Part shown: in pieces, positions 1 through 64,000 of the stretch | Position numbering within the stretch: position 1 is the stretch's first letter | Layout: each line of letters begins with the position of its first letter | IMG/VR virus record: IMGVR_UViG_3300035670_000119 | Location: 21,906 to 85,905 of that record | Direction: 5' to 3' (one strand) | DNA length: 64,000 nt | DNA from: a virus | Position numbers and translations under genes: made by a program | Notes under the pieces: model-generated | What the model saw: only the letters and a program-made list of their open reading frames with translations | Told to the model about the DNA's origin: nothing | Database searches by the model: none

Positions 1-171
1 TTTGATGGCGTACCACTCCATCAACCGCTGGTGATATAGATTAAGTAAAGCGTAGTGTAGCTCGTCCCAGGTTAATTCGCGTGCTGCAAGCTCTGCTTTC
101 CGCATGGAAAACTGCAGTTCCAATGGAAGCTCATACTCCTCCCTGACTGATTCTTCCATCCCACTCTGCAT
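1..171 (-). CDS. nblA: NblA-like phycobilisome degradation protein (truncated by window edge)
   Basis: The first 57 residues are visible, with ATG at 171 and no stop before the edge. The motif LPLELQFSMRKAELAA, then LTWDELHYALLNLYHQRL and EWY, follows the NblA pattern (LSLEQQF-MR-E, then LS-EQ-LL-LY-Q, then E--Y). NblA proteins are about 60 residues long, so nearly all of it is here. NblA is an adaptor that brings Clp protease to phycobilisomes. Phage copies are known in freshwater cyanophages such as Ma-LMM01 and PaV-LD, where they are thought to dismantle host antennae during infection. It lies 24 nt downstream of the lysozyme gene, at the end of the late arm. The family call is by motif; function in this phage is inferred. 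Confidence 0.85.
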   Translation of the reverse strand, partial: MQSGMEESVREEYELPLELQFSMRKAELAARELTWDELHYALLNLYHQRLMEWYAIK

Positions 172-195
172 GGTTCAGATGCAACTATTCTAAGT

Positions 196-855
196 CTATC
201 TGTCAAACAATAAATACGTGTTGTCTTCTTTGTCAATCCCCCAGGGGTCTTCCTCTGTTTGGAAGTTGTTGGCAAACTCGGACAGCACATAAGGATTGAT
301 CGCCTCTTCCAGCTGGCGGATTGCATTGACTTGCTTCGCAGATGCGGTGTAATTGCGGAATGCAGCCAGTAAAACGCCTGCAGTACATCCAGGAATATTG
401 CTGACTCCCTGGATAAACAAGTCAATTTCTTCCCTACGCCGATCAAGTAACCCGCCAATTACCTTGTGGTCAGCATCAAAGATCCATCCTCCCATCTCTT
501 GGGTAACACCGGCGTAATTCTCTAGTTCAAGATTGTCGATAATGCTTGTGTACAGAAAAGGTTCCCACCCAATGGAGTGAACGAAGGAAATCAGCGCTTG
601 AAGCATATGGCTATCCAAGCCAAAATTAAACTTCAGCAGTTGAGTTTCAATCAGGTTGACTTCGTGAAACAAATACTCCAGGGCTTTTTCTTTACTGCAA
701 CAATTTCCCTTCCGCACTGGTGATCCGTCTGGGTAGAACTGTGTACCGTATCCGAAAGTGTAGGGTTCTGCACCAGTGGTCGGATCTGGGTAGGCCTTCT
801 CGTTAAATCCTTCGTATTTACGAATTAAGTTAATTGCACACGAAAGATCCGACAT
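196..855 (-). CDS. Endolysin, T4-type lysozyme (GH24)
   Basis: A 219-residue peptidoglycan muramidase for host lysis. The catalytic triad matches T4 lysozyme in order and spacing: E15 in IRKYEGF, D24 nine residues later, and T33 in YTFGYGT (T4: E11, D20, T26). The C-terminal 60 residues have no recognised motif. I chose ATG at 855 over the in-frame TTG at 879 because the TTG lies inside a perfect hairpin (856-877) that abuts the ATG. No holin is obvious next to it. It is cotranscribed with nblA downstream. Confidence 0.88.
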   Translation of the reverse strand: MSDLSCAINLIRKYEGFNEKAYPDPTTGAEPYTFGYGTQFYPDGSPVRKGNCCSKEKALEYLFHEVNLIETQLLKFNFGLDSHMLQALISFVHSIGWEPFLYTSIIDNLELENYAGVTQEMGGWIFDADHKVIGGLLDRRREEIDLFIQGVSNIPGCTAGVLLAAFRNYTASAKQVNAIRQLEEAINPYVLSEFANNFQTEEDPWGIDKEDNTYLLFDR

Positions 856-877
856 GGGAGTAATTGTTATTACTCCC
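856..877 (-). promoter_or_regulatory. Hairpin abutting the lysozyme start codon
   Basis: On the leftward strand GGGAGTAAT and ATTACTCCC form a perfect 9-bp stem with a 4-nt loop, and ATG follows immediately. The only SD-like sequence (GGGAG) is inside the stem, so the structure could restrain lysozyme translation. A role in mRNA end protection is also possible. Confidence 0.55.
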
Positions 878-891
878 AATATACATAAATT

Positions 892-1017
892 TTATTTGCC
901 TTGGCCGCGCAATTTTTTCTTACCTCGACGTTGAGGTCGGCTATTTTGACCTTGACCAATGGAAGTGGTTTTGGGCTTGCCTTCGATGTGGGTGGAGTTT
1001 GATTTGGGTTTGGCCAT
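892..1017 (-). CDS. Small basic protein, conserved in cyanophages
   Basis: A 41-residue, Lys/Arg/Gln-rich protein beginning MAKPKSNSTHIEGKPK and ending in RGKKKLRGQGK. It has the look of very short basic proteins found near structural genes of marine and freshwater cyanophages. No fold or catalytic motif is visible; net charge is strongly positive, so nucleic-acid or virion association is plausible but inferred. It is located between the lysozyme gene and the 99-aa basic gene. Confidence 0.65.
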   Translation of the reverse strand: MAKPKSNSTHIEGKPKTTSIGQGQNSRPQRRGKKKLRGQGK

Positions 1018-1055
1018 GCTGGGAAGTAATCAGCCTATGCAGCTTAGCGGAGAAA

Positions 1056-1355
1056 TCACCATTTGACGCGGTGCGACCAGTACCTTGCCGACATTTTGTC
1101 AGGGTTGGGATCCTGGGCGTTATGACGGGCATAGTATGACTTCTTCCTTGCCTTATCCTTCTCAGTCTTGGGGTTCTTGCCAGCGCCTTCTACGCCTTGT
1201 TGACCAAAGCGAATAATCTTCTCCTCTCCCCCCTCGCATGCTTTTACCACATGAGACTTGGTCTTGTGTCCAGGGGTGCGCCGTGGCTTGTTGCAAGGCA
1301 TTGAATCCTTCGCAATCTTTGCCGCTTTTGCCGCTTTTTTACGTGTATCGGACAT
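1056..1355 (-). CDS. Conserved basic cyanophage protein (DUF5872-like)
   Basis: 99 residues, rich in Lys/Arg. Hallmarks are CNKPRRTPGHKTKSHVVKA, then IRFGQQGV, and a C-terminal ARHNAQDPNPDKMSARYW. This order (KPRRTP-H-KSH, IRFG-QG, ARH---, MSA-YW) matches a family common in cyanophages that I recall as DUF5872. Function unknown. Its ATG shares the A of the upstream stop codon (TGATG at 1355), which implies translational coupling to the 742-aa structural gene. Confidence 0.72.
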   Translation of the reverse strand: MSDTRKKAAKAAKIAKDSMPCNKPRRTPGHKTKSHVVKACEGGEEKIIRFGQQGVEGAGKNPKTEKDKARKKSYYARHNAQDPNPDKMSARYWSHRVKW

Positions 1356-3583
1356 CAGAATTTAAACCCGCCAAACATAGATGTAAACTCATTTAAGATT
1401 TGCTGCCCGCTTTTTGATTTAGCGTTAGCAGTTTCGTCATCATCTTCCAACATTGTAAGATAGCTAGATGTTTTACTTGTTGAACTGGAAGTTGTTGTGG
1501 TTTTAGGCTGTGTAGATGTTGTGTCAAATAGGCTTTCGGCAGCTCCCATTACTTCAAAAGGATCCTTGCTCTTTAAGCTGGTCCAAATACTGTCTTCAGT
1601 GTCCACACCTTTTTGCCCTTGGCTTAATAAAGCCATCTCACTTCTATTGACATCGGGCATAAAATTAGTATAAAACTCATCCTCGGTCCCGGCAAAGCCA
1701 GCGTTTTTGAACACGTTATATAGAGCCGTTTCTCCTTCTGATTCAACTGTCTTTACGTCTTCCGGACGCTGAATATACTCGATTCCAAGCAACTCTTGCG
1801 TTGGTGTTTTATTTTGTTTGTTTAATTCTTCAATTGCTGTCCTGATTGATTCTGCCGGAACCGTTCTGATTGTCTGCATCAGCATGTTTTTGACATCTTC
1901 AACGGGCTGACCGGTGTCTTCGATGCCGTATTTTTTCAGTGTTTCTTTCCAGGCTTCTGGGGTTTTTGCTGGATCTAATCCCCCGAGCAAAGAATCCGCT
2001 AACTGCTCTGGGGTCACAAACTCCAAGAACACATTAGAACCGTAATTTTTCTCTGCTTCGGCCAGGGTTGGCGCAAGATCCTTCTCAAGGAAATCAATCA
2101 AGTCTTTGTTCGTCAGTGTATCCGCGGCCGCATCATACTGCTTATCTTTACCAATCAGTTGATAATGAAGCTGCGCGAATTGGTCTTTGTTGTTTAGGTC
2201 AACACCATACTGATAAGCAAGCTGCTCCCAGCTCATTCCATTAGAAACTATTGCCCCTGGGTTTTTCTTTGCGTTATCCCAATCTTTGGCCACACTATCT
2301 TTTTGTTCTTGGTATAGCGCACTCTTTTGATCGTTTCCTGTAGGATCAAAGTAAAACTCTGGGTCAAAATAACGGATGTTACCAGTTTTAGCAAGATCCC
2401 GCACAAAAGTTTGTGCTTTTAAGGTGCCAAGTTCTTTTAGTTTGTTTGAAACAGTTTGTGTTTGCAAGATATTCTGTTCGCTATCTGTTACATCTAAATA
2501 GCTTATAAACTCTGACATTGAACGCGAAGTGTCAAAGCGCGGCTTCAAATAATCGTTGATGTATCGGGTTGCAAACTCTTTATCAAGTTCGTATTGCTTC
2601 TTTGCGTCTAAGGGGTCTTCTATTTTCTCAAGCGTTTCATATTTCTTTGTTAATGTATTGTCAAACCATTCTTGCCAATTGTATTGTACATTGCTTCCCA
2701 TGCCCAAGGCATTTTTCAGTCCTTCAGTTACTTTCTCTTCCGCCTTACTTCCTCCCATAATATTCAAATAACCTCCAATACCGGTATCTCCCAAAATAGA
2801 ATTGGACAGGTTGGACGTTAAATTGTATATCTCCGAGAACTCTGGCATTCGACTCATGAAATCCATTTGAGTCTCTTTCCACTTTGCCTTGTTTAATTCA
2901 TTAAGCGTTTCTTTTAACGTGTCTGAGACGAGTGCGTTAAACCGAAGCTCACCCTGTTCGTCAACATATTTTTGTGCTTGGCGCTCAACCAGGGAGGTTT
3001 CCCCTGGGCCTTTAGCCAATAACGTGTCCCGCATTATCTGCTGCTCACGGTCAGTGGGAACCCATCTTTCTTGGTATTGTTTGGTGGCCGCCAATTCTTG
3101 CGCGGCATTCGCTCGCATGCCTGAGTGCTTACCGACTGTCGTGTAATGATATTGAAGATAAGTGTCTGGATCATATCGCTCAGTAATATCGATATCGGGC
3201 AATGTTTGGCCGCCAAATTTTACCGCAGATCCAGCCTCGTTCCATTTTTGCAAAACTTCTGGAACTTGTTTGGAATAATAACCAGGATCAAAGTCGCCAA
3301 CCGGAGGCTTGGCACCCTTAGACGTATCCCATTTTGTAGATACGTTTTTTGCCTTGTAGAAATCAGTAATTGTATTTAAAGCTTCCGAAGGTACATATTT
3401 TTTAATGACGTCTTCTCCGTATTTTTTCTGTATAGTTGCCAATAAATCTTTGTAGGTACCAGGGGGAGCAGCGTTGAAACGTTGGGCAATATCTGCAGCC
3501 ACCTCATTTTCTTCTTGATTATCTGTCTCGATGTACTTTAAAGCAGGCTGTCCATTGACAACTGTGTACGTAAAAGAAGCCAT
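1355..3583 (-). CDS. Large putative virion protein (742 aa)
   Basis: A long, mostly hydrophilic and helical protein without transmembrane segments, rich in Lys, Asp, Glu, Thr and Gln. The N-terminus (MASFTYTVVNGQPALKYIE) is followed by many charged helices; the last 80 residues are Ser/Thr-rich, low complexity. Size and position among late genes suggest a structural or internal virion protein, but I recognise no family. The start overlaps the upstream HNH stop as TGATG, so translation is probably coupled. Confidence 0.75.
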   Translation of the reverse strand: MASFTYTVVNGQPALKYIETDNQEENEVAADIAQRFNAAPPGTYKDLLATIQKKYGEDVIKKYVPSEALNTITDFYKAKNVSTKWDTSKGAKPPVGDFDPGYYSKQVPEVLQKWNEAGSAVKFGGQTLPDIDITERYDPDTYLQYHYTTVGKHSGMRANAAQELAATKQYQERWVPTDREQQIMRDTLLAKGPGETSLVERQAQKYVDEQGELRFNALVSDTLKETLNELNKAKWKETQMDFMSRMPEFSEIYNLTSNLSNSILGDTGIGGYLNIMGGSKAEEKVTEGLKNALGMGSNVQYNWQEWFDNTLTKKYETLEKIEDPLDAKKQYELDKEFATRYINDYLKPRFDTSRSMSEFISYLDVTDSEQNILQTQTVSNKLKELGTLKAQTFVRDLAKTGNIRYFDPEFYFDPTGNDQKSALYQEQKDSVAKDWDNAKKNPGAIVSNGMSWEQLAYQYGVDLNNKDQFAQLHYQLIGKDKQYDAAADTLTNKDLIDFLEKDLAPTLAEAEKNYGSNVFLEFVTPEQLADSLLGGLDPAKTPEAWKETLKKYGIEDTGQPVEDVKNMLMQTIRTVPAESIRTAIEELNKQNKTPTQELLGIEYIQRPEDVKTVESEGETALYNVFKNAGFAGTEDEFYTNFMPDVNRSEMALLSQGQKGVDTEDSIWTSLKSKDPFEVMGAAESLFDTTSTQPKTTTTSSSTSKTSSYLTMLEDDDETANAKSKSGQQILNEFTSMFGGFKF

Positions 3584-3939
3584 CAGGAAGCAAGGTAGTG
3601 ATCTTTAAAGCTAGACAGGTTAATGATTTCATTTTCCATCCAGGCTTTTATTTTAGCCAATTTTTCTTCTGTGAAATACTCTTGTTGTTTAAACCATTCC
3701 TCCATATTGCTTGATGCTTTGTTTGCGTTACAGCGCCGACAGCAAGGAAGCAGGTTGTTTCGGTTAGAAGAACCAGACTTAAAGCGAGGTACTACGTGAT
3801 CCAGGCTTGTTGCCGGTTCTTGACAATAGCCACATTTATGATCCCAGGCTTTATATATCTCTTCTCTGAAACGTTTTTTTGCAAGTTTTGGCTTTAATTC
3901 AACTAGCAGGGCAAGGGGCTCGTGCTGGCTGCAAAACAT
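3583..3939 (-). CDS. HNH endonuclease
   Basis: 118 residues with a compact HNH core: CGYC near residue 37, SLDHVVPRFKSG, then N-NLLPCCRRCNANKA. The two Cys pairs form the structural zinc site and the DHV His is the general base in this family. Such genes in phages are either free-standing homing endonucleases or packaging-linked nucleases. It lies far from terL and is flanked by unrelated structural genes, which favours a mobile homing type. ATG at 3939; the end overlaps the next gene by one base. Confidence 0.88.
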   Translation of the reverse strand: MFCSQHEPLALLVELKPKLAKKRFREEIYKAWDHKCGYCQEPATSLDHVVPRFKSGSSNRNNLLPCCRRCNANKASSNMEEWFKQQEYFTEEKLAKIKAWMENEIINLSSFKDHYLAS

Positions 3940-4022
3940 GCTATTTAATTGCCGTTAACTAATTCTAATTTCCCTATATGTGCTCCTCTGCAAAAAAAGA
4001 GATAAAGCTTTGCTTAAGTCGG

Positions 4023-4054
4023 TTGACAAGCCCTTGACTCGCGGTAGGTTATAT
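4023..4054 (+). promoter_or_regulatory. Candidate sigma70-type promoter for the 72-aa gene
   Basis: A TTGACA hexamer at 4023-4028 is followed by an AT-rich TTATAT at 4049-4054, with a longer than ideal spacer (20 nt; GGTTAT at 18 nt is an alternative). It precedes the only rightward gene in the late arm. Confidence 0.35.
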
Positions 4055-4074
4055 GGGTAACCACTGCCACTCCA

Positions 4075-4293
4075 ATGGCTAAGCATCCCGGCTGGGTATC
4101 AATCCAGCAAGCAGAACAGCTCCTTGGTATTGACAAAAAAACCCTGTTCCAGTACCGAGACGATGGCACGCTAAAGCTGGGGCCTCACTTTGCGGCATTT
4201 CCTGGCACCATGTCCAGGGACAGCTATAAGTGGAATGTGTCTGCCGTCAGGAAGCACCTGCATAAACAGGGTATGGTGCCTGTTGCAGTGTAA
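4075..4293 (+). CDS. Small helix-turn-helix DNA-binding protein, MerR/excisionase-like
   Basis: 72 residues. The segment WVSIQQAEQLLGIDKKTL followed by FQYRDDGTLKLGPHF resembles the winged-helix reading head of MerR/excisionase proteins (helix-turn-helix, then a wing with R-dGtLk). The C-terminus is basic (VRKHLHKQG). It is transcribed against all its neighbours, has its own possible promoter and a good terminator, and so behaves as a moron: an independently expressed gene in the late arm. It could be a regulator of phage or host transcription; no target is evident. It has no Shine-Dalgarno site, only a C/A-rich leader. Confidence 0.72.
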   Translation: MAKHPGWVSIQQAEQLLGIDKKTLFQYRDDGTLKLGPHFAAFPGTMSRDSYKWNVSAVRKHLHKQGMVPVAV

Positions 4294-4328
4294 GCTACCT
4301 TGCAAAGCGGGGATGAGAGGATGTATGG

Positions 4329-4357
4329 CAGCTCTACAATTTGTAGGGCTGTTTTTT
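4329..4357 (+). terminator. Rho-independent terminator after the 72-aa gene
   Basis: CAGC-CTACA pairs with TGTAG-GCTG around an ATT loop, followed by six T. It serves the rightward gene and ends exactly where the convergent leftward gene terminates (4356). Confidence 0.75.
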
Positions 4358-5975
4358 ATTGCTGGCAGTAAACCAATAAGTTTTGAACAAACCAACCCAT
4401 GTGATACCCTCGTTTCATGTCTTTGATTAAAGCGTCTTCTATCCCTGGCATATGACATAGACCAGGTGTTTTATCCATTAGGTCTCTCCAGTATTCTTTT
4501 GGTTTGCAGTTAATGTGGCCAACCCCACCTTGACCAGGGGCTGCTGCTGTCCAAATTAAAATTCCCTTTGGTGCTAAACAACGCAAAATAGCTTGGATGA
4601 TTTCTTTGTTTTTGGATTCATCCATGTGCTCAGCTACTTCCATACACAAAACTACGCCAGCCTTTTCCTCAGGCGTGACAGTTAAAAGGTCTTGGCAAAA
4701 AAGATTGGGCTTACCTTCTATCCGTGGATCAATATCGTATCCAATTGCATCAATCCCTAGTTCGTTAAAACAGTCAACGTACGTCCCTGGTCCACAACCA
4801 AGATCAATCAGAAGATCGGGACTGAAGTAAGCATCGTCAATCCAACGAGCCAACCTTTTGGCAAAGGGTTTTTCCTCTATATCAAGACTGGTGTAATCAA
4901 TGACATCATGATTTTTCAGTTGATACCAGCCTTTTTCCCATAACGCATTGATGTCCTTGAAAATCTTGTCATATTTCTCACCACAAGTTTCCAGGCTATA
5001 GCGTTCTCTTGTGATACGTGCAATTTGTTTTCGGTCTAAATCACCTGCTTTTTCAATTGCATCAATCCAATCTTGAAGAGTGTGGCATCTAAAGCCTGTG
5101 ACACCATCCACAATGGTTTCTGTGAATGCACCGTAGTCAACGGCAATTAGCGGTGTACCGCAAAGCATTGCCTCTACGCCACTACCCCCAAAAGGCTCAG
5201 TAAAGTTGGTTGGCATCAATGCTGCTCGTGCATTACGCAAAAAGTTGGAGCGCTCCATACCAGAGATGGGCCCTTCATAAAAGATGTTGGGGTGTTCCCA
5301 AGGGGATGGATCTCCTTGTCCATGGAGAATAATAGGCCACGGACTGTAGTCGGCAATAGCACGAATGGTGTCCAGCCCCTTGGCGCTACAGATGCGTCCA
5401 AGAAACGCCAGGTAATCTCCTGGCTTTTCCTTAGGTTCCCATTCATCAAGGTCAAAGTAATTAGGGACAACCCACTCGTAGTTTTTGCCTTGGCGGTTTT
5501 CTTTGCCCTGGTGATAGTGCATCCAGGCGTAAGACTCAAAGATCCGAAAACTATTTGGCATCAATGTTGGATAGCCAATTCCGGTCTCAACGTGATGGTT
5601 GTTGGGAAACTCAGACAACAACTTTTGATGAGCATGCCCAAACGGATGACAAATGATGTCTTTCTCTTTGACCCGTTTACGTAGTTCAACAATCAGACGT
5701 TCTTCAAATACCTTGTGAGCAGGGCTGCCCACATATGCGTGATCTCCGAAGAAATCTGTTTCCCTCCTGGCGCCAAAGAAAGAACGGAACTCTTCTTCGT
5801 TCAAGATTTCTACATGTTCGTCAGCGGTTGATTCGCTGCCGTAATTTGAGTATTCAGTAACCTCGTAGCCGAACCGCTGCATCATCTTTGGAAAGCGTAA
5901 AACTTTTCCAGTAAATGCGCAGTGCGAATAATCCAGGGCCGTACGCGTGTGGAACAAGCCAATAAGGTGAAGCAT
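4356..5975 (-). CDS. Glycosyltransferase family 4 - SAM methyltransferase fusion
   Basis: 539 residues with two enzymes in one chain. Residues about 1-370 are a GT-B glycosyltransferase: YLAFLGRICSAKGLD is the start of the C-terminal donor-binding half, and EPFGGSGVEAMLCGTPLIA gives the GT4 E-x7-E motif. Residues about 390-539 are a class I methyltransferase: LLIDLGCGPGTY (motif I, SAM loop), an acidic YDID at the end of strand 2, and VVLCMEVAEHM. It could glycosylate and methylate a virion protein, or modify host lipopolysaccharide; the collagen-like fibre gene lies just upstream, making the fibre an obvious candidate. Start taken at ATG 5975 rather than TTG 5981. Confidence 0.86.
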   Translation of the reverse strand: MLHLIGLFHTRTALDYSHCAFTGKVLRFPKMMQRFGYEVTEYSNYGSESTADEHVEILNEEEFRSFFGARRETDFFGDHAYVGSPAHKVFEERLIVELRKRVKEKDIICHPFGHAHQKLLSEFPNNHHVETGIGYPTLMPNSFRIFESYAWMHYHQGKENRQGKNYEWVVPNYFDLDEWEPKEKPGDYLAFLGRICSAKGLDTIRAIADYSPWPIILHGQGDPSPWEHPNIFYEGPISGMERSNFLRNARAALMPTNFTEPFGGSGVEAMLCGTPLIAVDYGAFTETIVDGVTGFRCHTLQDWIDAIEKAGDLDRKQIARITRERYSLETCGEKYDKIFKDINALWEKGWYQLKNHDVIDYTSLDIEEKPFAKRLARWIDDAYFSPDLLIDLGCGPGTYVDCFNELGIDAIGYDIDPRIEGKPNLFCQDLLTVTPEEKAGVVLCMEVAEHMDESKNKEIIQAILRCLAPKGILIWTAAAPGQGGVGHINCKPKEYWRDLMDKTPGLCHMPGIEDALIKDMKRGYHMGWFVQNLLVYCQQ

Positions 5976-5997
5976 GCCCAAGCAATTTTTATTTAGT

Positions 5998-6321
5998 TTA
6001 GTCTTCTTCCCAGCTAACTTGCTGAATTTGATCGCAGATTATTTTATCGTTATCATCGATTGCTTTTTGTGAAAGAGTTTCTACAAGTTCTTCTAGCTCA
6101 TTTGATCTGCTTCTGTAAAAAGCACATAAACTTTTTACTTCTTCTGGCACTGGCTTGCCTCCCGATACTTCTCGTTCAACCATCCATTGCATGCCAGTTC
6201 CTTCAATTGCTTCTTTGCATTTTGTTTTTATTTCGTTAATTTTTTCAAGTGCGGCAGATGAAACGGTGCGTTCGTCAATAACTTGTATGCAAACACCATT
6301 TTTGTAAAGTTCGTAACGCAT
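5998..6321 (-). CDS. Unidentified 107-aa protein, possible fibre chaperone
   Basis: An acidic, helical protein starting MRYELYKNGVCIQVIDE, with a central Pro-containing turn (SGGKPVPEEVKS) and two long helices. It starts one base after the stop of the collagen-like fibre gene. Small genes directly downstream of tail fibres are often assembly chaperones, so this role is suggested by position only. I recognise no family. Confidence 0.6.
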   Translation of the reverse strand: MRYELYKNGVCIQVIDERTVSSAALEKINEIKTKCKEAIEGTGMQWMVEREVSGGKPVPEEVKSLCAFYRSRSNELEELVETLSQKAIDDNDKIICDQIQQVSWEED

Positions 6322-9300
6322 TTAAACCACCCTAAGATAAACAGCGGGCATGGCAAGAGTGTACAAAGTTGGCGTTGTTGAGGCTGTTGCTGGTAGTGTA
6401 CTTCCTGTTGTTGTTTCAGTAAACCCATTAGCCGTTAAAGTTGTATTGCTTACTGTGGTGCCATAGGTAAAAATGGCGGCAGCAGACTCGGACGCCCTGG
6501 CCCTATAGCTTGACGTAAGCGTCTTAACAAAAGCAAGGTAATAAAAACCCGCTTCAAGAGTTTCACTAATTACAATTTCTTTTTCTCCACTGGTATTTGT
6601 CTGTACTGTTCCGTAATCCGAAATTAAATCACCCGGAAGACCTGTTGAAGCTACGGAATAAAGGCCAAGGCGTGCAACACCTAGTGATGTGGAAACACTG
6701 GTAACCTCGATTCCAATACGGGTCCACGTTGTTTTTTTGGTACAATTAAACAACTGATAATAAATTAAACTATTTGTAAAACTTATGGTACTTGTCGTTG
6801 AGCTTGCTCCCGTCCTGTAGTAGTATCGATCAGTAATTACAGGGGGTCGTGCATTTGATAATCCCGCAATCGAGCCTGCTGTTGTTTTTCTGTTTTCAGT
6901 TTCAGATACATCGTAATAAGGAATAAATTCTGTATTTAAAACAATACCCTCGGTTAAGCTATTGACGTCTATTGCTCCAGTGGCACCTGTGGCACCTGTA
7001 GCTCCGCCAGGACTACCTGCTGGACCTGTCGCACCCGTTGCACCTGTGATTCCGTTTGTACCTGCTGGGCCGGTAGGACCAGTGGGACCTGAAATACCCG
7101 CTGGGCCAGTGGGACCTGTTGCACCAGTTGCTCCGTTTGTGCCTGCTGGGCCGGCAGGACCAGTGGGGCCAGCAAGGCCAGTGGCACCTGTTGCTCCTGT
7201 AATGCCAACTGGACCAGTGGCACCTGTTGCACCCCCTGGATCACCTGCAGGACCTGTGGCTCCTGTGGGGCCTGTAACTCCGTCTGAACCAGCTACGCCT
7301 GTTGCACCAGTAACACCAATCCCTGTAGCACCTGTAGCTCCCTCGGGACCTGTAGCTCCTGTGGGGCCTGTAACTCCGTCTGAACCAGCTACGCCTGTTG
7401 CACCTGTCGCGCCATTTACACCCGCAGGACCTGTAGCTCCTGTGGCTCCATTAACTCCTGTTGCACCAGTAACACCAATCCCTGTAGCGCCTGTAGAACC
7501 TTGTATTCCTGTTGCACCAGCAACACCTGTTGCCCCTGTAGCCCCAGTGATTCCAACACCTGTTGCTCCGGTAATTCCAACGGGACCAGTGGGACCAGTG
7601 GGACCCGTAGGTCCGTCTATACCTGCTGGACCAGTGGCACCTGTTGCACCACCTGGATCACCTGCAGGACCCGTAGCTCCTGTTGCACCATCTACACCCG
7701 CAGGACCTGTAGCTCCTGTAGCGCCACCGGGACTGCCCGCATCTCCGGTGCGGAAGAACGTTATGGCTAAAACAGCTCCAGAAGTTGGTGTGCTGTTATT
7801 TTCTATAGCTGTGACAGGGATTTTATAGTAGCCTGATAACGTACTCCCCGATAAAATAATGTTACCAGTTATCTGAAAAACATGATAAATAGAGGTGACG
7901 TTTGAAAATAAACTTTGGATTAATAAACGCCCTCTATCTCCTGTTGTTGTTGAATCATCCCAGCTAGCAATCTCATCCGAAGAATTAACAGAATAGTAGT
8001 TAAGTACATCAATATAAATAAATGTTGCGTTGGCAGGAGTTGTGTTATTGAAGCGTATATCCCCAGAACCGGGATCCGAATCTACCGTACTTGTATCAAA
8101 TCGATACGCATTTCCGTTGCGAACACCCGTGGCACCAGCAGGACCTGTGGCACCTGTTGCACCATCAACCCCCGCAGGACCAGTGGGACCTGTTGCACCA
8201 TCAACGCCGGCAACTCCTGTTGCACCTGTCGCACCTGTTGCACCTCCGGGATCTCCTTGTGGACCTGTCGCGCCAGTAACACCAGTGGCACCTGTTGCGC
8301 CTGTAGCTCCGTTAACACCAGCAAGGCCTGTTGCACCAGTGTCCCCCTGAGGGCCAGTGGGACCAGTCGCTCCGTTCGTACCTGCTGGGCCGGTAGCGCC
8401 AGTGGCGCCATCAACGCCGGCAACTCCTGTTGCACCTGTTGCACCCGTAGCACCTCCCGGATCACCCGCAGGACCCGTGGCACCTGTAACTCCGGTGGAT
8501 CCTCGAGGGCCTGTCGCACCAGTCGCCCCACTCACACCAGTAGCACCTACCACACCCGTAGCACCTACCGCACCTTGGAGGCCGGTGGCACCGGTATCTC
8601 CAGTGGCGCCAGTGGGACCTGTTGGGCCTTCAATACCAGTGGCACCTGTTGCGCCTGTGCTTCCAACTCCGGTTGCCCCTTGATCTCCTGTCGCACCTGT
8701 TGGCCCTTGATCTCCTGTACGTGAAAACTCAATGACTAAAGTAGCGTTATTCGCGGGAAGTGCTCCAAGTACATACTGAACTGGTATTTCATAATACCCA
8801 GAGCTTGGATTAATTGTTCCCGTGATCTTAAATATGTTTAGTGTTGTACCAGCACTAGTTGCTTCGTTGATTGTCAGGTAGCCTTTGTCAGAAGAAGAGG
8901 AATCGTCCCAAGAAGAAATCCAGGCTCCTTGATTAGTATTGTTAACGTCTGCTTGATCGATATAAATTTGGCTAACACTTGCAATAGTACCGCTGTTGTA
9001 ACGGAATAAACCAACGCCAGGATCTGAATTAACAGTGGAAGTACTAAAGTTGTAACGTACTCCACCACGTAATCCCGTGGCCCCTTCTACGCCTGTAGCT
9101 CCTTGAATTCCGGTAGGACCAGTTGTTCCCTGTGGACCTGTTGCGCCTGTGGTACCAGTGGGACCAGTAACTCCGGTGGGACCTTCAATACCAGTGGCGC
9201 CTGTTGCGCCTGTGATTCCAACTCCGGTTGCCCCGGTGGGTCCTTCAATACCCGTAGGGCCCGTAGCTCCAGTAGTTCCTTGGGGACCGGTAGCGCCAGT

Positions 9301-9933
9301 AACTCCGGTGGTTCCTTGGGGACCAGTGGGACCTGCAATGCCTGTAGCACCTGTAGGACCTGCTACTCCCGTAGGACCGGTTGTTCCCTGTGGGCCGGTA
9401 GCACCTTGAATACCAGTAGATCCAGTAGGACCGGTCGGTCCTTGAGCACCAGTGGGACCAGTTGTTCCCTGGGCACCTGTAGGACCAGTAGCGCCAGTAG
9501 CCCCGGTAACACCTGTTGCTCCCCCAGGATCACCTGCTGGTCCCGTAGGACCAATCATCGCGTAAACTTTTTCAAGGCCACTGACGTCATAGACGTGCCA
9601 ATTGCCTTCCTGATCTAAAACTAATTCTTCTCCAGCTGCGAGCGTACCTTCCCAGACGGTACTAACGGTCGTGCCATCAGTATGCTGAACGTCTAATGTG
9701 TTGGAGACAGATGCAGATTCGTTTTTAAAATAAAGTGTTCTTACGTTGCGCTGAATATTCTCGTCGGGAGACTCAACAATTGTCGTTGTTGTAGCAGAAG
9801 AAATAACAGTATTTTTGCGTTCAGGATTGATAACGCCACTATCGTTATCAACGTAGGAAGCGTGTACCTCTAGCGACGCCGCACTAGAAGTAACGACCTG
9901 AACCAAGTCTGTAGTCGACCCAAGAATTAACAC
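6322..9933 (-). CDS. Collagen-like tail fibre / virion surface protein (1203 aa)
   Basis: Order: N-terminal domain (about 1-130), then four long blocks of Gly-X-Y triplets dominated by [11 protein letters not shown], interrupted by two globular domains and ending in a C-terminal domain of about 200 residues. The globular inserts (about 290-405 and 610-735) are paralogous: both begin with [13 protein letters not shown] or [13 protein letters not shown] and contain an IASWDDS-type segment, an I-K/FQITG strand and GYY-IPV. Gly-X-Y blocks in phage fibres form collagen-like triple helices; the inserts probably act as trimeric knobs. Codon use is repetitive (GGN-CCN/ACN), which makes the opposite strand look like long ORFs; these are shadows. 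Start is GTG at 9933 preceded by GGGTGAAAG. Confidence 0.88.
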
Positions 9934-9953
9934 TGTCTTTCACCCAATGCTTC

Positions 9954-9962
9954 TATTTTAAA
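9954..9962 (-). promoter_or_regulatory. AT-rich late box upstream of fibre gene
   Basis: TTTAAAATA on the leftward strand, 21 nt before the GTG start; a member of the recurrent late motif. Confidence 0.45.
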
Positions 9963-9970
9963 ACAAATTA

Positions 9971-11641
9971 TTAAGTTCCTGGTTTTTCACCAAGTGATGG
10001 GCTATAGGCCGCACCATTCTTGTCGTACATGGTGAACCCACTGATTTTAATATACGTCAAAGGAATATTGAAAAGACGTTGCAACATTGGTTGCATATGC
10101 TGAGCTTGACAGTTGTAAGGCGGAACATCCATATAGGAAAACGCTTCGGTGGATAGTTTGTGCAATCGTTTGTCTTGTTCTTTTTGCGTTTGCTCAACCA
10201 AGTTCTGTTCCCAGGCCGCCATGCTGCCCGCGCCAACCGGAAAGTCGGAAGGCTCCGGCGGGAACACATCGTCCTGAAAACGCATTGCGTAAATGTGTTT
10301 GCAGTAACGTAACTCGTCTAGCACTGGCGTCCAGAAATCACTCAAGGATGTTATCTCAATTTGAGGTATGGCGTTTGCATCAGTTTGTATGGTTCGGGAA
10401 GCGTAATCGTTATAAGAAGGCATACCTTCTGCTGTAGAACCACTTAGTCCTGGATTGGAAGTAGATCGAGTGTACTGTGCGCCAAATTCACTGTAAACAC
10501 CTGGGTTGTCCCTGGTAGCCAGGAGATTGACAATGTTTTCAGTTGTTACGGTATCGGGGAGAATAAACTCTTCCCCTGGGGCAATAATCTGAAGAATACG
10601 GTCAACATCAGCATCTGTCATCAGAGCATTGTCGACTACCCCCGCATTCTTCAGGATCTCATAACGACCAGGCTTTACGCTAGCGATAGAAGAACGTGGG
10701 AATGCGCGTTTATTGCTGGCGCCTAGATTCATCATGTAGCTGTATTGCCGATGTGTAAAATCTTGGCAAGTACAGCAGTATCTCGGACCTGTAATGAAAT
10801 AGCGCCCAATAGCGGGTGGCCTGGTGGCAGGAGTTACCAGGGTTCTATCAGGTGTTGCCTCAACAGACCCCGCTTTTTTAAACGTAAGAACACCTGTTTC
10901 TTCATCTGTATCTACCAGGACAGCCTGGACGTATCCATATCTCTTCTGTGTAGAAGGATCGATTGTATCTCGGTCAATGATTGTACCGTCTTTGGATAAG
11001 ATGCGATCCTCTAAAACCTCACCATTAAGCGCCTTTAAGCCTTCAAGTCCTGATCCGAGGTCTACATACAACGGCGGCGGCAACTTGTTACCTTTCGACC
11101 AAACCCCGTTTAATTTGACGTACCAATAATCGGCATCCTCCGTAACCGAACCGATATATGCATCAATGTTTCTTGTTTGTTTTGCTTCTTCATCAAACCA
11201 CTGACCCGGATCTTCATAGTCGTAGAGACCATGGTCGAATGAATATTTGTTTAAGAGAGCAATGTACGATTTTAATTTGTCAAAGCGAACGCTTCCCGGC
11301 GTTTTCTTCCCAGCCCAGTGGACGCGGAACTCTTTACTGCGCGTTGGAAATCCCTGGAAATAACCAAGGATATCTGGGTACTCCGTTCCTTTAGGTAAAA
11401 ATCCCTCAGAGAATGGAACGGTGTACTTAAAGCGGTAAGAAAGATTGTTGGTATACAGAGATGAAGTTGCTATTTCGTAACCTTTTCTCCACCTGGCCCA
11501 GGCTGATTCCCTGTTGGCTGCGTACAAAGAATCTGGTACAGAGCCAGGGGAAAACTCTGTCGTTATCGGTTTAACGCCATTGACCGAAAAGGCTCTCGTA
11601 TCGCTGAAATTGCCAAAAGAGCCTCCACTCTTTCTAGCCAT
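9971..11641 (-). CDS. Putative virion/tail protein (556 aa)
   Basis: A well-ordered alpha/beta protein with many aromatic residues and no low-complexity tail. A Cys cluster, YCCTCQDFTHRQYSYM near residue 310, could bind metal or form disulfides. It also has a DxD-rich segment (VDTDEETG) reminiscent of calcium loops. Its size and its place between the collagen fibre and a capsid-decoration-like protein suggest a tail or baseplate component. No family recognised. ATG at 11641, two bases after the upstream stop. Confidence 0.72.
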   Translation of the reverse strand: MARKSGGSFGNFSDTRAFSVNGVKPITTEFSPGSVPDSLYAANRESAWARWRKGYEIATSSLYTNNLSYRFKYTVPFSEGFLPKGTEYPDILGYFQGFPTRSKEFRVHWAGKKTPGSVRFDKLKSYIALLNKYSFDHGLYDYEDPGQWFDEEAKQTRNIDAYIGSVTEDADYWYVKLNGVWSKGNKLPPPLYVDLGSGLEGLKALNGEVLEDRILSKDGTIIDRDTIDPSTQKRYGYVQAVLVDTDEETGVLTFKKAGSVEATPDRTLVTPATRPPAIGRYFITGPRYCCTCQDFTHRQYSYMMNLGASNKRAFPRSSIASVKPGRYEILKNAGVVDNALMTDADVDRILQIIAPGEEFILPDTVTTENIVNLLATRDNPGVYSEFGAQYTRSTSNPGLSGSTAEGMPSYNDYASRTIQTDANAIPQIEITSLSDFWTPVLDELRYCKHIYAMRFQDDVFPPEPSDFPVGAGSMAAWEQNLVEQTQKEQDKRLHKLSTEAFSYMDVPPYNCQAQHMQPMLQRLFNIPLTYIKISGFTMYDKNGAAYSPSLGEKPGT

Positions 11642-11643
11642 CT

Positions 11644-12426
11644 CTAGAAGAATCCGCCTTGAGCAATGACGTGAGCACCAGGGTTGTAGCCGGAAATGTT
11701 CGGGCCGTCTGGGAAAACACCCACATAAATGCGGTCGCCACGTTCCAGGTAGATGCCCTTATTGCGTAGAGGTGCAGTCGACCCAAGACCAGTGGTAACA
11801 CCTGCTTGCGGCATGGGGGTTGCTAATTGCGGCAGGAGATCCGAGCAGTCAACTGAACCGCTATTGGCAGGAATTGTTTTGGCGAACAATACCCGGTAAT
11901 CACCTGATGCAGGAATAGGAGTCGTTGTGTTACGCGTGTGGTAGAAAACAAAAGTAACGGCGGGCTGATTCCCGTAATCCACACCGTTAAACGTAAAACC
12001 GCTAGAGGTGCCGCCTGAGTAGTGGAAAGCGGTATTTACGCCGGTAAGCGTCGTTGCTCCAGTATAGGTGTAATAGCCGATACCGCTGGCAGGAGTGGTG
12101 GCGGTAATAACGCCAGTGGAGGTGACGTTAACGATTTGTCCGCTTACCAGGGAGATGACAGTTCCCGAGGTCGTCGTATTGACAATGTAGTCTGCTTCCC
12201 TATAGAAGTCATTGCGTGTGATCGTAATTGAATCAACAACGCCACCATTATTATTGTCTTCTTCAAGGGCAGCGTCCATGTCTACGAGAATAGACGGAGC
12301 CTGACCACCCTGCACAAATAACGTATTCGTGGTAGCGTTACCAACGGTCTGAGTCGTTACTCGTACCGTATCGAATAGCGGACGGTCAACCAGAAGTGGC
12401 TGTTTATTAGTGCTAGTGGACGCCAA
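11644..12426 (-). CDS. Beta-rich structural protein (260 aa)
   Basis: Thr/Ser/Gly/Val-rich with alternating hydrophobic residues (for example TTSGTVISLVSGQIVNVTST), typical of beta-sandwich virion proteins. The C-terminal GIYLERGDRIYVGVFP resembles the surface-protein module seen in several phage tail and decoration proteins. Start is TTG at 12426 with an upstream AGGAAG. It shares its overall character with the 263-aa protein next to the capsid gene, but I see no clear homology between them. Confidence 0.7.
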   Translation of the reverse strand: MASTSTNKQPLLVDRPLFDTVRVTTQTVGNATTNTLFVQGGQAPSILVDMDAALEEDNNNGGVVDSITITRNDFYREADYIVNTTTSGTVISLVSGQIVNVTSTGVITATTPASGIGYYTYTGATTLTGVNTAFHYSGGTSSGFTFNGVDYGNQPAVTFVFYHTRNTTTPIPASGDYRVLFAKTIPANSGSVDCSDLLPQLATPMPQAGVTTGLGSTAPLRNKGIYLERGDRIYVGVFPDGPNISGYNPGAHVIAQGGFF

Positions 12427-12449
12427 TGTTCTACTTCCTGTTTCTTTAC

Positions 12450-12456
12450 ATTATAG
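12450..12456 (-). promoter_or_regulatory. AT-rich late box (TATAAT form)
   Basis: ACTATAATG on the leftward strand, 24 nt before the TTG start of the 260-aa gene. Confidence 0.4.
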
Positions 12457-12462
12457 TCTTTA

Positions 12463-13185
12463 TCAGCCAATAGATCCAAACGCCTTTAAGAAGTTAGAGA
12501 AAGAAGATGTAGGTGTTTCACGCCTTTGCGATAAAAGCGGAGAATTAATTTGATTCATTAATAGTGCCATCAGCTCAGGATTATCCTGGCCAGCAATCGC
12601 AATATTCTCACCGGAAGAGGCGGGGGAAGTTGTCGCAATAGGTTCTTGCGCATCCAATACTTCGCTTCGGGGGCCAAGTTTTTGCCACCAGGGCTTTTGT
12701 GCTTTCTTTCCGGTTTCGCTGAATAATGTATTCTCAGTGAAGTCAGGGGTTAATCCTTTTTTACGTATTTCTGCTGGTGTTAAATACTGGAGACCACCAC
12801 CCAATCTGACGGGAATTAAATTATCGGGATACTTCATGAGAAGCCCCTGTTTGTTCAGGTACGAGGTTGATCGAAAATCACCAACCCCACCAAGTTGATT
12901 TGCAGTGTTTGCTAAAAGCCTTAAGCCTTCAGGGCTGTTGTAAAACTGTTTTGCAAGACCGCCTGTCTCTTTGGTAGGTTTCTTTAAAACTGCATATTGA
13001 CTTGGATTCATCCAAGATTGCCAGTTGCTTCCATAGCCAGGCATGTGGAAGCGATTAAGGATACTAGCAAAAGTACCCGGCTTTGCCCCGTATTTTGGGT
13101 CCCTGGCTTCCAGGGTGGCAACACGATATGCGGTATTTAAAAAATCTTGCGGGAATATAGAAGCAAGACCTGCGGGAGTAGGCAT
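12463..13185 (-). CDS. Putative virion protein, possible cell-wall hydrolase-like domain
   Basis: 240 residues from ATG at 13185, six bases after the previous stop; an in-frame TTG at 13263 would add 26 residues overlapping that gene. Residues about 15-75 (NTAYRVATLEARDPKYG, then TFASILNRFHMPGYG and MNPSQYAVL) recall the Glu...ILNR...SQY arrangement of SleB-type cell-wall hydrolases. The match is loose, so the enzymatic call is tentative. The C-terminus is low complexity. In this position a virion-borne peptidoglycan-degrading ejection protein is plausible. Confidence 0.6.
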   Translation of the reverse strand: MPTPAGLASIFPQDFLNTAYRVATLEARDPKYGAKPGTFASILNRFHMPGYGSNWQSWMNPSQYAVLKKPTKETGGLAKQFYNSPEGLRLLANTANQLGGVGDFRSTSYLNKQGLLMKYPDNLIPVRLGGGLQYLTPAEIRKKGLTPDFTENTLFSETGKKAQKPWWQKLGPRSEVLDAQEPIATTSPASSGENIAIAGQDNPELMALLMNQINSPLLSQRRETPTSSFSNFLKAFGSIG

Positions 13186-13190
13186 TGGTT

Positions 13191-14699
13191 TTACATCTGT
13201 GGGTTTCTCGCCTGGAGTTTCATCAACTCCCGGTAAGCAAGGCCAGGATTCTGACGCGTCCAATCCATCAGAGCCTGGTCGCTCATCCCGGCAAAAGCGC
13301 CCAGTTCCTTCAAGCGACGCTGAAGCTCTCCACCCTGCTCCATGCTCCTACCCAGTTGCTGCTGGCCCGCATAGAAGGAAGGTAAGGAAACACCTGCAGG
13401 AGCAGCATACTGCTGAGCAGCATTAAGTACTTCTTGAGAGAGCGCGCGTTCTTGAACATTTTGACGTTGTGCGGGAGCACCGGCCCCGTTAGACACAACT
13501 CCGGGAGGCACACGAGGCGCAAGGGGAGGAGGTGTCAGTTGTCCGGCTTGCAGCCCTGGATCCAGAAGAGCTGGAGGGGCTGGTGCTTCAGGAGGCTGTA
13601 AACTTCCGGAAGCAATACCCACGTTAGCACCGTACAATTTTCTAAAGCTTTCTGGAGACTGGAAACCATAGTTCCGGCCAGCCCATACACGGCCCTGTGC
13701 ATCGCGAATTGATGCGTCACCACCAAATGGTCGTGTGTTTTGTGCTAGAGACTGACGCAAGTAAGTGGCTTCTTTTTCGTCCTCAACACCGGCTGCAGAA
13801 GGGAAAAGGGCATCTACTGCTCCATAAGCTGCTAAACCTCCGCCAACAGTTGTTAATAAACCTGGCGTTGTTCCAGCAATGCCCAGGCTCTGTGCTAACC
13901 GTGCGCCGGCACTGATGCCTGGCATGGGATTTGCGGCATCAAGAAGATTGGCGGGATTCAGTGGATTAAAAACCTGACCAACTTTACCAAGTAGGGTTGT
14001 CGGCGTCCTTGTTGCTAAGGGGTTAATGGCTGTTGGTATCCGTCCTTGAAGATTGCGAAAAATTCCTTTTGCTGTATCGACACCGCCCTGCAACATGTTT
14101 TGGGGTTCACGCGCAAACATAGAAGTTTTTGCGGTGATTTGTCCCAGAGGGCTAGATGGTCCTAGCATCCCTTCAGACGGCATCTGGAAAGGAAGGGGAG
14201 GCTGGACCTTCTTTAATTGCTCAACAGGGATGCCAAGTTTTTTTGCCAACTGCTCGGCAGATCCTGTCAATCCGGAAGCACGCCGTAAAGCGTAATCAAT
14301 GTTATAAGGGTTGTTTCCAGGGAGAGGCGTACTTGCTGGTGTCGTTAAGACGGGAGCTTGCGGACGTTGTCCAGGTAAGCCTGGAGCCCTAACTACACCA
14401 CCTGCATTGACTGCTCCCGCTGGACGAGCAGGGGGCTGAGCTGCAGCGCGAACAAGCGTAGTTTTTGCTTGGCTTCTTGCGGCTTCTTTTGCAGTCCCTG
14501 GAGCCATCTGTGAAATACCACTCAGTCGATCCAGGAACCCTGTCGTGAGTCCGCCCCAATTTACATTCTGCGGGATAGCACGAGAGAGTACGTCACCTGC
14601 TGCTCTTTGCAGGAATTGATAGTTACGTGGGTCTGCGGCTTGAGCTGCACCACGTCCAATGAAGTTATAAAGAAAACCTGCGGGGGACTTAGGAGCCAT
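13191..14699 (-). CDS. Pro/Ala-rich putative internal virion protein (502 aa)
   Basis: It begins MAPKSPAGFLYNFIGRGAAQ and has long Pro/Ala/Gly/Gln-rich stretches, with one hydrophobic Gly/Ala segment (about residues 240-275, including LGIAGTTPGLLTTVGGGLAA). One of a set of late proteins with glycine-zipper-like hydrophobic segments, a feature of ejection proteins that insert in membranes. The ATG shares its A with the upstream stop (TAATG at 14699), so translation is coupled; the annotated upstream TTG is not needed. No family recognised. Confidence 0.7.
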   Translation of the reverse strand: MAPKSPAGFLYNFIGRGAAQAADPRNYQFLQRAAGDVLSRAIPQNVNWGGLTTGFLDRLSGISQMAPGTAKEAARSQAKTTLVRAAAQPPARPAGAVNAGGVVRAPGLPGQRPQAPVLTTPASTPLPGNNPYNIDYALRRASGLTGSAEQLAKKLGIPVEQLKKVQPPLPFQMPSEGMLGPSSPLGQITAKTSMFAREPQNMLQGGVDTAKGIFRNLQGRIPTAINPLATRTPTTLLGKVGQVFNPLNPANLLDAANPMPGISAGARLAQSLGIAGTTPGLLTTVGGGLAAYGAVDALFPSAAGVEDEKEATYLRQSLAQNTRPFGGDASIRDAQGRVWAGRNYGFQSPESFRKLYGANVGIASGSLQPPEAPAPPALLDPGLQAGQLTPPPLAPRVPPGVVSNGAGAPAQRQNVQERALSQEVLNAAQQYAAPAGVSLPSFYAGQQQLGRSMEQGGELQRRLKELGAFAGMSDQALMDWTRQNPGLAYRELMKLQARNPQM

Positions 14700-15160
14700 T
14701 AGCGCCAAACCTCATGAAGATAAATACGAGAACCAACTGCAGTATCAGCTGGCCCAGGTAAAGCCTGAATAAATTCTGCACCTGAGCGTTCATACCGATA
14801 CCGAGCCTGGAAAGGATCTTTGTAGTTAGGAACGTAAAGAATTCCAGCTAAACGATTTGTCTCGTAAAGATAGATTTCGTCCCAAACTTTTAAAGCTTCT
14901 TTTGCATTACTAGAGCGAATCGTGCGATCCACATCACCAGCAATGCTTTCAAGTCTAGTAGAAGGCGATGTTGCGACTTCTGTTTTCTTTTCGGCCGTAT
15001 CACAGCGGCCCATTTGAATAACAAGTTTGTCGTAGAAGTATGAATCGGGAACCGTATTCATTGCTTCTTCTAGACGAGCATAGTCACCCGCCGGCACGGA
15101 AACCGTGAAGTAGCCCAAATGATATCGGACTCTGCTTTTATCAAAATCGCTGAGCTGCAC
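14699..15160 (-). CDS. Putative connector/structural protein (153 aa)
   Basis: Starts at GTG 15160 with GGAAG upstream. Sequence is compact and globular (YHLGYFTVSVPAGDYARL, later KVWDEIYLYETNRLAG and YRYERSGAEFIQALPG). Length and location between the M23-like gene and an internal virion-like gene fit a neck or tail adaptor, but I have no motif-level support. It is translationally coupled to the 502-aa gene downstream. Confidence 0.68.
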   Translation of the reverse strand: MQLSDFDKSRVRYHLGYFTVSVPAGDYARLEEAMNTVPDSYFYDKLVIQMGRCDTAEKKTEVATSPSTRLESIAGDVDRTIRSSNAKEALKVWDEIYLYETNRLAGILYVPNYKDPFQARYRYERSGAEFIQALPGPADTAVGSRIYLHEVWR

Positions 15161-15179
15161 AGCTTACTTCCGTATGTTT

Positions 15180-15190
15180 TTAATTATAAA
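15180..15190 (-). promoter_or_regulatory. AT-rich late box (TATAAT form)
   Basis: CATTTATAATTAAAAA on the leftward strand, 20-30 nt before the GTG start at 15160. It is nearly identical to the box at 30884-30893. Confidence 0.5.
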
Positions 15191-15199
15191 TGACCTTTA

Positions 15200-15910
15200 C
15201 TAACTCAGTTGGCCAGACAAGGGGTTGTCTAGTACTCCAGTGGGAACACTTCCCATTAGCTCTTGGAGTTCCGCGAAAGGATCTTGTTTCTTGCCTCTAA
15301 CTTGTTGCAGTATTTGTTGTGCCATTTGATTTGAAATATAGTCTTTAAGAAATTTTTGCTGCCTTGCTTCTTCTACCCGAGGATCCGGAGGAAGAACTGG
15401 TGCGGGTGGAGGGGTGCCACCGGCTTCTGCTCTTGCTGTTGACGCTTGTTGTGGTAGTTCATTTAAGTGCATGAACTCCAAAGTAAATGGACGATTATCC
15501 AGTGTCCTGCTGGTGAATCGGGACATATTGCCCGCAGCGCCCACATTGGCCAACGGTGTTACTGATCCCTCGCCCAAAACACGCAACATCGTGTTTGCAG
15601 GCAAATCATAATCCTCGCCACGATGAGGAACATTCCTTGCACCGGTAACAGGATGTACAGCGCGTACTCCGAAGGGATCTATTAATTTAACGCCCGGATG
15701 CAAACCATATTGACTTTGACCAAGATTTTGGAATAAAGATTCCCAGGTTTCGCTTCCTGGCCTTTTGAATTGAATTCGTGTACCTGCAATTGATCTCCCC
15801 GCCTGGCTCAATGGCATGTGTTTGCCATCGACAATAAACCCCAGGTGAAGATGAGGGCCTGTAACACCGCCGGTGCTACCTGATTTACCAACGTAACTTG
15901 CAGCTGACAT
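15200..15910 (-). CDS. M23/LytM-like metallopeptidase with permuted motif order
   Basis: 236 residues. VGKSGSTGGVTGPHLHLGF near the N-terminus is the hallmark C-terminal half of an M23 domain, with Zn-ligand/catalytic H20 and H22. The other M23 half, HRGEDYDLPANTMLRV (H97 and D101), comes afterwards rather than before, and a third piece LEFMHLNE (H149) follows. In ordinary M23 enzymes HxxxD precedes HxH. Either this is a circular permutation or the remains of two tandem domains. It probably cuts cell-wall cross-links as a virion enzyme. The C-terminus (after 165) is a Pro/Gln-rich helical tail. It has no clear SD; an AT-rich box lies 14 nt before ATG. Confidence 0.75.
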   Translation of the reverse strand: MSAASYVGKSGSTGGVTGPHLHLGFIVDGKHMPLSQAGRSIAGTRIQFKRPGSETWESLFQNLGQSQYGLHPGVKLIDPFGVRAVHPVTGARNVPHRGEDYDLPANTMLRVLGEGSVTPLANVGAAGNMSRFTSRTLDNRPFTLEFMHLNELPQQASTARAEAGGTPPPAPVLPPDPRVEEARQQKFLKDYISNQMAQQILQQVRGKKQDPFAELQELMGSVPTGVLDNPLSGQLS

Positions 15911-15923
15911 ATTGGTTTTCTTT

Positions 15924-15932
15924 TTATTTTAA
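15924..15932 (-). promoter_or_regulatory. AT-rich late box upstream of the M23-like gene
   Basis: TTAAAATAA on the leftward strand, directly after the terminator at 15937-15960 and 14 nt before the start codon. The pairing of terminator and box marks a transcription-unit boundary. Confidence 0.5.
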
Positions 15933-15936
15933 GACT

Positions 15937-15960
15937 AAAAAACCCCCGGTTTCCCGAGGG
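15937..15960 (-). terminator. Rho-independent terminator after the HhH gene
   Basis: On the leftward strand CCCTCGG and CCGGGGG pair (one U-G) around a GAAA tetraloop, followed by six T. It ends the unit carrying capsid, decoration-like and HhH genes. Confidence 0.85.
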
Positions 15961-15977
15961 TATAAAGGATGAGTAAA

Positions 15978-16406
15978 TCAGACGCGAATTAAATTAGCTG
16001 CAAAAACCGAATCCCAATCAACCCGTTTGATTTGTTTTAGCTGTTCAAGATTGTTGAATCTTTCACCCGATAAGGACATTTGAAGATCTTTAATCTCACG
16101 AGCCGTTTTCAAACCAATGCCTTTAATATGATCCGCAATCATCTGAGCAGTGGCTGAGTTCACATTTAGGCGAGTATCCGGTGGAAAAGTACGAGGCTCT
16201 TCCTGTGCTGCTTTATCTTTTACCTGAAGAGTTTTAACCTTTTTGGTTGCTTCTTCGTCGGGCTGGATCTCAGTTTTGTAAACGGTAAAAAGGCGACCGT
16301 CCTGATCTTCGACCATGAACCAATCGCCTTGATCCCATTCGCTTACAACTTTGACGCGAGCGCCCGTTTTTTTGTGCTGGTAAAGCATTGCCGGAATAGT
16401 TGTCAT
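15978..16406 (-). CDS. Helix-hairpin-helix protein, ComEA-like C-terminal domain
   Basis: 142 residues. The N-terminal half (LYQHKKTGARVKVVSEWDQGDWFMVEDQDG) looks like a small beta-barrel. The C-terminal half has RLNVNSATAQMIADHIKGIG followed by LKTAREI and NNLEQLKQIKRVDW, the ComEA-type tandem HhH that binds DNA non-specifically through the backbone. A DNA-binding late protein beside the capsid gene may act in DNA ejection, completion of packaging or genome retention. A hairpin ends directly before its ATG (16407-16429). Confidence 0.75.
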   Translation of the reverse strand: MTTIPAMLYQHKKTGARVKVVSEWDQGDWFMVEDQDGRLFTVYKTEIQPDEEATKKVKTLQVKDKAAQEEPRTFPPDTRLNVNSATAQMIADHIKGIGLKTAREIKDLQMSLSGERFNNLEQLKQIKRVDWDSVFAANLIRV

Positions 16407-16429
16407 AAGACCAGTGGTAACCTGGTCTT
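16407..16429 (-). promoter_or_regulatory. Hairpin abutting the HhH start codon
   Basis: AAGACCAG and CTGGTCTT form a perfect 8-bp stem with a 7-nt loop, and ATG follows with no gap. The layout is the same as that before the lysozyme gene. It lies between the decoration-like gene and the HhH gene and could tune expression downstream of the capsid genes. Confidence 0.55.
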
Positions 16430-16441
16430 AGTTTAACTTAC

Positions 16442-17233
16442 TCAGCTAACAGTGCGGCCCAGGAGATAGCCTTCGATGTCTTCGTAGCCAGCGGCTTCAT
16501 CGGGCTGGAGATAACACACTTCAACCACGAAGTAACCAGTGCGATTGGCATTGGCATCACCACTGGAGATGTACCAACCACCAGAAGTGCTGGTCGAAGT
16601 ACGCGAACCGCGAGCTTGCACGGTATAGGTGGTGGAAGAGGTGATCTGCTTGTAGATGTTGTTCACAGCTACACCGGCGGCACCAGTGGCGGTCAGGAAG
16701 GGCTGAGCGCTATAGGCAGCGGTACCAGCGGCGAAGAAGATTTCACCGGACTGGTCACCAGAGGTGGTGGAGGTGAGGTCAGCCTGGGACACGGCAGCGC
16801 CTGCATCACCAGAAGACACCAGACCAGGACCAAAGGTAATCACGTTACCAGTGGCGGCATACACACCAGAAGCAACGCGGCCATCGCCCCAGCCAGAAGC
16901 AACGGAGATGGTGGCGCGATACACGTAGGCAGGGATAGCGCTGCTACCAGAGATCACCATGCCGGTGATGTCGGTGCGGGTGTCGTCATTCCGATAGGGG
17001 GAAGGAACGATCACGCTACCGGAGGCAACGGCACCAGCACCAGAGGTAGTGGTCACGGCCACATAACCACGTTGCTGGAAGTAACGGTAACCAGGAACGG
17101 CCAGCACTGAAGTGGGGCCACCCTTGGAACCATCATTGGTACCGCTGTCGTCGGTATCAATGTTCTTGTACCAACCGTTCAGAGGCTCCGCCCAGTTACC
17201 TGGGTAGATTTTTTTGGCGGACAAATAGGTCAT
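16442..17233 (-). CDS. Beta-rich structural protein next to capsid (263 aa)
   Basis: Gly/Ser/Thr/Ala-rich with short beta-strand-like repeats (YRATISVASGWGDGRVAS, later TYTVQARGSRTSTST). It begins MTYLSAKKIYPGNWAEPLNGW. Placed 37 nt downstream of the capsid gene with AGGAAAAG before its ATG, and with the same C/G-ending codon style as the capsid gene, which points to high expression. A capsid decoration, head fibre or major tail-tube-like protein would fit. No family recognised. Confidence 0.72.
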   Translation of the reverse strand: MTYLSAKKIYPGNWAEPLNGWYKNIDTDDSGTNDGSKGGPTSVLAVPGYRYFQQRGYVAVTTTSGAGAVASGSVIVPSPYRNDDTRTDITGMVISGSSAIPAYVYRATISVASGWGDGRVASGVYAATGNVITFGPGLVSSGDAGAAVSQADLTSTTSGDQSGEIFFAAGTAAYSAQPFLTATGAAGVAVNNIYKQITSSTTYTVQARGSRTSTSTSGGWYISSGDANANRTGYFVVEVCYLQPDEAAGYEDIEGYLLGRTVS

Positions 17234-17269
17234 TTATCTTTTCCTATGTTGTAGGTTTATGTTTAATTA

Positions 17270-18433
17270 TCAGACAGTGCCGTCATCTTGCACAAAGCTG
17301 TATGCGGTGGTGACGAAATCTTTGTTCAGGATTTCGAAACCAGCGTACAGTTGCCAAATGAGAATAATGAAACGGCTGAAGTCGTCGTTGTTGTTGATGA
17401 GCACCTGAGCGTTAGGACCGCCGATACCAACACCAACAGACTGAGGACCGAAGAAGTAACCTTGGGCCACTTCCTTAGAAGCATAGCTGGAACCACCATC
17501 AAAGGAAGCAGAAACGTTCTTGGTCGGGAAGTTGGTCGACTCGAAGAACTTAACGCCTTCAAACTGGACGCCAGTAGGCATCACAGGTTCACCAGCCAGG
17601 AAGTAACCCTGACCAGCCTGGGGACCCATGTAGAAGCTGGCGTTGTTAGGCATCATGGGGTTGCCCATGTACATGCCTTGGCCAGGATTGCCGCTATAAC
17701 GGGCGATCTCACGGAAGTCAGGATCACGACGCAGGTGCATCATGAAGGTGGGATCGCAGATGCAGCGATACAGACCATCACCAAAGGTGGGGACGTTGCG
17801 CTTGCGGAGATCCTTCACAAGGCTCAGCAGGTCGGTACGCACCTGGAACTGCTGAACTTCATTACCATACTCGGTGGAGGTGTAGGACACACGACCAGAA
17901 GAGTCCTTGGTTTTACCGCCAGCGAAGTAGTAACCACCTTGAGTGGTAGAAGCAGCACCATTGGCTTCGGCTTTGGCGAGTTCATCAATGAACACGCGGT
18001 CGCGCCAACGGCGATAGTCGTCGAGCAGCGTCAGGCTACCGATCGACTGGTGGAACATGTTGAGGTTGCCACTATCCAGCAGAAGGCGCTGAGCAGTGAT
18101 CAGGGTCTCACGTGCAATCTTGAAGGTGCTAGGCTGGGTAGGATCGCCCGGATCTGCAGGACCAGTGTACTCTTTCAGTACAACAAGCACCTTCTCTTTG
18201 GTGATGTTGCGGCTGTTGGCAGTACCGATAGTTTGGTCAGCAATACGCTCGCGGCTGTCCTTAGTACCAGGGGTACCCCAGAACTTATAGCGATCTAACT
18301 GAACGGTTTGACCGGGCTGACGAGTGAAGTCATGAACGACCACGGGCTCGACCGCCATTTCTGCGATATACGCAGGGTGGGGGCGGTAGAGTTCCGCACC
18401 CAAAATCTTTGGAAAGTCGTTATCAATGAACAC
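17270..18433 (-). CDS. Major capsid protein
   Basis: 387 residues from GTG at 18433 with GGAGGA upstream. Length, position after portal and scaffold, and codon bias toward C/G-ending codons fit the major capsid protein. It has an extended N-terminus (ELYRPHPAYIAEMAVEP), a helix LDDYRRWRDRVFIDELAKAE that could be the HK97 spine helix, and a long C-terminal Gly/Phe/Asn-rich stretch. The identification rests on context and composition rather than a signature motif. It is very likely the most abundant virion protein. Confidence 0.8.
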   Translation of the reverse strand: MFIDNDFPKILGAELYRPHPAYIAEMAVEPVVVHDFTRQPGQTVQLDRYKFWGTPGTKDSRERIADQTIGTANSRNITKEKVLVVLKEYTGPADPGDPTQPSTFKIARETLITAQRLLLDSGNLNMFHQSIGSLTLLDDYRRWRDRVFIDELAKAEANGAASTTQGGYYFAGGKTKDSSGRVSYTSTEYGNEVQQFQVRTDLLSLVKDLRKRNVPTFGDGLYRCICDPTFMMHLRRDPDFREIARYSGNPGQGMYMGNPMMPNNASFYMGPQAGQGYFLAGEPVMPTGVQFEGVKFFESTNFPTKNVSASFDGGSSYASKEVAQGYFFGPQSVGVGIGGPNAQVLINNNDDFSRFIILIWQLYAGFEILNKDFVTTAYSFVQDDGTV

Positions 18434-18538
18434 TTTGTTTTATCCTCCAGTGTCGCAGGAAGTGTTTTTATCGGATGAAAGATTCAGACATTGTTATGTC
18501 TTATCTAACACAAATTTTAGCAGTTGGTAATTTACTTA

Positions 18539-19159
18539 TTACATGTACTGCTTGATAGGCATGTTGCTAGAGCCATAAGACTCAGGATCAATAGCTTGTT
18601 GTGCAGCCATCTGCATGGCAGCATCTTGATTCATGCCTGGAATGCCAACCAATTGACCTGCGTTTGCAAGGCCACCGCCAATCATTCCACCAAACCCGCC
18701 AGCGGCGGTTAAGCCGATTGGAATACCAGCAGTATTAATAAGAGCCTGAGACCGACGAAGGCCAGTCTTAAATTGATCTCTTATTTGGTCTGGATCGCCA
18801 CCTTGAGCGTTTAACTGCCGAAGCATATCGCGAACGTATTCTGCGTTCTCAATTTCAGAAGCAGACATACGAGCTTTGCGTGCAGCTGCTCCTGGATTGT
18901 TCATGACAACAGCACCGAGGTCGCTCATTGCTTTTACAGCGCGGCCACGTAAGCCAGGAATTTGTGCACCAAGTAGAGCACCAGCTCCGCCAGCGCCAAG
19001 TGCCTCTAATCCAAGGCGGCCAGCACCTTCGTCTTGAGCTTCACCAGAAACCAGGTTTCCTAATGTAGCAAGGCCGGCGGCACCGAGGCCGCCAGCCACT
19101 GCAGAAGCAATGGGATTCCTGCTGATTGTGTTAGCGTACTTACCAGCAAGTTTAATCAT
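18539..19159 (-). CDS. Gly/Ala-rich membrane-interacting virion protein (206 aa)
   Basis: It has two hydrophobic Gly/Ala segments: about residues 17-36 (ASAVAGGLGAAGLATLG) and about 145-170 (GIPIGLTAAGGFGGMIGGG). A charged middle (MSASEIENAEYVRDMLRQL) separates them. The ATG at 19159 follows the scaffold stop closely and has GGAG seven bases upstream. Such glycine-zipper helices occur in ejection proteins; function is inferred. Confidence 0.7.
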   Translation of the reverse strand: MIKLAGKYANTISRNPIASAVAGGLGAAGLATLGNLVSGEAQDEGAGRLGLEALGAGGAGALLGAQIPGLRGRAVKAMSDLGAVVMNNPGAAARKARMSASEIENAEYVRDMLRQLNAQGGDPDQIRDQFKTGLRRSQALINTAGIPIGLTAAGGFGGMIGGGLANAGQLVGIPGMNQDAAMQMAAQQAIDPESYGSSNMPIKQYM

Positions 19160-19163
19160 CGCT

Positions 19164-20126
19164 TCACTCCATCACAAACAGTTTGTTTGCAACGACTTGA
19201 GGCTGGGCTTGGTTCAGGAGGCGCCAGGCTTGTGCAGGATCCACATCCATTTGCTGCTTGAAGGAACCCCAGAAGTTTTCAGGTTGCTGAGGAGCGGAAG
19301 CTGCGGGAGGAGCAGGGAACTGTGGCATGTAAGGATTCACAGCCTCAGTGCGGTAACCAGGGGTTTCCAGGTCGGCCTCACTTTCGTACACGGGGTACGG
19401 GCCTTCAGGACCAAAGAACCGCAAAGTGTAATCACTGAGAACGTCAGGGTTCGTCAGGATCTCGTTGTAAGCCAGGTTCTCTTGGTGCTCGTTAACCGCG
19501 AACTCGGCATACCCTTCGATCAGGCCTTTGGCTTGGGTGCCCCAGGCAACAGCACTATCCAGCATGCCTTCCAGTTGGAGGGCATAGTTGTTCAGGATGG
19601 CAGGTGCTTCAACGCCGTACGCGCTTACCACGTGACGGGTTTCTGGACTCCACTGGAGCAGATCCGCTACGTCCCCCAAGGATTGAACCGAGAAGGTTTG
19701 GGAAGAGCTGGGCGAGGATGTCGGGTTGGCTTGCCAGGTCTGCGGAGCCGATTGTTGCGTAGCTGGGCCTACTTGCTGGCCGTAGTTCGCCGGGGCGTAC
19801 TGAGTCGGCGCTACTGATGGTTGACCCTGGAACGGGGATTGAACTGGTGCGCTCAGAAGGCCCACCACTTTGTTGAACGCCGATTCCCACGGATTGCTCT
19901 GAGTCGCCGGTTGGGATTGGGGGGCGTACTGAGTAGGGGCTGATTGGTAGCTGGGGGCTGCCTGCGGTACTGCTTGGGGGTAGCTGGTACCCACCTGATA
20001 CGCCACTGGAGCTGCCTGGTAGCTCGCCGGCGCTTGCGCTGGAGCTGGTGCCACGTAGCTGCTCGGAGCCACCGCTGCCGGAACTTGGCTCGTCTGTGGG
20101 ATCGATTGGACGGTAGCGTCCTGCAT
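19164..20126 (-). CDS. Putative capsid scaffolding protein, overlapping portal 3' end
   Basis: 320 residues. Residues 1-170 are Pro/Gln/Ala/Ser/Tyr-rich low complexity (repeats such as SYQSAPTQYAPQSQP). The rest is acidic and helical, ending in NFWGSFKQQMDVDPAQAWRLLNQ, with a C-terminus typical of scaffolds that bind capsid subunits. Position between portal and capsid gene supports this role. The start is strong: AAGGAGA lies 8 nt before ATG at 20126. The first 518 nt lie inside the portal coding region in another frame, so the disordered N-terminal half was probably created by overprinting. Confidence 0.75.
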   Translation of the reverse strand: MQDATVQSIPQTSQVPAAVAPSSYVAPAPAQAPASYQAAPVAYQVGTSYPQAVPQAAPSYQSAPTQYAPQSQPATQSNPWESAFNKVVGLLSAPVQSPFQGQPSVAPTQYAPANYGQQVGPATQQSAPQTWQANPTSSPSSSQTFSVQSLGDVADLLQWSPETRHVVSAYGVEAPAILNNYALQLEGMLDSAVAWGTQAKGLIEGYAEFAVNEHQENLAYNEILTNPDVLSDYTLRFFGPEGPYPVYESEADLETPGYRTEAVNPYMPQFPAPPAASAPQQPENFWGSFKQQMDVDPAQAWRLLNQAQPQVVANKLFVME

Positions 20127-21873
20127 AACTCATCTCCTTTTGTAAGGCTTCTAAAGTTCGATACAGATATGGGGTTAAATCCAATCTGGGATCCGCAGCC
20201 ATCGGTAGATCCGGTGCTTGCGGGTGAGGAGTCTGCATCATTCCCCCCACTAGTTTCGCGAATTGAGAGTATGCACCCTGCAACTCGTTAACCATCCTGA
20301 ACGGGAACCCAGATAACATCTCGGCTCGTTCCTCATCCGTCTTAGACGGGAAGAGGTATTTCAGTGCTTCAATGCTATCAACACCTAATTCCTGAAGATT
20401 TCGAACAACAATGGAGTTGTTCAAGATATCTTGCGTGGAATCTTCATACACTGGACCAAGCCAGCGCCAAAGTACGGTGAGATCCCCGTCGGGAATAAGA
20501 CCCATGACTCCAGGTGGAATCATTTGGGTCTCTACACATGCCATCATAATTTGTTTCAGTTTCTCGTTGTATTGTTTCAACGCTTCGTCATAAGCAGCTT
20601 GCTCTTCTGGCCTTGCTTCTTTTGGAAGATCTACTGGTTTTTCTAATCCAGCGGCGGCGGCTAGTGTTGTTTTAAACAACTGTTCTTCTTGGTAAATAAT
20701 TAATTCCAAACACCGGCAAATACCATGTGTATAAATTGCGTTTGCTTTTTTCTTTGATGTGGCCGCAACACGTCCGAAGAGTGACTTGTATTCAGTTGCG
20801 GTTACACCTGCAGAGATAGACAGTTCATCTACGCCGCCTAGTGCAGTACGGATTTCTTCGCGATACTGACGCGCAAATGCATTTTGGTCACCAGTAATCG
20901 CATCAGGAACAATGTAACCAACTCGATCGTTTGGTTCCAGGTTTGCAATAATCCGTGGAACACGAATCTGACCATCAATGCTACGGCTGGTGGGATCAGC
21001 CTTGAACATTGACCGACTCATCGGTGAAGGGCTGGCAAAGCCAGAGTTTGCTGCAATAGAAGGACGCTGGATATTAACGTCCCCACCTGCCTCCATTAGG
21101 TCGGTCTTGGGACGAGAGGAAAGAAGCGTGGGATTACCAAAGAACGTAATATTCTTTCGCATCGTACGCATCAATTCATCGTGCGTACAAATGTGATTGG
21201 CCATGGCATCGAATTCGCCAATGCCTTCTGTGGAGAATCCCTGGGGATTGTTAAGAATCTCGACGCAAGGAATAAAGCCTAGGCTATTCTTGAATTCTTT
21301 TGTTGTTCCAGTAACTGCATAGGTAGGCATGTCAAAAGACATTTCGCCATCTGAGTGCGTTTCTTCAATCAGATCCGGACGAATAGAAAGACGGATATAC
21401 CGTTTGGCGCCAGGGCTATACGTACTCTTGGAGCCGGTCAAATTTGTAGTATTAATTTGATCACCAAAGCCCGCTCCACGCCTGACCTTGTAGCTGTAGA
21501 TGATTACGACTTCATCTAGCTCACCGTCAACGTTGTAGTATGTCCTGTACTCGTGCTCGCGGAAGTAATAGAGGCGATAACTGTTTTTAGTTGGGCGGAT
21601 ATAAAACAACCCTTTGCCATCACACAGGAAGTACTCCCAGATAGAATCCAGGCGCGTATCCATCTTGTTGTACTTCAGTACGCGATCAAGAAAGTCCTTG
21701 CGCTGGGCACCAAAATTATCTTGTGCTGGAAAGAACTCAACTCCCTGGCGAATGCCAAAGAGTTTCATTTGTGCAATATGGGACGCGACAATTCCGGTAT
21801 CAACGACAATGTCACTATCCTTGTCAAGGTAGGCATTGACAATTTCTTGAAGCCGGGCTTTAGCGTCTGCCAT
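19609..21873 (-). CDS. Portal protein
   Basis: 754 residues; the DNA entry/exit ring at one capsid vertex, docking terminase during packaging. The N-terminal two thirds are globular (KLFGIRQGVEFFPAQDNFG, LSISAGVTATEYKSLFGRVA), and the latter resembles the stem/wing helix region common to portals, including a G-T-tEy pattern. Context (TerL upstream, scaffold and capsid downstream) fits. From about residue 580 on, the chain is a Ser/Pro/Gly-rich tail of about 170 residues encoded in the region that also encodes the scaffold N-terminus in another frame. Such a long disordered tail is unusual for a portal. Confidence 0.85.
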   Translation of the reverse strand: MADAKARLQEIVNAYLDKDSDIVVDTGIVASHIAQMKLFGIRQGVEFFPAQDNFGAQRKDFLDRVLKYNKMDTRLDSIWEYFLCDGKGLFYIRPTKNSYRLYYFREHEYRTYYNVDGELDEVVIIYSYKVRRGAGFGDQINTTNLTGSKSTYSPGAKRYIRLSIRPDLIEETHSDGEMSFDMPTYAVTGTTKEFKNSLGFIPCVEILNNPQGFSTEGIGEFDAMANHICTHDELMRTMRKNITFFGNPTLLSSRPKTDLMEAGGDVNIQRPSIAANSGFASPSPMSRSMFKADPTSRSIDGQIRVPRIIANLEPNDRVGYIVPDAITGDQNAFARQYREEIRTALGGVDELSISAGVTATEYKSLFGRVAATSKKKANAIYTHGICRCLELIIYQEEQLFKTTLAAAAGLEKPVDLPKEARPEEQAAYDEALKQYNEKLKQIMMACVETQMIPPGVMGLIPDGDLTVLWRWLGPVYEDSTQDILNNSIVVRNLQELGVDSIEALKYLFPSKTDEERAEMLSGFPFRMVNELQGAYSQFAKLVGGMMQTPHPQAPDLPMAADPRLDLTPYLYRTLEALQKEMSYAGRYRPIDPTDEPSSGSGGSEQLRGTSSSASAGELPGSSSGVSGGYQLPPSSTAGSPQLPISPYSVRPPIPTGDSEQSVGIGVQQSGGPSERTSSIPVPGSTISSADSVRPGELRPASRPSYATIGSADLASQPDILAQLFPNLLGSILGGRSGSAPVESRNPSRGKRVRR

Positions 21874-21910
21874 TATCTTGGTCTTTTGTTGAATACTAAC
21901 AAGTTATTTT

Positions 21911-22432
21911 TTAAATTGCACCTGTACCAAGTTCACCCTGCAATCCAGGTCCTTGATAACGCTCAAAATATGGACGAATACCAGGCATCAAGCCCTCTGG
22001 CACCCCATAGGGCCATCGATAATTACGCAACGGATTGGAACGATTATTCATTGTGTAATTCGTAGGGTCGTATGGCAGAAATTGAGTATCTTGCCGAGTG
22101 CGTACATCTCCCGGAATGTCGCTCATGCCGCCATCGCGATTGCCAATAAGCTGTTTCAAAGTTGGTTTGGAGCCAGAGGCAGGTCTGCTTTGCGCAACTA
22201 ACATTCCACCAACGTTACCAACTCCCGCCGCGGGCAACTGTGGTTGAAGTGGAAAAGTAAATTGTTTTTCCTCGTATTCTTTGGTCTCCTTTCCGGGAAG
22301 AAGGGGTTTATGCCAAGGCTCTCCACCTTGAATCTTAAAACGCGGATCTAAAAGAGGATTGCCACCCGCAACGGCACCTTGATTACCAACAAAACCACCG
22401 TATGTGCCGCCGGGTTGTGTAATGTAACGCAT
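21911..22432 (-). CDS. Unidentified late protein (173 aa)
   Basis: Pro/Gly/Asn-rich with little predicted helix (GGTYGGFVGNQGAVAGGNP, later PYDPTNYTMNNRSNPLRNYRW). ATG at 22432 chosen; an in-frame TTG at 22447 adds five residues. Located between the AbrB-like gene and portal, preceded by an AT-rich box. It looks like an extended or disordered virion or assembly protein; no family recognised. Confidence 0.65.
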   Translation of the reverse strand: MRYITQPGGTYGGFVGNQGAVAGGNPLLDPRFKIQGGEPWHKPLLPGKETKEYEEKQFTFPLQPQLPAAGVGNVGGMLVAQSRPASGSKPTLKQLIGNRDGGMSDIPGDVRTRQDTQFLPYDPTNYTMNNRSNPLRNYRWPYGVPEGLMPGIRPYFERYQGPGLQGELGTGAI

Positions 22433-22452
22433 CCTTTTATCTATCAATCTTT

Positions 22453-22461
22453 TTATTTTAC
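22453..22461 (-). promoter_or_regulatory. AT-rich late box upstream of the portal-adjacent gene
   Basis: GTAAAATAAAAAG on the leftward strand, about 21 nt before ATG at 22432. Confidence 0.4.
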
Positions 22462-22640
22462 TCTTCTATAACCTCGTAACCAGCCGCGTCATTCACTTTG
22501 CTAAGAACAATGCCGTTGCTGCGTACGTCCCAGTTGAGAATATCGCCTTCTTGCCAGCCCAAATCTTCAATCACCTCGTCAGGAAGAACAATATACTGGT
22601 CTCCGTTCTCGTCCTCCTGGACCTCAAGGATGTAACTCAT
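22458..22640 (-). CDS. AbrB/MazE-like DNA-binding domain protein
   Basis: 60 residues spanning a single swapped-hairpin domain. The pattern YIVLPDEVIEDLGWQEGDILNWDV matches AbrB/SpoVT/MazE (i-LP-evl--LGl--GD-l-). These form DNA-binding dimers and are frequent as antitoxins or regulators. No toxin gene is adjacent, so a regulator or nucleoid-type role is more likely. Its ATG overlaps the upstream stop as ATGA (22637-22640). Confidence 0.8.
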   Translation of the reverse strand: MSYILEVQEDENGDQYIVLPDEVIEDLGWQEGDILNWDVRSNGIVLSKVNDAAGYEVIEE

Positions 22641-22942
22641 TTGCTTGAAAGCATCGTCTCGATTAGTTTATCAAGCTTATTATTAATTTCGCGAAAGTTG
22701 TCTCGCATATCTTGGATTTCTCTTAAGAAATCAACTTTAAGGACATACTCTAGAGGCAAGCGCTTCAGGTCTTCTTCCAAAAGATCGATCCTTCTCTTCT
22801 GTGATCCTATGTAATTGTAGGCCTGTTGCACCTGGTCGTTGTATCGACTTAAGATTTTGGATGCGGCCCAGCCGCCGCCGGTAACAGCCGATATGACGGC
22901 GGTTAAGCCGATGGCTAAGTATTCGGGTCCCACCGCAAACAA
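22637..22942 (-). CDS. Small membrane protein with coiled coil, holin- or spanin-like topology
   Basis: 101 residues: one N-terminal transmembrane helix (AIGLTAVISAVTGGGWAA, about residues 10-28) followed by a charged coiled coil to the end (IQDMRDNFREINNKLDKLIE). Small single-span proteins of this type lie beside terL in several cyanophages and some are annotated as holins, but one span plus coiled coil is also seen in assembly factors. The start is TTG at 22942 (GTG at 22933 is an alternative). Confidence 0.62.
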   Translation of the reverse strand: MFAVGPEYLAIGLTAVISAVTGGGWAASKILSRYNDQVQQAYNYIGSQKRRIDLLEEDLKRLPLEYVLKVDFLREIQDMRDNFREINNKLDKLIETMLSSK

Positions 22943-22964
22943 TGCTTTTTTCTAATTCTAGAGT

Positions 22965-24491
22965 TTAGTAATCAACCTGAAGCTGACCTTTTCGCATTAA
23001 ACCGGTAAGCAAAAACACAAGTGCGTCGACACAGTCATCGTGGCTGCTAACGCCAAAGTTAGTCAACTCCTCAAACATTGAAGTGAAATTGCGGAAGCGA
23101 TTAAAAATAATTTTTCGATCCTCAAACATCCCCATGCAGCCACGGAAACGTGCAAGTTTATCCGCACGGAAACCTTTGACAGCATGCCAATTCAAGTTGT
23201 ACAAACCTTCATTGTTCAAACAGATACGTTTAAAGTCTGCCTCCAGGGAAGCCTGATACGCCACAGCCTCGCTCCAGATATCACAAGTTGAATACGTAGG
23301 AAAGTAATTACCAGAGTCGTCTTTCCCAAGAACAGACCAATCGTTTAACAATTCTTTGAGGGCATCTAGTTTCTCTAGATTACCCATGACACGTAAACGT
23401 CTGTAATCGATGATATGAATTTGATCGCCTATGCGGCCACCAAGAACCATGACCGTGTAATCGTTTTTCTCCTTAGTACCAACAGAGAGATCAACCCCGA
23501 TTCCGAGGGTGTCAAATTCAGTTGAGATTTCAGCCTTAACGATCAGCTCTGGCGCCAGAGACAACTCGTTTTGTCTAACAACCTGATTCATGTACTGGAA
23601 AGAAAAAGCAATAGGAGCTTGCCGCTTTTTTTCCTTTAGATAGTCCAGAGACCACATCTCTGGCCAGTAAGAAATTTCTTCCCCTGTTTTGGGATCATTA
23701 AGAATGGCGGACAAGACAATCTGCTGCCAATTGTTTTGCTCGTTAAAAGTTGTGGAATGAATGTCATCATGGCGAAAGCGTGTGCCAAGGCAAATTGCAC
23801 GTCCTCCCTCGAACATGGTGGGCGCAATCACAGCGTTCCAGTTTTCCTGCATCTGTTTGCGGATATCTGGGTTGGCAATATCAGCGGCAGATTTAATGGC
23901 GTCATCAATCATCACCAGGTGTGAGCGCTTAGAGGTCACAGAACCTTTCAAACCAGCCGCGCAAAGCGTAAACTGTTCTTCACCCGTGGTATCAATGCCA
24001 GCAAACTTGTGATCAATTGACCAGTACTCATTACTGGTTACGTTCTTCAATAGACGTACTTTTGGGAAGACTTCTTGGTATCGTTTGCTTTCGATGATAC
24101 GTTTGATAGTTGCAGATTTAGAACGAGCAATATCAACGGTGTAGGAAAGATAAAGAATTTGAAGTGGTTTTTGAGCATGAGTATGGATGCCAATGGCCCA
24201 AGCTGTCAGCAGACCTAGTACTGTTGACTTAGCGGAACCACGGGGGGCCAAGAGGTCGACGTTAGGTCCAGCAATCTTGATGAGGCAACTACTATCTTCG
24301 TGGGTAACGAAGTGGCGATGCCAATACTTGTGATGCGTGGCGGGAGGCTTATCAGCTACATACTCACAAAAGAAACCAAAATCTTCTCGTGCACGCTCAA
24401 TATTTTCTAAGTTTTTATGTGGTCTAATTTGTTGCTTTTGTGCTGCCGCCCTGGCATTACGTCGATATGCAAGATGTTGGTAAGCAGGCAC
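22965..24491 (-). CDS. terL: Terminase large subunit
   Basis: 508 residues; the packaging motor ATPase and nuclease. Walker A is LAPRGSAKST (residues 81-90), Walker B is HLVMIDD (191-197), and the coupling-motif region follows. The nuclease domain has an RNase H-like first acidic strand IGVDLSVG (D333/D334 region) and a C-terminal HDDCVDAL with the last acidic pair. Start is GTG at 24491 without an SD, preceded by a short hairpin (AGTATT/AATACT at 24505-24520). The TerS-like gene and two overlapping small genes lie upstream. Confidence 0.93.
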   Translation of the reverse strand: MPAYQHLAYRRNARAAAQKQQIRPHKNLENIERAREDFGFFCEYVADKPPATHHKYWHRHFVTHEDSSCLIKIAGPNVDLLAPRGSAKSTVLGLLTAWAIGIHTHAQKPLQILYLSYTVDIARSKSATIKRIIESKRYQEVFPKVRLLKNVTSNEYWSIDHKFAGIDTTGEEQFTLCAAGLKGSVTSKRSHLVMIDDAIKSAADIANPDIRKQMQENWNAVIAPTMFEGGRAICLGTRFRHDDIHSTTFNEQNNWQQIVLSAILNDPKTGEEISYWPEMWSLDYLKEKKRQAPIAFSFQYMNQVVRQNELSLAPELIVKAEISTEFDTLGIGVDLSVGTKEKNDYTVMVLGGRIGDQIHIIDYRRLRVMGNLEKLDALKELLNDWSVLGKDDSGNYFPTYSTCDIWSEAVAYQASLEADFKRICLNNEGLYNLNWHAVKGFRADKLARFRGCMGMFEDRKIIFNRFRNFTSMFEELTNFGVSSHDDCVDALVFLLTGLMRKGQLQVDY

Positions 24492-24523
24492 AACAATAGG
24501 TTCAAGTATTACTGAATACTACT

Positions 24524-24688
24524 TTATTTTTGTTGGGTCTGGTTCTTTTTACGTTCTTGATACTGGCGTGCCTTGTCCAAAGCCGCCTTGCGTTTTTCCT
24601 TGTCCGTCATCTTGCTGCCGTCTTTGTTCTTCGCGTTCTTTGTCTTGAAGTGCTCCAGGAGCTGAGGCGGCCTTTTGTTCTTTGTCAT
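24524..24688 (-). CDS. Candidate 54-aa basic protein overprinted on the 104-aa gene
   Basis: In a different frame from the 104-aa gene, ATG at 24688 opens a frame that reads MTKNKRPPQLLEHFKTKN, then MTDKEKRKAALDKARQYQER and ends KKNQTQQK. It looks more like a folded, helical, Lys-rich protein than a chance frame, and it extends 25 nt past the stop of the 104-aa gene toward terL. There is no clear SD. It may be a genuine overlapping gene; alternatively only one of the two frames is translated. Confidence 0.5.
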   Translation of the reverse strand: MTKNKRPPQLLEHFKTKNAKNKDGSKMTDKEKRKAALDKARQYQERKKNQTQQK

Positions 24689-24863
24689 TTTTAAGAGCGT
24701 TTAAAACGGCAGCTCCTTGTTTTGCTTCGCCGCCAATGGGAGAACCTTGCAATTCACGTACTCCGCCGAAACGGTTTTTTTGAAGTTGCTGAACAACATT
24801 CATGAGTCCACCAGCGAGACGCGCATCGTTGGCTGGTGGCATCTGTTCGCCGGAAGGTTTCAT
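24549..24863 (-). CDS. Unidentified 104-aa protein between TerS-like gene and terL
   Basis: The N-terminal half (GEQMPPANDARLAGGLMNV, then VQQLQKNRFGGVRELQG) appears globular; the C-terminal half is Lys/Gln/Glu/Gly-rich low complexity (KEREEQRRQQDDGQGKTQGG). The low-complexity part is where the other frame carries the 54-aa candidate. Function unknown. Possible packaging accessory by position. No SD before its ATG. Confidence 0.6.
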   Translation of the reverse strand: MKPSGEQMPPANDARLAGGLMNVVQQLQKNRFGGVRELQGSPIGGEAKQGAAVLNALKNDKEQKAASAPGALQDKEREEQRRQQDDGQGKTQGGFGQGTPVSRT

Positions 24864-24874
24864 GTTCTTATTGT

Positions 24875-25495
24875 TTAGGTTTCGTCATACTGAATTTTAG
24901 CCCATACACTCATTGAAGCTTCTTCCAAGGGCAATTCAATTGGATCATCCTTAAAGCAAGCCATCAACTCACGAATTGCTCTATCCGCACCAGCCATCAA
25001 CAAACCTTTGCGATCGCGGTTTGAAGTGTAGTTTTCAATCTGTGCAATCGTACCGCGCAATTCTTTTTGCATTGCAGCAATACGTGCAACACCTGCATCG
25101 CGTTTTACGAGGCCTTCATCTACATCCTGGCGTAACTTACGAATATCCTCCTGCATCTCATCAATTTCGTAGAGGAGGGTTTTGCGATGATCTGGTTTTG
25201 GATAGTTGGTTTTAAGCCAGAGTTCACACGCAGCAATGCTTCCCTTATAGCCCAGGAAACGAGCATAGAGGAAGCACTCAATGATGGAGTAATTATCGAG
25301 AGAAAAACCGCTAAAAGCTTCTTGTTCAGCAGAGTTTAAATTATCAAACCACTGCTCAAACAGCTTAATATCGATAAGCTCGCTGGGCCTGGTTGTAGTC
25401 TCGGGCTTCGTCAGCTTGACGGAACTGCTGCGATTGTTCAGATGAGGTGCGCTGTTCTTCTGCGCCCTTGCCGATGGTTTCTCGCTCTTGTTCAC
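24875..25495 (-). CDS. Putative terminase small subunit
   Basis: About 206 residues. The N-terminal 40 residues are basic and disordered, then LFEQWFDNLNSAEQEAFSGF and IIECFLYARFLGYKGSIAACE give a helical domain with a helix-turn-helix-like GYKGSIAACELWL. A central coiled coil follows (IDEMQEDIRKLRQDVDEG), which would serve oligomerisation as in other small terminases. It lies just upstream of terL. The start is GTG at 25495: GGAGG sits 6 nt before it, which fixes a 131-nt overlap with the upstream 82-aa gene. Confidence 0.68.
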   Translation of the reverse strand: MNKSEKPSARAQKNSAPHLNNRSSSVKLTKPETTTRPSELIDIKLFEQWFDNLNSAEQEAFSGFSLDNYSIIECFLYARFLGYKGSIAACELWLKTNYPKPDHRKTLLYEIDEMQEDIRKLRQDVDEGLVKRDAGVARIAAMQKELRGTIAQIENYTSNRDRKGLLMAGADRAIRELMACFKDDPIELPLEEASMSVWAKIQYDET

Positions 25496-25613
25496 CAAGA
25501 TCCTCCGCTTTTTTCTTAGAGAAACTATAAGCTACTTCAGCAGCTTGTTTGTATTTATCTAGGTCAAACCAGTCATCAGTATCGGTTTGTCCTGTTGGTA
25601 CGCTGCTAGCCAT
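25365..25613 (-). CDS. Small late protein, paralogue of the 59-aa neighbour (82 aa)
   Basis: It begins MASSVPTGQTDTDDWFDLDKY, closely matching the first 20 residues of the upstream 59-aa protein (MTASVPTGQSATDDYFDIDKF). The rest is a charged Gln/Glu/Lys-rich helix. The 3' half is overlapped by the TerS-like gene in another frame. Conservation of the N-terminus in two tandem copies supports it being translated. Function unknown. Confidence 0.7.
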   Translation of the reverse strand: MASSVPTGQTDTDDWFDLDKYKQAAEVAYSFSKKKAEDLGEQERETIGKGAEEQRTSSEQSQQFRQADEARDYNQAQRAYRY

Positions 25614-25639
25614 AGCTTATAGCTCTAACTTGAAGGGGA

Positions 25640-25819
25640 TCAGAAGTTGCTCATCATGCTGGCAAGACCTTGCGCGTAAATATTACGGCGGCCTTCCAGG
25701 GATTCTTGGCGCTTTTGACGACCTTTTGAACCTTCCAGCTTGTCAAGCAAGGTCTGGAATTTATCGATATCAAAGTAATCGTCGGTAGCACTTTGGCCGG
25801 TAGGGACAGAAGCAGTCAT
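25640..25819 (-). CDS. Small late protein, paralogue of the 82-aa neighbour (59 aa)
   Basis: Short protein with N-terminus MTASVPTGQSATDDYFDIDK and a basic C-terminal half (GSKGRQKRQESLEGRRNIYA). The SVPTGQ-x-DD-FD-DK block is shared with the downstream 82-aa protein, so the two arose by tandem duplication with divergent tails. The shared block may be a docking peptide for a virion or packaging partner. An AT-rich late box precedes it. Confidence 0.7.
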   Translation of the reverse strand: MTASVPTGQSATDDYFDIDKFQTLLDKLEGSKGRQKRQESLEGRRNIYAQGLASMMSNF

Positions 25820-25843
25820 GTGAATAACGCATTGGTTATTTAC

Positions 25844-25852
25844 TTATTTTAA
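25844..25852 (-). promoter_or_regulatory. AT-rich late box
   Basis: TTAAAATAA on the leftward strand, 25 nt before the 59-aa gene and the packaging cluster. Confidence 0.5.
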
Positions 25853-25858
25853 ACAATA

Positions 25859-26578
25859 TTATCCAAAAGCGGAAGTAAGTAGACCGTACATTGATCCGGC
25901 AAGTTGCATTTTACCGAGAGCTTTGTCTGCTTCCGTTCGAGTTGTCATGGATTTCAGGCTATATTCACCAGTTGTCTTGGCAACGTCACGTGCTGCTAAT
26001 CCTTCAATATCAGCAACACGTTCAAGACCGGCATTAATAATTGGCTGAAGGTCCAGCTTGCCCTTGGTCTCGATCTCGGCTACCCTTTGCCGCCACTCGG
26101 ATTCCCTGTCGGCAGTATACTTGGTGCCTTCTAAACCAAGCTCTGCAACCCTGTTTTGCGCATTTGCGTAAGCATTTGCAACATTAAGGTCACCTTCGTT
26201 TTCGGCGCGCTGAAGATCTACGTTGGCGTTACCAACATTCTGGAAGAGCGTGTTTAGAGTGTTGGTATCAAACTGAATACCATTGATTGTTGCAGAGGTG
26301 GGATTTGGATTGACATTATTGTTGTTATTGTTAGTGTTGGTATTAGTATTGGTGTTGGTCGGCGGCTGCCAGGTAGACGCATAGTTTTGCGCACTAGAGG
26401 CAACCTTGGCGGAGGGCGCCCTTGTCTCAATCCTTGATACAATTGACGTCGGCGTTAAGCCTGTTTTCTTTTCAATTTGCTTGAGTTCGCCAGCGCCAAT
26501 TTTTTTGCCGTAGTCACTGATGTCAATCTTCTTGCCGGCAATTTTAATTGTATCGTTCTTCTTGTCTTTGTTTGCCAT
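25859..26578 (-). CDS. Putative virion protein with Asn/Thr linker (239 aa)
   Basis: Lys-rich N-terminus (ANKDKKNDTIKIAGKKIDIS), an Asn/Thr low-complexity linker near residues 75-95, then a long helical region (VDLQRAENEGDLNVANAYAN, GLERVADIEGLAARDVAKT) ending in a hydrophobic helix. The long-helix composition resembles internal virion or tail-needle proteins. No family recognised. Confidence 0.66.
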   Translation of the reverse strand: MANKDKKNDTIKIAGKKIDISDYGKKIGAGELKQIEKKTGLTPTSIVSRIETRAPSAKVASSAQNYASTWQPPTNTNTNTNTNNNNNNVNPNPTSATINGIQFDTNTLNTLFQNVGNANVDLQRAENEGDLNVANAYANAQNRVAELGLEGTKYTADRESEWRQRVAEIETKGKLDLQPIINAGLERVADIEGLAARDVAKTTGEYSLKSMTTRTEADKALGKMQLAGSMYGLLTSAFG

Positions 26579-26588
26579 CGTTTTATAC

Positions 26589-27239
26589 CTAAGCGGTGGG
26601 ATAATTCATTTTATAAGGAGTATACAGATTAAGAATTTCTCCTTTCTCGTTTCTTGCTGACGGCCCGAACATGTAGGAAATCATTTCTTGTTGCGGTGTT
26701 GCAACCAGGCGCCTTGCCAGCATATCTTCTTTTACTTTATTAGCAAACGCTTGGGGACTACGGATATTAGCGGCTTTTGCAAGGCCTGCATAACGCTCAG
26801 CGTCTTCAGGACTCAGGTCAAGACCTTGTTGAAAATATAGGTTTTCAATCTCGCTTTGGTAAGCGGGCTTGCTGTAATCAATAGGTTTCTTGAGACTTTT
26901 TGTTAACGCTTTATCAATAAATTTTGAATTGGAATAGAGGTTTTTATATTTATCAAGGAACTCTTCTGCGCCACCTCGGTTGCCAGAAGCTACGTATTGC
27001 CTAAACTCAGATTTAATTCTTTTCTTGGTACTTTTTGGAGGCTTGATCTGGCTGAGTCCGTATTTCCCAAAGGCTACTTCTTGTTCAGTAGGCTCGTAGG
27101 GTGCGGGGCCACCACCTCCAAAACCGCCTGAGAGAAGACCACCAACGCCGCCAATGATGGAGCCAACCGGACCGAAAACAGAGCCGGTTGCCGCCCCTGA
27201 TAGGCCCCCTCCAAACGCACTTCCAATATCAAAAGCCAT
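26589..27239 (-). CDS. Gly-rich putative ejection protein (216 aa)
   Basis: Residues 1-45 are a hydrophobic glycine-rich segment (SAFGGGLSGAATGSVFG, IIGGVGGLLSGGFGGGG) similar to glycine-zipper membrane helices. The rest is helical and charged (RIKSEFRQYVASGNRGGAEE). An AT-rich late box lies 22 nt before ATG. Short glycine-zipper proteins in late clusters are often injected or internal virion proteins; inferred. Confidence 0.68.
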   Translation of the reverse strand: MAFDIGSAFGGGLSGAATGSVFGPVGSIIGGVGGLLSGGFGGGGPAPYEPTEQEVAFGKYGLSQIKPPKSTKKRIKSEFRQYVASGNRGGAEEFLDKYKNLYSNSKFIDKALTKSLKKPIDYSKPAYQSEIENLYFQQGLDLSPEDAERYAGLAKAANIRSPQAFANKVKEDMLARRLVATPQQEMISYMFGPSARNEKGEILNLYTPYKMNYPTA

Positions 27240-27260
27240 TTATCTAATAAACCTATTGCT

Positions 27261-27269
27261 TTATTTTAA
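27261..27269 (-). promoter_or_regulatory. AT-rich late box
   Basis: TTAAAATAA on the leftward strand, 22 nt before the 216-aa gene. Confidence 0.5.
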
Positions 27270-27279
27270 CCGAAAAGAT

Positions 27280-27729
27280 TTATGAGCCAGCGAAGCCACC
27301 AAAAGCAGTACCGCCGTATTTACCGGCAAGGTCATAGAACCTATTCGCCCTATTTGCTTGTGAATAAAAAGGATCGTTTGCTGTGAATTTAGAAGCCCAA
27401 AGAGGGGCTTCTTTTTGATTAAAAATATCAGTATTCAATGCGTGGTATTGACGACCTGTCGCAGCATCACCAAGAACGCCAGCCGCTTGCTGAAATTGGT
27501 TGTAAGACTGATTGGCATTATTCATGCCCACCATGCTTAAACCAAGGTTGGCAATATTAAGTAAACCCCCGAGTTGACCAGTAGAAAATCCTCCACCTGA
27601 CGAAGATCCTGCAGAAGTCGACGGCGCTGGAGTAAAGGAGCCTGGAGGAGCATATTGCTGCCAACCAGATGCTCCAAATCCTGGCGCAGGAATAAATGAA
27701 CCAGGGGGAGCGTACTGTTGCCAACTCAT
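27280..27729 (-). CDS. Late protein with tandem WQQYAPPGSF repeats (149 aa)
   Basis: The N-terminus holds two copies of WQQYAPPGSF-PAP (residues 3-14 and 23-34). A Ser/Gly linker follows, then a globular or helical C-terminus (NANQSYNQFQQAAGVLGDAA). The last residues (YGGTAFGGFAGS) resemble the Gly/Phe-rich ends of other late proteins here. Function unknown. The repeat may be a short linear docking motif. Confidence 0.66.
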   Translation of the reverse strand: MSWQQYAPPGSFIPAPGFGASGWQQYAPPGSFTPAPSTSAGSSSGGGFSTGQLGGLLNIANLGLSMVGMNNANQSYNQFQQAAGVLGDAATGRQYHALNTDIFNQKEAPLWASKFTANDPFYSQANRANRFYDLAGKYGGTAFGGFAGS

Positions 27730-27739
27730 TGTTCTACTC

Positions 27740-28198
27740 TTACAGATTGATGTACTGACGGGAAACCAATGCCGGACGCTCGCGTGCCTGGCCGATTAAG
27801 TTAATTGTAGGCTCCGCAAATGTAAATTTCTGCGCCATAGCCTTCTGCCAATTGCCGGGGAGATCCATAAAGCCTTTGAAGACATGGCCTTGCATAGAAC
27901 GTTGTTGAGCTTTATCAAATAAACGTCCCATTGTCCCCTCGTAAATACGGGAGCGCTCTTCCAAGATTCGCGGATCGTTGTTAATGATGTCTTGAAAGAT
28001 CTGTACTTTCAGGGCACGTGACGTCGGATTGTCATCTTTTCCAGAGCCAAACACGTCCTTGAGATCAATACCAAGACGATTTGCTGCGTCTTTATAGATC
28101 TGCGTGTGATCAAGTGTGCCAGCGAGGGGAGGCTCTGTACCTGCTGCAACAGGCTGGGGAGCAAAACCAAAACCACCAAACAGCTGTCCCAGTCTCAT
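27740..28198 (-). CDS. Unidentified late protein (152 aa)
   Basis: Start fixed by AAGGAGAA seven bases before ATG. The N-terminus is Gly/Phe/Pro-rich (MRLGQLFGGFGFAPQPVAAG). The middle is helical (IYKDAANRLGIDLKDVFG), and the C-terminus has FKGFMDLPGNWQKAMAQKF. No recognised fold. It is in a run of head-to-tail late genes with 10-12 nt gaps. Confidence 0.66.
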   Translation of the reverse strand: MRLGQLFGGFGFAPQPVAAGTEPPLAGTLDHTQIYKDAANRLGIDLKDVFGSGKDDNPTSRALKVQIFQDIINNDPRILEERSRIYEGTMGRLFDKAQQRSMQGHVFKGFMDLPGNWQKAMAQKFTFAEPTINLIGQARERPALVSRQYINL

Positions 28199-28209
28199 TG
28201 TTTTTCTCC

Positions 28210-29250
28210 TTAGAACGTAATGTTGGGAGCAGCAAGAACCCCGTGTTGATAAGGGTTGGCCTGTAAAGCAGTTCGCAAGTTTGCACCAGCTTCTTGTTGA
28301 CTACCAACAGCTAATTTACCTGCAGTTGCAACAGTACCAAGCATTGCATAATTCTGACCCATGGTTGCAATCAAGGCTTGCTGACGCACCAGGTCATTAC
28401 GTTTTGCCTGTTCAACAATTGGGAACTGTCGTTTTAAAACTTCAAGATCTAACTCGGCAGCATCACGACCCAACTGCTTTTGGGTCTGAATATAAAGTTG
28501 TGCTGTCCTTGCATCCATCTTCGAATAAGCCTCGACAAGCTTATCGGTCATACCGATTTGCTCAGCAAGGGAACCCTCGCGACCCGTGATGGGTTGTCCT
28601 TTGCCAATGCCACCTGGCAACTTGCCTTCTGCCTTTGCCGCTTCAGCCATGTCACCAAGTCCTGTACCAGCGGCACTTGCCAGGGCAGGAACAACGTAAC
28701 CAGCTGCTTTCAGTAATGGATTTTGGGAGGCACGCAAACCAGATGTAATGGCGGCAGTGGCACCGCCAGCCGCTAAGCCACCTACCGCACCTGCCGCAGC
28801 GCCAAGAGGACGGCCCTGGATCAATTCGTTAGTTGCGATGCCAAGAGCAGGAAGTGCGACGGTACCTTGAAGCAAACGTCCACGATCAAACAAAGCATTA
28901 CGCACTTGATTAGCTGATTGCCCAAGGCCGCCAGGGCCACCGGGAGTAGCATTGGTCCCTGTAATCGGAACAGTGCCACCACCGCCGCCGCCACCTGTTA
29001 CGCGCCCTTGACCAGTACCTGAACCGCGTCCACCGCCGCCTGTAGTTACATTACCTGCTTCAGGGTAAGCATTACCAGTAATGCGTGGATCAAGGCTGGG
29101 TTGTTGCTCACCAAGTCCAACCGCTTGCGCCATGCCTTGCATCAAGTTTTGGAACGCAGCGCCAATGCCTGTACTTGGTTCTTGATAAAGGCGGGATGCG
29201 CGGCCACGACGAGAAAAAGTCTGTTCGTCGCCCCCTGTAACGCTTGCCAT
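28210..29250 (-). CDS. Gly/Ala-rich putative internal virion protein (346 aa)
   Basis: A disordered Gly/Thr-rich N-terminal third is followed by a hydrophobic Gly/Ala zone (LGAAAGAVGGLAAGGATAAI, about residues 150-175; YVVPALASAAGTGLG). A long charged helix (EAYSKMDARTAQLYIQTQKQ) then forms the C-terminus. The layout repeats in neighbouring late proteins and suggests a family of membrane-penetrating ejection proteins. Inferred from composition only. Confidence 0.68.
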   Translation of the reverse strand: MASVTGGDEQTFSRRGRASRLYQEPSTGIGAAFQNLMQGMAQAVGLGEQQPSLDPRITGNAYPEAGNVTTGGGGRGSGTGQGRVTGGGGGGGTVPITGTNATPGGPGGLGQSANQVRNALFDRGRLLQGTVALPALGIATNELIQGRPLGAAAGAVGGLAAGGATAAITSGLRASQNPLLKAAGYVVPALASAAGTGLGDMAEAAKAEGKLPGGIGKGQPITGREGSLAEQIGMTDKLVEAYSKMDARTAQLYIQTQKQLGRDAAELDLEVLKRQFPIVEQAKRNDLVRQQALIATMGQNYAMLGTVATAGKLAVGSQQEAGANLRTALQANPYQHGVLAAPNITF

Positions 29251-29280
29251 ATTACAGCTATGTTTTATGTGATAATTCTA

Positions 29281-30276
29281 TCACTGCACTTCTTGTTCAT
29301 ATTGTGCAAGTGTTGGTAACTTAGGACGATTGCCTTGTGCAATTAACTCATTAACTGCTGTGCCAAGTACAGCGCCAGCCACTGCACCTACAACTCCGCC
29401 GCCTAATCCCCTTCTAGTGAGGCCCTTGGCAGAAGAAAGACTCGTGGTAACAACATCGTCGGCAATACCAGGGAGGCCCTGCTGGACAACAACAGAACGG
29501 TTTGGATTAGGTGCACGCAACGCAACAGCTGCACCAGCAAGACCCCCAAGAGCTGTTGCAGCAGACGCAATATTGACAGGGTAACCAAGCATGCGAAGCT
29601 CTGGCACACCTTCTAGGTTTTCATTGGTGTATTTAACTAAACCAAGTAAGCCTTTATCTTGGTAATAGTTTTTCATAAAATTGGAGTAGCGTTCAGGAGT
29701 TAAATCCGGGATGTCTTCTTTTGCAGTCTCATATTTTAAAGGTCTGCCTTGACGACTTAAAAAGAAACGTTCAAACAATTCTTGAACTGGTTGTTCAGTT
29801 TGCCTACGATCTTCTGAGCCTTCTTCTGCGTACTGTTGCGCATAGCCCTTGGGCCTGAACATCTCTCCAACATTTGTAATGTCATAGGTACCAGCGAGAG
29901 CTGTGGCCGGTGCAGTAATACCAAGCGCAATAAGACCTGTTTTTGTTTTACCCAACTGTTTATACGCTTCTTCACCTATTGCCGTTTCTAGTGTTCTATC
30001 AACTGCTTTGTCCAGAATTGCTAAAGGGTGGTTATACCGCCAGTAAATGCCGCGTGTGCCGTCATTGGCTATGTCAGTCATCAAGCGTGCGCCAAAAGCA
30101 CCTACAGCTTGAACAGGTGTTTCACTTAAAGATACGCCAAGATTTTTTAATTCTTGGTGGTACTTCCCACGGAGGTTTAGAACACTTGGATAAACCTCTT
30201 CCGCACGACGCGTCGCCTCTGCACTTTTGGCAGCACCTGCACCGAGATTATTTAAGAAGTTTTGAAACTTATTCAT
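29281..30276 (-). CDS. Putative internal virion protein (331 aa)
   Basis: The start is ATG 30276 (MNKFQNFLNNLGAGAAKSAE), one base after the previous stop; an upstream in-frame codon at 30309 lies inside the previous gene. Hydrophobic Gly/Ala segments near residues 120-138 and at the C-terminus (GLGGGVVGAVAGAVLGTAVN) flank a charged middle. It belongs to the same composition class as its neighbours. Confidence 0.68.
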   Translation of the reverse strand: MNKFQNFLNNLGAGAAKSAEATRRAEEVYPSVLNLRGKYHQELKNLGVSLSETPVQAVGAFGARLMTDIANDGTRGIYWRYNHPLAILDKAVDRTLETAIGEEAYKQLGKTKTGLIALGITAPATALAGTYDITNVGEMFRPKGYAQQYAEEGSEDRRQTEQPVQELFERFFLSRQGRPLKYETAKEDIPDLTPERYSNFMKNYYQDKGLLGLVKYTNENLEGVPELRMLGYPVNIASAATALGGLAGAAVALRAPNPNRSVVVQQGLPGIADDVVTTSLSSAKGLTRRGLGGGVVGAVAGAVLGTAVNELIAQGNRPKLPTLAQYEQEVQ

Positions 30277-30277
30277 A

Positions 30278-30868
30278 TCACACACCCACAATGGATGCCA
30301 TGCCCGCACGAATGGCGTTCAAGTCAACTCCGCCAGAATTAAGCAGTTCTTCTCGTGCTGCATAAGACATGGGCAATGTTGACTCAATGCCTTGAGTTTG
30401 GAACATAGTACCGGGGGAGTAGGCATTGCGTACTGCCATACGGTTTGCGTTTACTTGATTTGCTTGTTCAGCAAGTTTTTCATTAAGAAGATCACGTTGT
30501 ATATTTTGTTGTAAAACTTGTTGAGATTGGATAAGATCGGTGGGAAGAGGTTGATTATGTAATAGACTGCCTACGCCCATGCTGGTAAGAAGGCTTGTGC
30601 CAATATTGACCGGTGTCTCTAAACGACTAACAATTGGTTCTGTTCTTTTTACACCGTTCTCTATAACCGTACGTGTCCCTTTGGGTCTAAGCGCACGAAC
30701 GCCAGAAACTGCAGCGCCCGAAGCAAGGGTATCTGCTGCACCATAAAGCATAGCCTCTGGAAGCGGAGTGCCTGTCAGTAATCCATATCCAGTGGTAAGC
30801 AGTCCGCTGCTTAGACCAGGCTTAACAGCGTTTAATAAAGATTGAAAAAGCCTGCCGCTTGCAGCCAT
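30278..30868 (-). CDS. Putative internal virion protein (196 aa)
   Basis: It begins MAASGRLFQSLLNAVKPG and contains moderately hydrophobic segments (LSSGLLTTGYGLLTGTPLP) and a Gln/Asn-rich helix (QQNIQRDLLNEKLAEQANQV). It ends GVDLNAIRAGMASIVGV. It is preceded by a strong AT-rich box (30884-30893) and is coupled tightly to the next gene. No family recognised. Confidence 0.66.
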   Translation of the reverse strand: MAASGRLFQSLLNAVKPGLSSGLLTTGYGLLTGTPLPEAMLYGAADTLASGAAVSGVRALRPKGTRTVIENGVKRTEPIVSRLETPVNIGTSLLTSMGVGSLLHNQPLPTDLIQSQQVLQQNIQRDLLNEKLAEQANQVNANRMAVRNAYSPGTMFQTQGIESTLPMSYAAREELLNSGGVDLNAIRAGMASIVGV

Positions 30869-30883
30869 GATATCTTTTTCTTT

Positions 30884-30893
30884 TTATTATAAA
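30884..30893 (-). promoter_or_regulatory. AT-rich late box (TATAAT form)
   Basis: CATTTATAATAAAAAG on the leftward strand, 15 nt before ATG at 30868. Nearly identical to the box at 15180-15190. Confidence 0.5.
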
Positions 30894-30895
30894 TG

Positions 30896-31435
30896 TTAGG
30901 CATCCTCTGAATCATTACTTAAGAGCTGGGCGACAGACCTCTTGTCTTCCATCTCAGCTTCAACCCTGCGCTCTGCGGTCTCCATGAGATAGCCCCGTGG
31001 ATCAGGGTTAGCAATGCGAGGCATGGGATTGGTAATGCGTTTATCAGGATTAAGGGTAGGACTTAGTTTGTAAGCCTCTACCCAGATATCAGAAAAACCT
31101 GGTTGCTCTTGAGGACGCAAAGCAGTATTGGGACGCCCTTCATCAAAGCTGTAATCTTCTTTGCGTTTAAACCTTCCAAGTCCAGCAAAAACTTCAAACT
31201 CTTCAGGATTGTTGCCAACGAAGTTTAAACCTGGATTTAGTTTTAACTTACGTGTTTGGATGCGACGAAGAATATCTTTGTCCTCGAAGCGACCGTGCAT
31301 CCATGGAGAAACACCAGTGGATGCTTTGGGCGCAAAGAGATCATCGTAGTTTAGTTGTTTCTTTTGGGTGAAAATATCCTGTCCGTAGGAAATATACTTT
31401 GACGGATCGCTGCTAAGCCGATGATCTCTTGCCAT
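30896..31435 (-). CDS. Unidentified late protein (179 aa)
   Basis: Hydrophilic, mixed-charge protein (MARDHRLSSDPSKYISYGQD, KLNPGLNFVGNNPEEFEVFA) with an acidic C-terminus (AEMEDKRSVAQLLSNDSEDA). The ATG shares an A with the stop of the 76-aa gene (TAATG). Function unknown. Confidence 0.66.
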   Translation of the reverse strand: MARDHRLSSDPSKYISYGQDIFTQKKQLNYDDLFAPKASTGVSPWMHGRFEDKDILRRIQTRKLKLNPGLNFVGNNPEEFEVFAGLGRFKRKEDYSFDEGRPNTALRPQEQPGFSDIWVEAYKLSPTLNPDKRITNPMPRIANPDPRGYLMETAERRVEAEMEDKRSVAQLLSNDSEDA

Positions 31436-31665
31436 TATTCCTCAGCTTTCTTGCGGTCTTTTTTCTTCTTTAATCCTACCAAGGTTTGACGCAACCGCGC
31501 TTGTTTTACGGTTTTTTCATCGTACTTTTCAGGATTGGCAAGAACGTTTTCTTGGAGCTGAGCAGAAGTAATACCTTTTTTCTTGGCTTTAGCAGTAAAA
31601 ACACCCTCCTTCATCTCCATGCCTTGAATCCACTTTTTATCCTTCTTTTTCTTTTGTTCAGCCAT
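31435..31665 (-). CDS. Small Lys-rich protein (76 aa)
   Basis: About one third Lys (MAEQKKKKDKKWIQGMEMKE at the start, LKKKKDRKKAEE at the end), with a central helical segment (GITSAQLQENVLANPEKYDE). Two basic tails around a small domain suggest packaged-DNA or RNA contact, or a nucleoid-like role. Sits between the largest virion gene and the 179-aa gene; inferred only. Confidence 0.66.
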   Translation of the reverse strand: MAEQKKKKDKKWIQGMEMKEGVFTAKAKKKGITSAQLQENVLANPEKYDEKTVKQARLRQTLVGLKKKKDRKKAEE

Positions 31666-31667
31666 GA

Positions 31668-34600
31668 TTAGCCTCGTGGGAAGAAGACGTTGCGTTGAAC
31701 CGGGCGATTCGCCTGCGCCATTGGAACCATTTTACCTTGTCTGCGCACCATTCTCTGAGGAGTGGATTGAGAAGCAAGCTGCTGCGCTTCACGTGCCAAT
31801 GCTTTTTCATAGAAGTCCAGGGCACTGTTGGGGGTGTAACCCGAAGCCGGTCTTTCCGTAAGCATACCGGGAATCGAAAGTTGAGGTCCAGTAACACGAC
31901 GTTCGTAACCGGCAATCTCACGGTTGGCACTTGTACCTAAGGTACTAACAGCGGGACCTTGTTGAGGTGGTGGAATAGGACCGTAAGTGCGTTCTCCAGC
32001 AGTGCCCATTGGAATGTTACGTTCACCAGTCTTAACGCCTACTTGAGTTGCTCCAGGTTGTTGACCACGCTTGTAAGCTGCTTGTGCCATAAGTTGATTA
32101 CCGATCTGTTGTAACTGCGATCCAGAAGCACCATAGCGCTCAAGAACTTGAGATTCAGTTAGTGCGCCAAGACCGGCGGGAATAGCTCCTATGCCCTGGC
32201 CAAGCTGTTGCGCACCACGCACCATGCGGCCACCGGGGGTTGCTTCTGCAGCGGCTGCAAGACGATAGCGGTTATATTCTTGAAGCTCAGCGGAAGGAGA
32301 TGTACGCACCGAAAGACGGCTTCCGCCTTGTGGATAATCGCCACTAAGAACATCAGATGCTGGGCCAGCAGCAAAACGAGCAGGTCCTGTAAAGGAAGAC
32401 GTAATTGGTTCTTGTATCAACTCCCCAAACTCGTTGTAATAGAAGCCGGGTTTTGCGGGACGCTGTGTAGGAGATACGTTTGGTTGACCTGTTTGACGAG
32501 AAGACAGGGTTTGATAGGGGCCCGAAACCACCTCACCTTCTCCTTTTAAGGTAATTCCTGTAAGCTCCGCAATGTTTAATGCATCCTGATTCTCTCTCTT
32601 GAGAGTTTCAATTAATTGATTGCGTGGATAAGAGACGGTTTTATCACCCATCTTATAAGTAACTTTGGCCCCAGGGGTGCCAGGGGGATCAGTAGAGACT
32701 TGCGCACCGCTCTTAAGCAAAGTACGCAACTGAGAAGAAACCGCTCCACCCATCGAAGGCTCAAGGCGTGCGTAATACGCCGAACGGACATTCTCTCCAG
32801 TAGCAGATTTTTGCATGATATCCGGAAGAGGTTGACCGGATAGTTGGCGTTCGGGCGATGAAATTTGAGGTTTGGCAGAAGTAATAACACCAGACTCATC
32901 AAAGCCTGGTAGGTATTGAGAAACAAGAGTTTGCGTGCGTTTCGAGATTTCTTCAGGATCTAAACCTTGCTGCTTAAGACTAGATTCAATTGTGTTAGAA
33001 AGTTGACGCTGAGCTTCAATAATATTTGTACGGCGATTTTGTTCATTTTGCACCGCAGATTTGCCTTTAGTTTGTGGTCCAGTGTAAGGAAGTTTTTCTC
33101 CATTCACACCAACCAAGAAACCTTTTTGTTGCGTCTCATAAGACGCCCCAGAAAGCATATTAATAAATTGACGACGGGACTCATCATACTGATCAAAAGG
33201 CCGTTGCGTCATGATTGGTGTATCACCAACCGTATTCTTCAAAAGAACATTAACCTTTCTGTTGATTGTTTCGTAATCATCGCCATGAATATCTTTAATA
33301 CTTTGTACAGCATTTTGAATTGAAGTGAGCGGTGGTACACCGACAAGGGCCGCGGCATAAGGTGAAACTTCAGCATCTAAACGAATGTTGAAATTCACAA
33401 GGCGCGGTTTTGTTTTGCCAGAATCTGGATCTGTTACTAGTTCTACACGTTGAAGAGGAGCATGAACAATTTCAGTAGTTTTAAATTGACCAATAACACC
33501 AGGGGCAATTTCGTTTTCAGTTAAGGCATCTACTGCCATGGGAACGGTGTCAATGATATTCCCTGTTTCAGCCCCTTTATAGCGAATTGGAGATTGACGA
33601 GATTCAGCCGTCAACGAAGAAAGGTTATAAGAAGGAAAACCAACCATTTGACCATTTATCTTGCGCATGGCAGGATAAACTTCTGGCTGGTACACCGGCA
33701 GGTATGCGCGATCTCTTGGTTGTGTAGAACCACTTGGGCGTTCTTTTTCAAAATATTTCTGAAGAGGCCCTGTATATTCTTCTTGTTCACCAAGACGCGC
33801 ACGGGCTTCTTCTCCACGAGCAGGCCGTAATTCAGTGATGTACTGAGGAATATCTCCGACTTCTGATTCGTAAATTTCTTGCAAAGCTTCTGATGTTGCT
33901 TTGTCCCAACCGCCAAACGTTTGTGCACGATTGCGAGAATCACGTTGAGCCTCTGGTAATTGATAATTGAGAAGACCAGCGGCTTTGCGTTTTTCGTAAT
34001 CAGTGATCGTATGTGGAAGCTCTGCCGAACGACGCTCCCAGTAATTCTTCATGGCCTCTGCATAAGCCGGGTTTACCACTTCGCGCATCTCCCCGCGAAT
34101 ACCACTGATGGGCTCATCAAGTAATTCGGTGTAAGGCAATTTACCTTTACGCGACAAAGCTAAAGCCGTAGTACCAGCTTCACCACGGACTCCTTCGCTT
34201 GCTTGTTTTAAACGTTGAAGATTGTAAATAGCACCTTCTTTTTGACCAGGGCTTAACTCAGTATCGTTTAAAACATTTTGGATTTGGCGATCAACCATCT
34301 CAGGATCAATTTGTGCAAATGCCGAGAAAGTTTCACGCATTGGCGAACTTGGTCCCAAGACATTTACTTCTTCTCCTTCGTATACGTTTTTCAGAGAAGA
34401 AGGATAATTAACGATTCCTTCAGGCATCTGCCGTGAAGGCGACAGGCTTGTGCCTTCGTTCCAGGCTCTCTTTGAGAATATAGGCTGTTCAAGCAAAGCC
34501 TGCTCACTTGCCAAGCGGTCTAAAATCTTTTCTTCCCGCAAAGGGCGACGTGCTGCAGGAAGTACGCTAGATGGCGCATAAATACGTTCCTCCTGTGGAA

Positions 34601-35099
34601 CGGCAACAGCTTGATCTGTAGATGAGGTACTGCGTTGTTTTTCTTCCAGGCGGCGCTGAAGAAATTGTTGGGCACCAGAGTTTACTGTTTCGTTACGTAC
34701 GTCAGCTACAGGGGGCTCCTTGGATTCTTGTACGTCAACTAAGGTTTCCTCTGGAACTTCCGGTACATCTTCCTGTGGACGGTAACGTGCGCCCGCTGCA
34801 GTCTCTAAATCGGTAAAAGTGACGCCTGACTTACCAGGCTGCTTAGGAATATCAGTAACACCACGGTCCTGAAGCAGTTTACGCACCCCATAAGCACCTG
34901 CACCAAGGCCAGCAGCCGCTAAACCAAGGCCAATGCCCACCGAAACAGGGTCAATGCCCTCAGATTGGGGTGCTTTTAGCTGATTACGGCGAAATTCCAG
35001 AACTTCTGGGGCCATCTGCGCCCTTTCTTCCGGATCTTCGGGTACTGGAACCCCGGTTGCACGGCTATAAGCGTAAAAATCAGCGGGTGCCAGTGCCAT
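31668..35099 (-). CDS. Very large putative virion protein (1143 aa), first late gene
   Basis: It starts MALAPADFYAYSRATGVPVP, with one hydrophobic Gly/Ala helix near residues 52-70 (VSVGIGLGLAAAGLGAGAYG). It then continues as a long hydrophilic Glu/Gln/Pro/Arg-rich chain with repeated short elements (QRPAKPGFYYNEFGELIQEP, RYRLAAAAEATPGGRMVRGA). No enzymatic motif is seen. It is the first gene of the leftward arm, next to the divergent promoter region, and its size is typical of large internal or ejection proteins. Confidence 0.74.
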   Translation of the reverse strand: MALAPADFYAYSRATGVPVPEDPEERAQMAPEVLEFRRNQLKAPQSEGIDPVSVGIGLGLAAAGLGAGAYGVRKLLQDRGVTDIPKQPGKSGVTFTDLETAAGARYRPQEDVPEVPEETLVDVQESKEPPVADVRNETVNSGAQQFLQRRLEEKQRSTSSTDQAVAVPQEERIYAPSSVLPAARRPLREEKILDRLASEQALLEQPIFSKRAWNEGTSLSPSRQMPEGIVNYPSSLKNVYEGEEVNVLGPSSPMRETFSAFAQIDPEMVDRQIQNVLNDTELSPGQKEGAIYNLQRLKQASEGVRGEAGTTALALSRKGKLPYTELLDEPISGIRGEMREVVNPAYAEAMKNYWERRSAELPHTITDYEKRKAAGLLNYQLPEAQRDSRNRAQTFGGWDKATSEALQEIYESEVGDIPQYITELRPARGEEARARLGEQEEYTGPLQKYFEKERPSGSTQPRDRAYLPVYQPEVYPAMRKINGQMVGFPSYNLSSLTAESRQSPIRYKGAETGNIIDTVPMAVDALTENEIAPGVIGQFKTTEIVHAPLQRVELVTDPDSGKTKPRLVNFNIRLDAEVSPYAAALVGVPPLTSIQNAVQSIKDIHGDDYETINRKVNVLLKNTVGDTPIMTQRPFDQYDESRRQFINMLSGASYETQQKGFLVGVNGEKLPYTGPQTKGKSAVQNEQNRRTNIIEAQRQLSNTIESSLKQQGLDPEEISKRTQTLVSQYLPGFDESGVITSAKPQISSPERQLSGQPLPDIMQKSATGENVRSAYYARLEPSMGGAVSSQLRTLLKSGAQVSTDPPGTPGAKVTYKMGDKTVSYPRNQLIETLKRENQDALNIAELTGITLKGEGEVVSGPYQTLSSRQTGQPNVSPTQRPAKPGFYYNEFGELIQEPITSSFTGPARFAAGPASDVLSGDYPQGGSRLSVRTSPSAELQEYNRYRLAAAAEATPGGRMVRGAQQLGQGIGAIPAGLGALTESQVLERYGASGSQLQQIGNQLMAQAAYKRGQQPGATQVGVKTGERNIPMGTAGERTYGPIPPPQQGPAVSTLGTSANREIAGYERRVTGPQLSIPGMLTERPASGYTPNSALDFYEKALAREAQQLASQSTPQRMVRRQGKMVPMAQANRPVQRNVFFPRG

Positions 35100-35135
35100 T
35101 TGTTTATTGTTGCGCGTTAAAGTTGTCCTTCTTTG

Positions 35136-35144
35136 TATTTTAAA
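35136..35144 (-). promoter_or_regulatory. AT-rich late box at the head of the leftward arm
   Basis: TTTAAAATA on the leftward strand, 36 nt upstream of the 1143-aa gene in the 121-nt divergent intergenic region. Confidence 0.45.
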
Positions 35145-35220
35145 GGAAAGAATTTGTAAAACACTACGTAAGTTAGACTGTTAACAAGAAAAACACAGCG
35201 ACAAGCAACGTAAAAAAGTC

Positions 35221-35430
35221 ATGAACCCTAAAACGCAGATGGAAAGGGGAATTGCACTCAAGGCAATTGCCAGCAAAGCACGAGAACTGCAAGATAAAGG
35301 AGTCAGTGGCTTAGCTGTAGATCAATTTTTAATTGGTGCCAGGCAAAAATTGGCGGAAGAGCGCCCTGATGTAGAAGCACACGCTAAGGCCGCGGCTGCA
35401 TCTAACAAATGGATGGCACAAAACCGTTAA
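35221..35430 (+). CDS. Small helical protein, first gene of the rightward arm
   Basis: 69 residues, Ala/Lys/Glu-rich and almost all helical (ERGIALKAIASKARELQDKG, RQKLAEERPDVEAHAKAAAA). It lies in the divergent region opposite the 1143-aa late gene and is closed by a strong terminator, so it forms a one-gene unit. This is typical of an immediate-early host-takeover protein, but no function can be read from the sequence. Confidence 0.7.
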   Translation: MNPKTQMERGIALKAIASKARELQDKGVSGLAVDQFLIGARQKLAEERPDVEAHAKAAAASNKWMAQNR

Positions 35431-35462
35431 GAAGAGTAAAAATATTTTTTAATATTTTTTAC

Positions 35463-35486
35463 CGGGGGCTAAAACCCCCGTTTTTT
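35463..35486 (+). terminator. Rho-independent terminator after the 69-aa gene
   Basis: CGGGGG and CCCCCG pair around CTAAAA, followed by six T. Confidence 0.88.
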
Positions 35487-35699
35487 GTGTAATTTTTTGG
35501 TGTAAGCAGTTGTTACCCATACATTTTTTGCAAAAATTGGCCCTATAGGGGTCCAAAAAGGATAAAAAATTATCTGACGCTTCTTCAACACCATGCGCGT
35601 AGTGAATTGCGTATAGAAAAAAAGAAAGGTGTGGTGGGTTAAATAATTTATCGGGGGCTGCGCATCCGTGTAACGCAGGTATTCCATCGCTTTAGATCA

Positions 35700-36011
35700 A
35701 TGCAGTTGACGAAGGAAGAGCAGAAGGTTGTCGAGTTTGACGACCGTTGTCAGATGGTGGCAAGTTATCTATGGGAAGGTAAGTCTGTCACGATGACTGC
35801 GAAGCAGCTTGAGTGGTATGACGTGACGCCGCACCAAGTGATAGCGGAGCTGAGCGGTTGGCTTCGTTCGGAAGAGCAAGAAGCCTGCTGGGAAGCGGAG
35901 CATTTGTATCGTGGCAGCCGCCGTGAGCGTACACATGTTGTCTATTGCACCAAGCAAGGTGACAAGTATGTGTTCAAGGCGAAGGTTGTCAAGGTAGCTA
36001 ACTACGTTTGA
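35700..36011 (+). CDS. Unidentified early protein (103 aa)
   Basis: A compact, charged protein (MQLTKEEQKVVEFDDRCQMV, TAKQLEWYDVTPHQVIAELS) with a possible helix-turn-helix in the first half and a beta-rich basic end (YVFKAKVVKVANYV). It is flanked by terminators at 35463 and 36024, making a monocistronic unit. The 213 nt before it are AT-rich and contain a CTGCG/CGCAG hairpin around CATCCGTGTAA that faintly resembles the UAAGU-bulge element. Confidence 0.68.
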   Translation: MQLTKEEQKVVEFDDRCQMVASYLWEGKSVTMTAKQLEWYDVTPHQVIAELSGWLRSEEQEACWEAEHLYRGSRRERTHVVYCTKQGDKYVFKAKVVKVANYV

Positions 36012-36023
36012 CGGTTAACTCTT

Positions 36024-36050
36024 CCCCTGGTGAGAGCCAGGGGTTTATTT
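36024..36050 (+). terminator. Rho-independent terminator after the 103-aa gene
   Basis: CCCCTGG and CCAGGGG form a 7-bp stem with a TGAGAG loop, followed by TTTATTT. Confidence 0.82.
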
Positions 36051-36184
36051 AGCCCTCAAAGCTATGCTTCTAGACGCATAAACGCATTCTGTACAGTCTG
36101 TACATCGCGCGCGCGTACTTTTGGGCTACATCTGCTGCCTGTTCAGGCAGGACAGTCGCGCCGCAAGGGATCTCAGCGATTAAT

Positions 36185-36212
36185 CGTCAAGCTGGACGTT
36201 AAACGTAGCCTT
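36185..36212 (+). promoter_or_regulatory. Weak member of the UUAAAC pseudoknot family
   Basis: CGTC (36185-36188) pairs with GACG (36195-36198) and is followed by TTAAAC. The loop AAGCTG can pair with TAGC-TT downstream only if one C is bulged, and the CU usually found at the start of the loop is missing. It sits 20 nt before the next start codon, as do other copies. Confidence 0.4.
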
Positions 36213-36232
36213 GTCCTACCTAATTCAACACC

Positions 36233-36394
36233 ATGACTTACACCGTTATCATCAAGCATCACGACGTATTCTCTCAGTCTTATCTCCAGGGCTGTGAGCA
36301 ATCGTTTGACACTGAGCAGCAAGCTCAGGATTACATTCAAACATTTGAGGATTGGGAACAAGATCTTCTGGAGATTGATTTCAATCCTTTCTGA
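36233..36394 (+). CDS. Small acidic early protein (53 aa)
   Basis: It begins MTYTVIIKHHDVFSQSYLQG and ends EQDLLEIDFNPF. One small beta-helix unit is likely. ATG at 36233 follows the leader TTCAACACC, the typical C/A-rich leader of this arm, with no SD. Function unknown. Confidence 0.65.
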   Translation: MTYTVIIKHHDVFSQSYLQGCEQSFDTEQQAQDYIQTFEDWEQDLLEIDFNPF

Positions 36395-36411
36395 GTAACA
36401 GGCGTGATGCC

Positions 36412-36428
36412 GGGGGATCGAATCCCCC
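36412..36428 (+). repeat. Hairpin mimicking a tRNA T-arm
   Basis: Five G and five C form a stem closed by the 7-nt loop ATCGAAT, which differs from a canonical T-loop (TTCGAAT) at one base. No acceptor or anticodon arm surrounds it. A second hairpin, TGCCAC/GTGGCA, follows at 36438-36455. Confidence 0.5.
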
Positions 36429-36475
36429 ACTCAGTATTGCCACAATTCAGTGGCATTTACCTACACCACACGACC

Positions 36476-36664
36476 GTGATCAAAGCACAGAACGTCTACG
36501 CACTCATCATCATCCAGGCATTTGCCATGGGTATTATCGCTGGTCCAGTTGCTGGATACTTCATTGATAAGGCAACTGCCAAGCAATGCATTACTCACGA
36601 CTGGCCGAAGGAGGCCGATCAAATCCACCGTGATTGGTGCGTCACTAACGGCTACAAGATCTAA
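36476..36664 (+). CDS. Small membrane protein (62 aa), GTG start
   Basis: One transmembrane helix (YALIIIQAFAMGIIAGPVAGYF) near the N-terminus, then a short hydrophilic domain with two Cys (AKQCITHDW, HRDWCVTNG). I place the start at GTG 36476 because it follows the leader CTACACCACACGACC, like other genes here; the longer frame from 36404 would run through two hairpins. Function unknown. Confidence 0.62.
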   Translation: MIKAQNVYALIIIQAFAMGIIAGPVAGYFIDKATAKQCITHDWPKEADQIHRDWCVTNGYKI

Positions 36665-36667
36665 GAC

Positions 36668-36701
36668 TCCTGCTCTGGGGACTACGGTCCCCTCAACAGG
36701 A
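36668..36701 (+). promoter_or_regulatory. Intercistronic hairpin with internal loop
   Basis: Outer stem TCCTG/CAGGA, 4-nt internal loops, inner stem GGGGAC/GTCCCC closed by a UACG tetraloop. It begins four bases after a stop codon and precedes a C/A-rich leader. Confidence 0.6.
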
Positions 36702-36736
36702 CTCAACATCCTGTATCCCACTGCTCATTCAACACC

Positions 36737-36946
36737 ATGTCAATGATTAAGAACTGCACTGTCGTACTTTCCAACGGCAACGTCGTTGGGATGCATGCAA
36801 ACGAAGCAGATGCAGAAATGCAAGCAATGGAGCTGGCATACGAATGGCGCAGACAATCTGACTGTGGCTCCGAGGTACCAGCACCTAAGCTTGCCGTCCT
36901 GTCATTCAATGACTGGATGCAACTGCAGAAAGAGTTTGCATTCTGA
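36737..36946 (+). CDS. Unidentified small early protein (69 aa)
   Basis: MIKNCTVVLSNGNVVGMHAN and AEMQAMELAYEWRRQSDCG suggest a small alpha/beta fold. Two nearby ATGs (36737 and 36743) are possible. The leader is CATTCAACACC without SD. Confidence 0.62.
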   Translation: MSMIKNCTVVLSNGNVVGMHANEADAEMQAMELAYEWRRQSDCGSEVPAPKLAVLSFNDWMQLQKEFAF

Positions 36947-36948
36947 TT

Positions 36949-37007
36949 CCTGCACTTAACCCTTCCATTGTGGTACATATGTACTACGACGGTAGGTTTT
37001 CTGCAGG
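36949..37007 (+). promoter_or_regulatory. Intercistronic structured element
   Basis: Outer stem CCTGCA/TGCAGG encloses GTGGTAC/GTACTAC closed by ATAT. It starts right after the upstream stop codon. Confidence 0.55.
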
Positions 37008-37040
37008 CAATCAAGTCTGCTATCCAACTCAACTCAGCTC

Positions 37041-37229
37041 ATGACTGCACTACACATCCGCAAGAACATTGCTGCTGCACTGTTTAACACAGCGGCAGCT
37101 ATTGACAATGCCAAGCTTCCTACCAAGGAAGATATCGGTACTAAGGTGAATGAGTATCGGCTGCGTGCAGCGGCACTCATGATGCCGAACGATATGGCAT
37201 TCGTCATCACTCCTAAGCAAGGCAACTGA
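37041..37229 (+). CDS. Unidentified small early protein (62 aa)
   Basis: Ala-rich, helical (IRKNIAAALFNTAAAIDNAK, VNEYRLRAAALMMPNDMAF). Leader CAACTCAACTCAGCTC directly before ATG. Three bases separate it from the next gene. Confidence 0.62.
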   Translation: MTALHIRKNIAAALFNTAAAIDNAKLPTKEDIGTKVNEYRLRAAALMMPNDMAFVITPKQGN

Positions 37230-37231
37230 TC

Positions 37232-37435
37232 ATGCACCGTAATTACTTTTCTGACTCCTGTGTCGCTCTTATTCTTGGCTCTGGCTTGGGTTTACTGTTA
37301 TCTGTTGGAGCACAGAAGCTTCTCAACAGACACTACCAAGCAACGTGCCATGACAGACCAGGACACAATCTGATCTACGTCCAAGGATTCCTTGGCGATA
37401 CGTACTACTGCATCAACAGTAAGTATATCAACTGA
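37232..37435 (+). CDS. Small membrane protein (67 aa)
   Basis: One transmembrane segment (SCVALILGSGLGLLLSVGAQ, residues about 9-28), then a short exposed domain with two Cys (ATCHDRPGHN, TYYCINSKY). Immediately downstream of the 62-aa gene. Confidence 0.64.
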   Translation: MHRNYFSDSCVALILGSGLGLLLSVGAQKLLNRHYQATCHDRPGHNLIYVQGFLGDTYYCINSKYIN

Positions 37436-37438
37436 TCT

Positions 37439-37483
37439 CTGCACTTTCCCATCATATCCATTGGATGTGATGGGTTCCTGCAG
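37439..37483 (+). promoter_or_regulatory. Intercistronic hairpin with internal loop
   Basis: Outer CTGCA/TGCAG, inner CCCATCA/TGATGGG, apical ATCC/GGAT. Starts three bases after the stop. Confidence 0.6.
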
Positions 37484-37527
37484 GGCTTAGCTCTGCATAC
37501 ACCACACGACACCACCAGGACTCAACC

Positions 37528-37773
37528 ATGACTCCTAAAGCTGTTGAATATCTCCTGACCCAAGACGCTCGTCTGCTAGCCAGGAGAGATGCCCCTTGCA
37601 TCGACCAAGAACTTGAGGCGCAGCGCCAAGCTGCTCTTGAATTGTTCTTCGAGTGGCAAGACGGTATGCGTCAATTCCAAGACCTTGTTCCCTTCGTTGC
37701 CATCGTGCAGCGTAAGGTAGATCTCAACCGGGATCTGCTTCGTTGGGAACGCAGGCAACTGGAACAAGATTGA
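37528..37773 (+). CDS. Unidentified helical early protein (81 aa)
   Basis: Long helices rich in Arg, Gln, Leu and Glu (DQELEAQRQAALELFFEWQD, VQRKVDLNRDLLRWERRQ). Leader CACCACCAGGACTCAACC before ATG. Possibly a small coiled-coil protein. Confidence 0.64.
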   Translation: MTPKAVEYLLTQDARLLARRDAPCIDQELEAQRQAALELFFEWQDGMRQFQDLVPFVAIVQRKVDLNRDLLRWERRQLEQD

Positions 37774-37774
37774 C

Positions 37775-37810
37775 GACTACACTGAGGGGCTTCGGCCCTT
37801 CTCTGTAGTC
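37775..37810 (+). promoter_or_regulatory. Intercistronic hairpin with UUCG tetraloop
   Basis: Outer stem GACTACA/TGTAGTC, internal loops, inner AGGGGC/GCCCTT around TTCG. Begins two bases after the stop. Confidence 0.65.
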
Positions 37811-37847
37811 TTCATCAAGAAGGCTACGTACCACTGCACACAACACT

Positions 37848-38111
37848 ATGGCAGTTTCAATTGACCATCACGACATCACAGCAGCCCTTAATAAATTCAA
37901 CCTTGAGGTAACTGATTATTATCTTGAGTTTGCTGATGATGTCATCTATATGTACTGGGTAGCATGCCCGGCAGATATAGAACACTACATCAAAGAAGAC
38001 ACTGGTTGCCTTGCGATTCAGATTAAAGGCAAGTGGTTCTATCTGGATGAATCCCGACCGGACACTGAGCGTCCGTTTGTTAACTGTCGTTATATCTTGG
38101 AGACAATCTGA
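37848..38111 (+). CDS. Unidentified early protein (87 aa)
   Basis: Acidic alpha/beta protein (ALNKFNLEVTDYYLEFADDV, CLAIQIKGKWFYLDESRPD). Stop overlaps the next ATG as TGATG, so the two genes are coupled. Confidence 0.65.
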   Translation: MAVSIDHHDITAALNKFNLEVTDYYLEFADDVIYMYWVACPADIEHYIKEDTGCLAIQIKGKWFYLDESRPDTERPFVNCRYILETI

Positions 38112-38317
38112 TGAAGACGATTTATTCAATGGGGAGAGGCAAATACATCCACCTCGATTCTTACGGTGAGTCTCATGGGACTCGCCGTTGGTCAGTTGGT
38201 ATTGCCCTCTTCTCCATCGTCATCGCCGCCATCACTGCCACCGCACTGGTGGACGTTGACATCACTGATCCTTCACTGAAACAACACCATGTCATTCACA
38301 ATCGCATTGGTTACTGA
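38111..38317 (+). CDS. Small membrane protein (68 aa)
   Basis: One transmembrane segment (VGIALFSIVIAAITATALVD) after a basic N-terminus. The last residues are encoded by the leader and first codons of the next gene, a 29-nt overlap. Confidence 0.6.
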   Translation: MKTIYSMGRGKYIHLDSYGESHGTRRWSVGIALFSIVIAAITATALVDVDITDPSLKQHHVIHNRIGY

Positions 38318-38513
38318 CCGGAGTGGGCGTTATGCTCACGTCTGGGGAGAACCAAGGAGCTGGAATCAATTCGTTGAACAGCTCGAAGATGCTGGCTGCG
38401 AAGTGATTGAAAACCAGACCGAAGATTGGGAAGGGTCTACCAGGGATGAAGTCGCTGAAGACTGCTTGACAGTTCATCAGCTACTGCACGACACTGACTT
38501 CATTCCCCACTAA
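38289..38513 (+). CDS. Unidentified early protein (74 aa)
   Basis: Acidic alpha/beta protein (MSFTIALVTDRSGRYAHVWG, NQFVEQLEDAGCEVIENQTE). Leader ACTGAAACAACACC fits the local pattern. Confidence 0.66.
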   Translation: MSFTIALVTDRSGRYAHVWGEPRSWNQFVEQLEDAGCEVIENQTEDWEGSTRDEVAEDCLTVHQLLHDTDFIPH

Positions 38514-38515
38514 AC

Positions 38516-38570
38516 ACCTGGGCATCCACAATTGAGAACTCTTCTCAATAACGTGGTGTAAGTCCCAGGT
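38516..38570 (+). promoter_or_regulatory. UAAGU-bulge RNA element, copy 1
   Basis: P1 ACCTGGG/CCCAGGT (7 bp). P2 starts with CA/UG and continues CCAC/GTGG and ATTGAGAA/TTCTCAAT. The 5-nt bulge UAAGU (38559-38563) lies on the 3' side between P2 and P1. Starts two bases after a stop codon. Confidence 0.75.
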
Positions 38571-38598
38571 CCAACCGTTCACTTACTCAACTTACACC

Positions 38599-38781
38599 AT
38601 GAGAGACCCTAACTTCATTGATGAACAACGTAACGCTGACTTGCTTGATACCATGGCTGATGTGGCATATCAACAAGAGCAAGCCATGCGTGAAGCGTTT
38701 GAAGAACATCAAGAACAATGGATGATGCGTGAATTGAATCTCAACTTATTTGAACAGGAGACCTACGATGACCAAGCCTAA
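38599..38781 (+). CDS. Small acidic helical protein (60 aa)
   Basis: Rich in Glu, Gln, Met and Asp (ADVAYQQEQAMREAFEEHQE, QWMMRELNLNLFEQETYDD), likely a single coiled coil. The leader is ACTTACTCAACTTACACC. Overlaps the next gene by 14 nt. Confidence 0.62.
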   Translation: MRDPNFIDEQRNADLLDTMADVAYQQEQAMREAFEEHQEQWMMRELNLNLFEQETYDDQA

Positions 38782-39181
38782 GTACACACTGCGTCAAGCA
38801 TGGGATGACGGTGACATTATCGTCATCCTGATCGCAATCATTTCAATCATCATCACTGAATTCGCATCATGTCTTACATCTCAGAACTCAAGAAGTTCTA
38901 CCCCAAGACCTACAAAGTCCGCTTTGCAATCAACGCCTACAACACACACAAGTATTTCGAACACGAAAATCCAACGGTCATCACCGTGCACGAAACCTGC
39001 CTCCGTTATGGAGGACCCGAAGAAGGAGGCTGGTGGTTCCAGCAAGGTAACCCGGTCCTCAGCCACTGCATCTTCTCCAAGAAGCAAGCGATCCAAACCT
39101 ACGTCAAGTACTTCGAAGAGTACAAGATCGAAGGGCAGCCGTCTCTTGGAGATACAACAACTAGCTCCAACATCGAGCTAA
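38768..39181 (+). CDS. Small membrane protein with long overprinted Ser/Thr/Lys tail (137 aa)
   Basis: AGGAG lies 8 nt before ATG 38768, one of few SD sites in this arm. Residues 1-36 are a plausible single-span protein (DGDIIVILIAIISIIITEFA), but the frame stays open for another 100 residues of Ser/Thr/Pro/Lys/Arg, all in the region coding for the 122-aa gene. The membrane segment is convincing; the tail may be real overprinting or an absent stop. Confidence 0.5.
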   Translation: MTKPKYTLRQAWDDGDIIVILIAIISIIITEFASCLTSQNSRSSTPRPTKSALQSTPTTHTSISNTKIQRSSPCTKPASVMEDPKKEAGGSSKVTRSSATASSPRSKRSKPTSSTSKSTRSKGSRLLEIQQLAPTSS

Positions 39182-39237
39182 GTTTTTCCAACAGGTATGC
39201 AGAGGTGTACCCTAAGACGCGTCCCCATTACTGCTGA
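38869..39237 (+). CDS. Unidentified early protein (122 aa)
   Basis: Globular composition (MSYISELKKFYPKTYKVRFA, KQAIQTYVKYFEEYKIEGQP), with a Tyr/Phe/Lys-rich core and GGPEEGGWWFQQGN. Very likely the main protein of this locus. It overlaps the 137-aa frame by 313 nt. Function unknown. Confidence 0.7.
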   Translation: MSYISELKKFYPKTYKVRFAINAYNTHKYFEHENPTVITVHETCLRYGGPEEGGWWFQQGNPVLSHCIFSKKQAIQTYVKYFEEYKIEGQPSLGDTTTSSNIELSFSNRYAEVYPKTRPHYC

Positions 39238-39242
39238 GATTC

Positions 39243-39485
39243 ATGCTTGCCACTGCAGTACCAGCACTCAGTATCAATCAACGTAACCTCTATGCTTACT
39301 TCTTGAACCACAAGAAGAAGTATGGGAACACACCATGCTTTGTACCAAGGCTTCCGTCACAGGCCTCAAGGCTTGAGCAATATCTTCAAGCCTTGGTAAG
39401 GCTAGAGGAATACGGATTGATACGTGTAGACAGAAGCGTTGATAACTACACAGGCTGGATGATGCTAGAACCTAAGGCCACATAA
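39243..39485 (+). CDS. Small winged-helix-like protein (80 aa)
   Basis: SINQRNLYAYFLNHKKKYGN, then SRLEQYLQALVRLEEYGLIR followed by VDRSVDNYTGWMML has the spacing of helix-helix-recognition helix-wing in winged-helix proteins (r-L--Le-~GLi-v). DNA binding is inferred. It starts five bases after the previous stop. Confidence 0.62.
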   Translation: MLATAVPALSINQRNLYAYFLNHKKKYGNTPCFVPRLPSQASRLEQYLQALVRLEEYGLIRVDRSVDNYTGWMMLEPKAT

Positions 39486-39502
39486 CGTAATAACAGTGCC
39501 GT

Positions 39503-39545
39503 AGTATTGGATGGCATGTAAGAATTGCCAATACATGCCAATACT
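39503..39545 (+). repeat. Long inverted repeat
   Basis: AGTATT/AATACT and GGCATGTA/TACATGCC form a two-part stem with a GGAT bulge and an 11-nt loop. TGCCAATAC also occurs twice in tandem inside it. Confidence 0.6.
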
Positions 39546-39562
39546 TCAGTTATAGTCTCAAT

Positions 39563-39603
39563 CCTGGGCAGCACTGACGTAAGTACGGTGCGTAAGTCCC
39601 AGG
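39563..39603 (+). promoter_or_regulatory. UAAGU-bulge RNA element, copy 2
   Basis: P1 CCTGGG/CCCAGG. P2 is C-G, a bulged A, then GCAC/GTGC, with a 13-nt apical loop. UAAGU bulge at 39593-39597. It faces the 3' end of a leftward gene. Confidence 0.72.
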
Positions 39604-39606
39604 CTT

Positions 39607-39834
39607 TTATCCGACTGTATTACGTACATCAGGTGTAAACCTTTGCATCTGATCTAACAACCTAAGCTCTGCTTGTTTGTTTTGTATCGGAATGCTTTCA
39701 TTTCTTATAACAGATGTTAAGAAGTCCATTACTTTATCTTGAGGTGGCATAGAACCATGTGCCTTCATGTATTCTTGTTGCCACCCTTGAAGGAATGGAC
39801 TATTGGCCATTGCATATCTACCAGCTAATAACAT
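39607..39834 (-). CDS. Leftward small protein inside the rightward arm (75 aa)
   Basis: NSPFLQGWQQEYMKAHGSMP and QNKQAELRLLDQMQRFTPD give an amphipathic helical protein that looks real. Starts at ATG 39834 or ATG 39810. It is sandwiched between a UAAGU element and a pseudoknot element, both of which read in the rightward direction. Function unknown; possibly a late-type gene inserted in the early arm. Confidence 0.55.
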   Translation of the reverse strand: MLLAGRYAMANSPFLQGWQQEYMKAHGSMPPQDKVMDFLTSVIRNESIPIQNKQAELRLLDQMQRFTPDVRNTVG

Positions 39835-39863
39835 GGACCTGAGTATGTCCTTAAACTACTCAG
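39835..39863 (+). promoter_or_regulatory. UUAAAC pseudoknot element
   Basis: Stem 1 GGAC/GTCC (39835-39838, 39847-39850). Loop CTGAGTAT pairs through CTGAGTA with TACTCAG (39857-39863), a perfect 7 bp. The linker is TTAAAC. Stem 1 is compensated relative to CGTC/GACG in other copies. Confidence 0.72.
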
Positions 39864-39902
39864 TCCATCATACTCATCATCAACCTCAACTCCACATCAA
39901 CC

Positions 39903-40178
39903 ATGACCTACCCCGAAATCGACTGGAAGAAGAACGAGTACAAGCAATTGGAAGAAGCTTTGGACATACTCAAAGCTGTCATCGAACGTGAATCAAAGCG
40001 TCATCAAATGGATGAGCACTTAGTTCCAGGAGATAATGATATTGTCCAAGAAGCAATCGGTTTGCTTGAAGAGATCATTGACTATGACCCGACACCTAAC
40101 GAGCCTGGTGAACCTCCCATGACAATGGACGAAATGCACAGTGCTGCATGGAAAGAACACCAGGAGATGCACCGGTAA
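39903..40178 (+). CDS. Unidentified acidic early protein (91 aa)
   Basis: Two long helices (WKKNEYKQLEEALDILKAVI, DIVQEAIGLLEEIIDYDPTP) and a Met/Glu/His-rich end. Leader CAACTCCACATCAACC. Function unknown. Confidence 0.65.
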   Translation: MTYPEIDWKKNEYKQLEEALDILKAVIERESKRHQMDEHLVPGDNDIVQEAIGLLEEIIDYDPTPNEPGEPPMTMDEMHSAAWKEHQEMHR

Positions 40179-40188
40179 CAGCCAACTA

Positions 40189-40296
40189 GGGGGGACTAGT
40201 ACATAAGTACTTCCCCCCACACCCCCCGACAGAGTACCAGGGAATCCTTGGATTTATATAGGACATACTTATGTTCCATTCCCTTGACTCCCTGGT
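40189..40296 (+). promoter_or_regulatory. Large structured intergenic region with possible promoter
   Basis: The first hairpin pairs GGGGGGA with TCCCCCC, extended by AGTAC/GTACT (40189-40218). The second structure is an 8-bp outer stem ACCAGGGA/TCCCTGGT (40236-40243, 40289-40296) around two small hairpins (AATCC/GGATT and GGA-CATA/TATG-TCC), like a three-way junction. TTGACT at 40284 with TGTTAA 17 nt later could be a promoter for the next gene. Confidence 0.55.
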
Positions 40297-40329
40297 AGAC
40301 TGTCCTTGTTAATCAACTCATCTCAACCC

Positions 40330-40542
40330 ATGACTACTCCCAACACTCCACGTATACCTGACTCTCTTGACATGCAAAGACTTCAAGCTATGCAACTTGT
40401 TGCAAAGATGAAGGAATCAGCAGAGAGAAATGGTATTGGATTCATTGGTGGATTCATTGCTCCGAATGGAGAGAAGTTTGTCATGACCAACATGACAGAC
40501 GAAGATGACATCAATGCACTCATGCCGGAGGATCTTAAGTGA
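40330..40542 (+). CDS. Unidentified early protein (70 aa)
   Basis: Helix (LDMQRLQAMQLVAKMKESAE), then a beta hairpin (FIGGFIAPNGEKFVMTNMT) and an acidic end. ATG 40330 follows CATCTCAACCC; an earlier TTG at 40306 is less likely. Its stop overlaps the next start (GTGA). Confidence 0.64.
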   Translation: MTTPNTPRIPDSLDMQRLQAMQLVAKMKESAERNGIGFIGGFIAPNGEKFVMTNMTDEDDINALMPEDLK

Positions 40543-40874
40543 ATCAATCTCATCCCGTTATTCCAACCGAGTACCTGCTTGATGCTTGGCATCAGCAACA
40601 TCAACGATACAGAAAGAGCTTCAAAGAAATTCTTATTGAAGCTGCCCAATGGGGAGCTGATACAGAATTAGAAGAATGTTGTAAGCTATTCGAATCTAAT
40701 TCTGTATGTGGCACCAAGTTTCAGCGGAGATCTTCTGTTCGAGATCTACGTGAAAAGCGTAGACCTTCACCCAAGCAAAAGACATTGACAGTGTCAATCA
40801 CTGGTACTGAAGATGAACTTGAACAACTCATTCGCAAACTCAAACATGAACAACAAATCTCGATTGAACTTTGA
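40539..40874 (+). CDS. AAQWGAD-family protein, copy 1 (111 aa)
   Basis: Member of a five-copy paralogous family: HPVIPTEYLLDAW, then ILIEAAQWGADTELEECCKL and SVRDLREKRRPSPKQKTLT. Pattern: HPI-P--L---W, aAQWGAD-ELEaCC, LR--RRPK--SLKEQ. GTG start at 40539. The C-terminus departs from other copies. Related proteins are widespread in Synechococcus/Cyanobium and their phages; function unknown. Confidence 0.68.
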   Translation: MNQSHPVIPTEYLLDAWHQQHQRYRKSFKEILIEAAQWGADTELEECCKLFESNSVCGTKFQRRSSVRDLREKRRPSPKQKTLTVSITGTEDELEQLIRKLKHEQQISIEL

Positions 40875-41043
40875 CAAAACTATCGCAGGATTCAACATTA
40901 CCGAGCGCGGTGTGCGCTCGTACAGTAAATCAATTAAGCTTGGTCCATTCCAAGTAACACTTAACGCACGTGAGTCTGGCTTACGTGGTACCATTGGTAT
41001 CCCTGGCACAGGCGTTTCAATTCCAAACATTAAGCTAATCTAA
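40846..41043 (+). CDS. DUF4236-like small protein (65 aa)
   Basis: The sequence SIKLGPFQVTLNARESGLRG followed by TIGIPGTGVSIPN matches the DUF4236 core (f-ksikLgpg-r-nls-~G---~~G-pG~g-s). It is a short beta-rich domain of unknown function. ATG 40846 follows AAACTCAAAC and overlaps the preceding gene by 29 nt. Confidence 0.68.
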   Translation: MNNKSRLNFDKTIAGFNITERGVRSYSKSIKLGPFQVTLNARESGLRGTIGIPGTGVSIPNIKLI

Positions 41044-41106
41044 AGATCTGGGCATCCGAAAGCAACGCCGCGTCCAGGACACGCCGTAGGTGTAAGTCCC
41101 AGATCT
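41044..41106 (+). promoter_or_regulatory. UAAGU-bulge RNA element, copy 3
   Basis: P1 AGATCTGGG/CCCAGATCT (9 bp) starts at the base after the stop codon. P2 has CA/UG and CC/GG, with an inner GCGT/ACGC hairpin. UAAGU bulge at 41093-41097. Confidence 0.75.
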
Positions 41107-41129
41107 TGTCCACTAACTCAACTCAACTC

Positions 41130-41315
41130 ATGTCTGCTTACGTCGAAAACCTCACCTTGTTTGATCGCATCAATCTTGCTGCCTGCGCACAGCGCAGAGC
41201 AACAGAAAATGTGTTGGATTCAACACGATTCAATGGCGAGTTTGACACAGCACGTCTGTGGATGAAGTATCGCCTTGTCAAGTACAGCAACTATTCATTT
41301 ATCGAGGGCAACTGA
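41130..41315 (+). CDS. Unidentified early protein (61 aa)
   Basis: MSAYVENLTLFDRINLAACA, then DTARLWMKYRLVKYSNYSFI: a small helical protein. Leader CTAACTCAACTCAACTC before ATG. Stop overlaps the next ATG (TGATG). Confidence 0.62.
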   Translation: MSAYVENLTLFDRINLAACAQRRATENVLDSTRFNGEFDTARLWMKYRLVKYSNYSFIEGN

Positions 41316-41566
41316 TGACAGTCTTAGCAATCGAAAACACTTCATTCACTGACACTCATGTCACAGTTACAGCAGTTGTTGACGAGATGCGCCTGCTCTA
41401 TCGCGGAAGTCGTCTCGACCCTGAAGAGTGGGCTCCTGCATTGTGTCAAGCAACTATTGAGTTGGATCCAGAGGAACAAATCCCTCTTGATGAAGATGGC
41501 TTCTGTGCCTATCTTGATCACCTCGATCCTCAATGGCAAGTACTAGATCCGGAGGACATCGGATGA
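41315..41566 (+). CDS. Unidentified acidic early protein (83 aa)
   Basis: Beta-rich start (VLAIENTSFTDTHVTVTAVV), then Asp/Glu/Pro-rich (DPEEWAPALCQATIELDPEE). Coupled at both ends by overlapping start/stop codons. Function unknown. Confidence 0.64.
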   Translation: MTVLAIENTSFTDTHVTVTAVVDEMRLLYRGSRLDPEEWAPALCQATIELDPEEQIPLDEDGFCAYLDHLDPQWQVLDPEDIG

Positions 41567-41748
41567 TTGGCTTCTCAATTGAATTCAAACGTTGGTACTT
41601 TGTACTACGTGGTCCTAAGGGTCGTGTGTACTTGGCAACTGGCTTTGCTAAACGCATGCCAGTCATAACGCCGATTGGCACCTATGACATGGAACAGTAC
41701 ATCGAAGAGACGTCACTGTTCTTAGATATACATCGGTACGAAGACTGA
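41563..41748 (+). CDS. Unidentified early protein (61 aa)
   Basis: MIGFSIEFKRWYFVLRGPKG looks like a small beta sheet, followed by an acidic helix (YDMEQYIEETSLFLDIHR). ATGA overlap with the preceding gene. Confidence 0.64.
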   Translation: MIGFSIEFKRWYFVLRGPKGRVYLATGFAKRMPVITPIGTYDMEQYIEETSLFLDIHRYED

Positions 41749-41753
41749 TCACA

Positions 41754-41781
41754 CGTCCTGGACATGACGTTAAACTGTCTA
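41754..41781 (+). promoter_or_regulatory. UUAAAC pseudoknot element
   Basis: Stem 1 CGTC/GACG (41754-41757, 41766-41769). Loop bases TGGACA pair with TGTCTA (41776-41781), 6 bp with one G-U. Linker TTAAAC. Begins five bases after a stop. Confidence 0.75.
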
Positions 41782-41803
41782 TTTCATTTACTCATTTAAC
41801 CCA

Positions 41804-42100
41804 ATGGAAATCAATTCTCCAACGCCACCTTTAGATCTTGTTAATGATTGGATGACGCATTGGTATGACGACAATCAAACCGATGATACCCAAGAAATGT
41901 ACATTGCAACTAAGGCTGCAATGTGGGGTGCTATCTGGGGTGCTACTAATGCGTTAGAAACAGCTATCAAAGACACATCTCCTGTTCACTGGCGTGTAGC
42001 CGGTGGTGCAGAAGATGGTCAGCAAATAGTACGTGTTATTGATCTAATGGAATGGCTTGCACAATTCCGTAAAGAATATGAGGAGAAGATCAATGGCTGA
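41804..42100 (+). CDS. AAQWGAD-family protein, divergent copy 2 (98 aa)
   Basis: PTPPLDLVNDWMTHWYDD, then MYIATKAAMWGAIWGATNAL aligns with the HPI-P--L---W and IAT-AAQWGAD parts of the family. The ELEACC and RRPK parts are lost or degenerate. Directly followed by a copy of the second paralogous family. Confidence 0.64.
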   Translation: MEINSPTPPLDLVNDWMTHWYDDNQTDDTQEMYIATKAAMWGAIWGATNALETAIKDTSPVHWRVAGGAEDGQQIVRVIDLMEWLAQFRKEYEEKING

Positions 42101-42347
42101 ACTTTCACCAGTAGCAAAATCAATTTTGAAAGCTGCTTATAAAGCAACACGAATTCCTGATTGGCAGAATAAGTTTTATTCCAGCTATGCTGCTGCTGTG
42201 CTTCGTACTGCCGTAGAAAAAGTGATTTCAAAGGAATGGCCAACTATTGAAGACTACAACGAATACGATCAAGGCTTTGCTGCTGCACACATCAACTATC
42301 GAAATCAACTTTTAGATATTGCTGATGAACTTGAAAGCTTGACTTGA
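42093..42347 (+). CDS. LSP-family protein, copy 1 (84 aa)
   Basis: MAELSPVAKSILKAAYKATR, SYAAAVLRTAVEKVIS and a C-terminal LLDIADELESL. The pattern LSp-a-avl-Ay, AAALRaAadqVv, LLaIA-ELE is shared with the genes at 48085 and 48333. All-helical; function unknown. It overlaps the upstream gene by 8 nt. Confidence 0.68.
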   Translation: MAELSPVAKSILKAAYKATRIPDWQNKFYSSYAAAVLRTAVEKVISKEWPTIEDYNEYDQGFAAAHINYRNQLLDIADELESLT

Positions 42348-42352
42348 TCAAC

Positions 42353-42380
42353 CGTCCTGGATATGACGTTAAACTGTCCA
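42353..42380 (+). promoter_or_regulatory. UUAAAC pseudoknot element
   Basis: Stem 1 CGTC/GACG (42353-42356, 42365-42368). Loop TGGATA pairs with TGTCCA (42375-42380). Two positions change relative to the copy at 41754 while pairing is kept. Linker TTAAAC. Confidence 0.76.
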
Positions 42381-42402
42381 TTCCCTTTACCTACACTACA
42401 CC

Positions 42403-44130
42403 ATGCAATTTGCTCTGCCTTCCAACTTGCAAACTGAACTGCTTGCCTATGATCCAAAGCGCAAGGCTTTGGCTAAGCAACAACAGGCCAACAAACCAAG
42501 TGCTAAACCTAAATATCCACTTGGTAAGATTCCTTGTCTGATTCCAACGAATGTTGTACGTGAAGCAGATCAGCTAGCGGCTATCGAACGCATCAATCAG
42601 CAACCTGCACCACAGAGGTACCAGGTGTTTACTACGCCTGTGGATGTAGCAACTCCGCAGGCCAGACTCAAAGTCATTGCCATCCTGTATCACTATGAAC
42701 AGGTGTGGTATGCAGCATGGTTACCTCCCAAGCAGGAGAAAGATCAGTACATCTATGGTCATGCGTATGCATTCAAGAACACATCCGCAGCAGCAAATAC
42801 TGCACCTAATTGGATATGGAACAGCAAAGATAAGTGCATCATGCACGACATCGGTCGTGGTTCTCAACTCTTTACGTATATCAAGAATATAACAAGAGAT
42901 GAGATCACAGCTACCGATGGTAATGGCTGGACTAGTTACCAGTGGAAAGCAGCTAATCTTTTCCAGCGGAAGGGATATGAAATCCGTGACAATGCTGTGC
43001 ATCAATTCGAAGCAAGCCTAAGGGAAGACCTGCCAACATGGGAGGATTCACGTGGTTTGTTTGATCGCATCCGCTGCAAGAACATCTTTGATGCAGCAGG
43101 TATTCCACACATGACGTCAAGATACCTTGATGTCGAACGTGGTCTTACTGTTGAGAATTTTATTGATGGTGCAATTAAATTTAATGAAGAGAGTTGTGTT
43201 TCATTTACATACACATCTGTTGTAAAACTAACTCACATTATTACTAAACCTGCAATCCGTAAGCTATTACAAGAAGAACTTGATCGCAGCATCACCGCAT
43301 ATAACAATCCTAATAATAGGAATCAGCTACCTATTAAACAAGGCTTCAACACTTTTGTTCAGATCATTAACTCTATTGATTGGATCAATGACATCTGGCC
43401 TGACTGTCCTATTGATTATTATCAAACTTACTTTAAAGAACTGAAGTACATTCGATTGAATCAGGTGCGTGTATGTAATGTTAACAACCAGTCAGTATTG
43501 ATTCCTTGGTTACGTGAGCACATGCCAGTTGCATCTATGTTCACAATCATGCGTAAGTATCTTGAGCAGGATGAGCCTAGCCGTTGGACTGACAACGAAG
43601 TTGGTTATGCACGCCAGGGATTCTATCAGCTCAACGATACATTCTCAATGATCATTCGCATCCTAAGTAATGACAAAACACTTGAGCCTCCTAAGCGTTG
43701 GCGCCTGACTGAGTTCCACGACTATGTGCAAGCAGAGTCTTGGAAGATTGAGAATCCTAAGGAAACACTACGTCAAGATCTATTCCCTGAACCCATTAAG
43801 GTGAAGCGTCAAGATGAAGTGTGGACTTTCATCCAGCCTTTTGATACTCACCAGCTAGCAATGTGGGGCCAGGCTGTACGCAACTGCGTTGGCTCGGCAT
43901 CACACTATGCGGAAGATATTAAGAAACGTAAACACTTCATTGTGTTGTGCATGGTTGACGGCAAGCCCACCTTCACAATCCAACTGGTTGTGGATCAGGG
44001 CGTTATGTCTGTCAAGCAGATTGCTGGCGTTGCCAACAGGAGTCTGGACTGTCAGCAGCGTGAGGCCTATACCGAGGCATTCCGTGAGGCGTTGCAACTC
44101 CGTGAATCTGCGCTAGCATCTGAGAGCTGA
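42403..44130 (+). CDS. PcfJ-like domain protein (575 aa)
   Basis: The C-terminal 130 residues carry LAMWGQAVRNCVGSASHYAE, then FIVLCMVDGKPTFTIQLVV and VKQIAGVANRSLDCQQ. This is the pattern of the PcfJ-like family (l--eG---~nCv--Y---i---~~-i~-~~~~g~~~-Tie~), found in conjugative plasmids and many phages. The middle is helical and unidentified. Biochemical role unknown; the family is often near replication or accessory genes. It is the largest gene of this part of the arm. Confidence 0.72.
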   Translation: MQFALPSNLQTELLAYDPKRKALAKQQQANKPSAKPKYPLGKIPCLIPTNVVREADQLAAIERINQQPAPQRYQVFTTPVDVATPQARLKVIAILYHYEQVWYAAWLPPKQEKDQYIYGHAYAFKNTSAAANTAPNWIWNSKDKCIMHDIGRGSQLFTYIKNITRDEITATDGNGWTSYQWKAANLFQRKGYEIRDNAVHQFEASLREDLPTWEDSRGLFDRIRCKNIFDAAGIPHMTSRYLDVERGLTVENFIDGAIKFNEESCVSFTYTSVVKLTHIITKPAIRKLLQEELDRSITAYNNPNNRNQLPIKQGFNTFVQIINSIDWINDIWPDCPIDYYQTYFKELKYIRLNQVRVCNVNNQSVLIPWLREHMPVASMFTIMRKYLEQDEPSRWTDNEVGYARQGFYQLNDTFSMIIRILSNDKTLEPPKRWRLTEFHDYVQAESWKIENPKETLRQDLFPEPIKVKRQDEVWTFIQPFDTHQLAMWGQAVRNCVGSASHYAEDIKKRKHFIVLCMVDGKPTFTIQLVVDQGVMSVKQIAGVANRSLDCQQREAYTEAFREALQLRESALASES

Positions 44131-44142
44131 AGCCACAGCAGG

Positions 44143-44170
44143 GGGATCCTATCTTCGTTATATGGATCCC
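44143..44170 (+). terminator. Intercistronic hairpin with short T tract
   Basis: GGGATCC/GGATCCC with a 14-nt loop, followed by TCTTT. May be an attenuating terminator before the next gene. Confidence 0.5.
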
Positions 44171-44179
44171 TCTTTACCT

Positions 44180-44398
44180 ATGACTGACTACACCGATGAT
44201 CAGTTACTTGCTATGGCCATGGCAAACCTTGGCGAATACATTCACGAAAACTCACCACACTATGTATTGATTGAAGAAGATTCTCGTAACGAGGATGACT
44301 ACGACACATGGGAGTACGGCACTGAGCCGTTACCTCAAGACCACACTTGGCACTCCACATCAATTGATGTAGAGGTAAGTCCAAGTGAGGCCGACTAG
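44180..44398 (+). CDS. Small acidic protein ending inside the tRNA gene (72 aa)
   Basis: Strongly acidic (EDSRNEDDYDTWEYGTEPLP). ATG 44180 is chosen over 44162, which lies in the hairpin. Its last 20 codons contain a complete UAAGU-bulge RNA element, and its TAG stop lies inside the first 10 bases of tRNA-Leu. Translation and tRNA processing must therefore compete on one transcript. Confidence 0.62.
   Translation: MTDYTDDQLLAMAMANLGEYIHENSPHYVLIEEDSRNEDDYDTWEYGTEPLPQDHTWHSTSIDVEVSPSEAD
44344..44387 (+). promoter_or_regulatory. UAAGU-bulge RNA element, copy 4, inside a coding region
   Basis: P1 CACTTGG/CCAAGTG (7 bp). P2: C-G, bulged A, CTC/GAG, C-A mismatch, ACATC/GATGT closed by AATT. UAAGU bulge at 44376-44380. 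It ends one base before the tRNA 5' end. Confidence 0.75.
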
Positions 44399-44464
44399 CC
44401 CAACGGCAGAGGCAAGCGACTTAAAATCGCTCAAGTCCCGGTTCGAATCCGGGGTCGGCTACCA
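44389..44464 (+). tRNA. tRNA-Leu (anticodon UAA), short variable loop, CCA encoded
   Basis: Acceptor GGCCGAC/GTCGGCT (G1-U72), U8 A9, D-stem GCC/GGC, anticodon stem AGCGA/TCGCT with loop CTTAAAA (anticodon TAA), five-base variable loop CAAGT, T-arm CCCGG-TTCGAAT-CCGGG, discriminator A and encoded CCA at 44462-44464. Bacterial tRNA-Leu normally has a long variable arm, which is missing here. Confidence 0.9.
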
Positions 44465-44483
44465 ATTTACTTAACAAAATCCA

Positions 44484-44744
44484 ATGACTTCAACAAACGA
44501 TCGCTTTACTTTTTTCTCACGTGATGGAGTTAAAGTTCCTATAAATTGTCATCATTGTTTTTATTACATTCCAATGGATGATAATACTGGCGAATGTCAT
44601 TACCATCCACCTGTTGGAAGGAATTTTGAATATGAACATATAGAAGACATTCCTGACAAACCAACAGAGTGGCTTTTCCCTACATTAGATGGTGCCAATT
44701 ATTGTTCTAAATGGAAATGGAGTGGAGAACGAAAAGTAAACTAA
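44484..44744 (+). CDS. Small Cys/His protein, probable zinc binder (86 aa)
   Basis: INCHHCFYYIPMDDNTGECH, then YHPP and a late NYCSKWKW give C-x2-C...C-x-H...C. This arrangement suggests a zinc-ribbon-like site. AT-rich compared with neighbours, which may indicate different origin. Starts 20 nt after the tRNA. Confidence 0.66.
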   Translation: MTSTNDRFTFFSRDGVKVPINCHHCFYYIPMDDNTGECHYHPPVGRNFEYEHIEDIPDKPTEWLFPTLDGANYCSKWKWSGERKVN

Positions 44745-44765
44745 GAAGTTTTTAGTTCTTAAATG

Positions 44766-44794
44766 ACTAGGCATCTTACGGTGTAAGTCCTAGT
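44766..44794 (+). promoter_or_regulatory. UAAGU-bulge RNA element, copy 5 (minimal form)
   Basis: P1 ACTAGG/CCTAGT, P2 CATC/GGTG with loop TTAC, UAAGU bulge at 44784-44788. At 29 nt it is the shortest copy and defines the core. Confidence 0.75.
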
Positions 44795-44819
44795 TACCAA
44801 ATCACACTCAATTCACATC

Positions 44820-45182
44820 ATGCAAATCTTTGCCGCTTTCAAACATCTCATTCCTGAGTTCCATGCATTTAGTGATGAGGACAAGCGTTACAACATCGGT
44901 GCTACCTGGACCGATAACGATGGCCTGCGAGACTTCCACAATCTTGAGATGCGGTACGTCCGTAACTCAGAGCGCCTTGCTCTCCAGGGGGAGCCTCAGC
45001 CTGATGGTTCATGGAAGTACGTGGAACCCAACGGCAACACACACGTCATCTCAGCGGAGCGTGCACGTCACTTCATGGAAACCACACAAGCTCACGCCAG
45101 CATGATGTGTGACATGCTTGAGCGCCTGAAAAAGGCTGGCCTTTATGACAAGTTCATTGACACCGAGGCACGGCCTGCCTAA
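44820..45182 (+). CDS. Unidentified early protein (120 aa)
   Basis: Globular composition (MQIFAAFKHLIPEFHAFSDE, RYNIGATWTDNDGLRDFHNL), ending in helices (RLKKAGLYDKFIDTEARP). Leader CACACTCAATTCACATC. Closed by a terminator. Function unknown. Confidence 0.66.
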   Translation: MQIFAAFKHLIPEFHAFSDEDKRYNIGATWTDNDGLRDFHNLEMRYVRNSERLALQGEPQPDGSWKYVEPNGNTHVISAERARHFMETTQAHASMMCDMLERLKKAGLYDKFIDTEARPA

Positions 45183-45202
45183 GATCACAGCGGAATGTTC
45201 GG

Positions 45203-45229
45203 CCCCTGCACAAGCGGGGGTCTTTTCTT
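45203..45229 (+). terminator. Rho-independent terminator
   Basis: CCCCTGC/GCGGGGG around ACAA, followed by TCTTTTCTT. The next ATG is two bases on, so the structure also abuts a start codon. Confidence 0.78.
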
Positions 45230-45230
45230 C

Positions 45231-45560
45231 ATGATCAGTTCATTGCAATCAGAAACAGCAACAGATGTAATGCAACTTATTGCAGATTGTATTCCAGATT
45301 CCGAATGGTATCGGGTACGCAATGCAATTGTTGAACGCATTGTTGATAACATGCCAGGTGAAATTTTATTCAGGTTGACAAACAGCCATGATGACTTTGA
45401 TTTGGCTGAGATTATTCTTAAAACTCATTACGAAGAGTCTCCAAATGTTGAATTAATTGCCGATGCATTTAAGCTCATTGGCTCTGAGCAAACAGCAGAT
45501 CTTCTCGATTCATTGAACATTCAAGAAACAGATGGCATTTCAAAAGGCAATCCTTCCTGA
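45231..45560 (+). CDS. Unidentified acidic helical protein (109 aa)
   Basis: ATG 45231. Repeated helical units (VMQLIADCIPDSEWYRVRNA, IVERIVDNMPGEILFRLTNS, DLAEIILKTHYEESP) look like a small helical-repeat domain. Overlaps the zinc-ribbon gene by 29 nt. Function unknown. Confidence 0.64.
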   Translation: MISSLQSETATDVMQLIADCIPDSEWYRVRNAIVERIVDNMPGEILFRLTNSHDDFDLAEIILKTHYEESPNVELIADAFKLIGSEQTADLLDSLNIQETDGISKGNPS

Positions 45561-45903
45561 CTGCCCTGAATGTAAACAACCTGGACTCAGAGTTATTGAA
45601 TCAAGGAAGACTGATCTATCTACAAGACGCAGAAAGAAATGTGATTACTGTGGCTACAAGGTTACAACCCATGAAGTTACAGCAGACTTCTTTGAAGAAG
45701 CCAAGCAGAATCAAATTCTGGTTAAGCAAATGCGTAATCTTCTTGGTGCAGACCTACCCATTCCTGGGGTAGAACCACCCCAGATGGGGGTGGAAATCAA
45801 ATGTGACGAATGCGTGCACAACAATGGCAAGCGTTGTGCATTTGACTTTCCAGAGTACGGCACAGATGAGTCGTATGATTGCAATCAGTATTCACTACCA
45901 TGA
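45532..45903 (+). CDS. NrdR-type zinc ribbon protein without ATP-cone (123 aa)
   Basis: Residues 11-48 (CPECKQPGLRVIESRKTD, then STRRRKKCDYCGYKVTTHE) match the N-terminal zinc ribbon of NrdR, including the RRR-C---C----T--E block; Zn ligands C11, C14, C37, C40. NrdR represses ribonucleotide reductase genes, sensing nucleotides through an ATP-cone. Here the cone is absent and replaced by a helix and a second Cys cluster (IKCDECVHNNGKRCAFDF, ending in DCNQY). It might bind NrdR boxes of the host or act as a decoy. ThyX is two genes downstream. Confidence 0.76.
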   Translation: MAFQKAILPDCPECKQPGLRVIESRKTDLSTRRRKKCDYCGYKVTTHEVTADFFEEAKQNQILVKQMRNLLGADLPIPGVEPPQMGVEIKCDECVHNNGKRCAFDFPEYGTDESYDCNQYSLP

Positions 45904-46247
45904 CACAAGAGCATTCAATCACGCCAGCGCCAGAGCTAATTACAGAATGGATTGAAAATTATTTTGGTTGCGTTGTTACCGGCGCACTTTCTGATCTTGA
46001 AACTGCTATTGCTACACAAGCTGCCCAATGGGGTGCTGACCAGGAACTTGAATCATGTTGCGCATGGGTTGATTGGAAATGCTCAGGCAATAACGCTCGC
46101 CAGCTTCGAGAAGATCGACGCTCCAAACCGCTGAGCTTGAAGGAACAATCCATTGCCTTGCTTGACTTGATCCAAGAAAGCAAGAAGCCTTGGCAGCTTG
46201 AAGACCTAGACGTAGTGCGCCGCGCCCTTGAACAACTACCTGATTAA
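45900..46247 (+). CDS. AAQWGAD-family protein, copy 3 (115 aa)
   Basis: MTQEHSITPAPELITEWIEN, TAIATQAAQWGADQELESCC, LREDRRSKPLSLKEQSIALL and DLDVVRRALEQLPD. Shares 30 C-terminal residues almost identically with the gene at 47476, so duplication is recent. Start overlaps the preceding stop (ATGA). Function unknown. Confidence 0.7.
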   Translation: MTQEHSITPAPELITEWIENYFGCVVTGALSDLETAIATQAAQWGADQELESCCAWVDWKCSGNNARQLREDRRSKPLSLKEQSIALLDLIQESKKPWQLEDLDVVRRALEQLPD

Positions 46248-46251
46248 CCCC

Positions 46252-46551
46252 ATGACAACCAAACCTCAATACAGCTACGCCATTGGCGATCGCGTAGCAG
46301 AACGTCCCAAGACCCATGGCATCTACACACGACATGCTGATGTTCGTCAACGCATTGCTCAATACCGTAAGCAACGGTATGGCACAGTCGTTGACATCAG
46401 AACCAAACGCATCAATGGTGATCGCAAGATGAAAGTACTTGTGATCCAGTGGGATAATCTCAAAACACCTACTGAACATGCCAAGATGCGTATCTGTCCC
46501 ATCAGTGAACTGGACAGGCTGGCCAAGGAAACTATTGTGCCAGGGGAATGA
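46252..46551 (+). CDS. Small basic protein, possible KOW/SH3-like barrel (99 aa)
   Basis: YSYAIGDRVAERPKTHGIYT, then QRYGTVVDIRTKRINGDRKM and KVLVIQWDN suggest a small beta-barrel (GD-V, G-V--I, V-W). Basic overall. Nucleic-acid binding is an inference. ATG 46252 after TTAACCC. Confidence 0.62.
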   Translation: MTTKPQYSYAIGDRVAERPKTHGIYTRHADVRQRIAQYRKQRYGTVVDIRTKRINGDRKMKVLVIQWDNLKTPTEHAKMRICPISELDRLAKETIVPGE

Positions 46552-46748
46552 AAGATCTTAGACCTTTTATTGCTGCAGCAATTCTTTTCTTTGGGTTTTT
46601 GCTTTTGTTTTATGGAATCTTTTTCACTGACAAACCAGAGGCAACAAACTCAGCTAAGTTCCAGGTAATTGACACCTATCAAGGTTGTGAGGTAATCAGG
46701 TACACTGATCCAACACAACGCTGGTACTACTTCCTTAAATGCTCATGA
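46548..46748 (+). CDS. Small membrane protein (66 aa)
   Basis: One transmembrane helix (FIAAAILFFGFLLLFYGIFF) then a short external domain with two Cys (YQGCEVIRYTDP, YYFLKCS). ATGA overlap upstream and four-base overlap with thyX. Confidence 0.66.
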   Translation: MKDLRPFIAAAILFFGFLLLFYGIFFTDKPEATNSAKFQVIDTYQGCEVIRYTDPTQRWYYFLKCS

Positions 46749-47398
46749 GTGACGTCAAGCTGATCTGGGTAACACCCAATGCAGAAGAGATGATCGTGAA
46801 AATGGCACGCGTAAGTGCGCCATCAAACCAAGACAACATGGAGACTGCGCCTAAGTTATTGCGTTATCTGATTAAACACAAGCACTGGTCACCGTTTGAG
46901 ATGGCCAACATGTGTGTTGAAATCAACACAACACGTGGTATTTCACCACAGATCTTGAGGCATCGTTCATTTAGTTTCCAGGAATTCAGTCTGCGTTATG
47001 CAGATGTCTCAGAGGTGGGCAGTATTGTAATGCCGCATCTTCGTAGCCAGGACTACAAGAACAGGCAAAACTCCAACGACGATCTCAAGGAACGTCTTGG
47101 TGGTGAGAAGCTTGCTCACTTCTACAGACGCATGTCTACTATCCTGGAAGACTCCAAGCATCTGTACCAGGAGATGATCAGTGAAGGTGTAGCAAAAGAG
47201 TCAGCGCGTTTTGTACTGCCTCTTGCAGCACCTACCCGTCTTTATATGAACGGAACTCTTCGTTCATTTATTCATTACCTACAAGTTCGTTGTGACCCAA
47301 GCACCCAAGCAGAGCACCGAGAAATTGCAGAAGCAATCAAAGAAATCTTTTGCAAACAATTCCCTATCATTGGAGAAGCAGCCTTTACAAGAGCCTGA
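46745..47398 (+). CDS. thyX: Flavin-dependent thymidylate synthase
   Basis: 217 residues from ATG 46745 (ATG 46739 also possible). The ThyX signature RHR-x7-S is exact: R72-H-R, then S82 and R84 in RHRSFSFQEFSLRY. FAD- and dUMP-binding regions follow (KESARFVLPLAAPTRLYM, SFIHYLQVRCDPSTQAEHRE). It makes dTMP from dUMP using methylene-THF and NADPH and yields THF, supplying replication. The host cyanobacteria usually have ThyX too, so it may be host-derived. Confidence 0.93.
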   Translation: MSDVKLIWVTPNAEEMIVKMARVSAPSNQDNMETAPKLLRYLIKHKHWSPFEMANMCVEINTTRGISPQILRHRSFSFQEFSLRYADVSEVGSIVMPHLRSQDYKNRQNSNDDLKERLGGEKLAHFYRRMSTILEDSKHLYQEMISEGVAKESARFVLPLAAPTRLYMNGTLRSFIHYLQVRCDPSTQAEHREIAEAIKEIFCKQFPIIGEAAFTRA

Positions 47399-47404
47399 TG
47401 AACT

Positions 47405-47445
47405 AAAGCAATGGCGATCAGAAGGTCGCGGTGCTTTGTTCTTTT
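47405..47445 (+). terminator. Terminator-like hairpin after thyX
   Basis: Outer AAAGCA/TGCTTT, inner GCGATC/GGTCGC with AGAA loop, followed by GTTCTTTT. Confidence 0.65.
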
Positions 47446-47475
47446 AACTTAGTGACTTGCTCTAATCACCTTCCA

Positions 47476-47844
47476 ATGACACAACAACATCCCATCACCC
47501 CACCGCCGGAGCTGGTGCAGCAGTGGGTGAATCAGTTTGCGGGCAATCAGGAATGTATGCCTGAGCAAATTTACATTGCAAGAGCCGCCGCCCAATGGGG
47601 CGCCGACCAGGAGCTGGAGGCGTGTTGTGAGTGGTTACAAGATCCTGATCTGAATGTGGACACTTACAAACTTCGCGCCGCCCGCCGCCCAAAGCAGTCG
47701 TCGTTGAAGGAGCAATCTATTGCCTTGCTTGACTTGATTCAAGGAAGCAAGAAGACTTGGCAGCTTGAAGACCTAGACGTGGTTCGCCGCGCTCTTGAAT
47801 CAATCCCCGACCATACAAGTGAGGAACGTTACGATGTCGGATAA
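47476..47844 (+). CDS. AAQWGAD-family protein, copy 4 (122 aa)
   Basis: MTQQHPITPPPELVQQWVNQ, IARAAAQWGADQELEACCEW, LRAARRPKQSSLKEQSIALL. This copy is closest to the family consensus I know from picocyanobacteria. The DNA is GC-richer than adjacent genes in its first half. Function unknown. Confidence 0.72.
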   Translation: MTQQHPITPPPELVQQWVNQFAGNQECMPEQIYIARAAAQWGADQELEACCEWLQDPDLNVDTYKLRAARRPKQSSLKEQSIALLDLIQGSKKTWQLEDLDVVRRALESIPDHTSEERYDVG

Positions 47845-48043
47845 GCAATTCATTATGAAGAATTTGGCCCTTGACACGGAAAAATCGTTTTCGGAAAACA
47901 CCGCTCCCAAGTGGCTTACCTGCGAAAACACTGTACCCGGATCAACTATGGACGATAGATGGTTCTGGGAAAAGCATGTACTCACACTTGAAGTCGGAGA
48001 GTCAATAGATACCGACTTTCGACGCATTACAAGAACGGCTTGA
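47834..48043 (+). CDS. Unidentified small protein (69 aa)
   Basis: MSDKQFIMKNLALDTEKSFS, then RWFWEKHVLTLEVGESIDTD. GAGGAAC lies 8 nt before ATG 47834, inside the preceding gene. Function unknown. Confidence 0.62.
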   Translation: MSDKQFIMKNLALDTEKSFSENTAPKWLTCENTVPGSTMDDRWFWEKHVLTLEVGESIDTDFRRITRTA

Positions 48044-48084
48044 CTGATGTGTCACTAACAACCCTCGTAGTGGAACCCACTTCT

Positions 48085-48336
48085 ATGCCTGAACTTTCAC
48101 CCACCGCGCAGGCAGTCCTTACTGCGTACAACCAGCGGGAATTGGCAGCTAAGCGAACAACCGCACTCGCCGCCGCCCTGCGAGCTGCTGCAGATCAGGT
48201 GGTGCCGAATGAACCAGCTCCGACAGGTATGAGGCCAGCAGGAGATGTGTACTCCAGCCGAGAGATACGACGTGGACAGCGACAAGAAACACGAAGCCAG
48301 CTCCTCGCCATCGCTGCCGAACTAGAAAACCAATGA
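48085..48336 (+). CDS. LSP-family protein, copy 2 (83 aa)
   Basis: MPELSPTAQAVLTAYNQREL, ALAAALRAAADQVVPNEPAP and SQLLAIAAELENQ. Shares the pattern with 42093 and 48333. ATG 48085 preferred over an upstream in-frame TTG. All-helical with a Pro-rich break. Confidence 0.7.
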   Translation: MPELSPTAQAVLTAYNQRELAAKRTTALAAALRAAADQVVPNEPAPTGMRPAGDVYSSREIRRGQRQETRSQLLAIAAELENQ

Positions 48337-48566
48337 CTGAACTTTCTTCCGCTGCAACTGCAGTTTTAAATGCCTACATGAATAACTGTGGCTGGCTCGA
48401 TGGTCCGTTTGAAAAAGACTATCGCTGTGCCGCTGCCGTTCTTCGTGCTGCTGCGGATCAGGTGGTTCCAGCGCCACGTCTTCCGTATGATTCTTGCTGT
48501 GATGTAAATGCATCAGCAATACGCGCCGAACTTTTAGCCATTGCTATTGAACTTGAAACCCAGTAG
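48333..48566 (+). CDS. LSP-family protein, copy 3 (77 aa)
   Basis: MTELSSAATAVLNAYMNNCG, CAAAVLRAAADQVVPAPRLP and AELLAIAIELETQ. Tandem to copy 2 with ATGA overlap; AAADQVVP is identical in both. Confidence 0.7.
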   Translation: MTELSSAATAVLNAYMNNCGWLDGPFEKDYRCAAAVLRAAADQVVPAPRLPYDSCCDVNASAIRAELLAIAIELETQ

Positions 48567-48585
48567 TCATTACCACTAATCACCC

Positions 48586-49008
48586 ATGACACAAGAACAT
48601 CCCATTGTTCCACCGAAACTGTTAGTAGAAGAATGGGTCAATGACTACTGGGCAAAGCGTCCGCAGGAGGGGTACAACCGGTATATTGCTACCCGTGCAG
48701 CTCAATGGGGCAAAGATCAGGGCAAGGAAGAAATCAAGCGCGAACGGCAAGAAGCCGCTGATCAAGAGCTGGAGGCGTGCTGCCAGGTGCTGTATGACAG
48801 GTACGACAGTGTTCGCCATGCAACTGGGTTTCCTGGAAGCGATATGAGCGATTGGCTCCGCGCCGTTCGCCGCCCCAAGCCGCCGAGCTTGAAGGAGCAG
48901 GCGCTTGAAATTGTGAGGGGAACTCCAGCAAACAGCGCCGGACTTTATTCCTATGAACACATAGAAATTATCCGCCGCGCCCTAGAACAACTCCCCGACA
49001 ACGAGTAG
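48586..49008 (+). CDS. AAQWGAD-family protein, copy 5 (140 aa)
   Basis: MTQEHPIVPPKLLVEEWVND, YIATRAAQWGKDQGKEEIKR, then a second ADQELEACCQVL and LRAVRRPKPPSLKEQALEIV. Between WG-D and ELEACC a 20-residue charged helix is inserted. Ends IIRRALEQLPDNE. Function unknown. Confidence 0.7.
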   Translation: MTQEHPIVPPKLLVEEWVNDYWAKRPQEGYNRYIATRAAQWGKDQGKEEIKRERQEAADQELEACCQVLYDRYDSVRHATGFPGSDMSDWLRAVRRPKPPSLKEQALEIVRGTPANSAGLYSYEHIEIIRRALEQLPDNE

Positions 49009-49022
49009 TCGCTTCCACTTCT

Positions 49023-49100
49023 ATGCCTGAAATTCTCTTTGCGATTTGCCTCACTATCGTTTGCCTTGCTGTCCTGGACTTTTGCCAGCGGCCCTCGTAG
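49023..49100 (+). CDS. Tiny single-span membrane peptide (25 aa)
   Basis: MPEILFAICLTIVCLAVLDF is almost entirely a transmembrane helix, ending CQRPS. The leader and first codons (CCACTTCTATGCCTGAA) are nearly the same as those of the gene at 48085, so it may have arisen from a duplicated start region. Expression is uncertain. Confidence 0.45.
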   Translation: MPEILFAICLTIVCLAVLDFCQRPS

Positions 49101-49109
49101 TCACCTTCC

Positions 49110-49226
49110 CTAAAAGGTAGCAACACTTTGTTTTTGCAATTCTTTGATGGCATGCTTGGACTCAACATCCGAGCGTGTCATCTTTTTCTTTTTGTTAACC
49201 AGGTAAACGATCAATGCTTTGTTCAT
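49110..49226 (-). CDS. Leftward small basic protein (38 aa)
   Basis: MNKALIVYLVNKKKKMTRSD, then SKHAIKELQKQSVATF. GGAGG lies 9 nt before ATG 49226, and the ATG overlaps the stop of the upstream DUF4278-like gene (ATGA). Function unknown. Confidence 0.62.
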   Translation of the reverse strand: MNKALIVYLVNKKKKMTRSDVESKHAIKELQKQSVATF

Positions 49227-49375
49227 TTGATTTGTCCTCCGGTGACGTAAGGGAAGTAACAGACGTTACGATACTTCAAACAGAGCCAGGGGCGATGTGC
49301 TAAATTCCACCAGGCCCTGTCTGCCTTGGCTTGATCTTCTTGGTTGTATTTGCAACCGCGATACGTTAACGTCAT
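49223..49375 (-). CDS. Leftward DUF4278-like protein (50 aa)
   Basis: It begins MTLTYRGCKYNQEDQAKADR; M-LtYRG--Y is the hallmark of DUF4278, a small family confined mainly to cyanobacteria and cyanophages. The rest (WWNLAHRPWLCLKYRNVCYF) is aromatic-rich. It forms a two-gene leftward unit within the rightward arm. Confidence 0.66.
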   Translation of the reverse strand: MTLTYRGCKYNQEDQAKADRAWWNLAHRPWLCLKYRNVCYFPYVTGGQIK

Positions 49376-49451
49376 TGCTTTAGTATCTATTGATACGAAA
49401 AGTATATGACGATTGATGTACATGATGTCGTTCACTCTGTAACACAACACC

Positions 49452-49718
49452 ATGAACATGATTGCATCTTTTAAGGTACCTGTTGCTTTTTATTTGGATT
49501 ATGAACAACAACAAGAAGCAAGGAGAGCAATCAATACGTATTATCTTGGCGAAGCTGAGTGCAATTATTTAGATCCAGGAACAAAAGAGTATCTTCCAAA
49601 ACATCCCGAAAAAGAAACTAAAGAGTTTAAAGAAGCTAGTAAAAATGTGTCTTGCGAGTGGATTGAGTATGTAACTGTTGGACTTGACTCGAATGGTTGT
49701 CTATCTCTTATTAGCTAA
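49452..49718 (+). CDS. Unidentified early protein (88 aa)
   Basis: Glu/Lys/Tyr-rich (DYEQQQEARRAINTYYLGEA, PEKETKEFKEASKNVSCEW) and AT-rich DNA. ATG 49452 (or 49458) follows AACACAACACC. Function unknown. Confidence 0.64.
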   Translation: MNMIASFKVPVAFYLDYEQQQEARRAINTYYLGEAECNYLDPGTKEYLPKHPEKETKEFKEASKNVSCEWIEYVTVGLDSNGCLSLIS

Positions 49719-49738
49719 ACATTCCCGAACGGGAAGAT

Positions 49739-49766
49739 GGACCTGAGCACGTCCTTAAACTACTCA
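49739..49766 (+). promoter_or_regulatory. UUAAAC pseudoknot element
   Basis: Stem 1 GGAC/GTCC (49739-49742, 49751-49754). Loop TGAG pairs with CTCA (49763-49766), then one mismatch and one more pair. Linker TTAAAC. A TTCCCG-CGGGAA hairpin lies directly upstream. Confidence 0.66.
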
Positions 49767-49801
49767 TCAGTTTTCTTTATCATTCAGCTCAACTCAACAC
49801 C

Positions 49802-50566
49802 ATGAAACTTCTCAAGTTTTCCACCGGCAACGGCAAGCTCAAGAACCGACTCATCTTTAACCTGCCTGCTGGTTATGCATGCCCGCACGCTGGTGTGTGC
49901 AAGACCTTTGCTGATCGCACCACAGGTCAGATCACTGACTTGCCTCAGTACACAGGTGTCACAGCAGACCTTGAGTACCGCTGCTTTGCTGCCATGGCAG
50001 AGACCCGTCCCACCGTACGGGAAGCACGCTGGCACAACTGGGATCTACTGCGTGAAACCATTCACATGAATGGGAACCAAGCTGTGCTGTTGCGTGATCT
50101 GATCGACCTATCACTCTTGATGCAGCCAGCTAAAGAACTCATCCGTATCCATGAGAGCGGTGATTTCTGGACCGAGAACTATATGAAGGCGTGGATCATG
50201 GTTGCACAAAGTCGTCCACAACAGAAGTTCTATGCATACACCAAGTCTCTTGGTATGTGGTACAACTTGCGTGACATCATTCCTGACAACTTTTATCTCA
50301 CCGCATCACACGGCGGTACGCTCGATTACCTGATCGACAAGTATCCTGATGTGTACCAGCGGGTTGCTCACGTTGTCTATACAGAAGAGCAGGCGGCAGA
50401 GCTTGGACTCAGCATCGATCATGATGACAGCCATTGCTTAGGTAACAAGCCGTTTGCACTCCTGGTCCATGGATCCCAACGTGCTGGGTCTGATGCCATG
50501 GCTGCTATCACACAACGCAAGAAAGATGGCAAGTTTGTAGGCTACGGTAAGACAAACAAGAAATAA
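49802..50566 (+). CDS. GP88-like phage protein (254 aa)
   Basis: It begins with STGNGKLKNRLIFNLPAGYA followed by CPHAGVCKTFADRTTG, and has ELIRIHESGDFWTENYMKAW. This order (f-tGN-Kl---i-nLpAG--CP-A--C, then RiH-SGDF-s--Y---W) matches the mycobacteriophage Gp88-like family as I remember it. The paired Cys may bind a metal cluster. Biochemical function unknown. It has its own pseudoknot element and leader (CAGCTCAACTCAACACC). Confidence 0.7.
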   Translation: MKLLKFSTGNGKLKNRLIFNLPAGYACPHAGVCKTFADRTTGQITDLPQYTGVTADLEYRCFAAMAETRPTVREARWHNWDLLRETIHMNGNQAVLLRDLIDLSLLMQPAKELIRIHESGDFWTENYMKAWIMVAQSRPQQKFYAYTKSLGMWYNLRDIIPDNFYLTASHGGTLDYLIDKYPDVYQRVAHVVYTEEQAAELGLSIDHDDSHCLGNKPFALLVHGSQRAGSDAMAAITQRKKDGKFVGYGKTNKK

Positions 50567-50578
50567 TTCTGTAGACAC

Positions 50579-50628
50579 TTGCGGATCAGGTGAAATCAGA
50601 TATCATGCACCTGTCTTTCATCTGATCC
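50579..50628 (+). promoter_or_regulatory. Candidate promoter with nested inverted repeats
   Basis: TTGCGG (50579) and TATCAT (50601) have a 16-nt spacer. CAGGTG/CACCTG flanks the -10 region, and GGATCAG/CTGATCC encloses the whole block. The nested dyads could be an operator or alternative RNA hairpins ahead of the replication genes. Confidence 0.45.
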
Positions 50629-50862
50629 ATGTCTTACGTCATTGCTTGTTGGCAGGAGGGCAAGCCTTATGCCATTACTGCCAACAGTAAATCCAATGCA
50701 TTTGAGTTGATTCCGCTAAACTCTGATGTAGCTTTAAACAAGATCTTCTCTCATCCCTACAGGGCTGGAGCACAGCAGATCTTGACGTGGATCAACAGCA
50801 ATGACCAAGACCTTGCCGGTAAAGAACTCCAGGTTCGAGATGAATCCGAATTCCGTAAATGA
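50629..50862 (+). CDS. Unidentified early protein upstream of polymerase (77 aa)
   Basis: Small alpha/beta protein (MSYVIACWQEGKPYAITANS, KIFSHPYRAGAQQILTWINS). It overlaps the polymerase gene and may be coupled to it. Confidence 0.65.
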   Translation: MSYVIACWQEGKPYAITANSKSNAFELIPLNSDVALNKIFSHPYRAGAQQILTWINSNDQDLAGKELQVRDESEFRK

Positions 50863-52663
50863 CAAATGGTTTGTATTTGATTTGGAATCGGATGGACTCT
50901 ATGACAAGGTCACTAAAATCCATTGCATTGTTATCTATGACATCACAGGCCAACAAACTTTTACTTATGGGCCTGATCGCATTGCTGATGCTATTGCTCA
51001 TCTGGCAACCGCTGATGTTTTGATTGGCCATAATGTTTGTTTCTACGACATACCTGTTCTGCAAAAGTTGCATTCATTTGATTGCAAAGCACGCATTATT
51101 GACACACTCATTTGCACACGATTGATCTGGCCTAAGGAGAAACTCTATGAACTTGACGAAGAACAATATCCGCAGGTTCCAAAGAAGAACCGAGGTGCCG
51201 CATCACTTAAGGCCTGGGGATGGCGCTTGGCCGATCATAAGATCGACTTCAAAGACTTCTCCGAATATTCTGAAGAGATGCTTGCGTATTGTCAGCAAGA
51301 CGTTGCAGTCACGACGAAACTCTGGGCGCACATCACTAAACAAAACTATCCGCAGTCAGCGCTTAAGCTGGAGCACGACTTTGCCAATGCAATTAATAAA
51401 CAAATTAGAGCAGGTGTTCCTTTTGATGTGGATGCAGCTCTTGATCTTGTGGATAATCTCCGAGCAAAAGAAACACAGCTGGAGTCACAACTAAAAGAAA
51501 TCTTTCCTCCTATCAAGCACAGTACTTGGTTTACACCCAAAGTAAACAACGCAACACGTGGTTATGTCAAGGGAGTTCCTTTTGAAAAAATCCGATACGA
51601 AGAATTCAATCCTGGATCTCGTGACCAAATTGTTGAGCGACTCAAAAGTAAGTACGGATGGGAACCTGAAAAAACAACTGAAAAAGGAAATCCAATCCTT
51701 AATGATGAAGTGTTAGAACAGCTGCCATACCCAGAGGCCAAGCCCCTGGCAGAATATATGCTCGTCAAGAAACGTCTAGGTCAAATCATTGATGGAAACA
51801 ACTCTTGGCTCAAGCTGGTTAATAATGACAGCGGTTGCATGCACGGTGACGTTGTCACTAATGGTTGCATCACTGGTCGTGCTAGTCACCGATACCCAAA
51901 CATGGGTCAGGTCCCTGCAGGTTATTCGCCATACGGTAAGGAGTGCCGTTCATTATTTCATGCGCCACAAGGATGGAACATGATTGGTATTGATGCCAAA
52001 GCTTTGGAGTTACGTTGTCTTGCCGGTTATCTAGCCCTGTGGGATAACGGAGAATATGCACGTGTTGTAACAAACCCTGACATTGACATTCACGTATACA
52101 ACCAAGAAAGGTTTGGTGTTGAAACACGTGACATAAGTAAGAGATTGCTTTATGCCGTACTGTATGGTGCAGGTAATCTCAAGGCAGGTACTATTATTAA
52201 CCCAAATGAAAAAGATGAAGAAGTTCTGCGACAACTAGGAAGAACTGCAATTAATTCATTCATGAAAGGTGTGCCTGCACTTAAAGCACTTAAGGAACAA
52301 ATCGATGGTTACATTAGATCCAGGGGTTATCTCATTGGTCTTGATCGCCGTATTTTATATTGTCGCTCAGCGTTTAAAGGATTGAATGTCCTGTTGCAAT
52401 CAGCAGGTGCAATCTTAATGAAACAAGTTGTCATTAACATTCATGAGAACATTGAACATAAGCTTGGCTTGGTCCATGACCAAGACTGGCAGCAAGTCTT
52501 GATGGTCCATGATGAAGTACAGATTGTTTGTAAGCCTGAACACACAGAACGCATCCGTGATCAGGCCATGGCAGCCTTCCCGCAAGCACAGAAATTCTTT
52601 GGCTTCCAGTGTGAGATCGAAGGCGATTCTCGTGTAGGATCCAGCTGGGCAGAGACGCACTAA
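50840..52663 (+). CDS. T7-type family A DNA polymerase with 3'-5' exonuclease
   Basis: 607 residues from ATG 50840 (ATG 50801 would add 13). The exonuclease domain has FDLESDGL (D-x-E), LIGHNVCFYDIP and AYCQQDVAVT. Polymerase motif A is IGIDAKALELRCLAGYL, motif B is RDISKRLLYAVLYGAG, and motif C is MVHDEVQI. The O-helix position equivalent to T7 Y526 is Tyr, as in T7. No 5'-3' exonuclease domain is present, as usual in phages. It is the main replicative enzyme; a helicase-primase is not in the window. SSB lies two genes downstream. Confidence 0.94.
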   Translation: MNPNSVNDKWFVFDLESDGLYDKVTKIHCIVIYDITGQQTFTYGPDRIADAIAHLATADVLIGHNVCFYDIPVLQKLHSFDCKARIIDTLICTRLIWPKEKLYELDEEQYPQVPKKNRGAASLKAWGWRLADHKIDFKDFSEYSEEMLAYCQQDVAVTTKLWAHITKQNYPQSALKLEHDFANAINKQIRAGVPFDVDAALDLVDNLRAKETQLESQLKEIFPPIKHSTWFTPKVNNATRGYVKGVPFEKIRYEEFNPGSRDQIVERLKSKYGWEPEKTTEKGNPILNDEVLEQLPYPEAKPLAEYMLVKKRLGQIIDGNNSWLKLVNNDSGCMHGDVVTNGCITGRASHRYPNMGQVPAGYSPYGKECRSLFHAPQGWNMIGIDAKALELRCLAGYLALWDNGEYARVVTNPDIDIHVYNQERFGVETRDISKRLLYAVLYGAGNLKAGTIINPNEKDEEVLRQLGRTAINSFMKGVPALKALKEQIDGYIRSRGYLIGLDRRILYCRSAFKGLNVLLQSAGAILMKQVVINIHENIEHKLGLVHDQDWQQVLMVHDEVQIVCKPEHTERIRDQAMAAFPQAQKFFGFQCEIEGDSRVGSSWAETH

Positions 52664-52668
52664 CTACC

Positions 52669-52920
52669 ATGGCAACCAAACGCACACCTACTCTTAAACA
52701 ACTTTTTAATACATGGAAAAGGTATAAAAAAATACAAAGTCAACTAACACAAATTCAACACGAGTTAAACAGCATGGCTCAAAAGATTGACTATGCTACT
52801 GAGTTAATTCGTGATGAAGATAATGTATATAGAGTTACTGCCAAGGGCCGTTATGGTTGTTATGAAATTGAACAAATTGCTTGCGCAGAAGAACTAAACA
52901 ATCTCCTAACCAACTCCTAA
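52669..52920 (+). CDS. Small coiled-coil protein (83 aa)
   Basis: Basic N-terminus (TKRTPTLKQLFNTWKRYKKI), heptad-like helix (QSQLTQIQHELNSMAQKIDY), then a small beta part. Situated between polymerase and SSB. Possible replication accessory factor; inferred from position. Confidence 0.66.
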   Translation: MATKRTPTLKQLFNTWKRYKKIQSQLTQIQHELNSMAQKIDYATELIRDEDNVYRVTAKGRYGCYEIEQIACAEELNNLLTNS

Positions 52921-52938
52921 TTATCTCCAAATTAGGAG
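52914..52938 (+). repeat. Hairpin directly before a pseudoknot element
   Basis: CTCCTAATT/AATTAGGAG, a perfect 9-bp stem that includes the stop codon of the 83-aa gene. The pseudoknot starts two bases later. Confidence 0.65.
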
Positions 52939-52940
52939 TT

Positions 52941-52968
52941 CGTCCTAAGCATGACGTTAAACTGCTTT
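52941..52968 (+). promoter_or_regulatory. UUAAAC pseudoknot element before the SSB gene
   Basis: Stem 1 CGTC/GACG (52941-52944, 52953-52956). Loop AAGCA pairs with TGCTT (52963-52967); all five pairs differ from the TGGACA copies, so stem 2 is supported by covariation. Linker TTAAAC. Confidence 0.76.
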
Positions 52969-52988
52969 AACACTACCCATCTGATCTG

Positions 52989-53807
52989 ATGAATTACGTT
53001 GATGTTTGTGCAATCCTGAACGAGGAACCTCGTCAGGTGTATACAAGTGCAACCGCATTCAATTACTGCGCAGAAGTAACGCTTCCGCCAGCTAGCAACA
53101 ACAAAGCTCCTACCGTACTTGCCCTCAATGTCTACGGGAAAACTGGCGAAGCATTCAAGGGAATGCCTAAAGGAGCCAGGATTTATATTCACGGCGCCAA
53201 GTTACGGTTTGATGTCCAATCAAAAACGTATTCGCTCCATGGAGGAGTTGTTGCTCAAGTTACTGAAGCATTCCCCGTCTTTAACGACGTGATCTTAACT
53301 GGTCGTTGCATCAAAGATATTGATCAAACAGATGCACGCGCTTTTAAAACAACGGCTGATGGTTTGATGATTGCCAATCAAACACTATCAGTTAATACTG
53401 GTCGCAACCAAGCTGATCTGTTCAACTTCTACGCTATTAACACAGCGCAAGACAAGTTCAATCAAGCTGAATTGCTTGTGAACTTTACCAAGAAGGGAAC
53501 AGGTATTACGATTCGTGCTCGCCTTGTTACCGATGCATGGACCGATAAAGAAACACAAGAGCGGCGAAGTGTTACCAAGTTACAGTTGATTAATATGACT
53601 CTTGCTCCTAAGAGCAGTGAGTCTCAACCGAAACAAGTGACATCTCAGACAACGGTTGCATCCACCGAGAATGTTGCTAACCTATGGGGCGGCAAGACCG
53701 TTGAGGAGTCCACTGATCCCTGGACTGCAGGCCCCAACACTGGACTGCCTGACCTCCCTGGTCAATACGGCAACGCACCTGAATTTAACGACGAACCTCC
53801 ATTCTGA
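52989..53807 (+). CDS. Single-stranded DNA-binding protein with two OB folds
   Basis: 272 residues. Two SSB-like halves: residues about 1-105 (YCAEVTLPPASNNKAPTVLA, then GARIYIHGAKLRFDVQSKTY) and about 95-215 (VILTGRCIKDIDQTDARAFK, LLVNFTKKGTGITIRARLV, RSVTKLQLINM). A disordered linker and an acidic tail GNAPEFNDEPPF follow; the tail ends like the bacterial SSB tip DDDIPF that recruits partners. Two OB folds in one chain differ from the usual single-OB tetramer. It probably coats ssDNA for the nearby polymerase. Confidence 0.82.
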   Translation: MNYVDVCAILNEEPRQVYTSATAFNYCAEVTLPPASNNKAPTVLALNVYGKTGEAFKGMPKGARIYIHGAKLRFDVQSKTYSLHGGVVAQVTEAFPVFNDVILTGRCIKDIDQTDARAFKTTADGLMIANQTLSVNTGRNQADLFNFYAINTAQDKFNQAELLVNFTKKGTGITIRARLVTDAWTDKETQERRSVTKLQLINMTLAPKSSESQPKQVTSQTTVASTENVANLWGGKTVEESTDPWTAGPNTGLPDLPGQYGNAPEFNDEPPF

Positions 53808-54061
53808 TGTCAACTCAGCCCGAAGATCAATTTACTTTCCTCTATGAGGACGGTAAACGTAAAGTCCTGCATGAGTTCCAGGGCATTGCAACTGATGAAA
53901 TTGTTGATGAGATGATCCAATTCCTTCGTGGTGTTGGGCATCTCGAAATCAATATCATCGAACGGCTGCATGAAATCTCAAGACAATATCTTGAGTTATA
54001 TGAAGCTACGTCAACGATCAAACTGCCGATGCAGCAGGATGATCTTGATGAAGTAGAGTGA
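53807..54061 (+). CDS. Unidentified acidic protein after SSB (84 aa)
   Basis: QFTFLYEDGKRKVLHEFQGI, then a long helix (MIQFLRGVGHLEINIIERLH) and acidic end. Start overlaps SSB stop (TGATG), so it is coupled to it. Function unknown. Confidence 0.66.
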   Translation: MSTQPEDQFTFLYEDGKRKVLHEFQGIATDEIVDEMIQFLRGVGHLEINIIERLHEISRQYLELYEATSTIKLPMQQDDLDEVE

Positions 54062-54066
54062 TCTCT

Positions 54067-54094
54067 CGTCCTCTGGTACGACGTTAAACTGCCT
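54067..54094 (+). promoter_or_regulatory. UUAAAC pseudoknot element
   Basis: Stem 1 CGTC/GACG (54067-54070, 54080-54083). The nine-base loop pairs GGTA with TGCC (54090-54093), four pairs with one U-G. Linker TTAAAC. Confidence 0.66.
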
Positions 54095-54115
54095 GTCCTT
54101 GACTACGAAACAACC

Positions 54116-55135
54116 ATGACTACTGCCATGACGACCAAGAAAACTGCTGCGCTTGCAACCAGGAGCCTCGATTCTTTCAAACTCTTCCAATCCAAAGAAT
54201 TTGTCTCTGGATACCAAAATCTGGTTACTATTCAACCCCTTAACAAATCCAAAGTCCGAGGTTGGTTTGTGCGGAAATCAGACCTGGACACTTGCGGATG
54301 GAGTGCCACTGAAAATCAATTTGCTAAAGGTTCAGTTATCTGGGACTACAAACAAACTTTTGGTATGGCTCCCAACACTTCAATTGAAGAAGGACTTAAT
54401 TTTACTGAGCCTCGTTTGCAAATCCTTTTACGTTCTCCCCTCATGGTTGAGGAGACAACAGGGATGAGGCAGACGATCGGAACCTTTGAGGATCCGGAAG
54501 TCAAAGCCATGTTTGATAACGACAAAGTAGCCGCTGATCTTGCCAACAGCAAAGGTGAGATGTACAAACGTAAGTACAGCGTACGCACAAAGTACCTGGT
54601 CTACATCCTGACCGAAGACAACAAGCGTGCACATAAGATTCCTATGGTGCTTACACTCAAGGGTCTTAATGGCACGGATGTCAGCGACAAAGTCAAGCTG
54701 TACGAAAAAGAGATGTCCAAGTGCCTGAGCAAGGCGCTGGACTCTGAGGTACCCCTGGCATTCAACGAGAAGTTCTATGCCACCACGGTGTTTGTTCCCG
54801 TACTTGCCAACGAGATGCGTGGTGCAAACAACGTGGAGATCTGTGCTATCGAATCGTTTGAGATTCCGGATTACAGCACGCAAGATGAAGCGATTAATTC
54901 GCTTAATCGCCTCAGCATTCCTGATGAAGATCGTGAATCAACCTGGAAATTCCAGGAGATGTTCAGCGATTACATCAATCAGCATGCAAGACAGGATGCA
55001 CAGAAGCTTGGTGGTGCCTATGGAATCAAGGAGGGTGTTGAAATTCTCCCCGTTTCTCGTACCACGGATGCAGTAGATGTGAAAGCATTGCCTGCCCGTG
55101 ATCCTCTGACTGGTGAGGATGATTCACTCCTTTGA
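54116..55135 (+). CDS. Conserved phage/cyanobacterial protein, possibly DUF5895-like (339 aa)
   Basis: A single globular protein (FVSGYQNLVTIQPLNKSKVR, PRLQILLRSPLMVEETTG, YLVYILTEDNKRAHKIPMVL), ending in a charged low-complexity tail (ARDPLTGEDDSLL). The LQILLRSPL and Y-LVYiL segments resemble a cyanobacterial family that I recall as DUF5895, with low certainty. It sits in the replication cluster. The 3' end overlaps a convergent gene by 12 nt. Confidence 0.66.
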   Translation: MTTAMTTKKTAALATRSLDSFKLFQSKEFVSGYQNLVTIQPLNKSKVRGWFVRKSDLDTCGWSATENQFAKGSVIWDYKQTFGMAPNTSIEEGLNFTEPRLQILLRSPLMVEETTGMRQTIGTFEDPEVKAMFDNDKVAADLANSKGEMYKRKYSVRTKYLVYILTEDNKRAHKIPMVLTLKGLNGTDVSDKVKLYEKEMSKCLSKALDSEVPLAFNEKFYATTVFVPVLANEMRGANNVEICAIESFEIPDYSTQDEAINSLNRLSIPDEDRESTWKFQEMFSDYINQHARQDAQKLGGAYGIKEGVEILPVSRTTDAVDVKALPARDPLTGEDDSLL

Positions 55136-55333
55136 TTTCTGCATGTAATTCTCTTGCATGAGATCCATAGCATCAGAGACCAATCCTTTGATTGCTATTT
55201 GACGTTGTGTAGCGATCTTGGTCAACAAGGTCGCTATTTCTTTTAGCTCACTTACCGAATTACATTCATTGATTTGACGTATCATCTTTTCTTGCCAGAA
55301 AGAATCTTCTGGTGAGATTTCAAATTTCAACAT
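55124..55333 (-). CDS. Leftward small helical protein (69 aa)
   Basis: MLKFEISPEDSFWQEKMIRQ, then INECNSVSELKEIATLLTKI and ATQRQIAIKGLVSDAMDLMQ. This has the look of a conserved picocyanobacterial/cyanophage protein with a helical bundle. ATG 55333 is used instead of TTG 55342. Convergent with the 339-aa gene. Function unknown. Confidence 0.66.
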   Translation of the reverse strand: MLKFEISPEDSFWQEKMIRQINECNSVSELKEIATLLTKIATQRQIAIKGLVSDAMDLMQENYMQKSKE

Positions 55334-55412
55334 GTTATTCAATTAGTTTGTATCATTCTACGTACCCATTTAAACTTGACCTGATTCCACTGAATGTGTT
55401 AAGGATTACAAA

Positions 55413-55616
55413 ATGAAACCTGAAGACAAAGCAGCTCTCAAGGTGGGAGGTGCCACAGCCCTGATTGTTGGTACCATTGCGTTTTGCATACCAAACCCCG
55501 CTGCCTGGGCGGCAGTGATCTGGGGATCGTATAAGATGGGTAAGCAGGCCAGGGATCGAGAGATCAGCCGGCAGGCCAAGCGTCACTGGTCTGCGGACCA
55601 GGACAACACCATCTGA
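55413..55616 (+). CDS. Small membrane protein (67 aa)
   Basis: A hydrophobic hairpin (GGATALIVGTIAFCIPNPAA, WAAVIWGSYKMG) followed by a basic tail (ARDREISRQAKRHWSADQ). Could be one or two spans. ATG 55413 follows TACAAA. Confidence 0.66.
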   Translation: MKPEDKAALKVGGATALIVGTIAFCIPNPAAWAAVIWGSYKMGKQARDREISRQAKRHWSADQDNTI

Positions 55617-55624
55617 TTCAAACC

Positions 55625-55789
55625 ATGCGTAAACTATTCCAGCTCTTGTGGATAGGCCATGAACACAAATGGAAGATCATTGAAGAAAGTAGTTTTCAAT
55701 ACGAAGGTAGCTTTAGTAGTTACCGATGCATTCGTTACTACCTTCAATGCGAGGTATGCGGTGATGTAAAAATACGCGACATGCGTTAA
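55625..55789 (+). CDS. Small Cys-containing protein (54 aa)
   Basis: MRKLFQLLWIGHEHKWKIIE, then YRCIRYYLQCEVCGDVKIRD. The pattern GH-HkW-i-E---C-----C--Cg--k is like a small treble-clef or ribbon zinc site. Too short for many gene callers; its leader is CTGATTCAAACC. Confidence 0.6.
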   Translation: MRKLFQLLWIGHEHKWKIIEESSFQYEGSFSSYRCIRYYLQCEVCGDVKIRDMR

Positions 55790-55814
55790 CAACCAATTCA
55801 ATTTGATTTAATCC

Positions 55815-56765
55815 ATGACAACTCAACTTCAACAACAAGAATTAAATCCTGCGCAAGCTCTAATCTACACACGTACTAATATCAGTCGTGCATTCCAGGG
55901 GTTTGATGACACCGAAATTGCTGGCATTTATCTGCGAGGCGATGATTGTCTTGTGGTGCGTCGCGATGGTAGTGAGCAGACTTACCCAAGGGAGCTAATC
56001 AAGCTTGCCTTTACCAATTACACTAACCGTCTTAAAGATTTCTTTTCTTACCTTGGTCCTAATTATCGTGGCCCTAGTGTATGGCACAACAATGCTTACA
56101 TTATGTTTAAGGGCTGGCACTACACGCACGCACTCGGACACCTGACTTCCAATGCAAAACTACAAGCTCACTGGGCAGACAAATTTATACACCTATCAGA
56201 CTCCAACAAGCTCATCACCCTCCTTCAATCTGACCAAACGGACATTGGACATCTGGTTGCGCCGGACGGGTTGCGGCTTACGAATCGGCCGATTGATTTG
56301 GACTCTGACATGGAGGAAGAAGGGTCAGGTGTATCGCCCGTCACTCCTGAACCTTATTGCTCATGTGGGTCCTTTCAGCGTCAGCTTCTTAATGTTTCAG
56401 AATTTCAGGCTGAGATCCAGGGATTCAAACCCTGGTGCATCCACCTGAGTTGGTTCAACAAGTACAGAGAGTTGCTGTGCAAACGCACAGAAGCACGTAA
56501 CGCCAGTCCCAGTGGCACACCTGAGAAGTGCGTGGCCTGGTGGTATGCACCGCCTAAGGACTCAATCAGTGACGGACGCTTTGTATTGTTGTATACAAAC
56601 CATGGAGCACAAGCTCCTCTCAGTCACTGGCGTACCTACAAACCTAACGAAGTGTTTACTCAGCACCATGCATGGGATCTGTTTTTCAATATGATGGAGG
56701 CTTCCTACGTACCATTCCCTGGAATTTCATTACCTCAACTCAAGTCCGCAATCAAGAAACAATGA
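55815..56765 (+). CDS. SWIM-type zinc-finger protein (316 aa)
   Basis: PEPYCSCGSFQRQLLNVSEF, then GFKPWCIHLSWFNKYRELL fits the SWIM motif C-x-C-x(n)-C-x-H, a zinc site that binds nucleic acid or protein. The N-terminal half is globular without recognised motif; the C-terminal part has GRFVLLYTNHGAQAPLSHWR. Likely a DNA- or RNA-associated protein. No SD; leader CAATTCAATTTGATTTAATCC. Confidence 0.72.
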   Translation: MTTQLQQQELNPAQALIYTRTNISRAFQGFDDTEIAGIYLRGDDCLVVRRDGSEQTYPRELIKLAFTNYTNRLKDFFSYLGPNYRGPSVWHNNAYIMFKGWHYTHALGHLTSNAKLQAHWADKFIHLSDSNKLITLLQSDQTDIGHLVAPDGLRLTNRPIDLDSDMEEEGSGVSPVTPEPYCSCGSFQRQLLNVSEFQAEIQGFKPWCIHLSWFNKYRELLCKRTEARNASPSGTPEKCVAWWYAPPKDSISDGRFVLLYTNHGAQAPLSHWRTYKPNEVFTQHHAWDLFFNMMEASYVPFPGISLPQLKSAIKKQ

Positions 56766-56965
56766 TTGAAAACGAAATTGATTACAAAACTGAATACCAC
56801 CGTATTGCCCATACTGTGAGCAAACACTTTCCCGAATGTGAAATCACCACACTTGATATGGTGAAACTTTTAATCCATGAAAACAACACGCTTCGAATGG
56901 CCCTTAAGATTCCAATTGCTCGTAATGTACTCTGGCGTATAGAAACTGATGACAATGACGGATGA
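56762..56965 (+). CDS. Unidentified early protein (67 aa)
   Basis: MIENEIDYKTEYHRIAHTVS, then CEITTLDMVKLLIHENNTLR: small helical, perhaps a coiled-coil end. Start overlaps the preceding stop (ATGA). Function unknown. Confidence 0.66.
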   Translation: MIENEIDYKTEYHRIAHTVSKHFPECEITTLDMVKLLIHENNTLRMALKIPIARNVLWRIETDDNDG

Positions 56966-57443
56966 CATCTTTGGCTACGCACGTCTGGTCCCTCACTCCC
57001 GTTTGTGGAAGAGCAGCTCGATGACTGATGACACCCTTGAATACGCACGTCAACTTGTTGCAAACCAACCCATGAAACTTCCAGCGCATCGCAACTACCA
57101 TCTTGAAATTCCTGATGATTTGCATTGGGAGTTAGTCAGGCTTGGCGCAGAACTTAAGATGGACTATGAAGTTTATGCAGAAGAAATTCTTAAGATGCAC
57201 GCAGAAGATGCAATAAGTAAACGGATTGTTGCCAGGGCATACAACGATCCGAGCTGGGTGTACAAACTCAACCTTGAATGTATTGAAGAAGAAGATGGTT
57301 CCATGACCATTCACATCGAGTGGGATGAAAAGGATCCTGATCTTCAATACTGGACAAACCTTGGGTCCAAGGGGCAGGAAAACCTTATACTGACTGCGTT
57401 GCGCTCCGCTTGCAACTCTGTTTTATCCAATCATGACAATTGA
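56949..57443 (+). CDS. Unidentified acidic protein (164 aa)
   Basis: KLPAHRNYHLEIPDDLHWEL, then VRLGAELKMDYEVYAEEILK and SMTIHIEWDEKDPDLQYW. The middle resembles a small ribbon-helix-helix-like segment (iP-~l---l---A---~-s---y--~-l). ATGs at 56949, 56955 and 57021 are all possible. Function unknown. Confidence 0.64.
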   Translation: MTMTDDIFGYARLVPHSRLWKSSSMTDDTLEYARQLVANQPMKLPAHRNYHLEIPDDLHWELVRLGAELKMDYEVYAEEILKMHAEDAISKRIVARAYNDPSWVYKLNLECIEEEDGSMTIHIEWDEKDPDLQYWTNLGSKGQENLILTALRSACNSVLSNHDN

Positions 57444-57849
57444 CACCTACGGCCTCACCACTGAACAATACACTGAGTTCTTCCATAAGAACTTAAGGTT
57501 TGCTGCCAAGCTTTACCTTGATACCTGCAACATCTTGAGCAGTGAAGGAGTCGGCAATGTTGACTTCAAAACTGTCTTAGATATGTACCAGGAAGCTGTG
57601 TACACAACCAATGATGACTGCCGTCGTTATCAAAAGAGCAACAACCCCGAAGCTCTGAAGGAAAACGATGTGTATGGCGTTGTTTCTTCTCGCGAAGAGC
57701 TTACTCAAATGATTGAAACATTGGTAACTTACACAGAGGCTCTTGATGCCAAACTTGAAGCACTGACCGAGTACGTCAACAACCTAGTCACTGTTACCAC
57801 AGCAGGTCTTGAGGGTATTGCCACGACCCTTGATGACAAGGTAGACTGA
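57433..57849 (+). CDS. Unidentified helical protein (138 aa)
   Basis: TTEQYTEFFHKNLRFAAKLY, then SREELTQMIETLVTYTEALD and a long C-terminal helix (EALTEYVNNLVTVTTAGLEG). Overlaps the previous gene by 11 nt. Function unknown. Confidence 0.66.
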   Translation: MTIDTYGLTTEQYTEFFHKNLRFAAKLYLDTCNILSSEGVGNVDFKTVLDMYQEAVYTTNDDCRRYQKSNNPEALKENDVYGVVSSREELTQMIETLVTYTEALDAKLEALTEYVNNLVTVTTAGLEGIATTLDDKVD

Positions 57850-57874
57850 CCACGCACAAGCCTTGCAGGGTCGC

Positions 57875-57902
57875 CGTCCTGGTCATGACGTAAAACTGAC
57901 CG
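57875..57902 (+). promoter_or_regulatory. UUAAAC-type pseudoknot element (UAAAAC variant)
   Basis: Stem 1 CGTC/GACG (57875-57878, 57887-57890). Loop TGGTCA pairs with TGACCG (57897-57902), five Watson-Crick pairs plus one U-G. The linker is TAAAAC. Confidence 0.75.
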
Positions 57903-57924
57903 CCACTTCAACTCACTTCATCCA

Positions 57925-58038
57925 ATGTTTGAATTCATTTGTGCCGCCGTGCTTCCGGTGATCAAAGATTTGCTTTGGGCTGCAGCCGGCGCGCTGTTGA
58001 CTTATTGCATGAATAAATTAACAAATAGTTGGGCATGA
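57925..58038 (+). CDS. Small membrane protein (37 aa)
   Basis: MFEFICAAVLPVIKDLLWAA, then AGALLTYCMNKLTNSWA: one transmembrane helix. Leader CACTTCAACTCACTTCATCCA. ATGA overlap with the next gene supports translation. Confidence 0.62.
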   Translation: MFEFICAAVLPVIKDLLWAAAGALLTYCMNKLTNSWA

Positions 58039-58247
58039 ACAAAACACATGCAATTAAGTTCTATACAAAACTTGCTGGGCAATATGGTTTCAAATTGATC
58101 AGATGGAAAAAGCATCTGGTATTTCGCAATGACCAAGGCAAAACTTTTGTTGTGTCTTCCACGACATCAGATCCTAGGTCAATCAAAAATCACTTCTCAG
58201 ATCTCAAACGTTTAATTCAAGACAATGACTCAGATCACACAAGCTAA
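58035..58247 (+). CDS. Small basic protein, HicA-like fold possible (70 aa)
   Basis: AIKFYTKLAGQYGFKLIRWK, then KHLVFRNDQGKTFVVSSTTS and DPRSIKNHFSDLKRLI. The order helix, GF----- -H--f---~g---~V--t, then helix resembles HicA-type double-stranded RNA-binding folds, but no HicB partner is adjacent and the catalytic His context is not clear. Confidence 0.6.
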   Translation: MNKTHAIKFYTKLAGQYGFKLIRWKKHLVFRNDQGKTFVVSSTTSDPRSIKNHFSDLKRLIQDNDSDHTS

Positions 58248-58938
58248 ACTAAAAGACTTATCCATCATCAAGCTTTACGAACACTACCGTGCTCTTGAGC
58301 AATCACTGCCTTTACTTACTCCTGAGTCCCAGGAGCTGGCTAAAGCCGAGCTGGAGTCTTGTGCCAACCTACGGTCAGAAAAAGTTGATCGCGTTTATTA
58401 CGCCATGGCGGCGCATGAAGACGCCCTGGAACGCATCAAGAAAGAAGGGGATCTCATCACGCAAGCCAAGCGTCACCACGAATCCCAACTGCGGTCGCTC
58501 AAGGGTCTGTTAAATTATTTGCGTCGGGTCCTCCCTCAAGACTCGAACAAAATCACAGGCCGTAACTACCAGTTCACCCTTGTTAAAAAGAAGGACCTCA
58601 CAGTCGAAATCTCCTCGGACCCGGAGTTTTGGCACACTGAAGAAAGAGAACTTTATTGCGTTACAGAAGAAGTCACCACAACAAAGCGAGTTGTGTTACG
58701 TTCAATGTCAGGAGAGATCCTTGATGAAAGGATCGAACCCAAAACAACAACTAAAGTCCTCCCTAATCTCGATGCCATACGCAGCGCCTATCAAGAAGGC
58801 AAGCACCTCCCCACTGGAGTCAAAGTCCTCCAGGAATATTCCGTCCGATCAAAACGAATCTTTGCAGAACCTAAGCTGGACATGGTTTCATCCGAGTATC
58901 CAGGAGAGCTTCTACCAGAAGATCCAGGCTCCGACTGA
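58225..58938 (+). CDS. Gp157-like protein (237 aa)
   Basis: The N-terminal 100 residues form a coiled coil (ERIKKEGDLITQAKRHHESQ, LRSLKGLLNYLRRVLPQDSN), followed by KITGRNYQFTLVKKKDLTVEI. This is the layout of siphovirus Gp157-type proteins (long helix, then k--t-~f~~~~rk-~ -v-i), often near SSB or recombinases. The C-terminal third (TTKVLPNLDAIRSAYQEGKH, LPTGVKVLQEYSVRSKRI) also fits. Linked in one study area to phage resistance phenotypes, but biochemical role unknown. Confidence 0.75.
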   Translation: MTQITQAKLKDLSIIKLYEHYRALEQSLPLLTPESQELAKAELESCANLRSEKVDRVYYAMAAHEDALERIKKEGDLITQAKRHHESQLRSLKGLLNYLRRVLPQDSNKITGRNYQFTLVKKKDLTVEISSDPEFWHTEERELYCVTEEVTTTKRVVLRSMSGEILDERIEPKTTTKVLPNLDAIRSAYQEGKHLPTGVKVLQEYSVRSKRIFAEPKLDMVSSEYPGELLPEDPGSD

Positions 58939-58960
58939 TGCCGAAGATGCACGCATCAAG

Positions 58961-59185
58961 ATGAGTTGCCATGAGCATGCTATCAAAGACTTTGATCTTC
59001 AACTGGAGATGAATGGTCTGCAAATGGCTATGCTCATGGAGGAAGGCAAGGTGCTGGACTATCACATGAGTGAGTACGAAGACCTTGAACAAAAGAAACT
59101 CAAGCTTCTTGTTGGCAAACGATTCCACCAGAATGCAGCCAATGCATATTGGTATCACATGCAACGAGAAAAAGCTGGTAAATAA
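58961..59185 (+). CDS. Unidentified helical protein (74 aa)
   Basis: MSCHEHAIKDFDLQLEMNGL, then MLMEEGKVLDYHMSEYEDLE and QKKLKLLVGKRFHQNAANAY. ATG 58961 chosen; the frame is open far upstream but that part is a shadow of the Gp157-like gene. Function unknown. Confidence 0.64.
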   Translation: MSCHEHAIKDFDLQLEMNGLQMAMLMEEGKVLDYHMSEYEDLEQKKLKLLVGKRFHQNAANAYWYHMQREKAGK

Positions 59186-59219
59186 ACTGCAATACAATAG
59201 TTAAAGCAACAGGAGTTCC

Positions 59220-59483
59220 ATGGGCGGTGATCCAGTTTTAAACAAACTTATTGCTGGGTTTACCCAGGATGGAACTCCTCTTTCGGCAACAATTGGGTCA
59301 AAGATGGAACATGGTGTTGTCATCCTGACAGCAGCCATGCTTGCCAATGAAAACCTTGCATCCTCAATGGATGCAGAAGAGATGGTAGATGCTGCCATTA
59401 ATTACTACAACGTTATTCAACAACGTCTTGGTTATTACCAACAGCATCAAGCACATTCATTAGAACGTTTGCTGGGTAGTTGA
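59220..59483 (+). CDS. Unidentified protein with SD start (87 aa)
   Basis: LNKLIAGFTQDGTPLSATIG, then AMLANENLASSMDAEEMVDA and NVIQQRLGYYQQHQAHSLER. CAGGAG lies 5 nt before ATG, unlike most genes of this arm, and TACAAT at 59194 may be a -10 box. This suggests a new transcription unit with different timing, perhaps late. Confidence 0.68.
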   Translation: MGGDPVLNKLIAGFTQDGTPLSATIGSKMEHGVVILTAAMLANENLASSMDAEEMVDAAINYYNVIQQRLGYYQQHQAHSLERLLGS

Positions 59484-59484
59484 A

Positions 59485-59763
59485 ATGGCCCTAAATAAAA
59501 ACTACAACGCTGAAAGCGCTTGGAATTATTTGGGGACAGGTTTGTTTGATGGACGTGGCGCCTATGACTATGCCGTAGCACCAAGTCATTTGCAAGAGTT
59601 TGCAAGAATTACAAGAATGCCTAGCTTTCCTCAAGTTGGAGATGGACGTGCACAATATCGTTTTGATCCTGGGCAGATAGATAAGTATTTATTAGCAATC
59701 AACAACTATCCAGAAGTTGCACTTAACAATACGTTGGCTGGAAAATTTACAAAACTTTTTTAA
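59485..59763 (+). CDS. Unidentified protein (92 aa)
   Basis: MALNKNYNAESAWNYLGTGL, then FARITRMPSFPQVGDGRAQY and KYLLAINNYPEVALNNTLAG. Aromatic-rich and neutral, starting two bases after the previous stop. Composition resembles small virion proteins. Confidence 0.66.
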   Translation: MALNKNYNAESAWNYLGTGLFDGRGAYDYAVAPSHLQEFARITRMPSFPQVGDGRAQYRFDPGQIDKYLLAINNYPEVALNNTLAGKFTKLF

Positions 59764-59819
59764 TGCCGCGTGCCATATCCTAATTTGTTGCTACAGTAAT
59801 TGCACCCTTACAACAAGGA

Positions 59820-60014
59820 ATGGAACCTGTTTACACAACCAAACTCACAGTGTCTTTTGCTATTGACCTTGAGGTGGAGTACAACTCTTTTGGTGGCAAA
59901 ACCGTAGATGAAATTGCTACGGCACTCCAAGATGATCTAGATGATCTATTATTTGAACTCCCTCACGTAGAGGGTGTTTACACAACCCTTACTAACCTTG
60001 GCTTCAATGACTGA
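59820..60014 (+). CDS. Unidentified small protein (64 aa)
   Basis: YTTKLTVSFAIDLEVEYNSF, then DEIATALQDDLDDLLFELPH: a beta-alpha acidic protein. ACAAGGA lies just before ATG. Function unknown. Confidence 0.64.
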   Translation: MEPVYTTKLTVSFAIDLEVEYNSFGGKTVDEIATALQDDLDDLLFELPHVEGVYTTLTNLGFND

Positions 60015-60285
60015 CGATCTTGCTACCAAACTCAAAACCGCTGGTGCTTTTGATACGCCTTGGCTGAAAAAACAACTCCAGAGCTGGAACGTAATCGCTG
60101 AGCAAAAGAAAGCCGACTTCATGGAGCACATGTACAAATGCTCAGGTCGGACCAACGGGCTCTACACTGGTCTGTGGCAAGACTTCTGTATCCGTGAGGC
60201 AGGTCCTATTATGCGTGAGCGGTACTTTGAAATGATGGAAGCAGTCCGTCTGTACGAAGAGGGTTTGCTCGAGCCTATTTCTTAA
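60007..60285 (+). CDS. Unidentified protein (92 aa)
   Basis: LKTAGAFDTPWLKKQLQSWN, then EHMYKCSGRTNGLYTGLWQD and IMRERYFEMMEAVRLYEEGL. The helical C-terminus ends in LLEPIS. Overlaps the previous gene by 8 nt. Function unknown. Confidence 0.66.
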   Translation: MTDDLATKLKTAGAFDTPWLKKQLQSWNVIAEQKKADFMEHMYKCSGRTNGLYTGLWQDFCIREAGPIMRERYFEMMEAVRLYEEGLLEPIS

Positions 60286-60314
60286 GGTTTACACTGAACC
60301 CTACTTTTGTTTAG

Positions 60315-60345
60315 GGCATGCCACTATGGTGGTATGCCTCTTTTA
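60315..60345 (+). terminator. Terminator-like hairpin abutting next start
   Basis: GGCAT-G-CCAC pairs with GTGG-T-ATGCC around TATG, then TCTTTTACTT. The next ATG is at 60349. Confidence 0.65.
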
Positions 60346-60348
60346 CTT

Positions 60349-60726
60349 ATGGACACTTCACAAGAACCTGTGGATACCATCAAGCAATGGCAAGACTGGT
60401 ATCGTAAACACCGCATCGTTGCCGAGATTGATGTCCCCTTAGTCACCAAGGAGTCTCGTGAGAATCTACATGAGACATCTAATGCAACAACTACCCTAGA
60501 CGGTAGCAACAATCTACTAACTGACTACTGTAAAGCTATGTCTTTCCAAAAAGCAAAAGAGTATTTTGCAGACACCGTCGCTGAGTTTGCCAATGAACTT
60601 TCGGGTAAAGAACTTTACAAAGCCTTTTATGCTGCTGCCATGGACAACATGGAATGCGTAGAAAAGGAATACAATAAGGCCAAGCAACTCGTTGACATGC
60701 TGCGTTGTAACAATGTCGCGCCTTAA
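60349..60726 (+). CDS. Unidentified helical protein (125 aa)
   Basis: QEPVDTIKQWQDWYRKHRIV, then QKAKEYFADTVAEFANELSG and KELYKAFYAAAMDNMECVEK. All-helical and charged. Overlaps the zinc-finger gene by 14 nt. Confidence 0.66.
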   Translation: MDTSQEPVDTIKQWQDWYRKHRIVAEIDVPLVTKESRENLHETSNATTTLDGSNNLLTDYCKAMSFQKAKEYFADTVAEFANELSGKELYKAFYAAAMDNMECVEKEYNKAKQLVDMLRCNNVAP

Positions 60727-60967
60727 AGATCCCGACTACCCCACCTGGGTATGTCATACATGTGGCCAAGACTATGGCACTTGGTATAAAAAAGGTTCTT
60801 ACATTGGGCCTCCATACCACTGTGCTACTTACCACATTGGAACATGCGAGGTGTGTGGTGCAGAAAAAATTGCTGTAACTGAACCACGGGACTATGGACA
60901 TTTAGAAGGTGAGTGGAGGGCTGCGATAATAAAGAAAAAAGAAGAGAAGTCTAATGCCGGTTTATAG
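60713..60967 (+). CDS. Small zinc-finger protein common in cyanophages (84 aa)
   Basis: WVCHTCGQDYGTWYKKGSYI, then CATYHIGTCEVCGAEKIAVT and EPRDYGHLEGEW. Two C-x2-C pairs plus H, and the ending VTEPRDYGHL, are typical of a small protein family I recognise from T4-like cyanophages. Metal binding likely; role unknown. Confidence 0.74.
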   Translation: MSRLKDPDYPTWVCHTCGQDYGTWYKKGSYIGPPYHCATYHIGTCEVCGAEKIAVTEPRDYGHLEGEWRAAIIKKKEEKSNAGL

Positions 60968-62276
60968 AGAGTCAGGTGGAACAATCCTGTACGACGTTGT
61001 AAAAGTACAGACGTGTAGTGGACAACCGCTAGAGGTAACGTCTTCTCCCAGCTCAAGCCCTGTAGTTGTTACAACTGCGGGCACACCAGCGGGTGATGCC
61101 TTTGGTCGTGCACGTGTATCTGAACCGCTTACACTCTTTGATTCCAGCCATCGTTACCAAGACAATGGACTGTGGGCTACTGCTACCGGTACTGGATCTG
61201 ACGCAACGTTTGATGCTAACGCTGGTCTCGTAAAACTCAACGTACCCACCACATCTGGTGCATACGTCAAGCGGGAAACCAAAAAAGTGTTTGCGTATCA
61301 GCCAGGGAAATCCTTATTAGTTCTTTCAACGTTTACATTGAATGCTGCTAAAACCAACCTGCGTCAGCGGGTTGGTTATTTCAATGATGACAATGGACTT
61401 TATGTACAATTAAACGATTCGACTCTTAGTTTTGTTGAGCGTAATTCTGTAGCTGGGACGCTGGCTGAAACAGTTGTTAATCAAGCCGATTGGAATATAG
61501 ATAAATTAGATGGCACTGGACCATCTGGTTTGACGCTTGACATTAGCAAAGCGCAAATCTTCTGGATGGATATTGAATGGCTAGGCCTTGGCACGGTCCG
61601 CATAGGCTTTGTTATCAACGGTTCCTTCATTCATTGTCATTCATTCCATCATGCAAATATAATTGGCGGAACGTATATCACCACAGCGTGTTTACCTCTG
61701 CGCTACGAGATTGAAAATCTTGGGACTACTGCAAGCGCCAGTACATTAAAACAAGTTTGCTCTACTGTTATTTCAGAAGGCGGCTATGAATTACGCGGTA
61801 AACAAAACGCTGTTGGAACTCCAATTGATTCACCGCGAGATCTAACGGCAACAGGTGTTGCTTATCCTGTTGTCTCGGTGCGCCTGAAGAGCAGTCCTGA
61901 TCGCCTTGATGCAATTGTCGTCCCAACTGCTGCAAGCATCCTAGGCGTTGGTAATAATGCTTTCTTTGAATGGAAGCTGCAAAGTAACGCCACAACATCT
62001 GGTGGCACATGGACCAGTGCTGGTGATTCATCTGCTGTGGAGTATAATCTCAGCGGCGTTAGCTCCAGTGGCGGTGTAACTCTTGCGAAAGGATACGTGT
62101 CGTCTACTACGCAAAGCACCAACGCAATTGATATCCTAAAGGCTGCATTGTTCCAGTTTCAATTGCAACGGAACGGTTTAACAGGAACTCCGGAAGAATT
62201 TAGTATCTTGATGCAAACAAAAACTGCTGGTGATGATGTTTATGCATCGCTTGACTGGGAGGAAATCAGTCTCTGA
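60954..62276 (+). CDS. Structural protein, probable tail/baseplate component (440 aa)
   Basis: Beta-rich, with Thr/Ser/Gly/Val. GDAFGRARVSEPLTLFDSSH, then GLWATATGTGSDATFDANAG and the C-terminal LFQFQLQRNGLTGTPEEFSI recall a group of cyanophage structural proteins. It is the only clear virion protein encoded rightward. Being at the far end of the early arm, it may be switched on late through the SD-bearing unit starting at 59220. Confidence 0.72.
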   Translation: MPVYRESGGTILYDVVKVQTCSGQPLEVTSSPSSSPVVVTTAGTPAGDAFGRARVSEPLTLFDSSHRYQDNGLWATATGTGSDATFDANAGLVKLNVPTTSGAYVKRETKKVFAYQPGKSLLVLSTFTLNAAKTNLRQRVGYFNDDNGLYVQLNDSTLSFVERNSVAGTLAETVVNQADWNIDKLDGTGPSGLTLDISKAQIFWMDIEWLGLGTVRIGFVINGSFIHCHSFHHANIIGGTYITTACLPLRYEIENLGTTASASTLKQVCSTVISEGGYELRGKQNAVGTPIDSPRDLTATGVAYPVVSVRLKSSPDRLDAIVVPTAASILGVGNNAFFEWKLQSNATTSGGTWTSAGDSSAVEYNLSGVSSSGGVTLAKGYVSSTTQSTNAIDILKAALFQFQLQRNGLTGTPEEFSILMQTKTAGDDVYASLDWEEISL

Positions 62277-62302
62277 TAAACTGGAATTACTGATTAAAAA
62301 TC

Positions 62303-62866
62303 ATGTATACTCCTGGTCCTCAAACGCAACAACCACCCCAGATGGGGGTAGAACCACTCAATACTGGAGTAGCTCCAGAGCCTCAGCCCAAGCCTAAAGC
62401 TCCTGCCAAGAGCAAGGGGAATGATGTGGGTGGCTTTATCCAGCAGTTGATTGCACTGATGGCTTACGTGCATCAGCTTCAGGTGCAGGCACATTTACTC
62501 CACGCCAACTACGAAGGTCCAAACTTTTTTGGTGTTCATAAATTTCTGCGCAAACAGTACGAAGCTCATCTTGAGCAATTTGATGCATTGGCTGAGTACA
62601 TTCGTTCTCTTGATTATCTTTTACCGATGTGTCATAAAGGTTTGATGGCTGCAAGCCCTGAATTCAAACATTGCACCTCCTATAAAGGTGCTGAAATGCT
62701 TGGCGTGTATTACAAGAATCTTGAAGAGCTAGGCATGAAAGCTAAAAAACTAGAATCAATAGCTCAGCAAGTAAAAGCTATTGATGTGGCTAATTATTTG
62801 GCAGACGTCGTTGGACAATCTTTTAAAGCTGCTTGGCAAATTAAAGCTACTCTTCGGAATCCTTGA
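62303..62866 (+). CDS. Dps-like mini-ferritin (187 aa)
   Basis: Residues 1-40 are a Pro/Lys/Gln-rich extension (PQPKPKAPAKSKG). A four-helix ferritin-like domain follows. LLHANYEGPNFFGVHKF and EQFDALAEYIRSLD align with the Dps ferroxidase region: H67, H79, D94 and E98 have exactly the spacing of E. coli Dps H51, H63, D78 and E82 (12, 15 and 4 residues). The usual HWN is HAN. Dps forms dodecamers that oxidise Fe(II) with peroxide and may bind DNA through a basic tail like this one. A phage copy could protect DNA, store iron or be packaged; this is inference. Confidence 0.82.
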   Translation: MYTPGPQTQQPPQMGVEPLNTGVAPEPQPKPKAPAKSKGNDVGGFIQQLIALMAYVHQLQVQAHLLHANYEGPNFFGVHKFLRKQYEAHLEQFDALAEYIRSLDYLLPMCHKGLMAASPEFKHCTSYKGAEMLGVYYKNLEELGMKAKKLESIAQQVKAIDVANYLADVVGQSFKAAWQIKATLRNP

Positions 62867-63302
62867 GATACAATATTGCATTTGATAACAAAGCAATGTT
62901 ATCGTTTAGCATTCCAAGTGCAGTATTACATTTAACACAAAGCAAACCTCTTACTTTTCCTGTTGTATGACAGTGATCTACAGATAGTAAATTACGGGTT
63001 ACGCATGGGTTTTTGCAAATTTTACAAACACCATTTTGTTTTGCATACATTTTTTCATATTGTTCTAAAGTAATTCCATACCTTTTAATCCACCGTTCTT
63101 GTTTCTTTTTTAAATTTAAATTATGCCAGTGTTTTAAAGAGGCTTTGCGATATATATCGGGATTTGTTTTTCTGTATGTATTGTAATAATCTTTTGCACA
63201 TTGTTTACAGCGTGCTTGTTTGCCATCTTTAACTCTTGATTCATTGTAATATTCATCAAGAGATTTTTCAATTCCACATTTTGTGCACTTTTTAGTTTCC
63301 AT
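62847..63302 (-). CDS. Recombination endonuclease VII-type HNH nuclease
   Basis: 151 residues. The N-terminal zinc finger is CTKCGIEKSLDEYYNES ... RCKQCAKDYYNTYR. A C-terminal endonuclease VII core has VCKICKNPC, then LSVDHCHTTGKVRGLLCVKC and NTALGMLND. T4 endonuclease VII resolves branched DNA before packaging; many relatives are free-standing homing nucleases. The high A/T content compared with neighbours and the adjacent second HNH gene favour a mobile element. Its end overlaps the convergent Dps-like gene by 20 nt. Confidence 0.9.
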   Translation of the reverse strand: METKKCTKCGIEKSLDEYYNESRVKDGKQARCKQCAKDYYNTYRKTNPDIYRKASLKHWHNLNLKKKQERWIKRYGITLEQYEKMYAKQNGVCKICKNPCVTRNLLSVDHCHTTGKVRGLLCVKCNTALGMLNDNIALLSNAILYLKDSEE

Positions 63303-63311
63303 TGTGAATTT

Positions 63312-63587
63312 TTAACTGTGAACATTGTAACAGTATTTTTCCCAGTGCTCAAGTCTATGGCAGTTGCAACATAACGGTATACACTTACTGATTTCTTCTT
63401 CTACTCTGCTCCAGGAATAGCCGTGGTTCACCATGGATGAAATGTTGTTGTCCTTGTCACCTACGTGGTGGAACTCAAGGACACGATGATCATCCAGCCC
63501 ACACTTCTGGCACTGCAAAGTCTGTTTGTACTCCAGCAGCTTCTTTCTATTTTTATCGATACGTTTCTTGGCGTCAGCCCAAGCCAT
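63312..63587 (-). CDS. Small HNH endonuclease
   Basis: 91 residues: LQCQKCGLDDHRVLEFHHVG, then CIPLCCNCHRLEHWEKYC gives C-x2-C, FHHv, C-x2-C-H, the core of small HNH nucleases. Adjacent to the endonuclease VII-type gene; probably a second mobile nuclease. ATG at 63587. Confidence 0.84.
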   Translation of the reverse strand: MAWADAKKRIDKNRKKLLEYKQTLQCQKCGLDDHRVLEFHHVGDKDNNISSMVNHGYSWSRVEEEISKCIPLCCNCHRLEHWEKYCYNVHS

Positions 63588-63641
63588 TCATAACTTTTAT
63601 TCGTGTACTTAATATACGGCATTTATTGATGTTTGTTATAT

Positions 63642-63712
63642 CGAGATGACAGGGATCGAACCTGTGACCCTCTGCTCCCAAAGCAGATGCGCTACCGCTG
63701 CGCTACATCTCG
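63642..63712 (-). tRNA. tRNA-Pro (anticodon UGG)
   Basis: Acceptor CGAGATG/CATCTCG, D-stem GCGC/GCGC, anticodon stem TCTGC/GCAGA with loop TTTGGGA (anticodon TGG), variable loop GGGTC, T-arm ACAGG-TTCGATC-CCTGT. Discriminator A at 63641; CCA is not encoded, unlike tRNA-Leu. Confidence 0.93.
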
Positions 63713-63843
63713 GAGTAGGGCGAGGATGTCCGCCTACGTTCACCGACCATCGCTAGGGCTGTGTTACCACAAACTTAACGGTGAATCTACGATGCGGCCG
63801 AGGGGATCCTTCGTTTAATGCAACGTTCCTTGTTGCACCCTAA

Positions 63844-63914
63844 GGGGGCGGACTGGGACTTGCACCCAGACTGAGTTCCAGTTGTCCTGGCTGCCTCTAC
63901 TTGGGCTACCCGCC
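63844..63914 (-). ncRNA. tRNA-like structure, possibly a degenerate tRNA
   Basis: On the leftward strand GGCGG pairs with CCGCC. T8-A9 and D-stem GCC/GGC resemble tRNA-Leu above, and CTGGG-TGCAAGT-CCCAG is a near-canonical T-arm. The anticodon arm fails: CCAG/CTGG closes only five bases and no U33 is present. Either a tRNA relic or a tRNA mimic. Confidence 0.4.
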
Positions 63915-63917
63915 ATA

Positions 63918-64000
63918 TAGATGGATGCAGTGTGACTGGCGTACCGACAATCGGGCTGTGAGTTAACCAGGCGTATCCAGACAGTGACTGCACCTCTATC
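63918..64000. repeat. Imperfect inverted repeat at the window edge
   Basis: ATAGA--GATGCAGT near 63918 is complementary to ACTGCAC-TCTAT near 63988, enclosing a CCGA/TCGG hairpin. No gene is seen in 63713-64000 apart from this and the tRNA-like structure. The element may continue past the window. Confidence 0.4.

What the first reader, a model, noticed from the sequence alone, without database searches (positions are those of the whole stretch)
39835..57902. A repeated H-type pseudoknot with a UUAAAC linker in gaps between early genes
Seven good copies (39835, 41754, 42353, 49739, 52941, 54067, 57875) and one weak copy (36185) share a plan. Stem 1 is 4 bp (CGUC/GACG or GGAC/GUCC), and the loop opens with CU. 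Loop bases pair with sequence just after a UUAAAC or UAAAAC linker. Stem 2 covaries: TGGACA/TGTCTA, TGGATA/TGTCCA, AAGCA/TGCTT, TGGTCA/TGACCG, GGTA/TGCC, CTGAGTA/TACTCAG. Stem 1 also covaries between copies. All lie after a stop codon and 20-40 nt before the next start codon, on the rightward strand only. Topology recalls preQ1-I riboswitches and viral nuclease-stop pseudoknots, but the conserved bases do not match any family I know. Possible roles: RNA processing site, exonuclease block, or translation control of SSB, PcfJ-like and GP88-like genes.
Basis: partly seen in the sequence, partly recalled or inferred. Interest (0 to 1): 0.92.

Follow-up and report, generated by a model that had tools for sequence, protein, structure and literature searches.

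The report
Widespread phage RNA pseudoknot between genes
A tiny knotted RNA of about 27 letters, found six or seven times between genes of this cyanobacterial virus, turns out to recur in viruses of many unrelated bacteria, matches no entry in the Rfam RNA library, and shares its core with a plant-virus knot that stops RNA-eating enzymes, so it is probably a roadblock that protects pieces of viral messages.

Summary
The window (85.9-kb relative of Synechococcus phage S-EIV1) has six strict copies of an H-type pseudoknot plus one with a single mismatch, all on the + strand; 0.08 expected. The "weak copy" at 36185 fails. Plan: S1 (4 bp, ends C-G) - CU - S2 (4-6 bp) - W - S1' - NWAAAC - S2'. Mutual information ranks the S1 and S2 pairs highest. 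Copies occur in phages of cyanobacteria, Firmicutes, actinobacteria and alphaproteobacteria, not in 5,426 E. coli genomes at the sensitivity used. No Rfam family matches; no description was found in the papers searchable here. The core (CGUCC...GACGUUAAACU) matches the Xrn1-blocking coremin motif of plant RNA viruses, but coremin's loop rule and second hairpin are missing. Copies start 5-6 nt after stop codons, follow conserved downstream genes (SSB, PcfJ, GP88, scaffold) in some phages, and directly precede tRNAs or hammerhead ribozymes in others. Best reading: a mechanical roadblock against RNA decay, punctuating phage polycistrons. Which side it protects is unsettled.

The parts
39835..39863 (+). 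Pseudoknot copy 1: S1 GGAC/GUCC, S2 (C)UGAGUA/UACUCA(G), L3 UUAAAC; 39 nt before ORF 39903-40178
41754..41781 (+). Copy 2: S1 CGUC/GACG, S2 UGGACA/UGUCUA; 5 nt after stop of ORF 41533-41748, 22 nt before ORF 41804-42100
42353..42380 (+). Copy 3: S1 CGUC/GACG, S2 UGGAUA/UGUCCA; 5 nt after a stop, 22 nt before the PcfJ-like gene. S-EIV1 has it before its own 'MEFRL..' gene with compensatory changes in S1 and S2 (and L3 UUAAAG)
42403..44130 (+). PcfJ-like gene downstream of copy 3
   Evidence: PF14284, 30.2 bits, cut-off 25
49739..49765 (+). Copy 4, imperfect: S1 GGAC/GUCC, S2 GAGCA/UACUC with one C.A mismatch; 36 nt before the GP88 gene
49802..50566 (+). GP88-family gene downstream of copy 4
   Evidence: PF17338
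52941..52967 (+). Copy 5: S1 CGUC/GACG, S2 AAGCA/UGCUU; directly after a hairpin (about 52912-52940); 21 nt before the SSB gene; S-EIV1 has a copy at the same place before its SSB gene
52989..53807 (+). Single-strand DNA-binding protein gene downstream of copy 5
   Evidence: phrog_44; PF00436
54067..54093 (+). Copy 6: S1 CGUC/GACG, 9-base loop, S2 GGUA/UGCC; 5 nt after a stop, 22 nt before the DUF5895 gene
54116..55135 (+). DUF5895 gene downstream of copy 6
   Evidence: PF19247
57875..57902 (+). Copy 7: S1 CGUC/GACG, L3 UAAAAC, S2 UGGUCA/UGACCG; 22 nt before a short ORF 57925-58038 (MFE...), a start found after copies in related contigs too
36185..36212 (+).

Best explanation
A compact, probably protein-free mechanical roadblock: an H-type pseudoknot whose fixed bases (C in loop 1, NWAAAC in loop 3) lock the two stems together, while both stems are free in sequence. 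Placed between the stop codon of one phage gene and the start of the next, it marks a boundary in the polycistronic RNA that decay enzymes coming from the 5' side (RNase J 5'-3' exonuclease, or RNase E scanning in hosts without RNase J) cannot easily pass. The downstream message (SSB, GP88, PcfJ-like; scaffold and capsid in Firmicutes phages) would then outlive the upstream one. Shown here: the fold by covariation, its wide phage distribution, its intergenic placement and spacing, its tracking of particular downstream genes in some phages, and its shared core with coremin. Inferred: that it blocks decay enzymes in the cell, and the direction of protection.
For: Covariation of both stems on sequences not chosen for it. 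The conserved bases are those a pseudoknot needs; 46 S1 and 26 S2 pairings occur, leaving little sequence for a specific protein to read. The core CGUC-C..-GACG-UUAAAC-U equals the plant-virus coremin xrRNA core (GUCCGAAGACGUUAAACUAC), which stops Xrn1 and also stalls scanning ribosomes (PMC10520033); a flaviviral xrRNA stops bacterial RNase J1 (PMC5760640). Copies avoid coding sequence: 282/321 lie outside ORFs of 100 codons or more, against 104/321 random positions. In the set dominated by relatives of this phage, copies stay with the downstream gene while the upstream gene changes: 289 pairs share only the downstream family, 79 only the upstream family; the PcfJ-like, SSB, GP88 and scaffold families have 7, 6, 4 and 6 distinct upstream families. 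Some copies lie just behind terminator-like hairpins with a T-run (10/405). 34 of 49 host genomes carry a full-length RNase J match (32 over the cut-off), and the motif was not found in 5,426 E. coli genomes.
Against: About 14 of 49 host genomes show no convincing RNase J (Aminicenantes, Polynucleobacter, Flavobacteria, Muribaculaceae, Beggiatoa), and a near-copy lies in crAss-like phage cr7_1 and a copy in Vibrio phage D456, so RNase J cannot be the only target. Many of the bins are MAGs, and no background rate was measured. tRNA genes (27 copies, several lineages) and hammerhead ribozymes lie directly downstream, which a device protecting a downstream mRNA does not explain. The start 5-6 nt after the upstream stop codon ties the motif at least as closely to the upstream gene. 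No RNA-end, decay or probing data were available.
Confidence: 0.42

Rival explanations
1. The pseudoknot caps the 3' end of the upstream message: after cleavage just downstream (RNase P at a tRNA, a hammerhead ribozyme, an endonuclease in the spacer) it stops 3'-5' exonucleases such as PNPase or RNase R, much as REP hairpins do in E. coli.
For: Start is most often 5-6 nt after a stop codon in every group, almost never closer. In 27 of 405 copies a tRNA starts 3-12 nt downstream (Asp in most, also Ser, Met, Glu, Leu), whereas upstream tRNAs occur only in one tRNA cluster; Arthrobacter phage Molivia is SSB - motif - tRNA-Gly. Hammerhead cores lie downstream in 5 cases, four of them 23-28 nt away, and none upstream; Rfam places a hammerhead directly after a copy in L147. 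3'-5' exonucleases are nearly universal, so hosts without RNase J are no problem.
Against: In the cyanophage set the motif follows the downstream gene, not the upstream one. Some copies come after a terminator-like hairpin, where the upstream message already has a stable end. Most of the tRNA-Asp cases are one lineage.
Confidence: 0.27
2. A ribosome bumper or translation insulator: sitting just ahead of the terminating ribosome it stops post-termination drift into the next start site, tRNA or ribozyme, or helps initiation on the next gene.
For: Spacing of 5-6 nt after the stop and 19-22 nt before the start leaves just the room two ribosomes need (ribosome footprints from general knowledge); coremin stalls scanning ribosomes in vitro (PMC10520033).
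Against: Copies behind terminator-like hairpins and tens of bases from any stop exist. Bacterial ribosomes do not need a barrier at most gene junctions.
Confidence: 0.13
3. A recoding signal (readthrough or frameshift stimulator) acting on the upstream stop codon, as in MuLV or luteoviruses.
For: Stop-to-pseudoknot spacing of 5-9 nt is that of recoding pseudoknots (comparison from general knowledge).
Against: In-frame extensions after the stop are short (median 16 codons), stop codons are an ordinary mix of TAA, TGA and TAG, and no shared sequence was seen before the stop in the contexts read.
Confidence: 0.03
4. A binding site for one conserved host or phage factor, or a small-molecule sensor, acting in regulation of the downstream gene.
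For: Invariant loop bases could also be contacts; some downstream gene families recur.
Against: 159 upstream and 113 downstream gene families, hosts from many phyla, both stems free in sequence; no expression platform and no Rfam riboswitch match.
Confidence: 0.1

Closest known systems
Coremin / xrRNA-C (Xrn1-resistant RNA of benyviruses, cucumoviruses and others)
   Same: 4-bp hairpin CGUC/GACG in most cyanophage copies, loop opening with a pyrimidine (C), loop 3 / spacer UUAAAC followed by U, often in untranslated or intergenic regions
   Different: Phage loop is 7-10 nt and lacks the YGAD/YGNNAD rule (second base U or C, not G); the second hairpin is replaced by a 4-6 bp pseudoknot stem with the loop; phages and bacteria instead of eukaryotic RNA viruses; resistance untested
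Flavivirus and tombus/luteovirus xrRNAs
   Same: Mechanical RNA block idea; flaviviral xrRNA shown to stop RNase J1 (PMC5760640)
   Different: Larger folds, different sequences
preQ1-I riboswitch and luteovirus frameshift pseudoknots (from memory)
   Same: Small H-type topology, A-rich third loop, one-base junction (luteovirus)
   Different: Different conserved bases; no riboswitch match in Rfam; no recoding signature
REP hairpins / terminators as mRNA stabilisers (from memory)
   Same: Intergenic RNA structure that could protect one segment of a polycistron
   Different: Simple hairpins, not a sequence-free pseudoknot with fixed loops

Membership tests
Coremin xrRNA-C | 4-bp hp1 followed by a UUAAAC-type spacer | tested here: met
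   against PMC10520033
Coremin xrRNA-C | lp1 of consensus YGAD or YGNNAD | tested here: not met
   loop is CU/CC plus S2 plus W; position 2 is U or C
Coremin xrRNA-C | second hairpin (hp2) directly downstream | tested here: not met
   hairpin in the next 70 nt in 39/405 copies against 30/405 in shuffles; S2' occupies that place
Coremin xrRNA-C | stalls Xrn1 (5'-3' exonuclease) | not testable with these tools
   needs an in vitro assay
Any Rfam 15 family | score above the family's gathering cut-off at the motif | tested here: not met
   window: only two tRNAs; best weak matches at one copy are unrelated; no match overlapping the motif was seen in 38 further loci
Type III antitoxin RNA (ToxI-like) | tandem pseudoknot repeats upstream of a toxin gene | tested here: not met
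   mostly single dispersed copies with 113 downstream gene families; no toxin search was made for each locus
Stop-codon readthrough / frameshift pseudoknot | conserved open frame beyond the stop | tested here: not met
   median extension 16 codons
Intrinsic terminator | U-run directly after the stem | tested here: inconclusive
   not the rule: T is 35% of the first ten bases downstream; seen by eye after a few copies (e.g. L329, L318)

The most novel reading that the evidence does not exclude
DNA phages of many bacterial phyla carry a common, undescribed exonuclease-blocking pseudoknot that is the prokaryotic counterpart of the plant-virus coremin xrRNA, used as portable punctuation that sets the stability of each message in a polycistron; coremin itself would be a shortened H-type pseudoknot of the same fold.
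Probability: 0.35. Interest if true: 0.95.

Novelty: new variant of a known kind. Interest (0 to 1): 0.88.

Why it matters
A 27-nt RNA element this common and this strongly covarying, matching no Rfam family, gives an immediately testable answer to how phages set different lifetimes and levels for genes on one transcript, and suggests that exonuclease-resistant RNAs, so far described from eukaryotic RNA viruses in the papers read here, also exist in bacteria and their phages. It would also be a short, protein-free part for stabilising or bounding mRNAs, and offers a structural model (H-type pseudoknot) for coremin, for which PMC10520033 reports no solved structure.

Tried and rejected
Chance: rejected (0.08 expected per window). 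DNA-level element such as a promoter or recombination site: rejected, because both stems covary in one strand sense. Known Rfam RNA: none at the copies; Rfam hits nearby (DUF2800 RNA, tRNA, hammerhead, RAGATH-5) are separate neighbours. Recoding: no open extension. RNase J dependence as a strict rule: not supported, about 14 of 49 hosts lack a convincing match. AU-rich cleavage site after the motif: only slight (0.63-0.64 A+U in the first ten bases against 0.57 far away). First S1 offset used was wrong and gave no pairing; corrected. The Alteromonas R22Y BLAST hit did not show the pseudoknot in the stretch printed, and the stretches printed for Microcystis Mwe-JY13 and MG945738 Microviridae missed their hits; none of these is counted. 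L161 is not a CRISPR spacer. Paper searches found no earlier description, but the library is open-access only and supplements were not readable.
Full report
What is there. The window lies in an 85,905-base virus record related at about 69% DNA identity to Synechococcus phage S-EIV1. Between its rightward genes stand copies of one small element: CGUC CU GGACA U GACG UUAAAC UGUCU and variants. A strict descriptor finds six copies, all on the + strand, against 0.08 expected in resampled sequence; a seventh (49739) has one mismatch in stem 2.

Conservation at matching places. S-EIV1 has four strict copies and a fifth with UUAAAG in place of UUAAAC. Copies stand before SSB in both phages, and by position and neighbouring genes before the GP88, DUF5895 and PcfJ-type genes (the S-EIV1 proteins were not all scanned). 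Before the PcfJ-type gene S1 changes from C-G to U-A and two S2 pairs change on both sides, and the fold is kept.

Distribution. A pattern with stem 2 fixed and stem 1 free gave at least 116 stretches in GTDB genomes and at least 120 in IMG/VR. In these sets the free stem pairs far above shifted controls, with 26 different S2 and 46 different S1 pairings. Mutual information on thinned sets ranks S1 pairs 1-14, 2-13, 0-15 and S2 pairs 7-25, 8-24 first; 6-26 falls among the top four. Named phages with the motif include those of Mycobacterium (Labelle), Arthrobacter (Molivia), Nostoc (NMeng1), Synechococcus (S-EIV1, S-H35), Lactobacillus (phiEF-1.1, phig1e), Staphylococcus (B236, StB12), Moorella (MTATph1), thermophilic D6E, Paracoccus (ParMal1), Lentibacter ICBM3 and Roseobacter SIO1, and Vibrio D456. 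Near-copies, such as a 3-bp stem 1, occur in crAss-like cr7_1 and in a Raphidiopsis phage. No match was found in 5,426 E. coli genomes with one consensus query, and one marginal match in 72,556 plasmids.

Anatomy. Consensus: S1 (4 bp, last pair C-G), C, U (or C), S2 (4-6 bp; U5 can pair with A27), one base (U or A mostly), S1', N W A A A C, S2'. The constant bases are those of a small H-type pseudoknot; both helices are otherwise free. Copies avoid long ORFs. The start lies 5-9 nt after the stop codon of an upstream frame in a large share of cases, most often 5 or 6, and almost never closer, in viral, genome and S-EIV1 sets alike; shifted control positions show nothing of the kind. Upstream and downstream genes belong to 159 and 113 families, so the element is portable.

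Context clues on function. In the set dominated by relatives of this phage the motif stays with particular downstream genes while upstream genes change (289 against 79 pairs), and in several Firmicutes phages it lies before scaffold and capsid genes. A few copies follow terminator-like hairpins. Elsewhere it lies 3-12 nt before tRNA genes (27 of 405, mostly one tRNA-Asp lineage but also Ser, Met, Glu, Leu, and Gly in Molivia), directly before hammerhead ribozymes, or directly before the DUF2800 RNA. The first set of facts favours protection of the downstream message, the second favours capping of the upstream message. Both fit a structure that decay enzymes cannot pass.

Comparison with the known. 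A full-text search for the core string led to PMC10520033: the coremin motif GUCCGAAGACGUUAAACUAC of plant viruses, which stops Xrn1 and stalls scanning ribosomes. The 4-bp stem, the loop pyrimidine and the UUAAAC-U spacer agree in register; the loop rule and the second hairpin do not, so the phage motif is not filed as coremin. I infer that the phage S2 does the job that the second hairpin does in coremin. A flaviviral xrRNA stops RNase J1 in vitro (PMC5760640), so such a block is possible in bacteria. RNase J is found in about 34 of 49 host genomes but clearly not in all, so the enzyme need not be RNase J alone; RNase E scanning and 3' exonucleases remain possible.

Verdict. The RNA structure is established as far as sequence can establish it; it matches no Rfam family, and no description was found in the open papers searched. 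A mechanical roadblock that punctuates phage polycistrons is the best explanation. The direction of protection and the enzymes involved are open and are cheap to test.

Noticed in passing
L240 (Ignavibacteria CP054675.1) 1772, 2894, 3033, about 5920; L173 and L209 one each: Spacers of CRISPR arrays contain the motif: four in one array of 98 repeats, one each in Saprospira and an Oscillatoriaceae MAG. Either the motif is so common in phages that it is often captured, or stable RNA is captured; array orientation and Cas1 type were not checked.
   Followed up: partly
L137, L138, L141, L158, L168, L216: Rfam DUF2800 RNA (RF02960) begins directly after the motif, so the two may form one leader in gut phages.
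   Followed up: partly
L147 minus strand (two copies), L194, L199, L259: Hammerhead ribozymes (L199 seen by eye only) start at the 3' end of the motif; by the type III layout cleavage would fall a few bases after the pseudoknot.
   Followed up: partly
L308 7403-7560; L073 near 7252; L374 (crAss cr7_1) near 1170-1230: Apparent tandem copies or near-copies of the pseudoknot within about 100 bases, as tandem xrRNAs occur in flaviviruses.
   Followed up: no
L129, L131, L241, L376 after the motif: Firmicutes phages share a further leader after the motif (U-rich stretch, then a hairpin, then RBS and scaffold gene).
   Followed up: no
window 52912-52940 and about 49725-49738; 405 copies in general: Hairpins often abut the motif on its 5' side (88/405 within 70 nt against 51 in shuffles; 31 end within 10 nt).
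   Followed up: partly
window 44389-44461 (+), 63641-63712 (-): Two tRNA genes in the window; neither is next to a motif copy.
   Followed up: no
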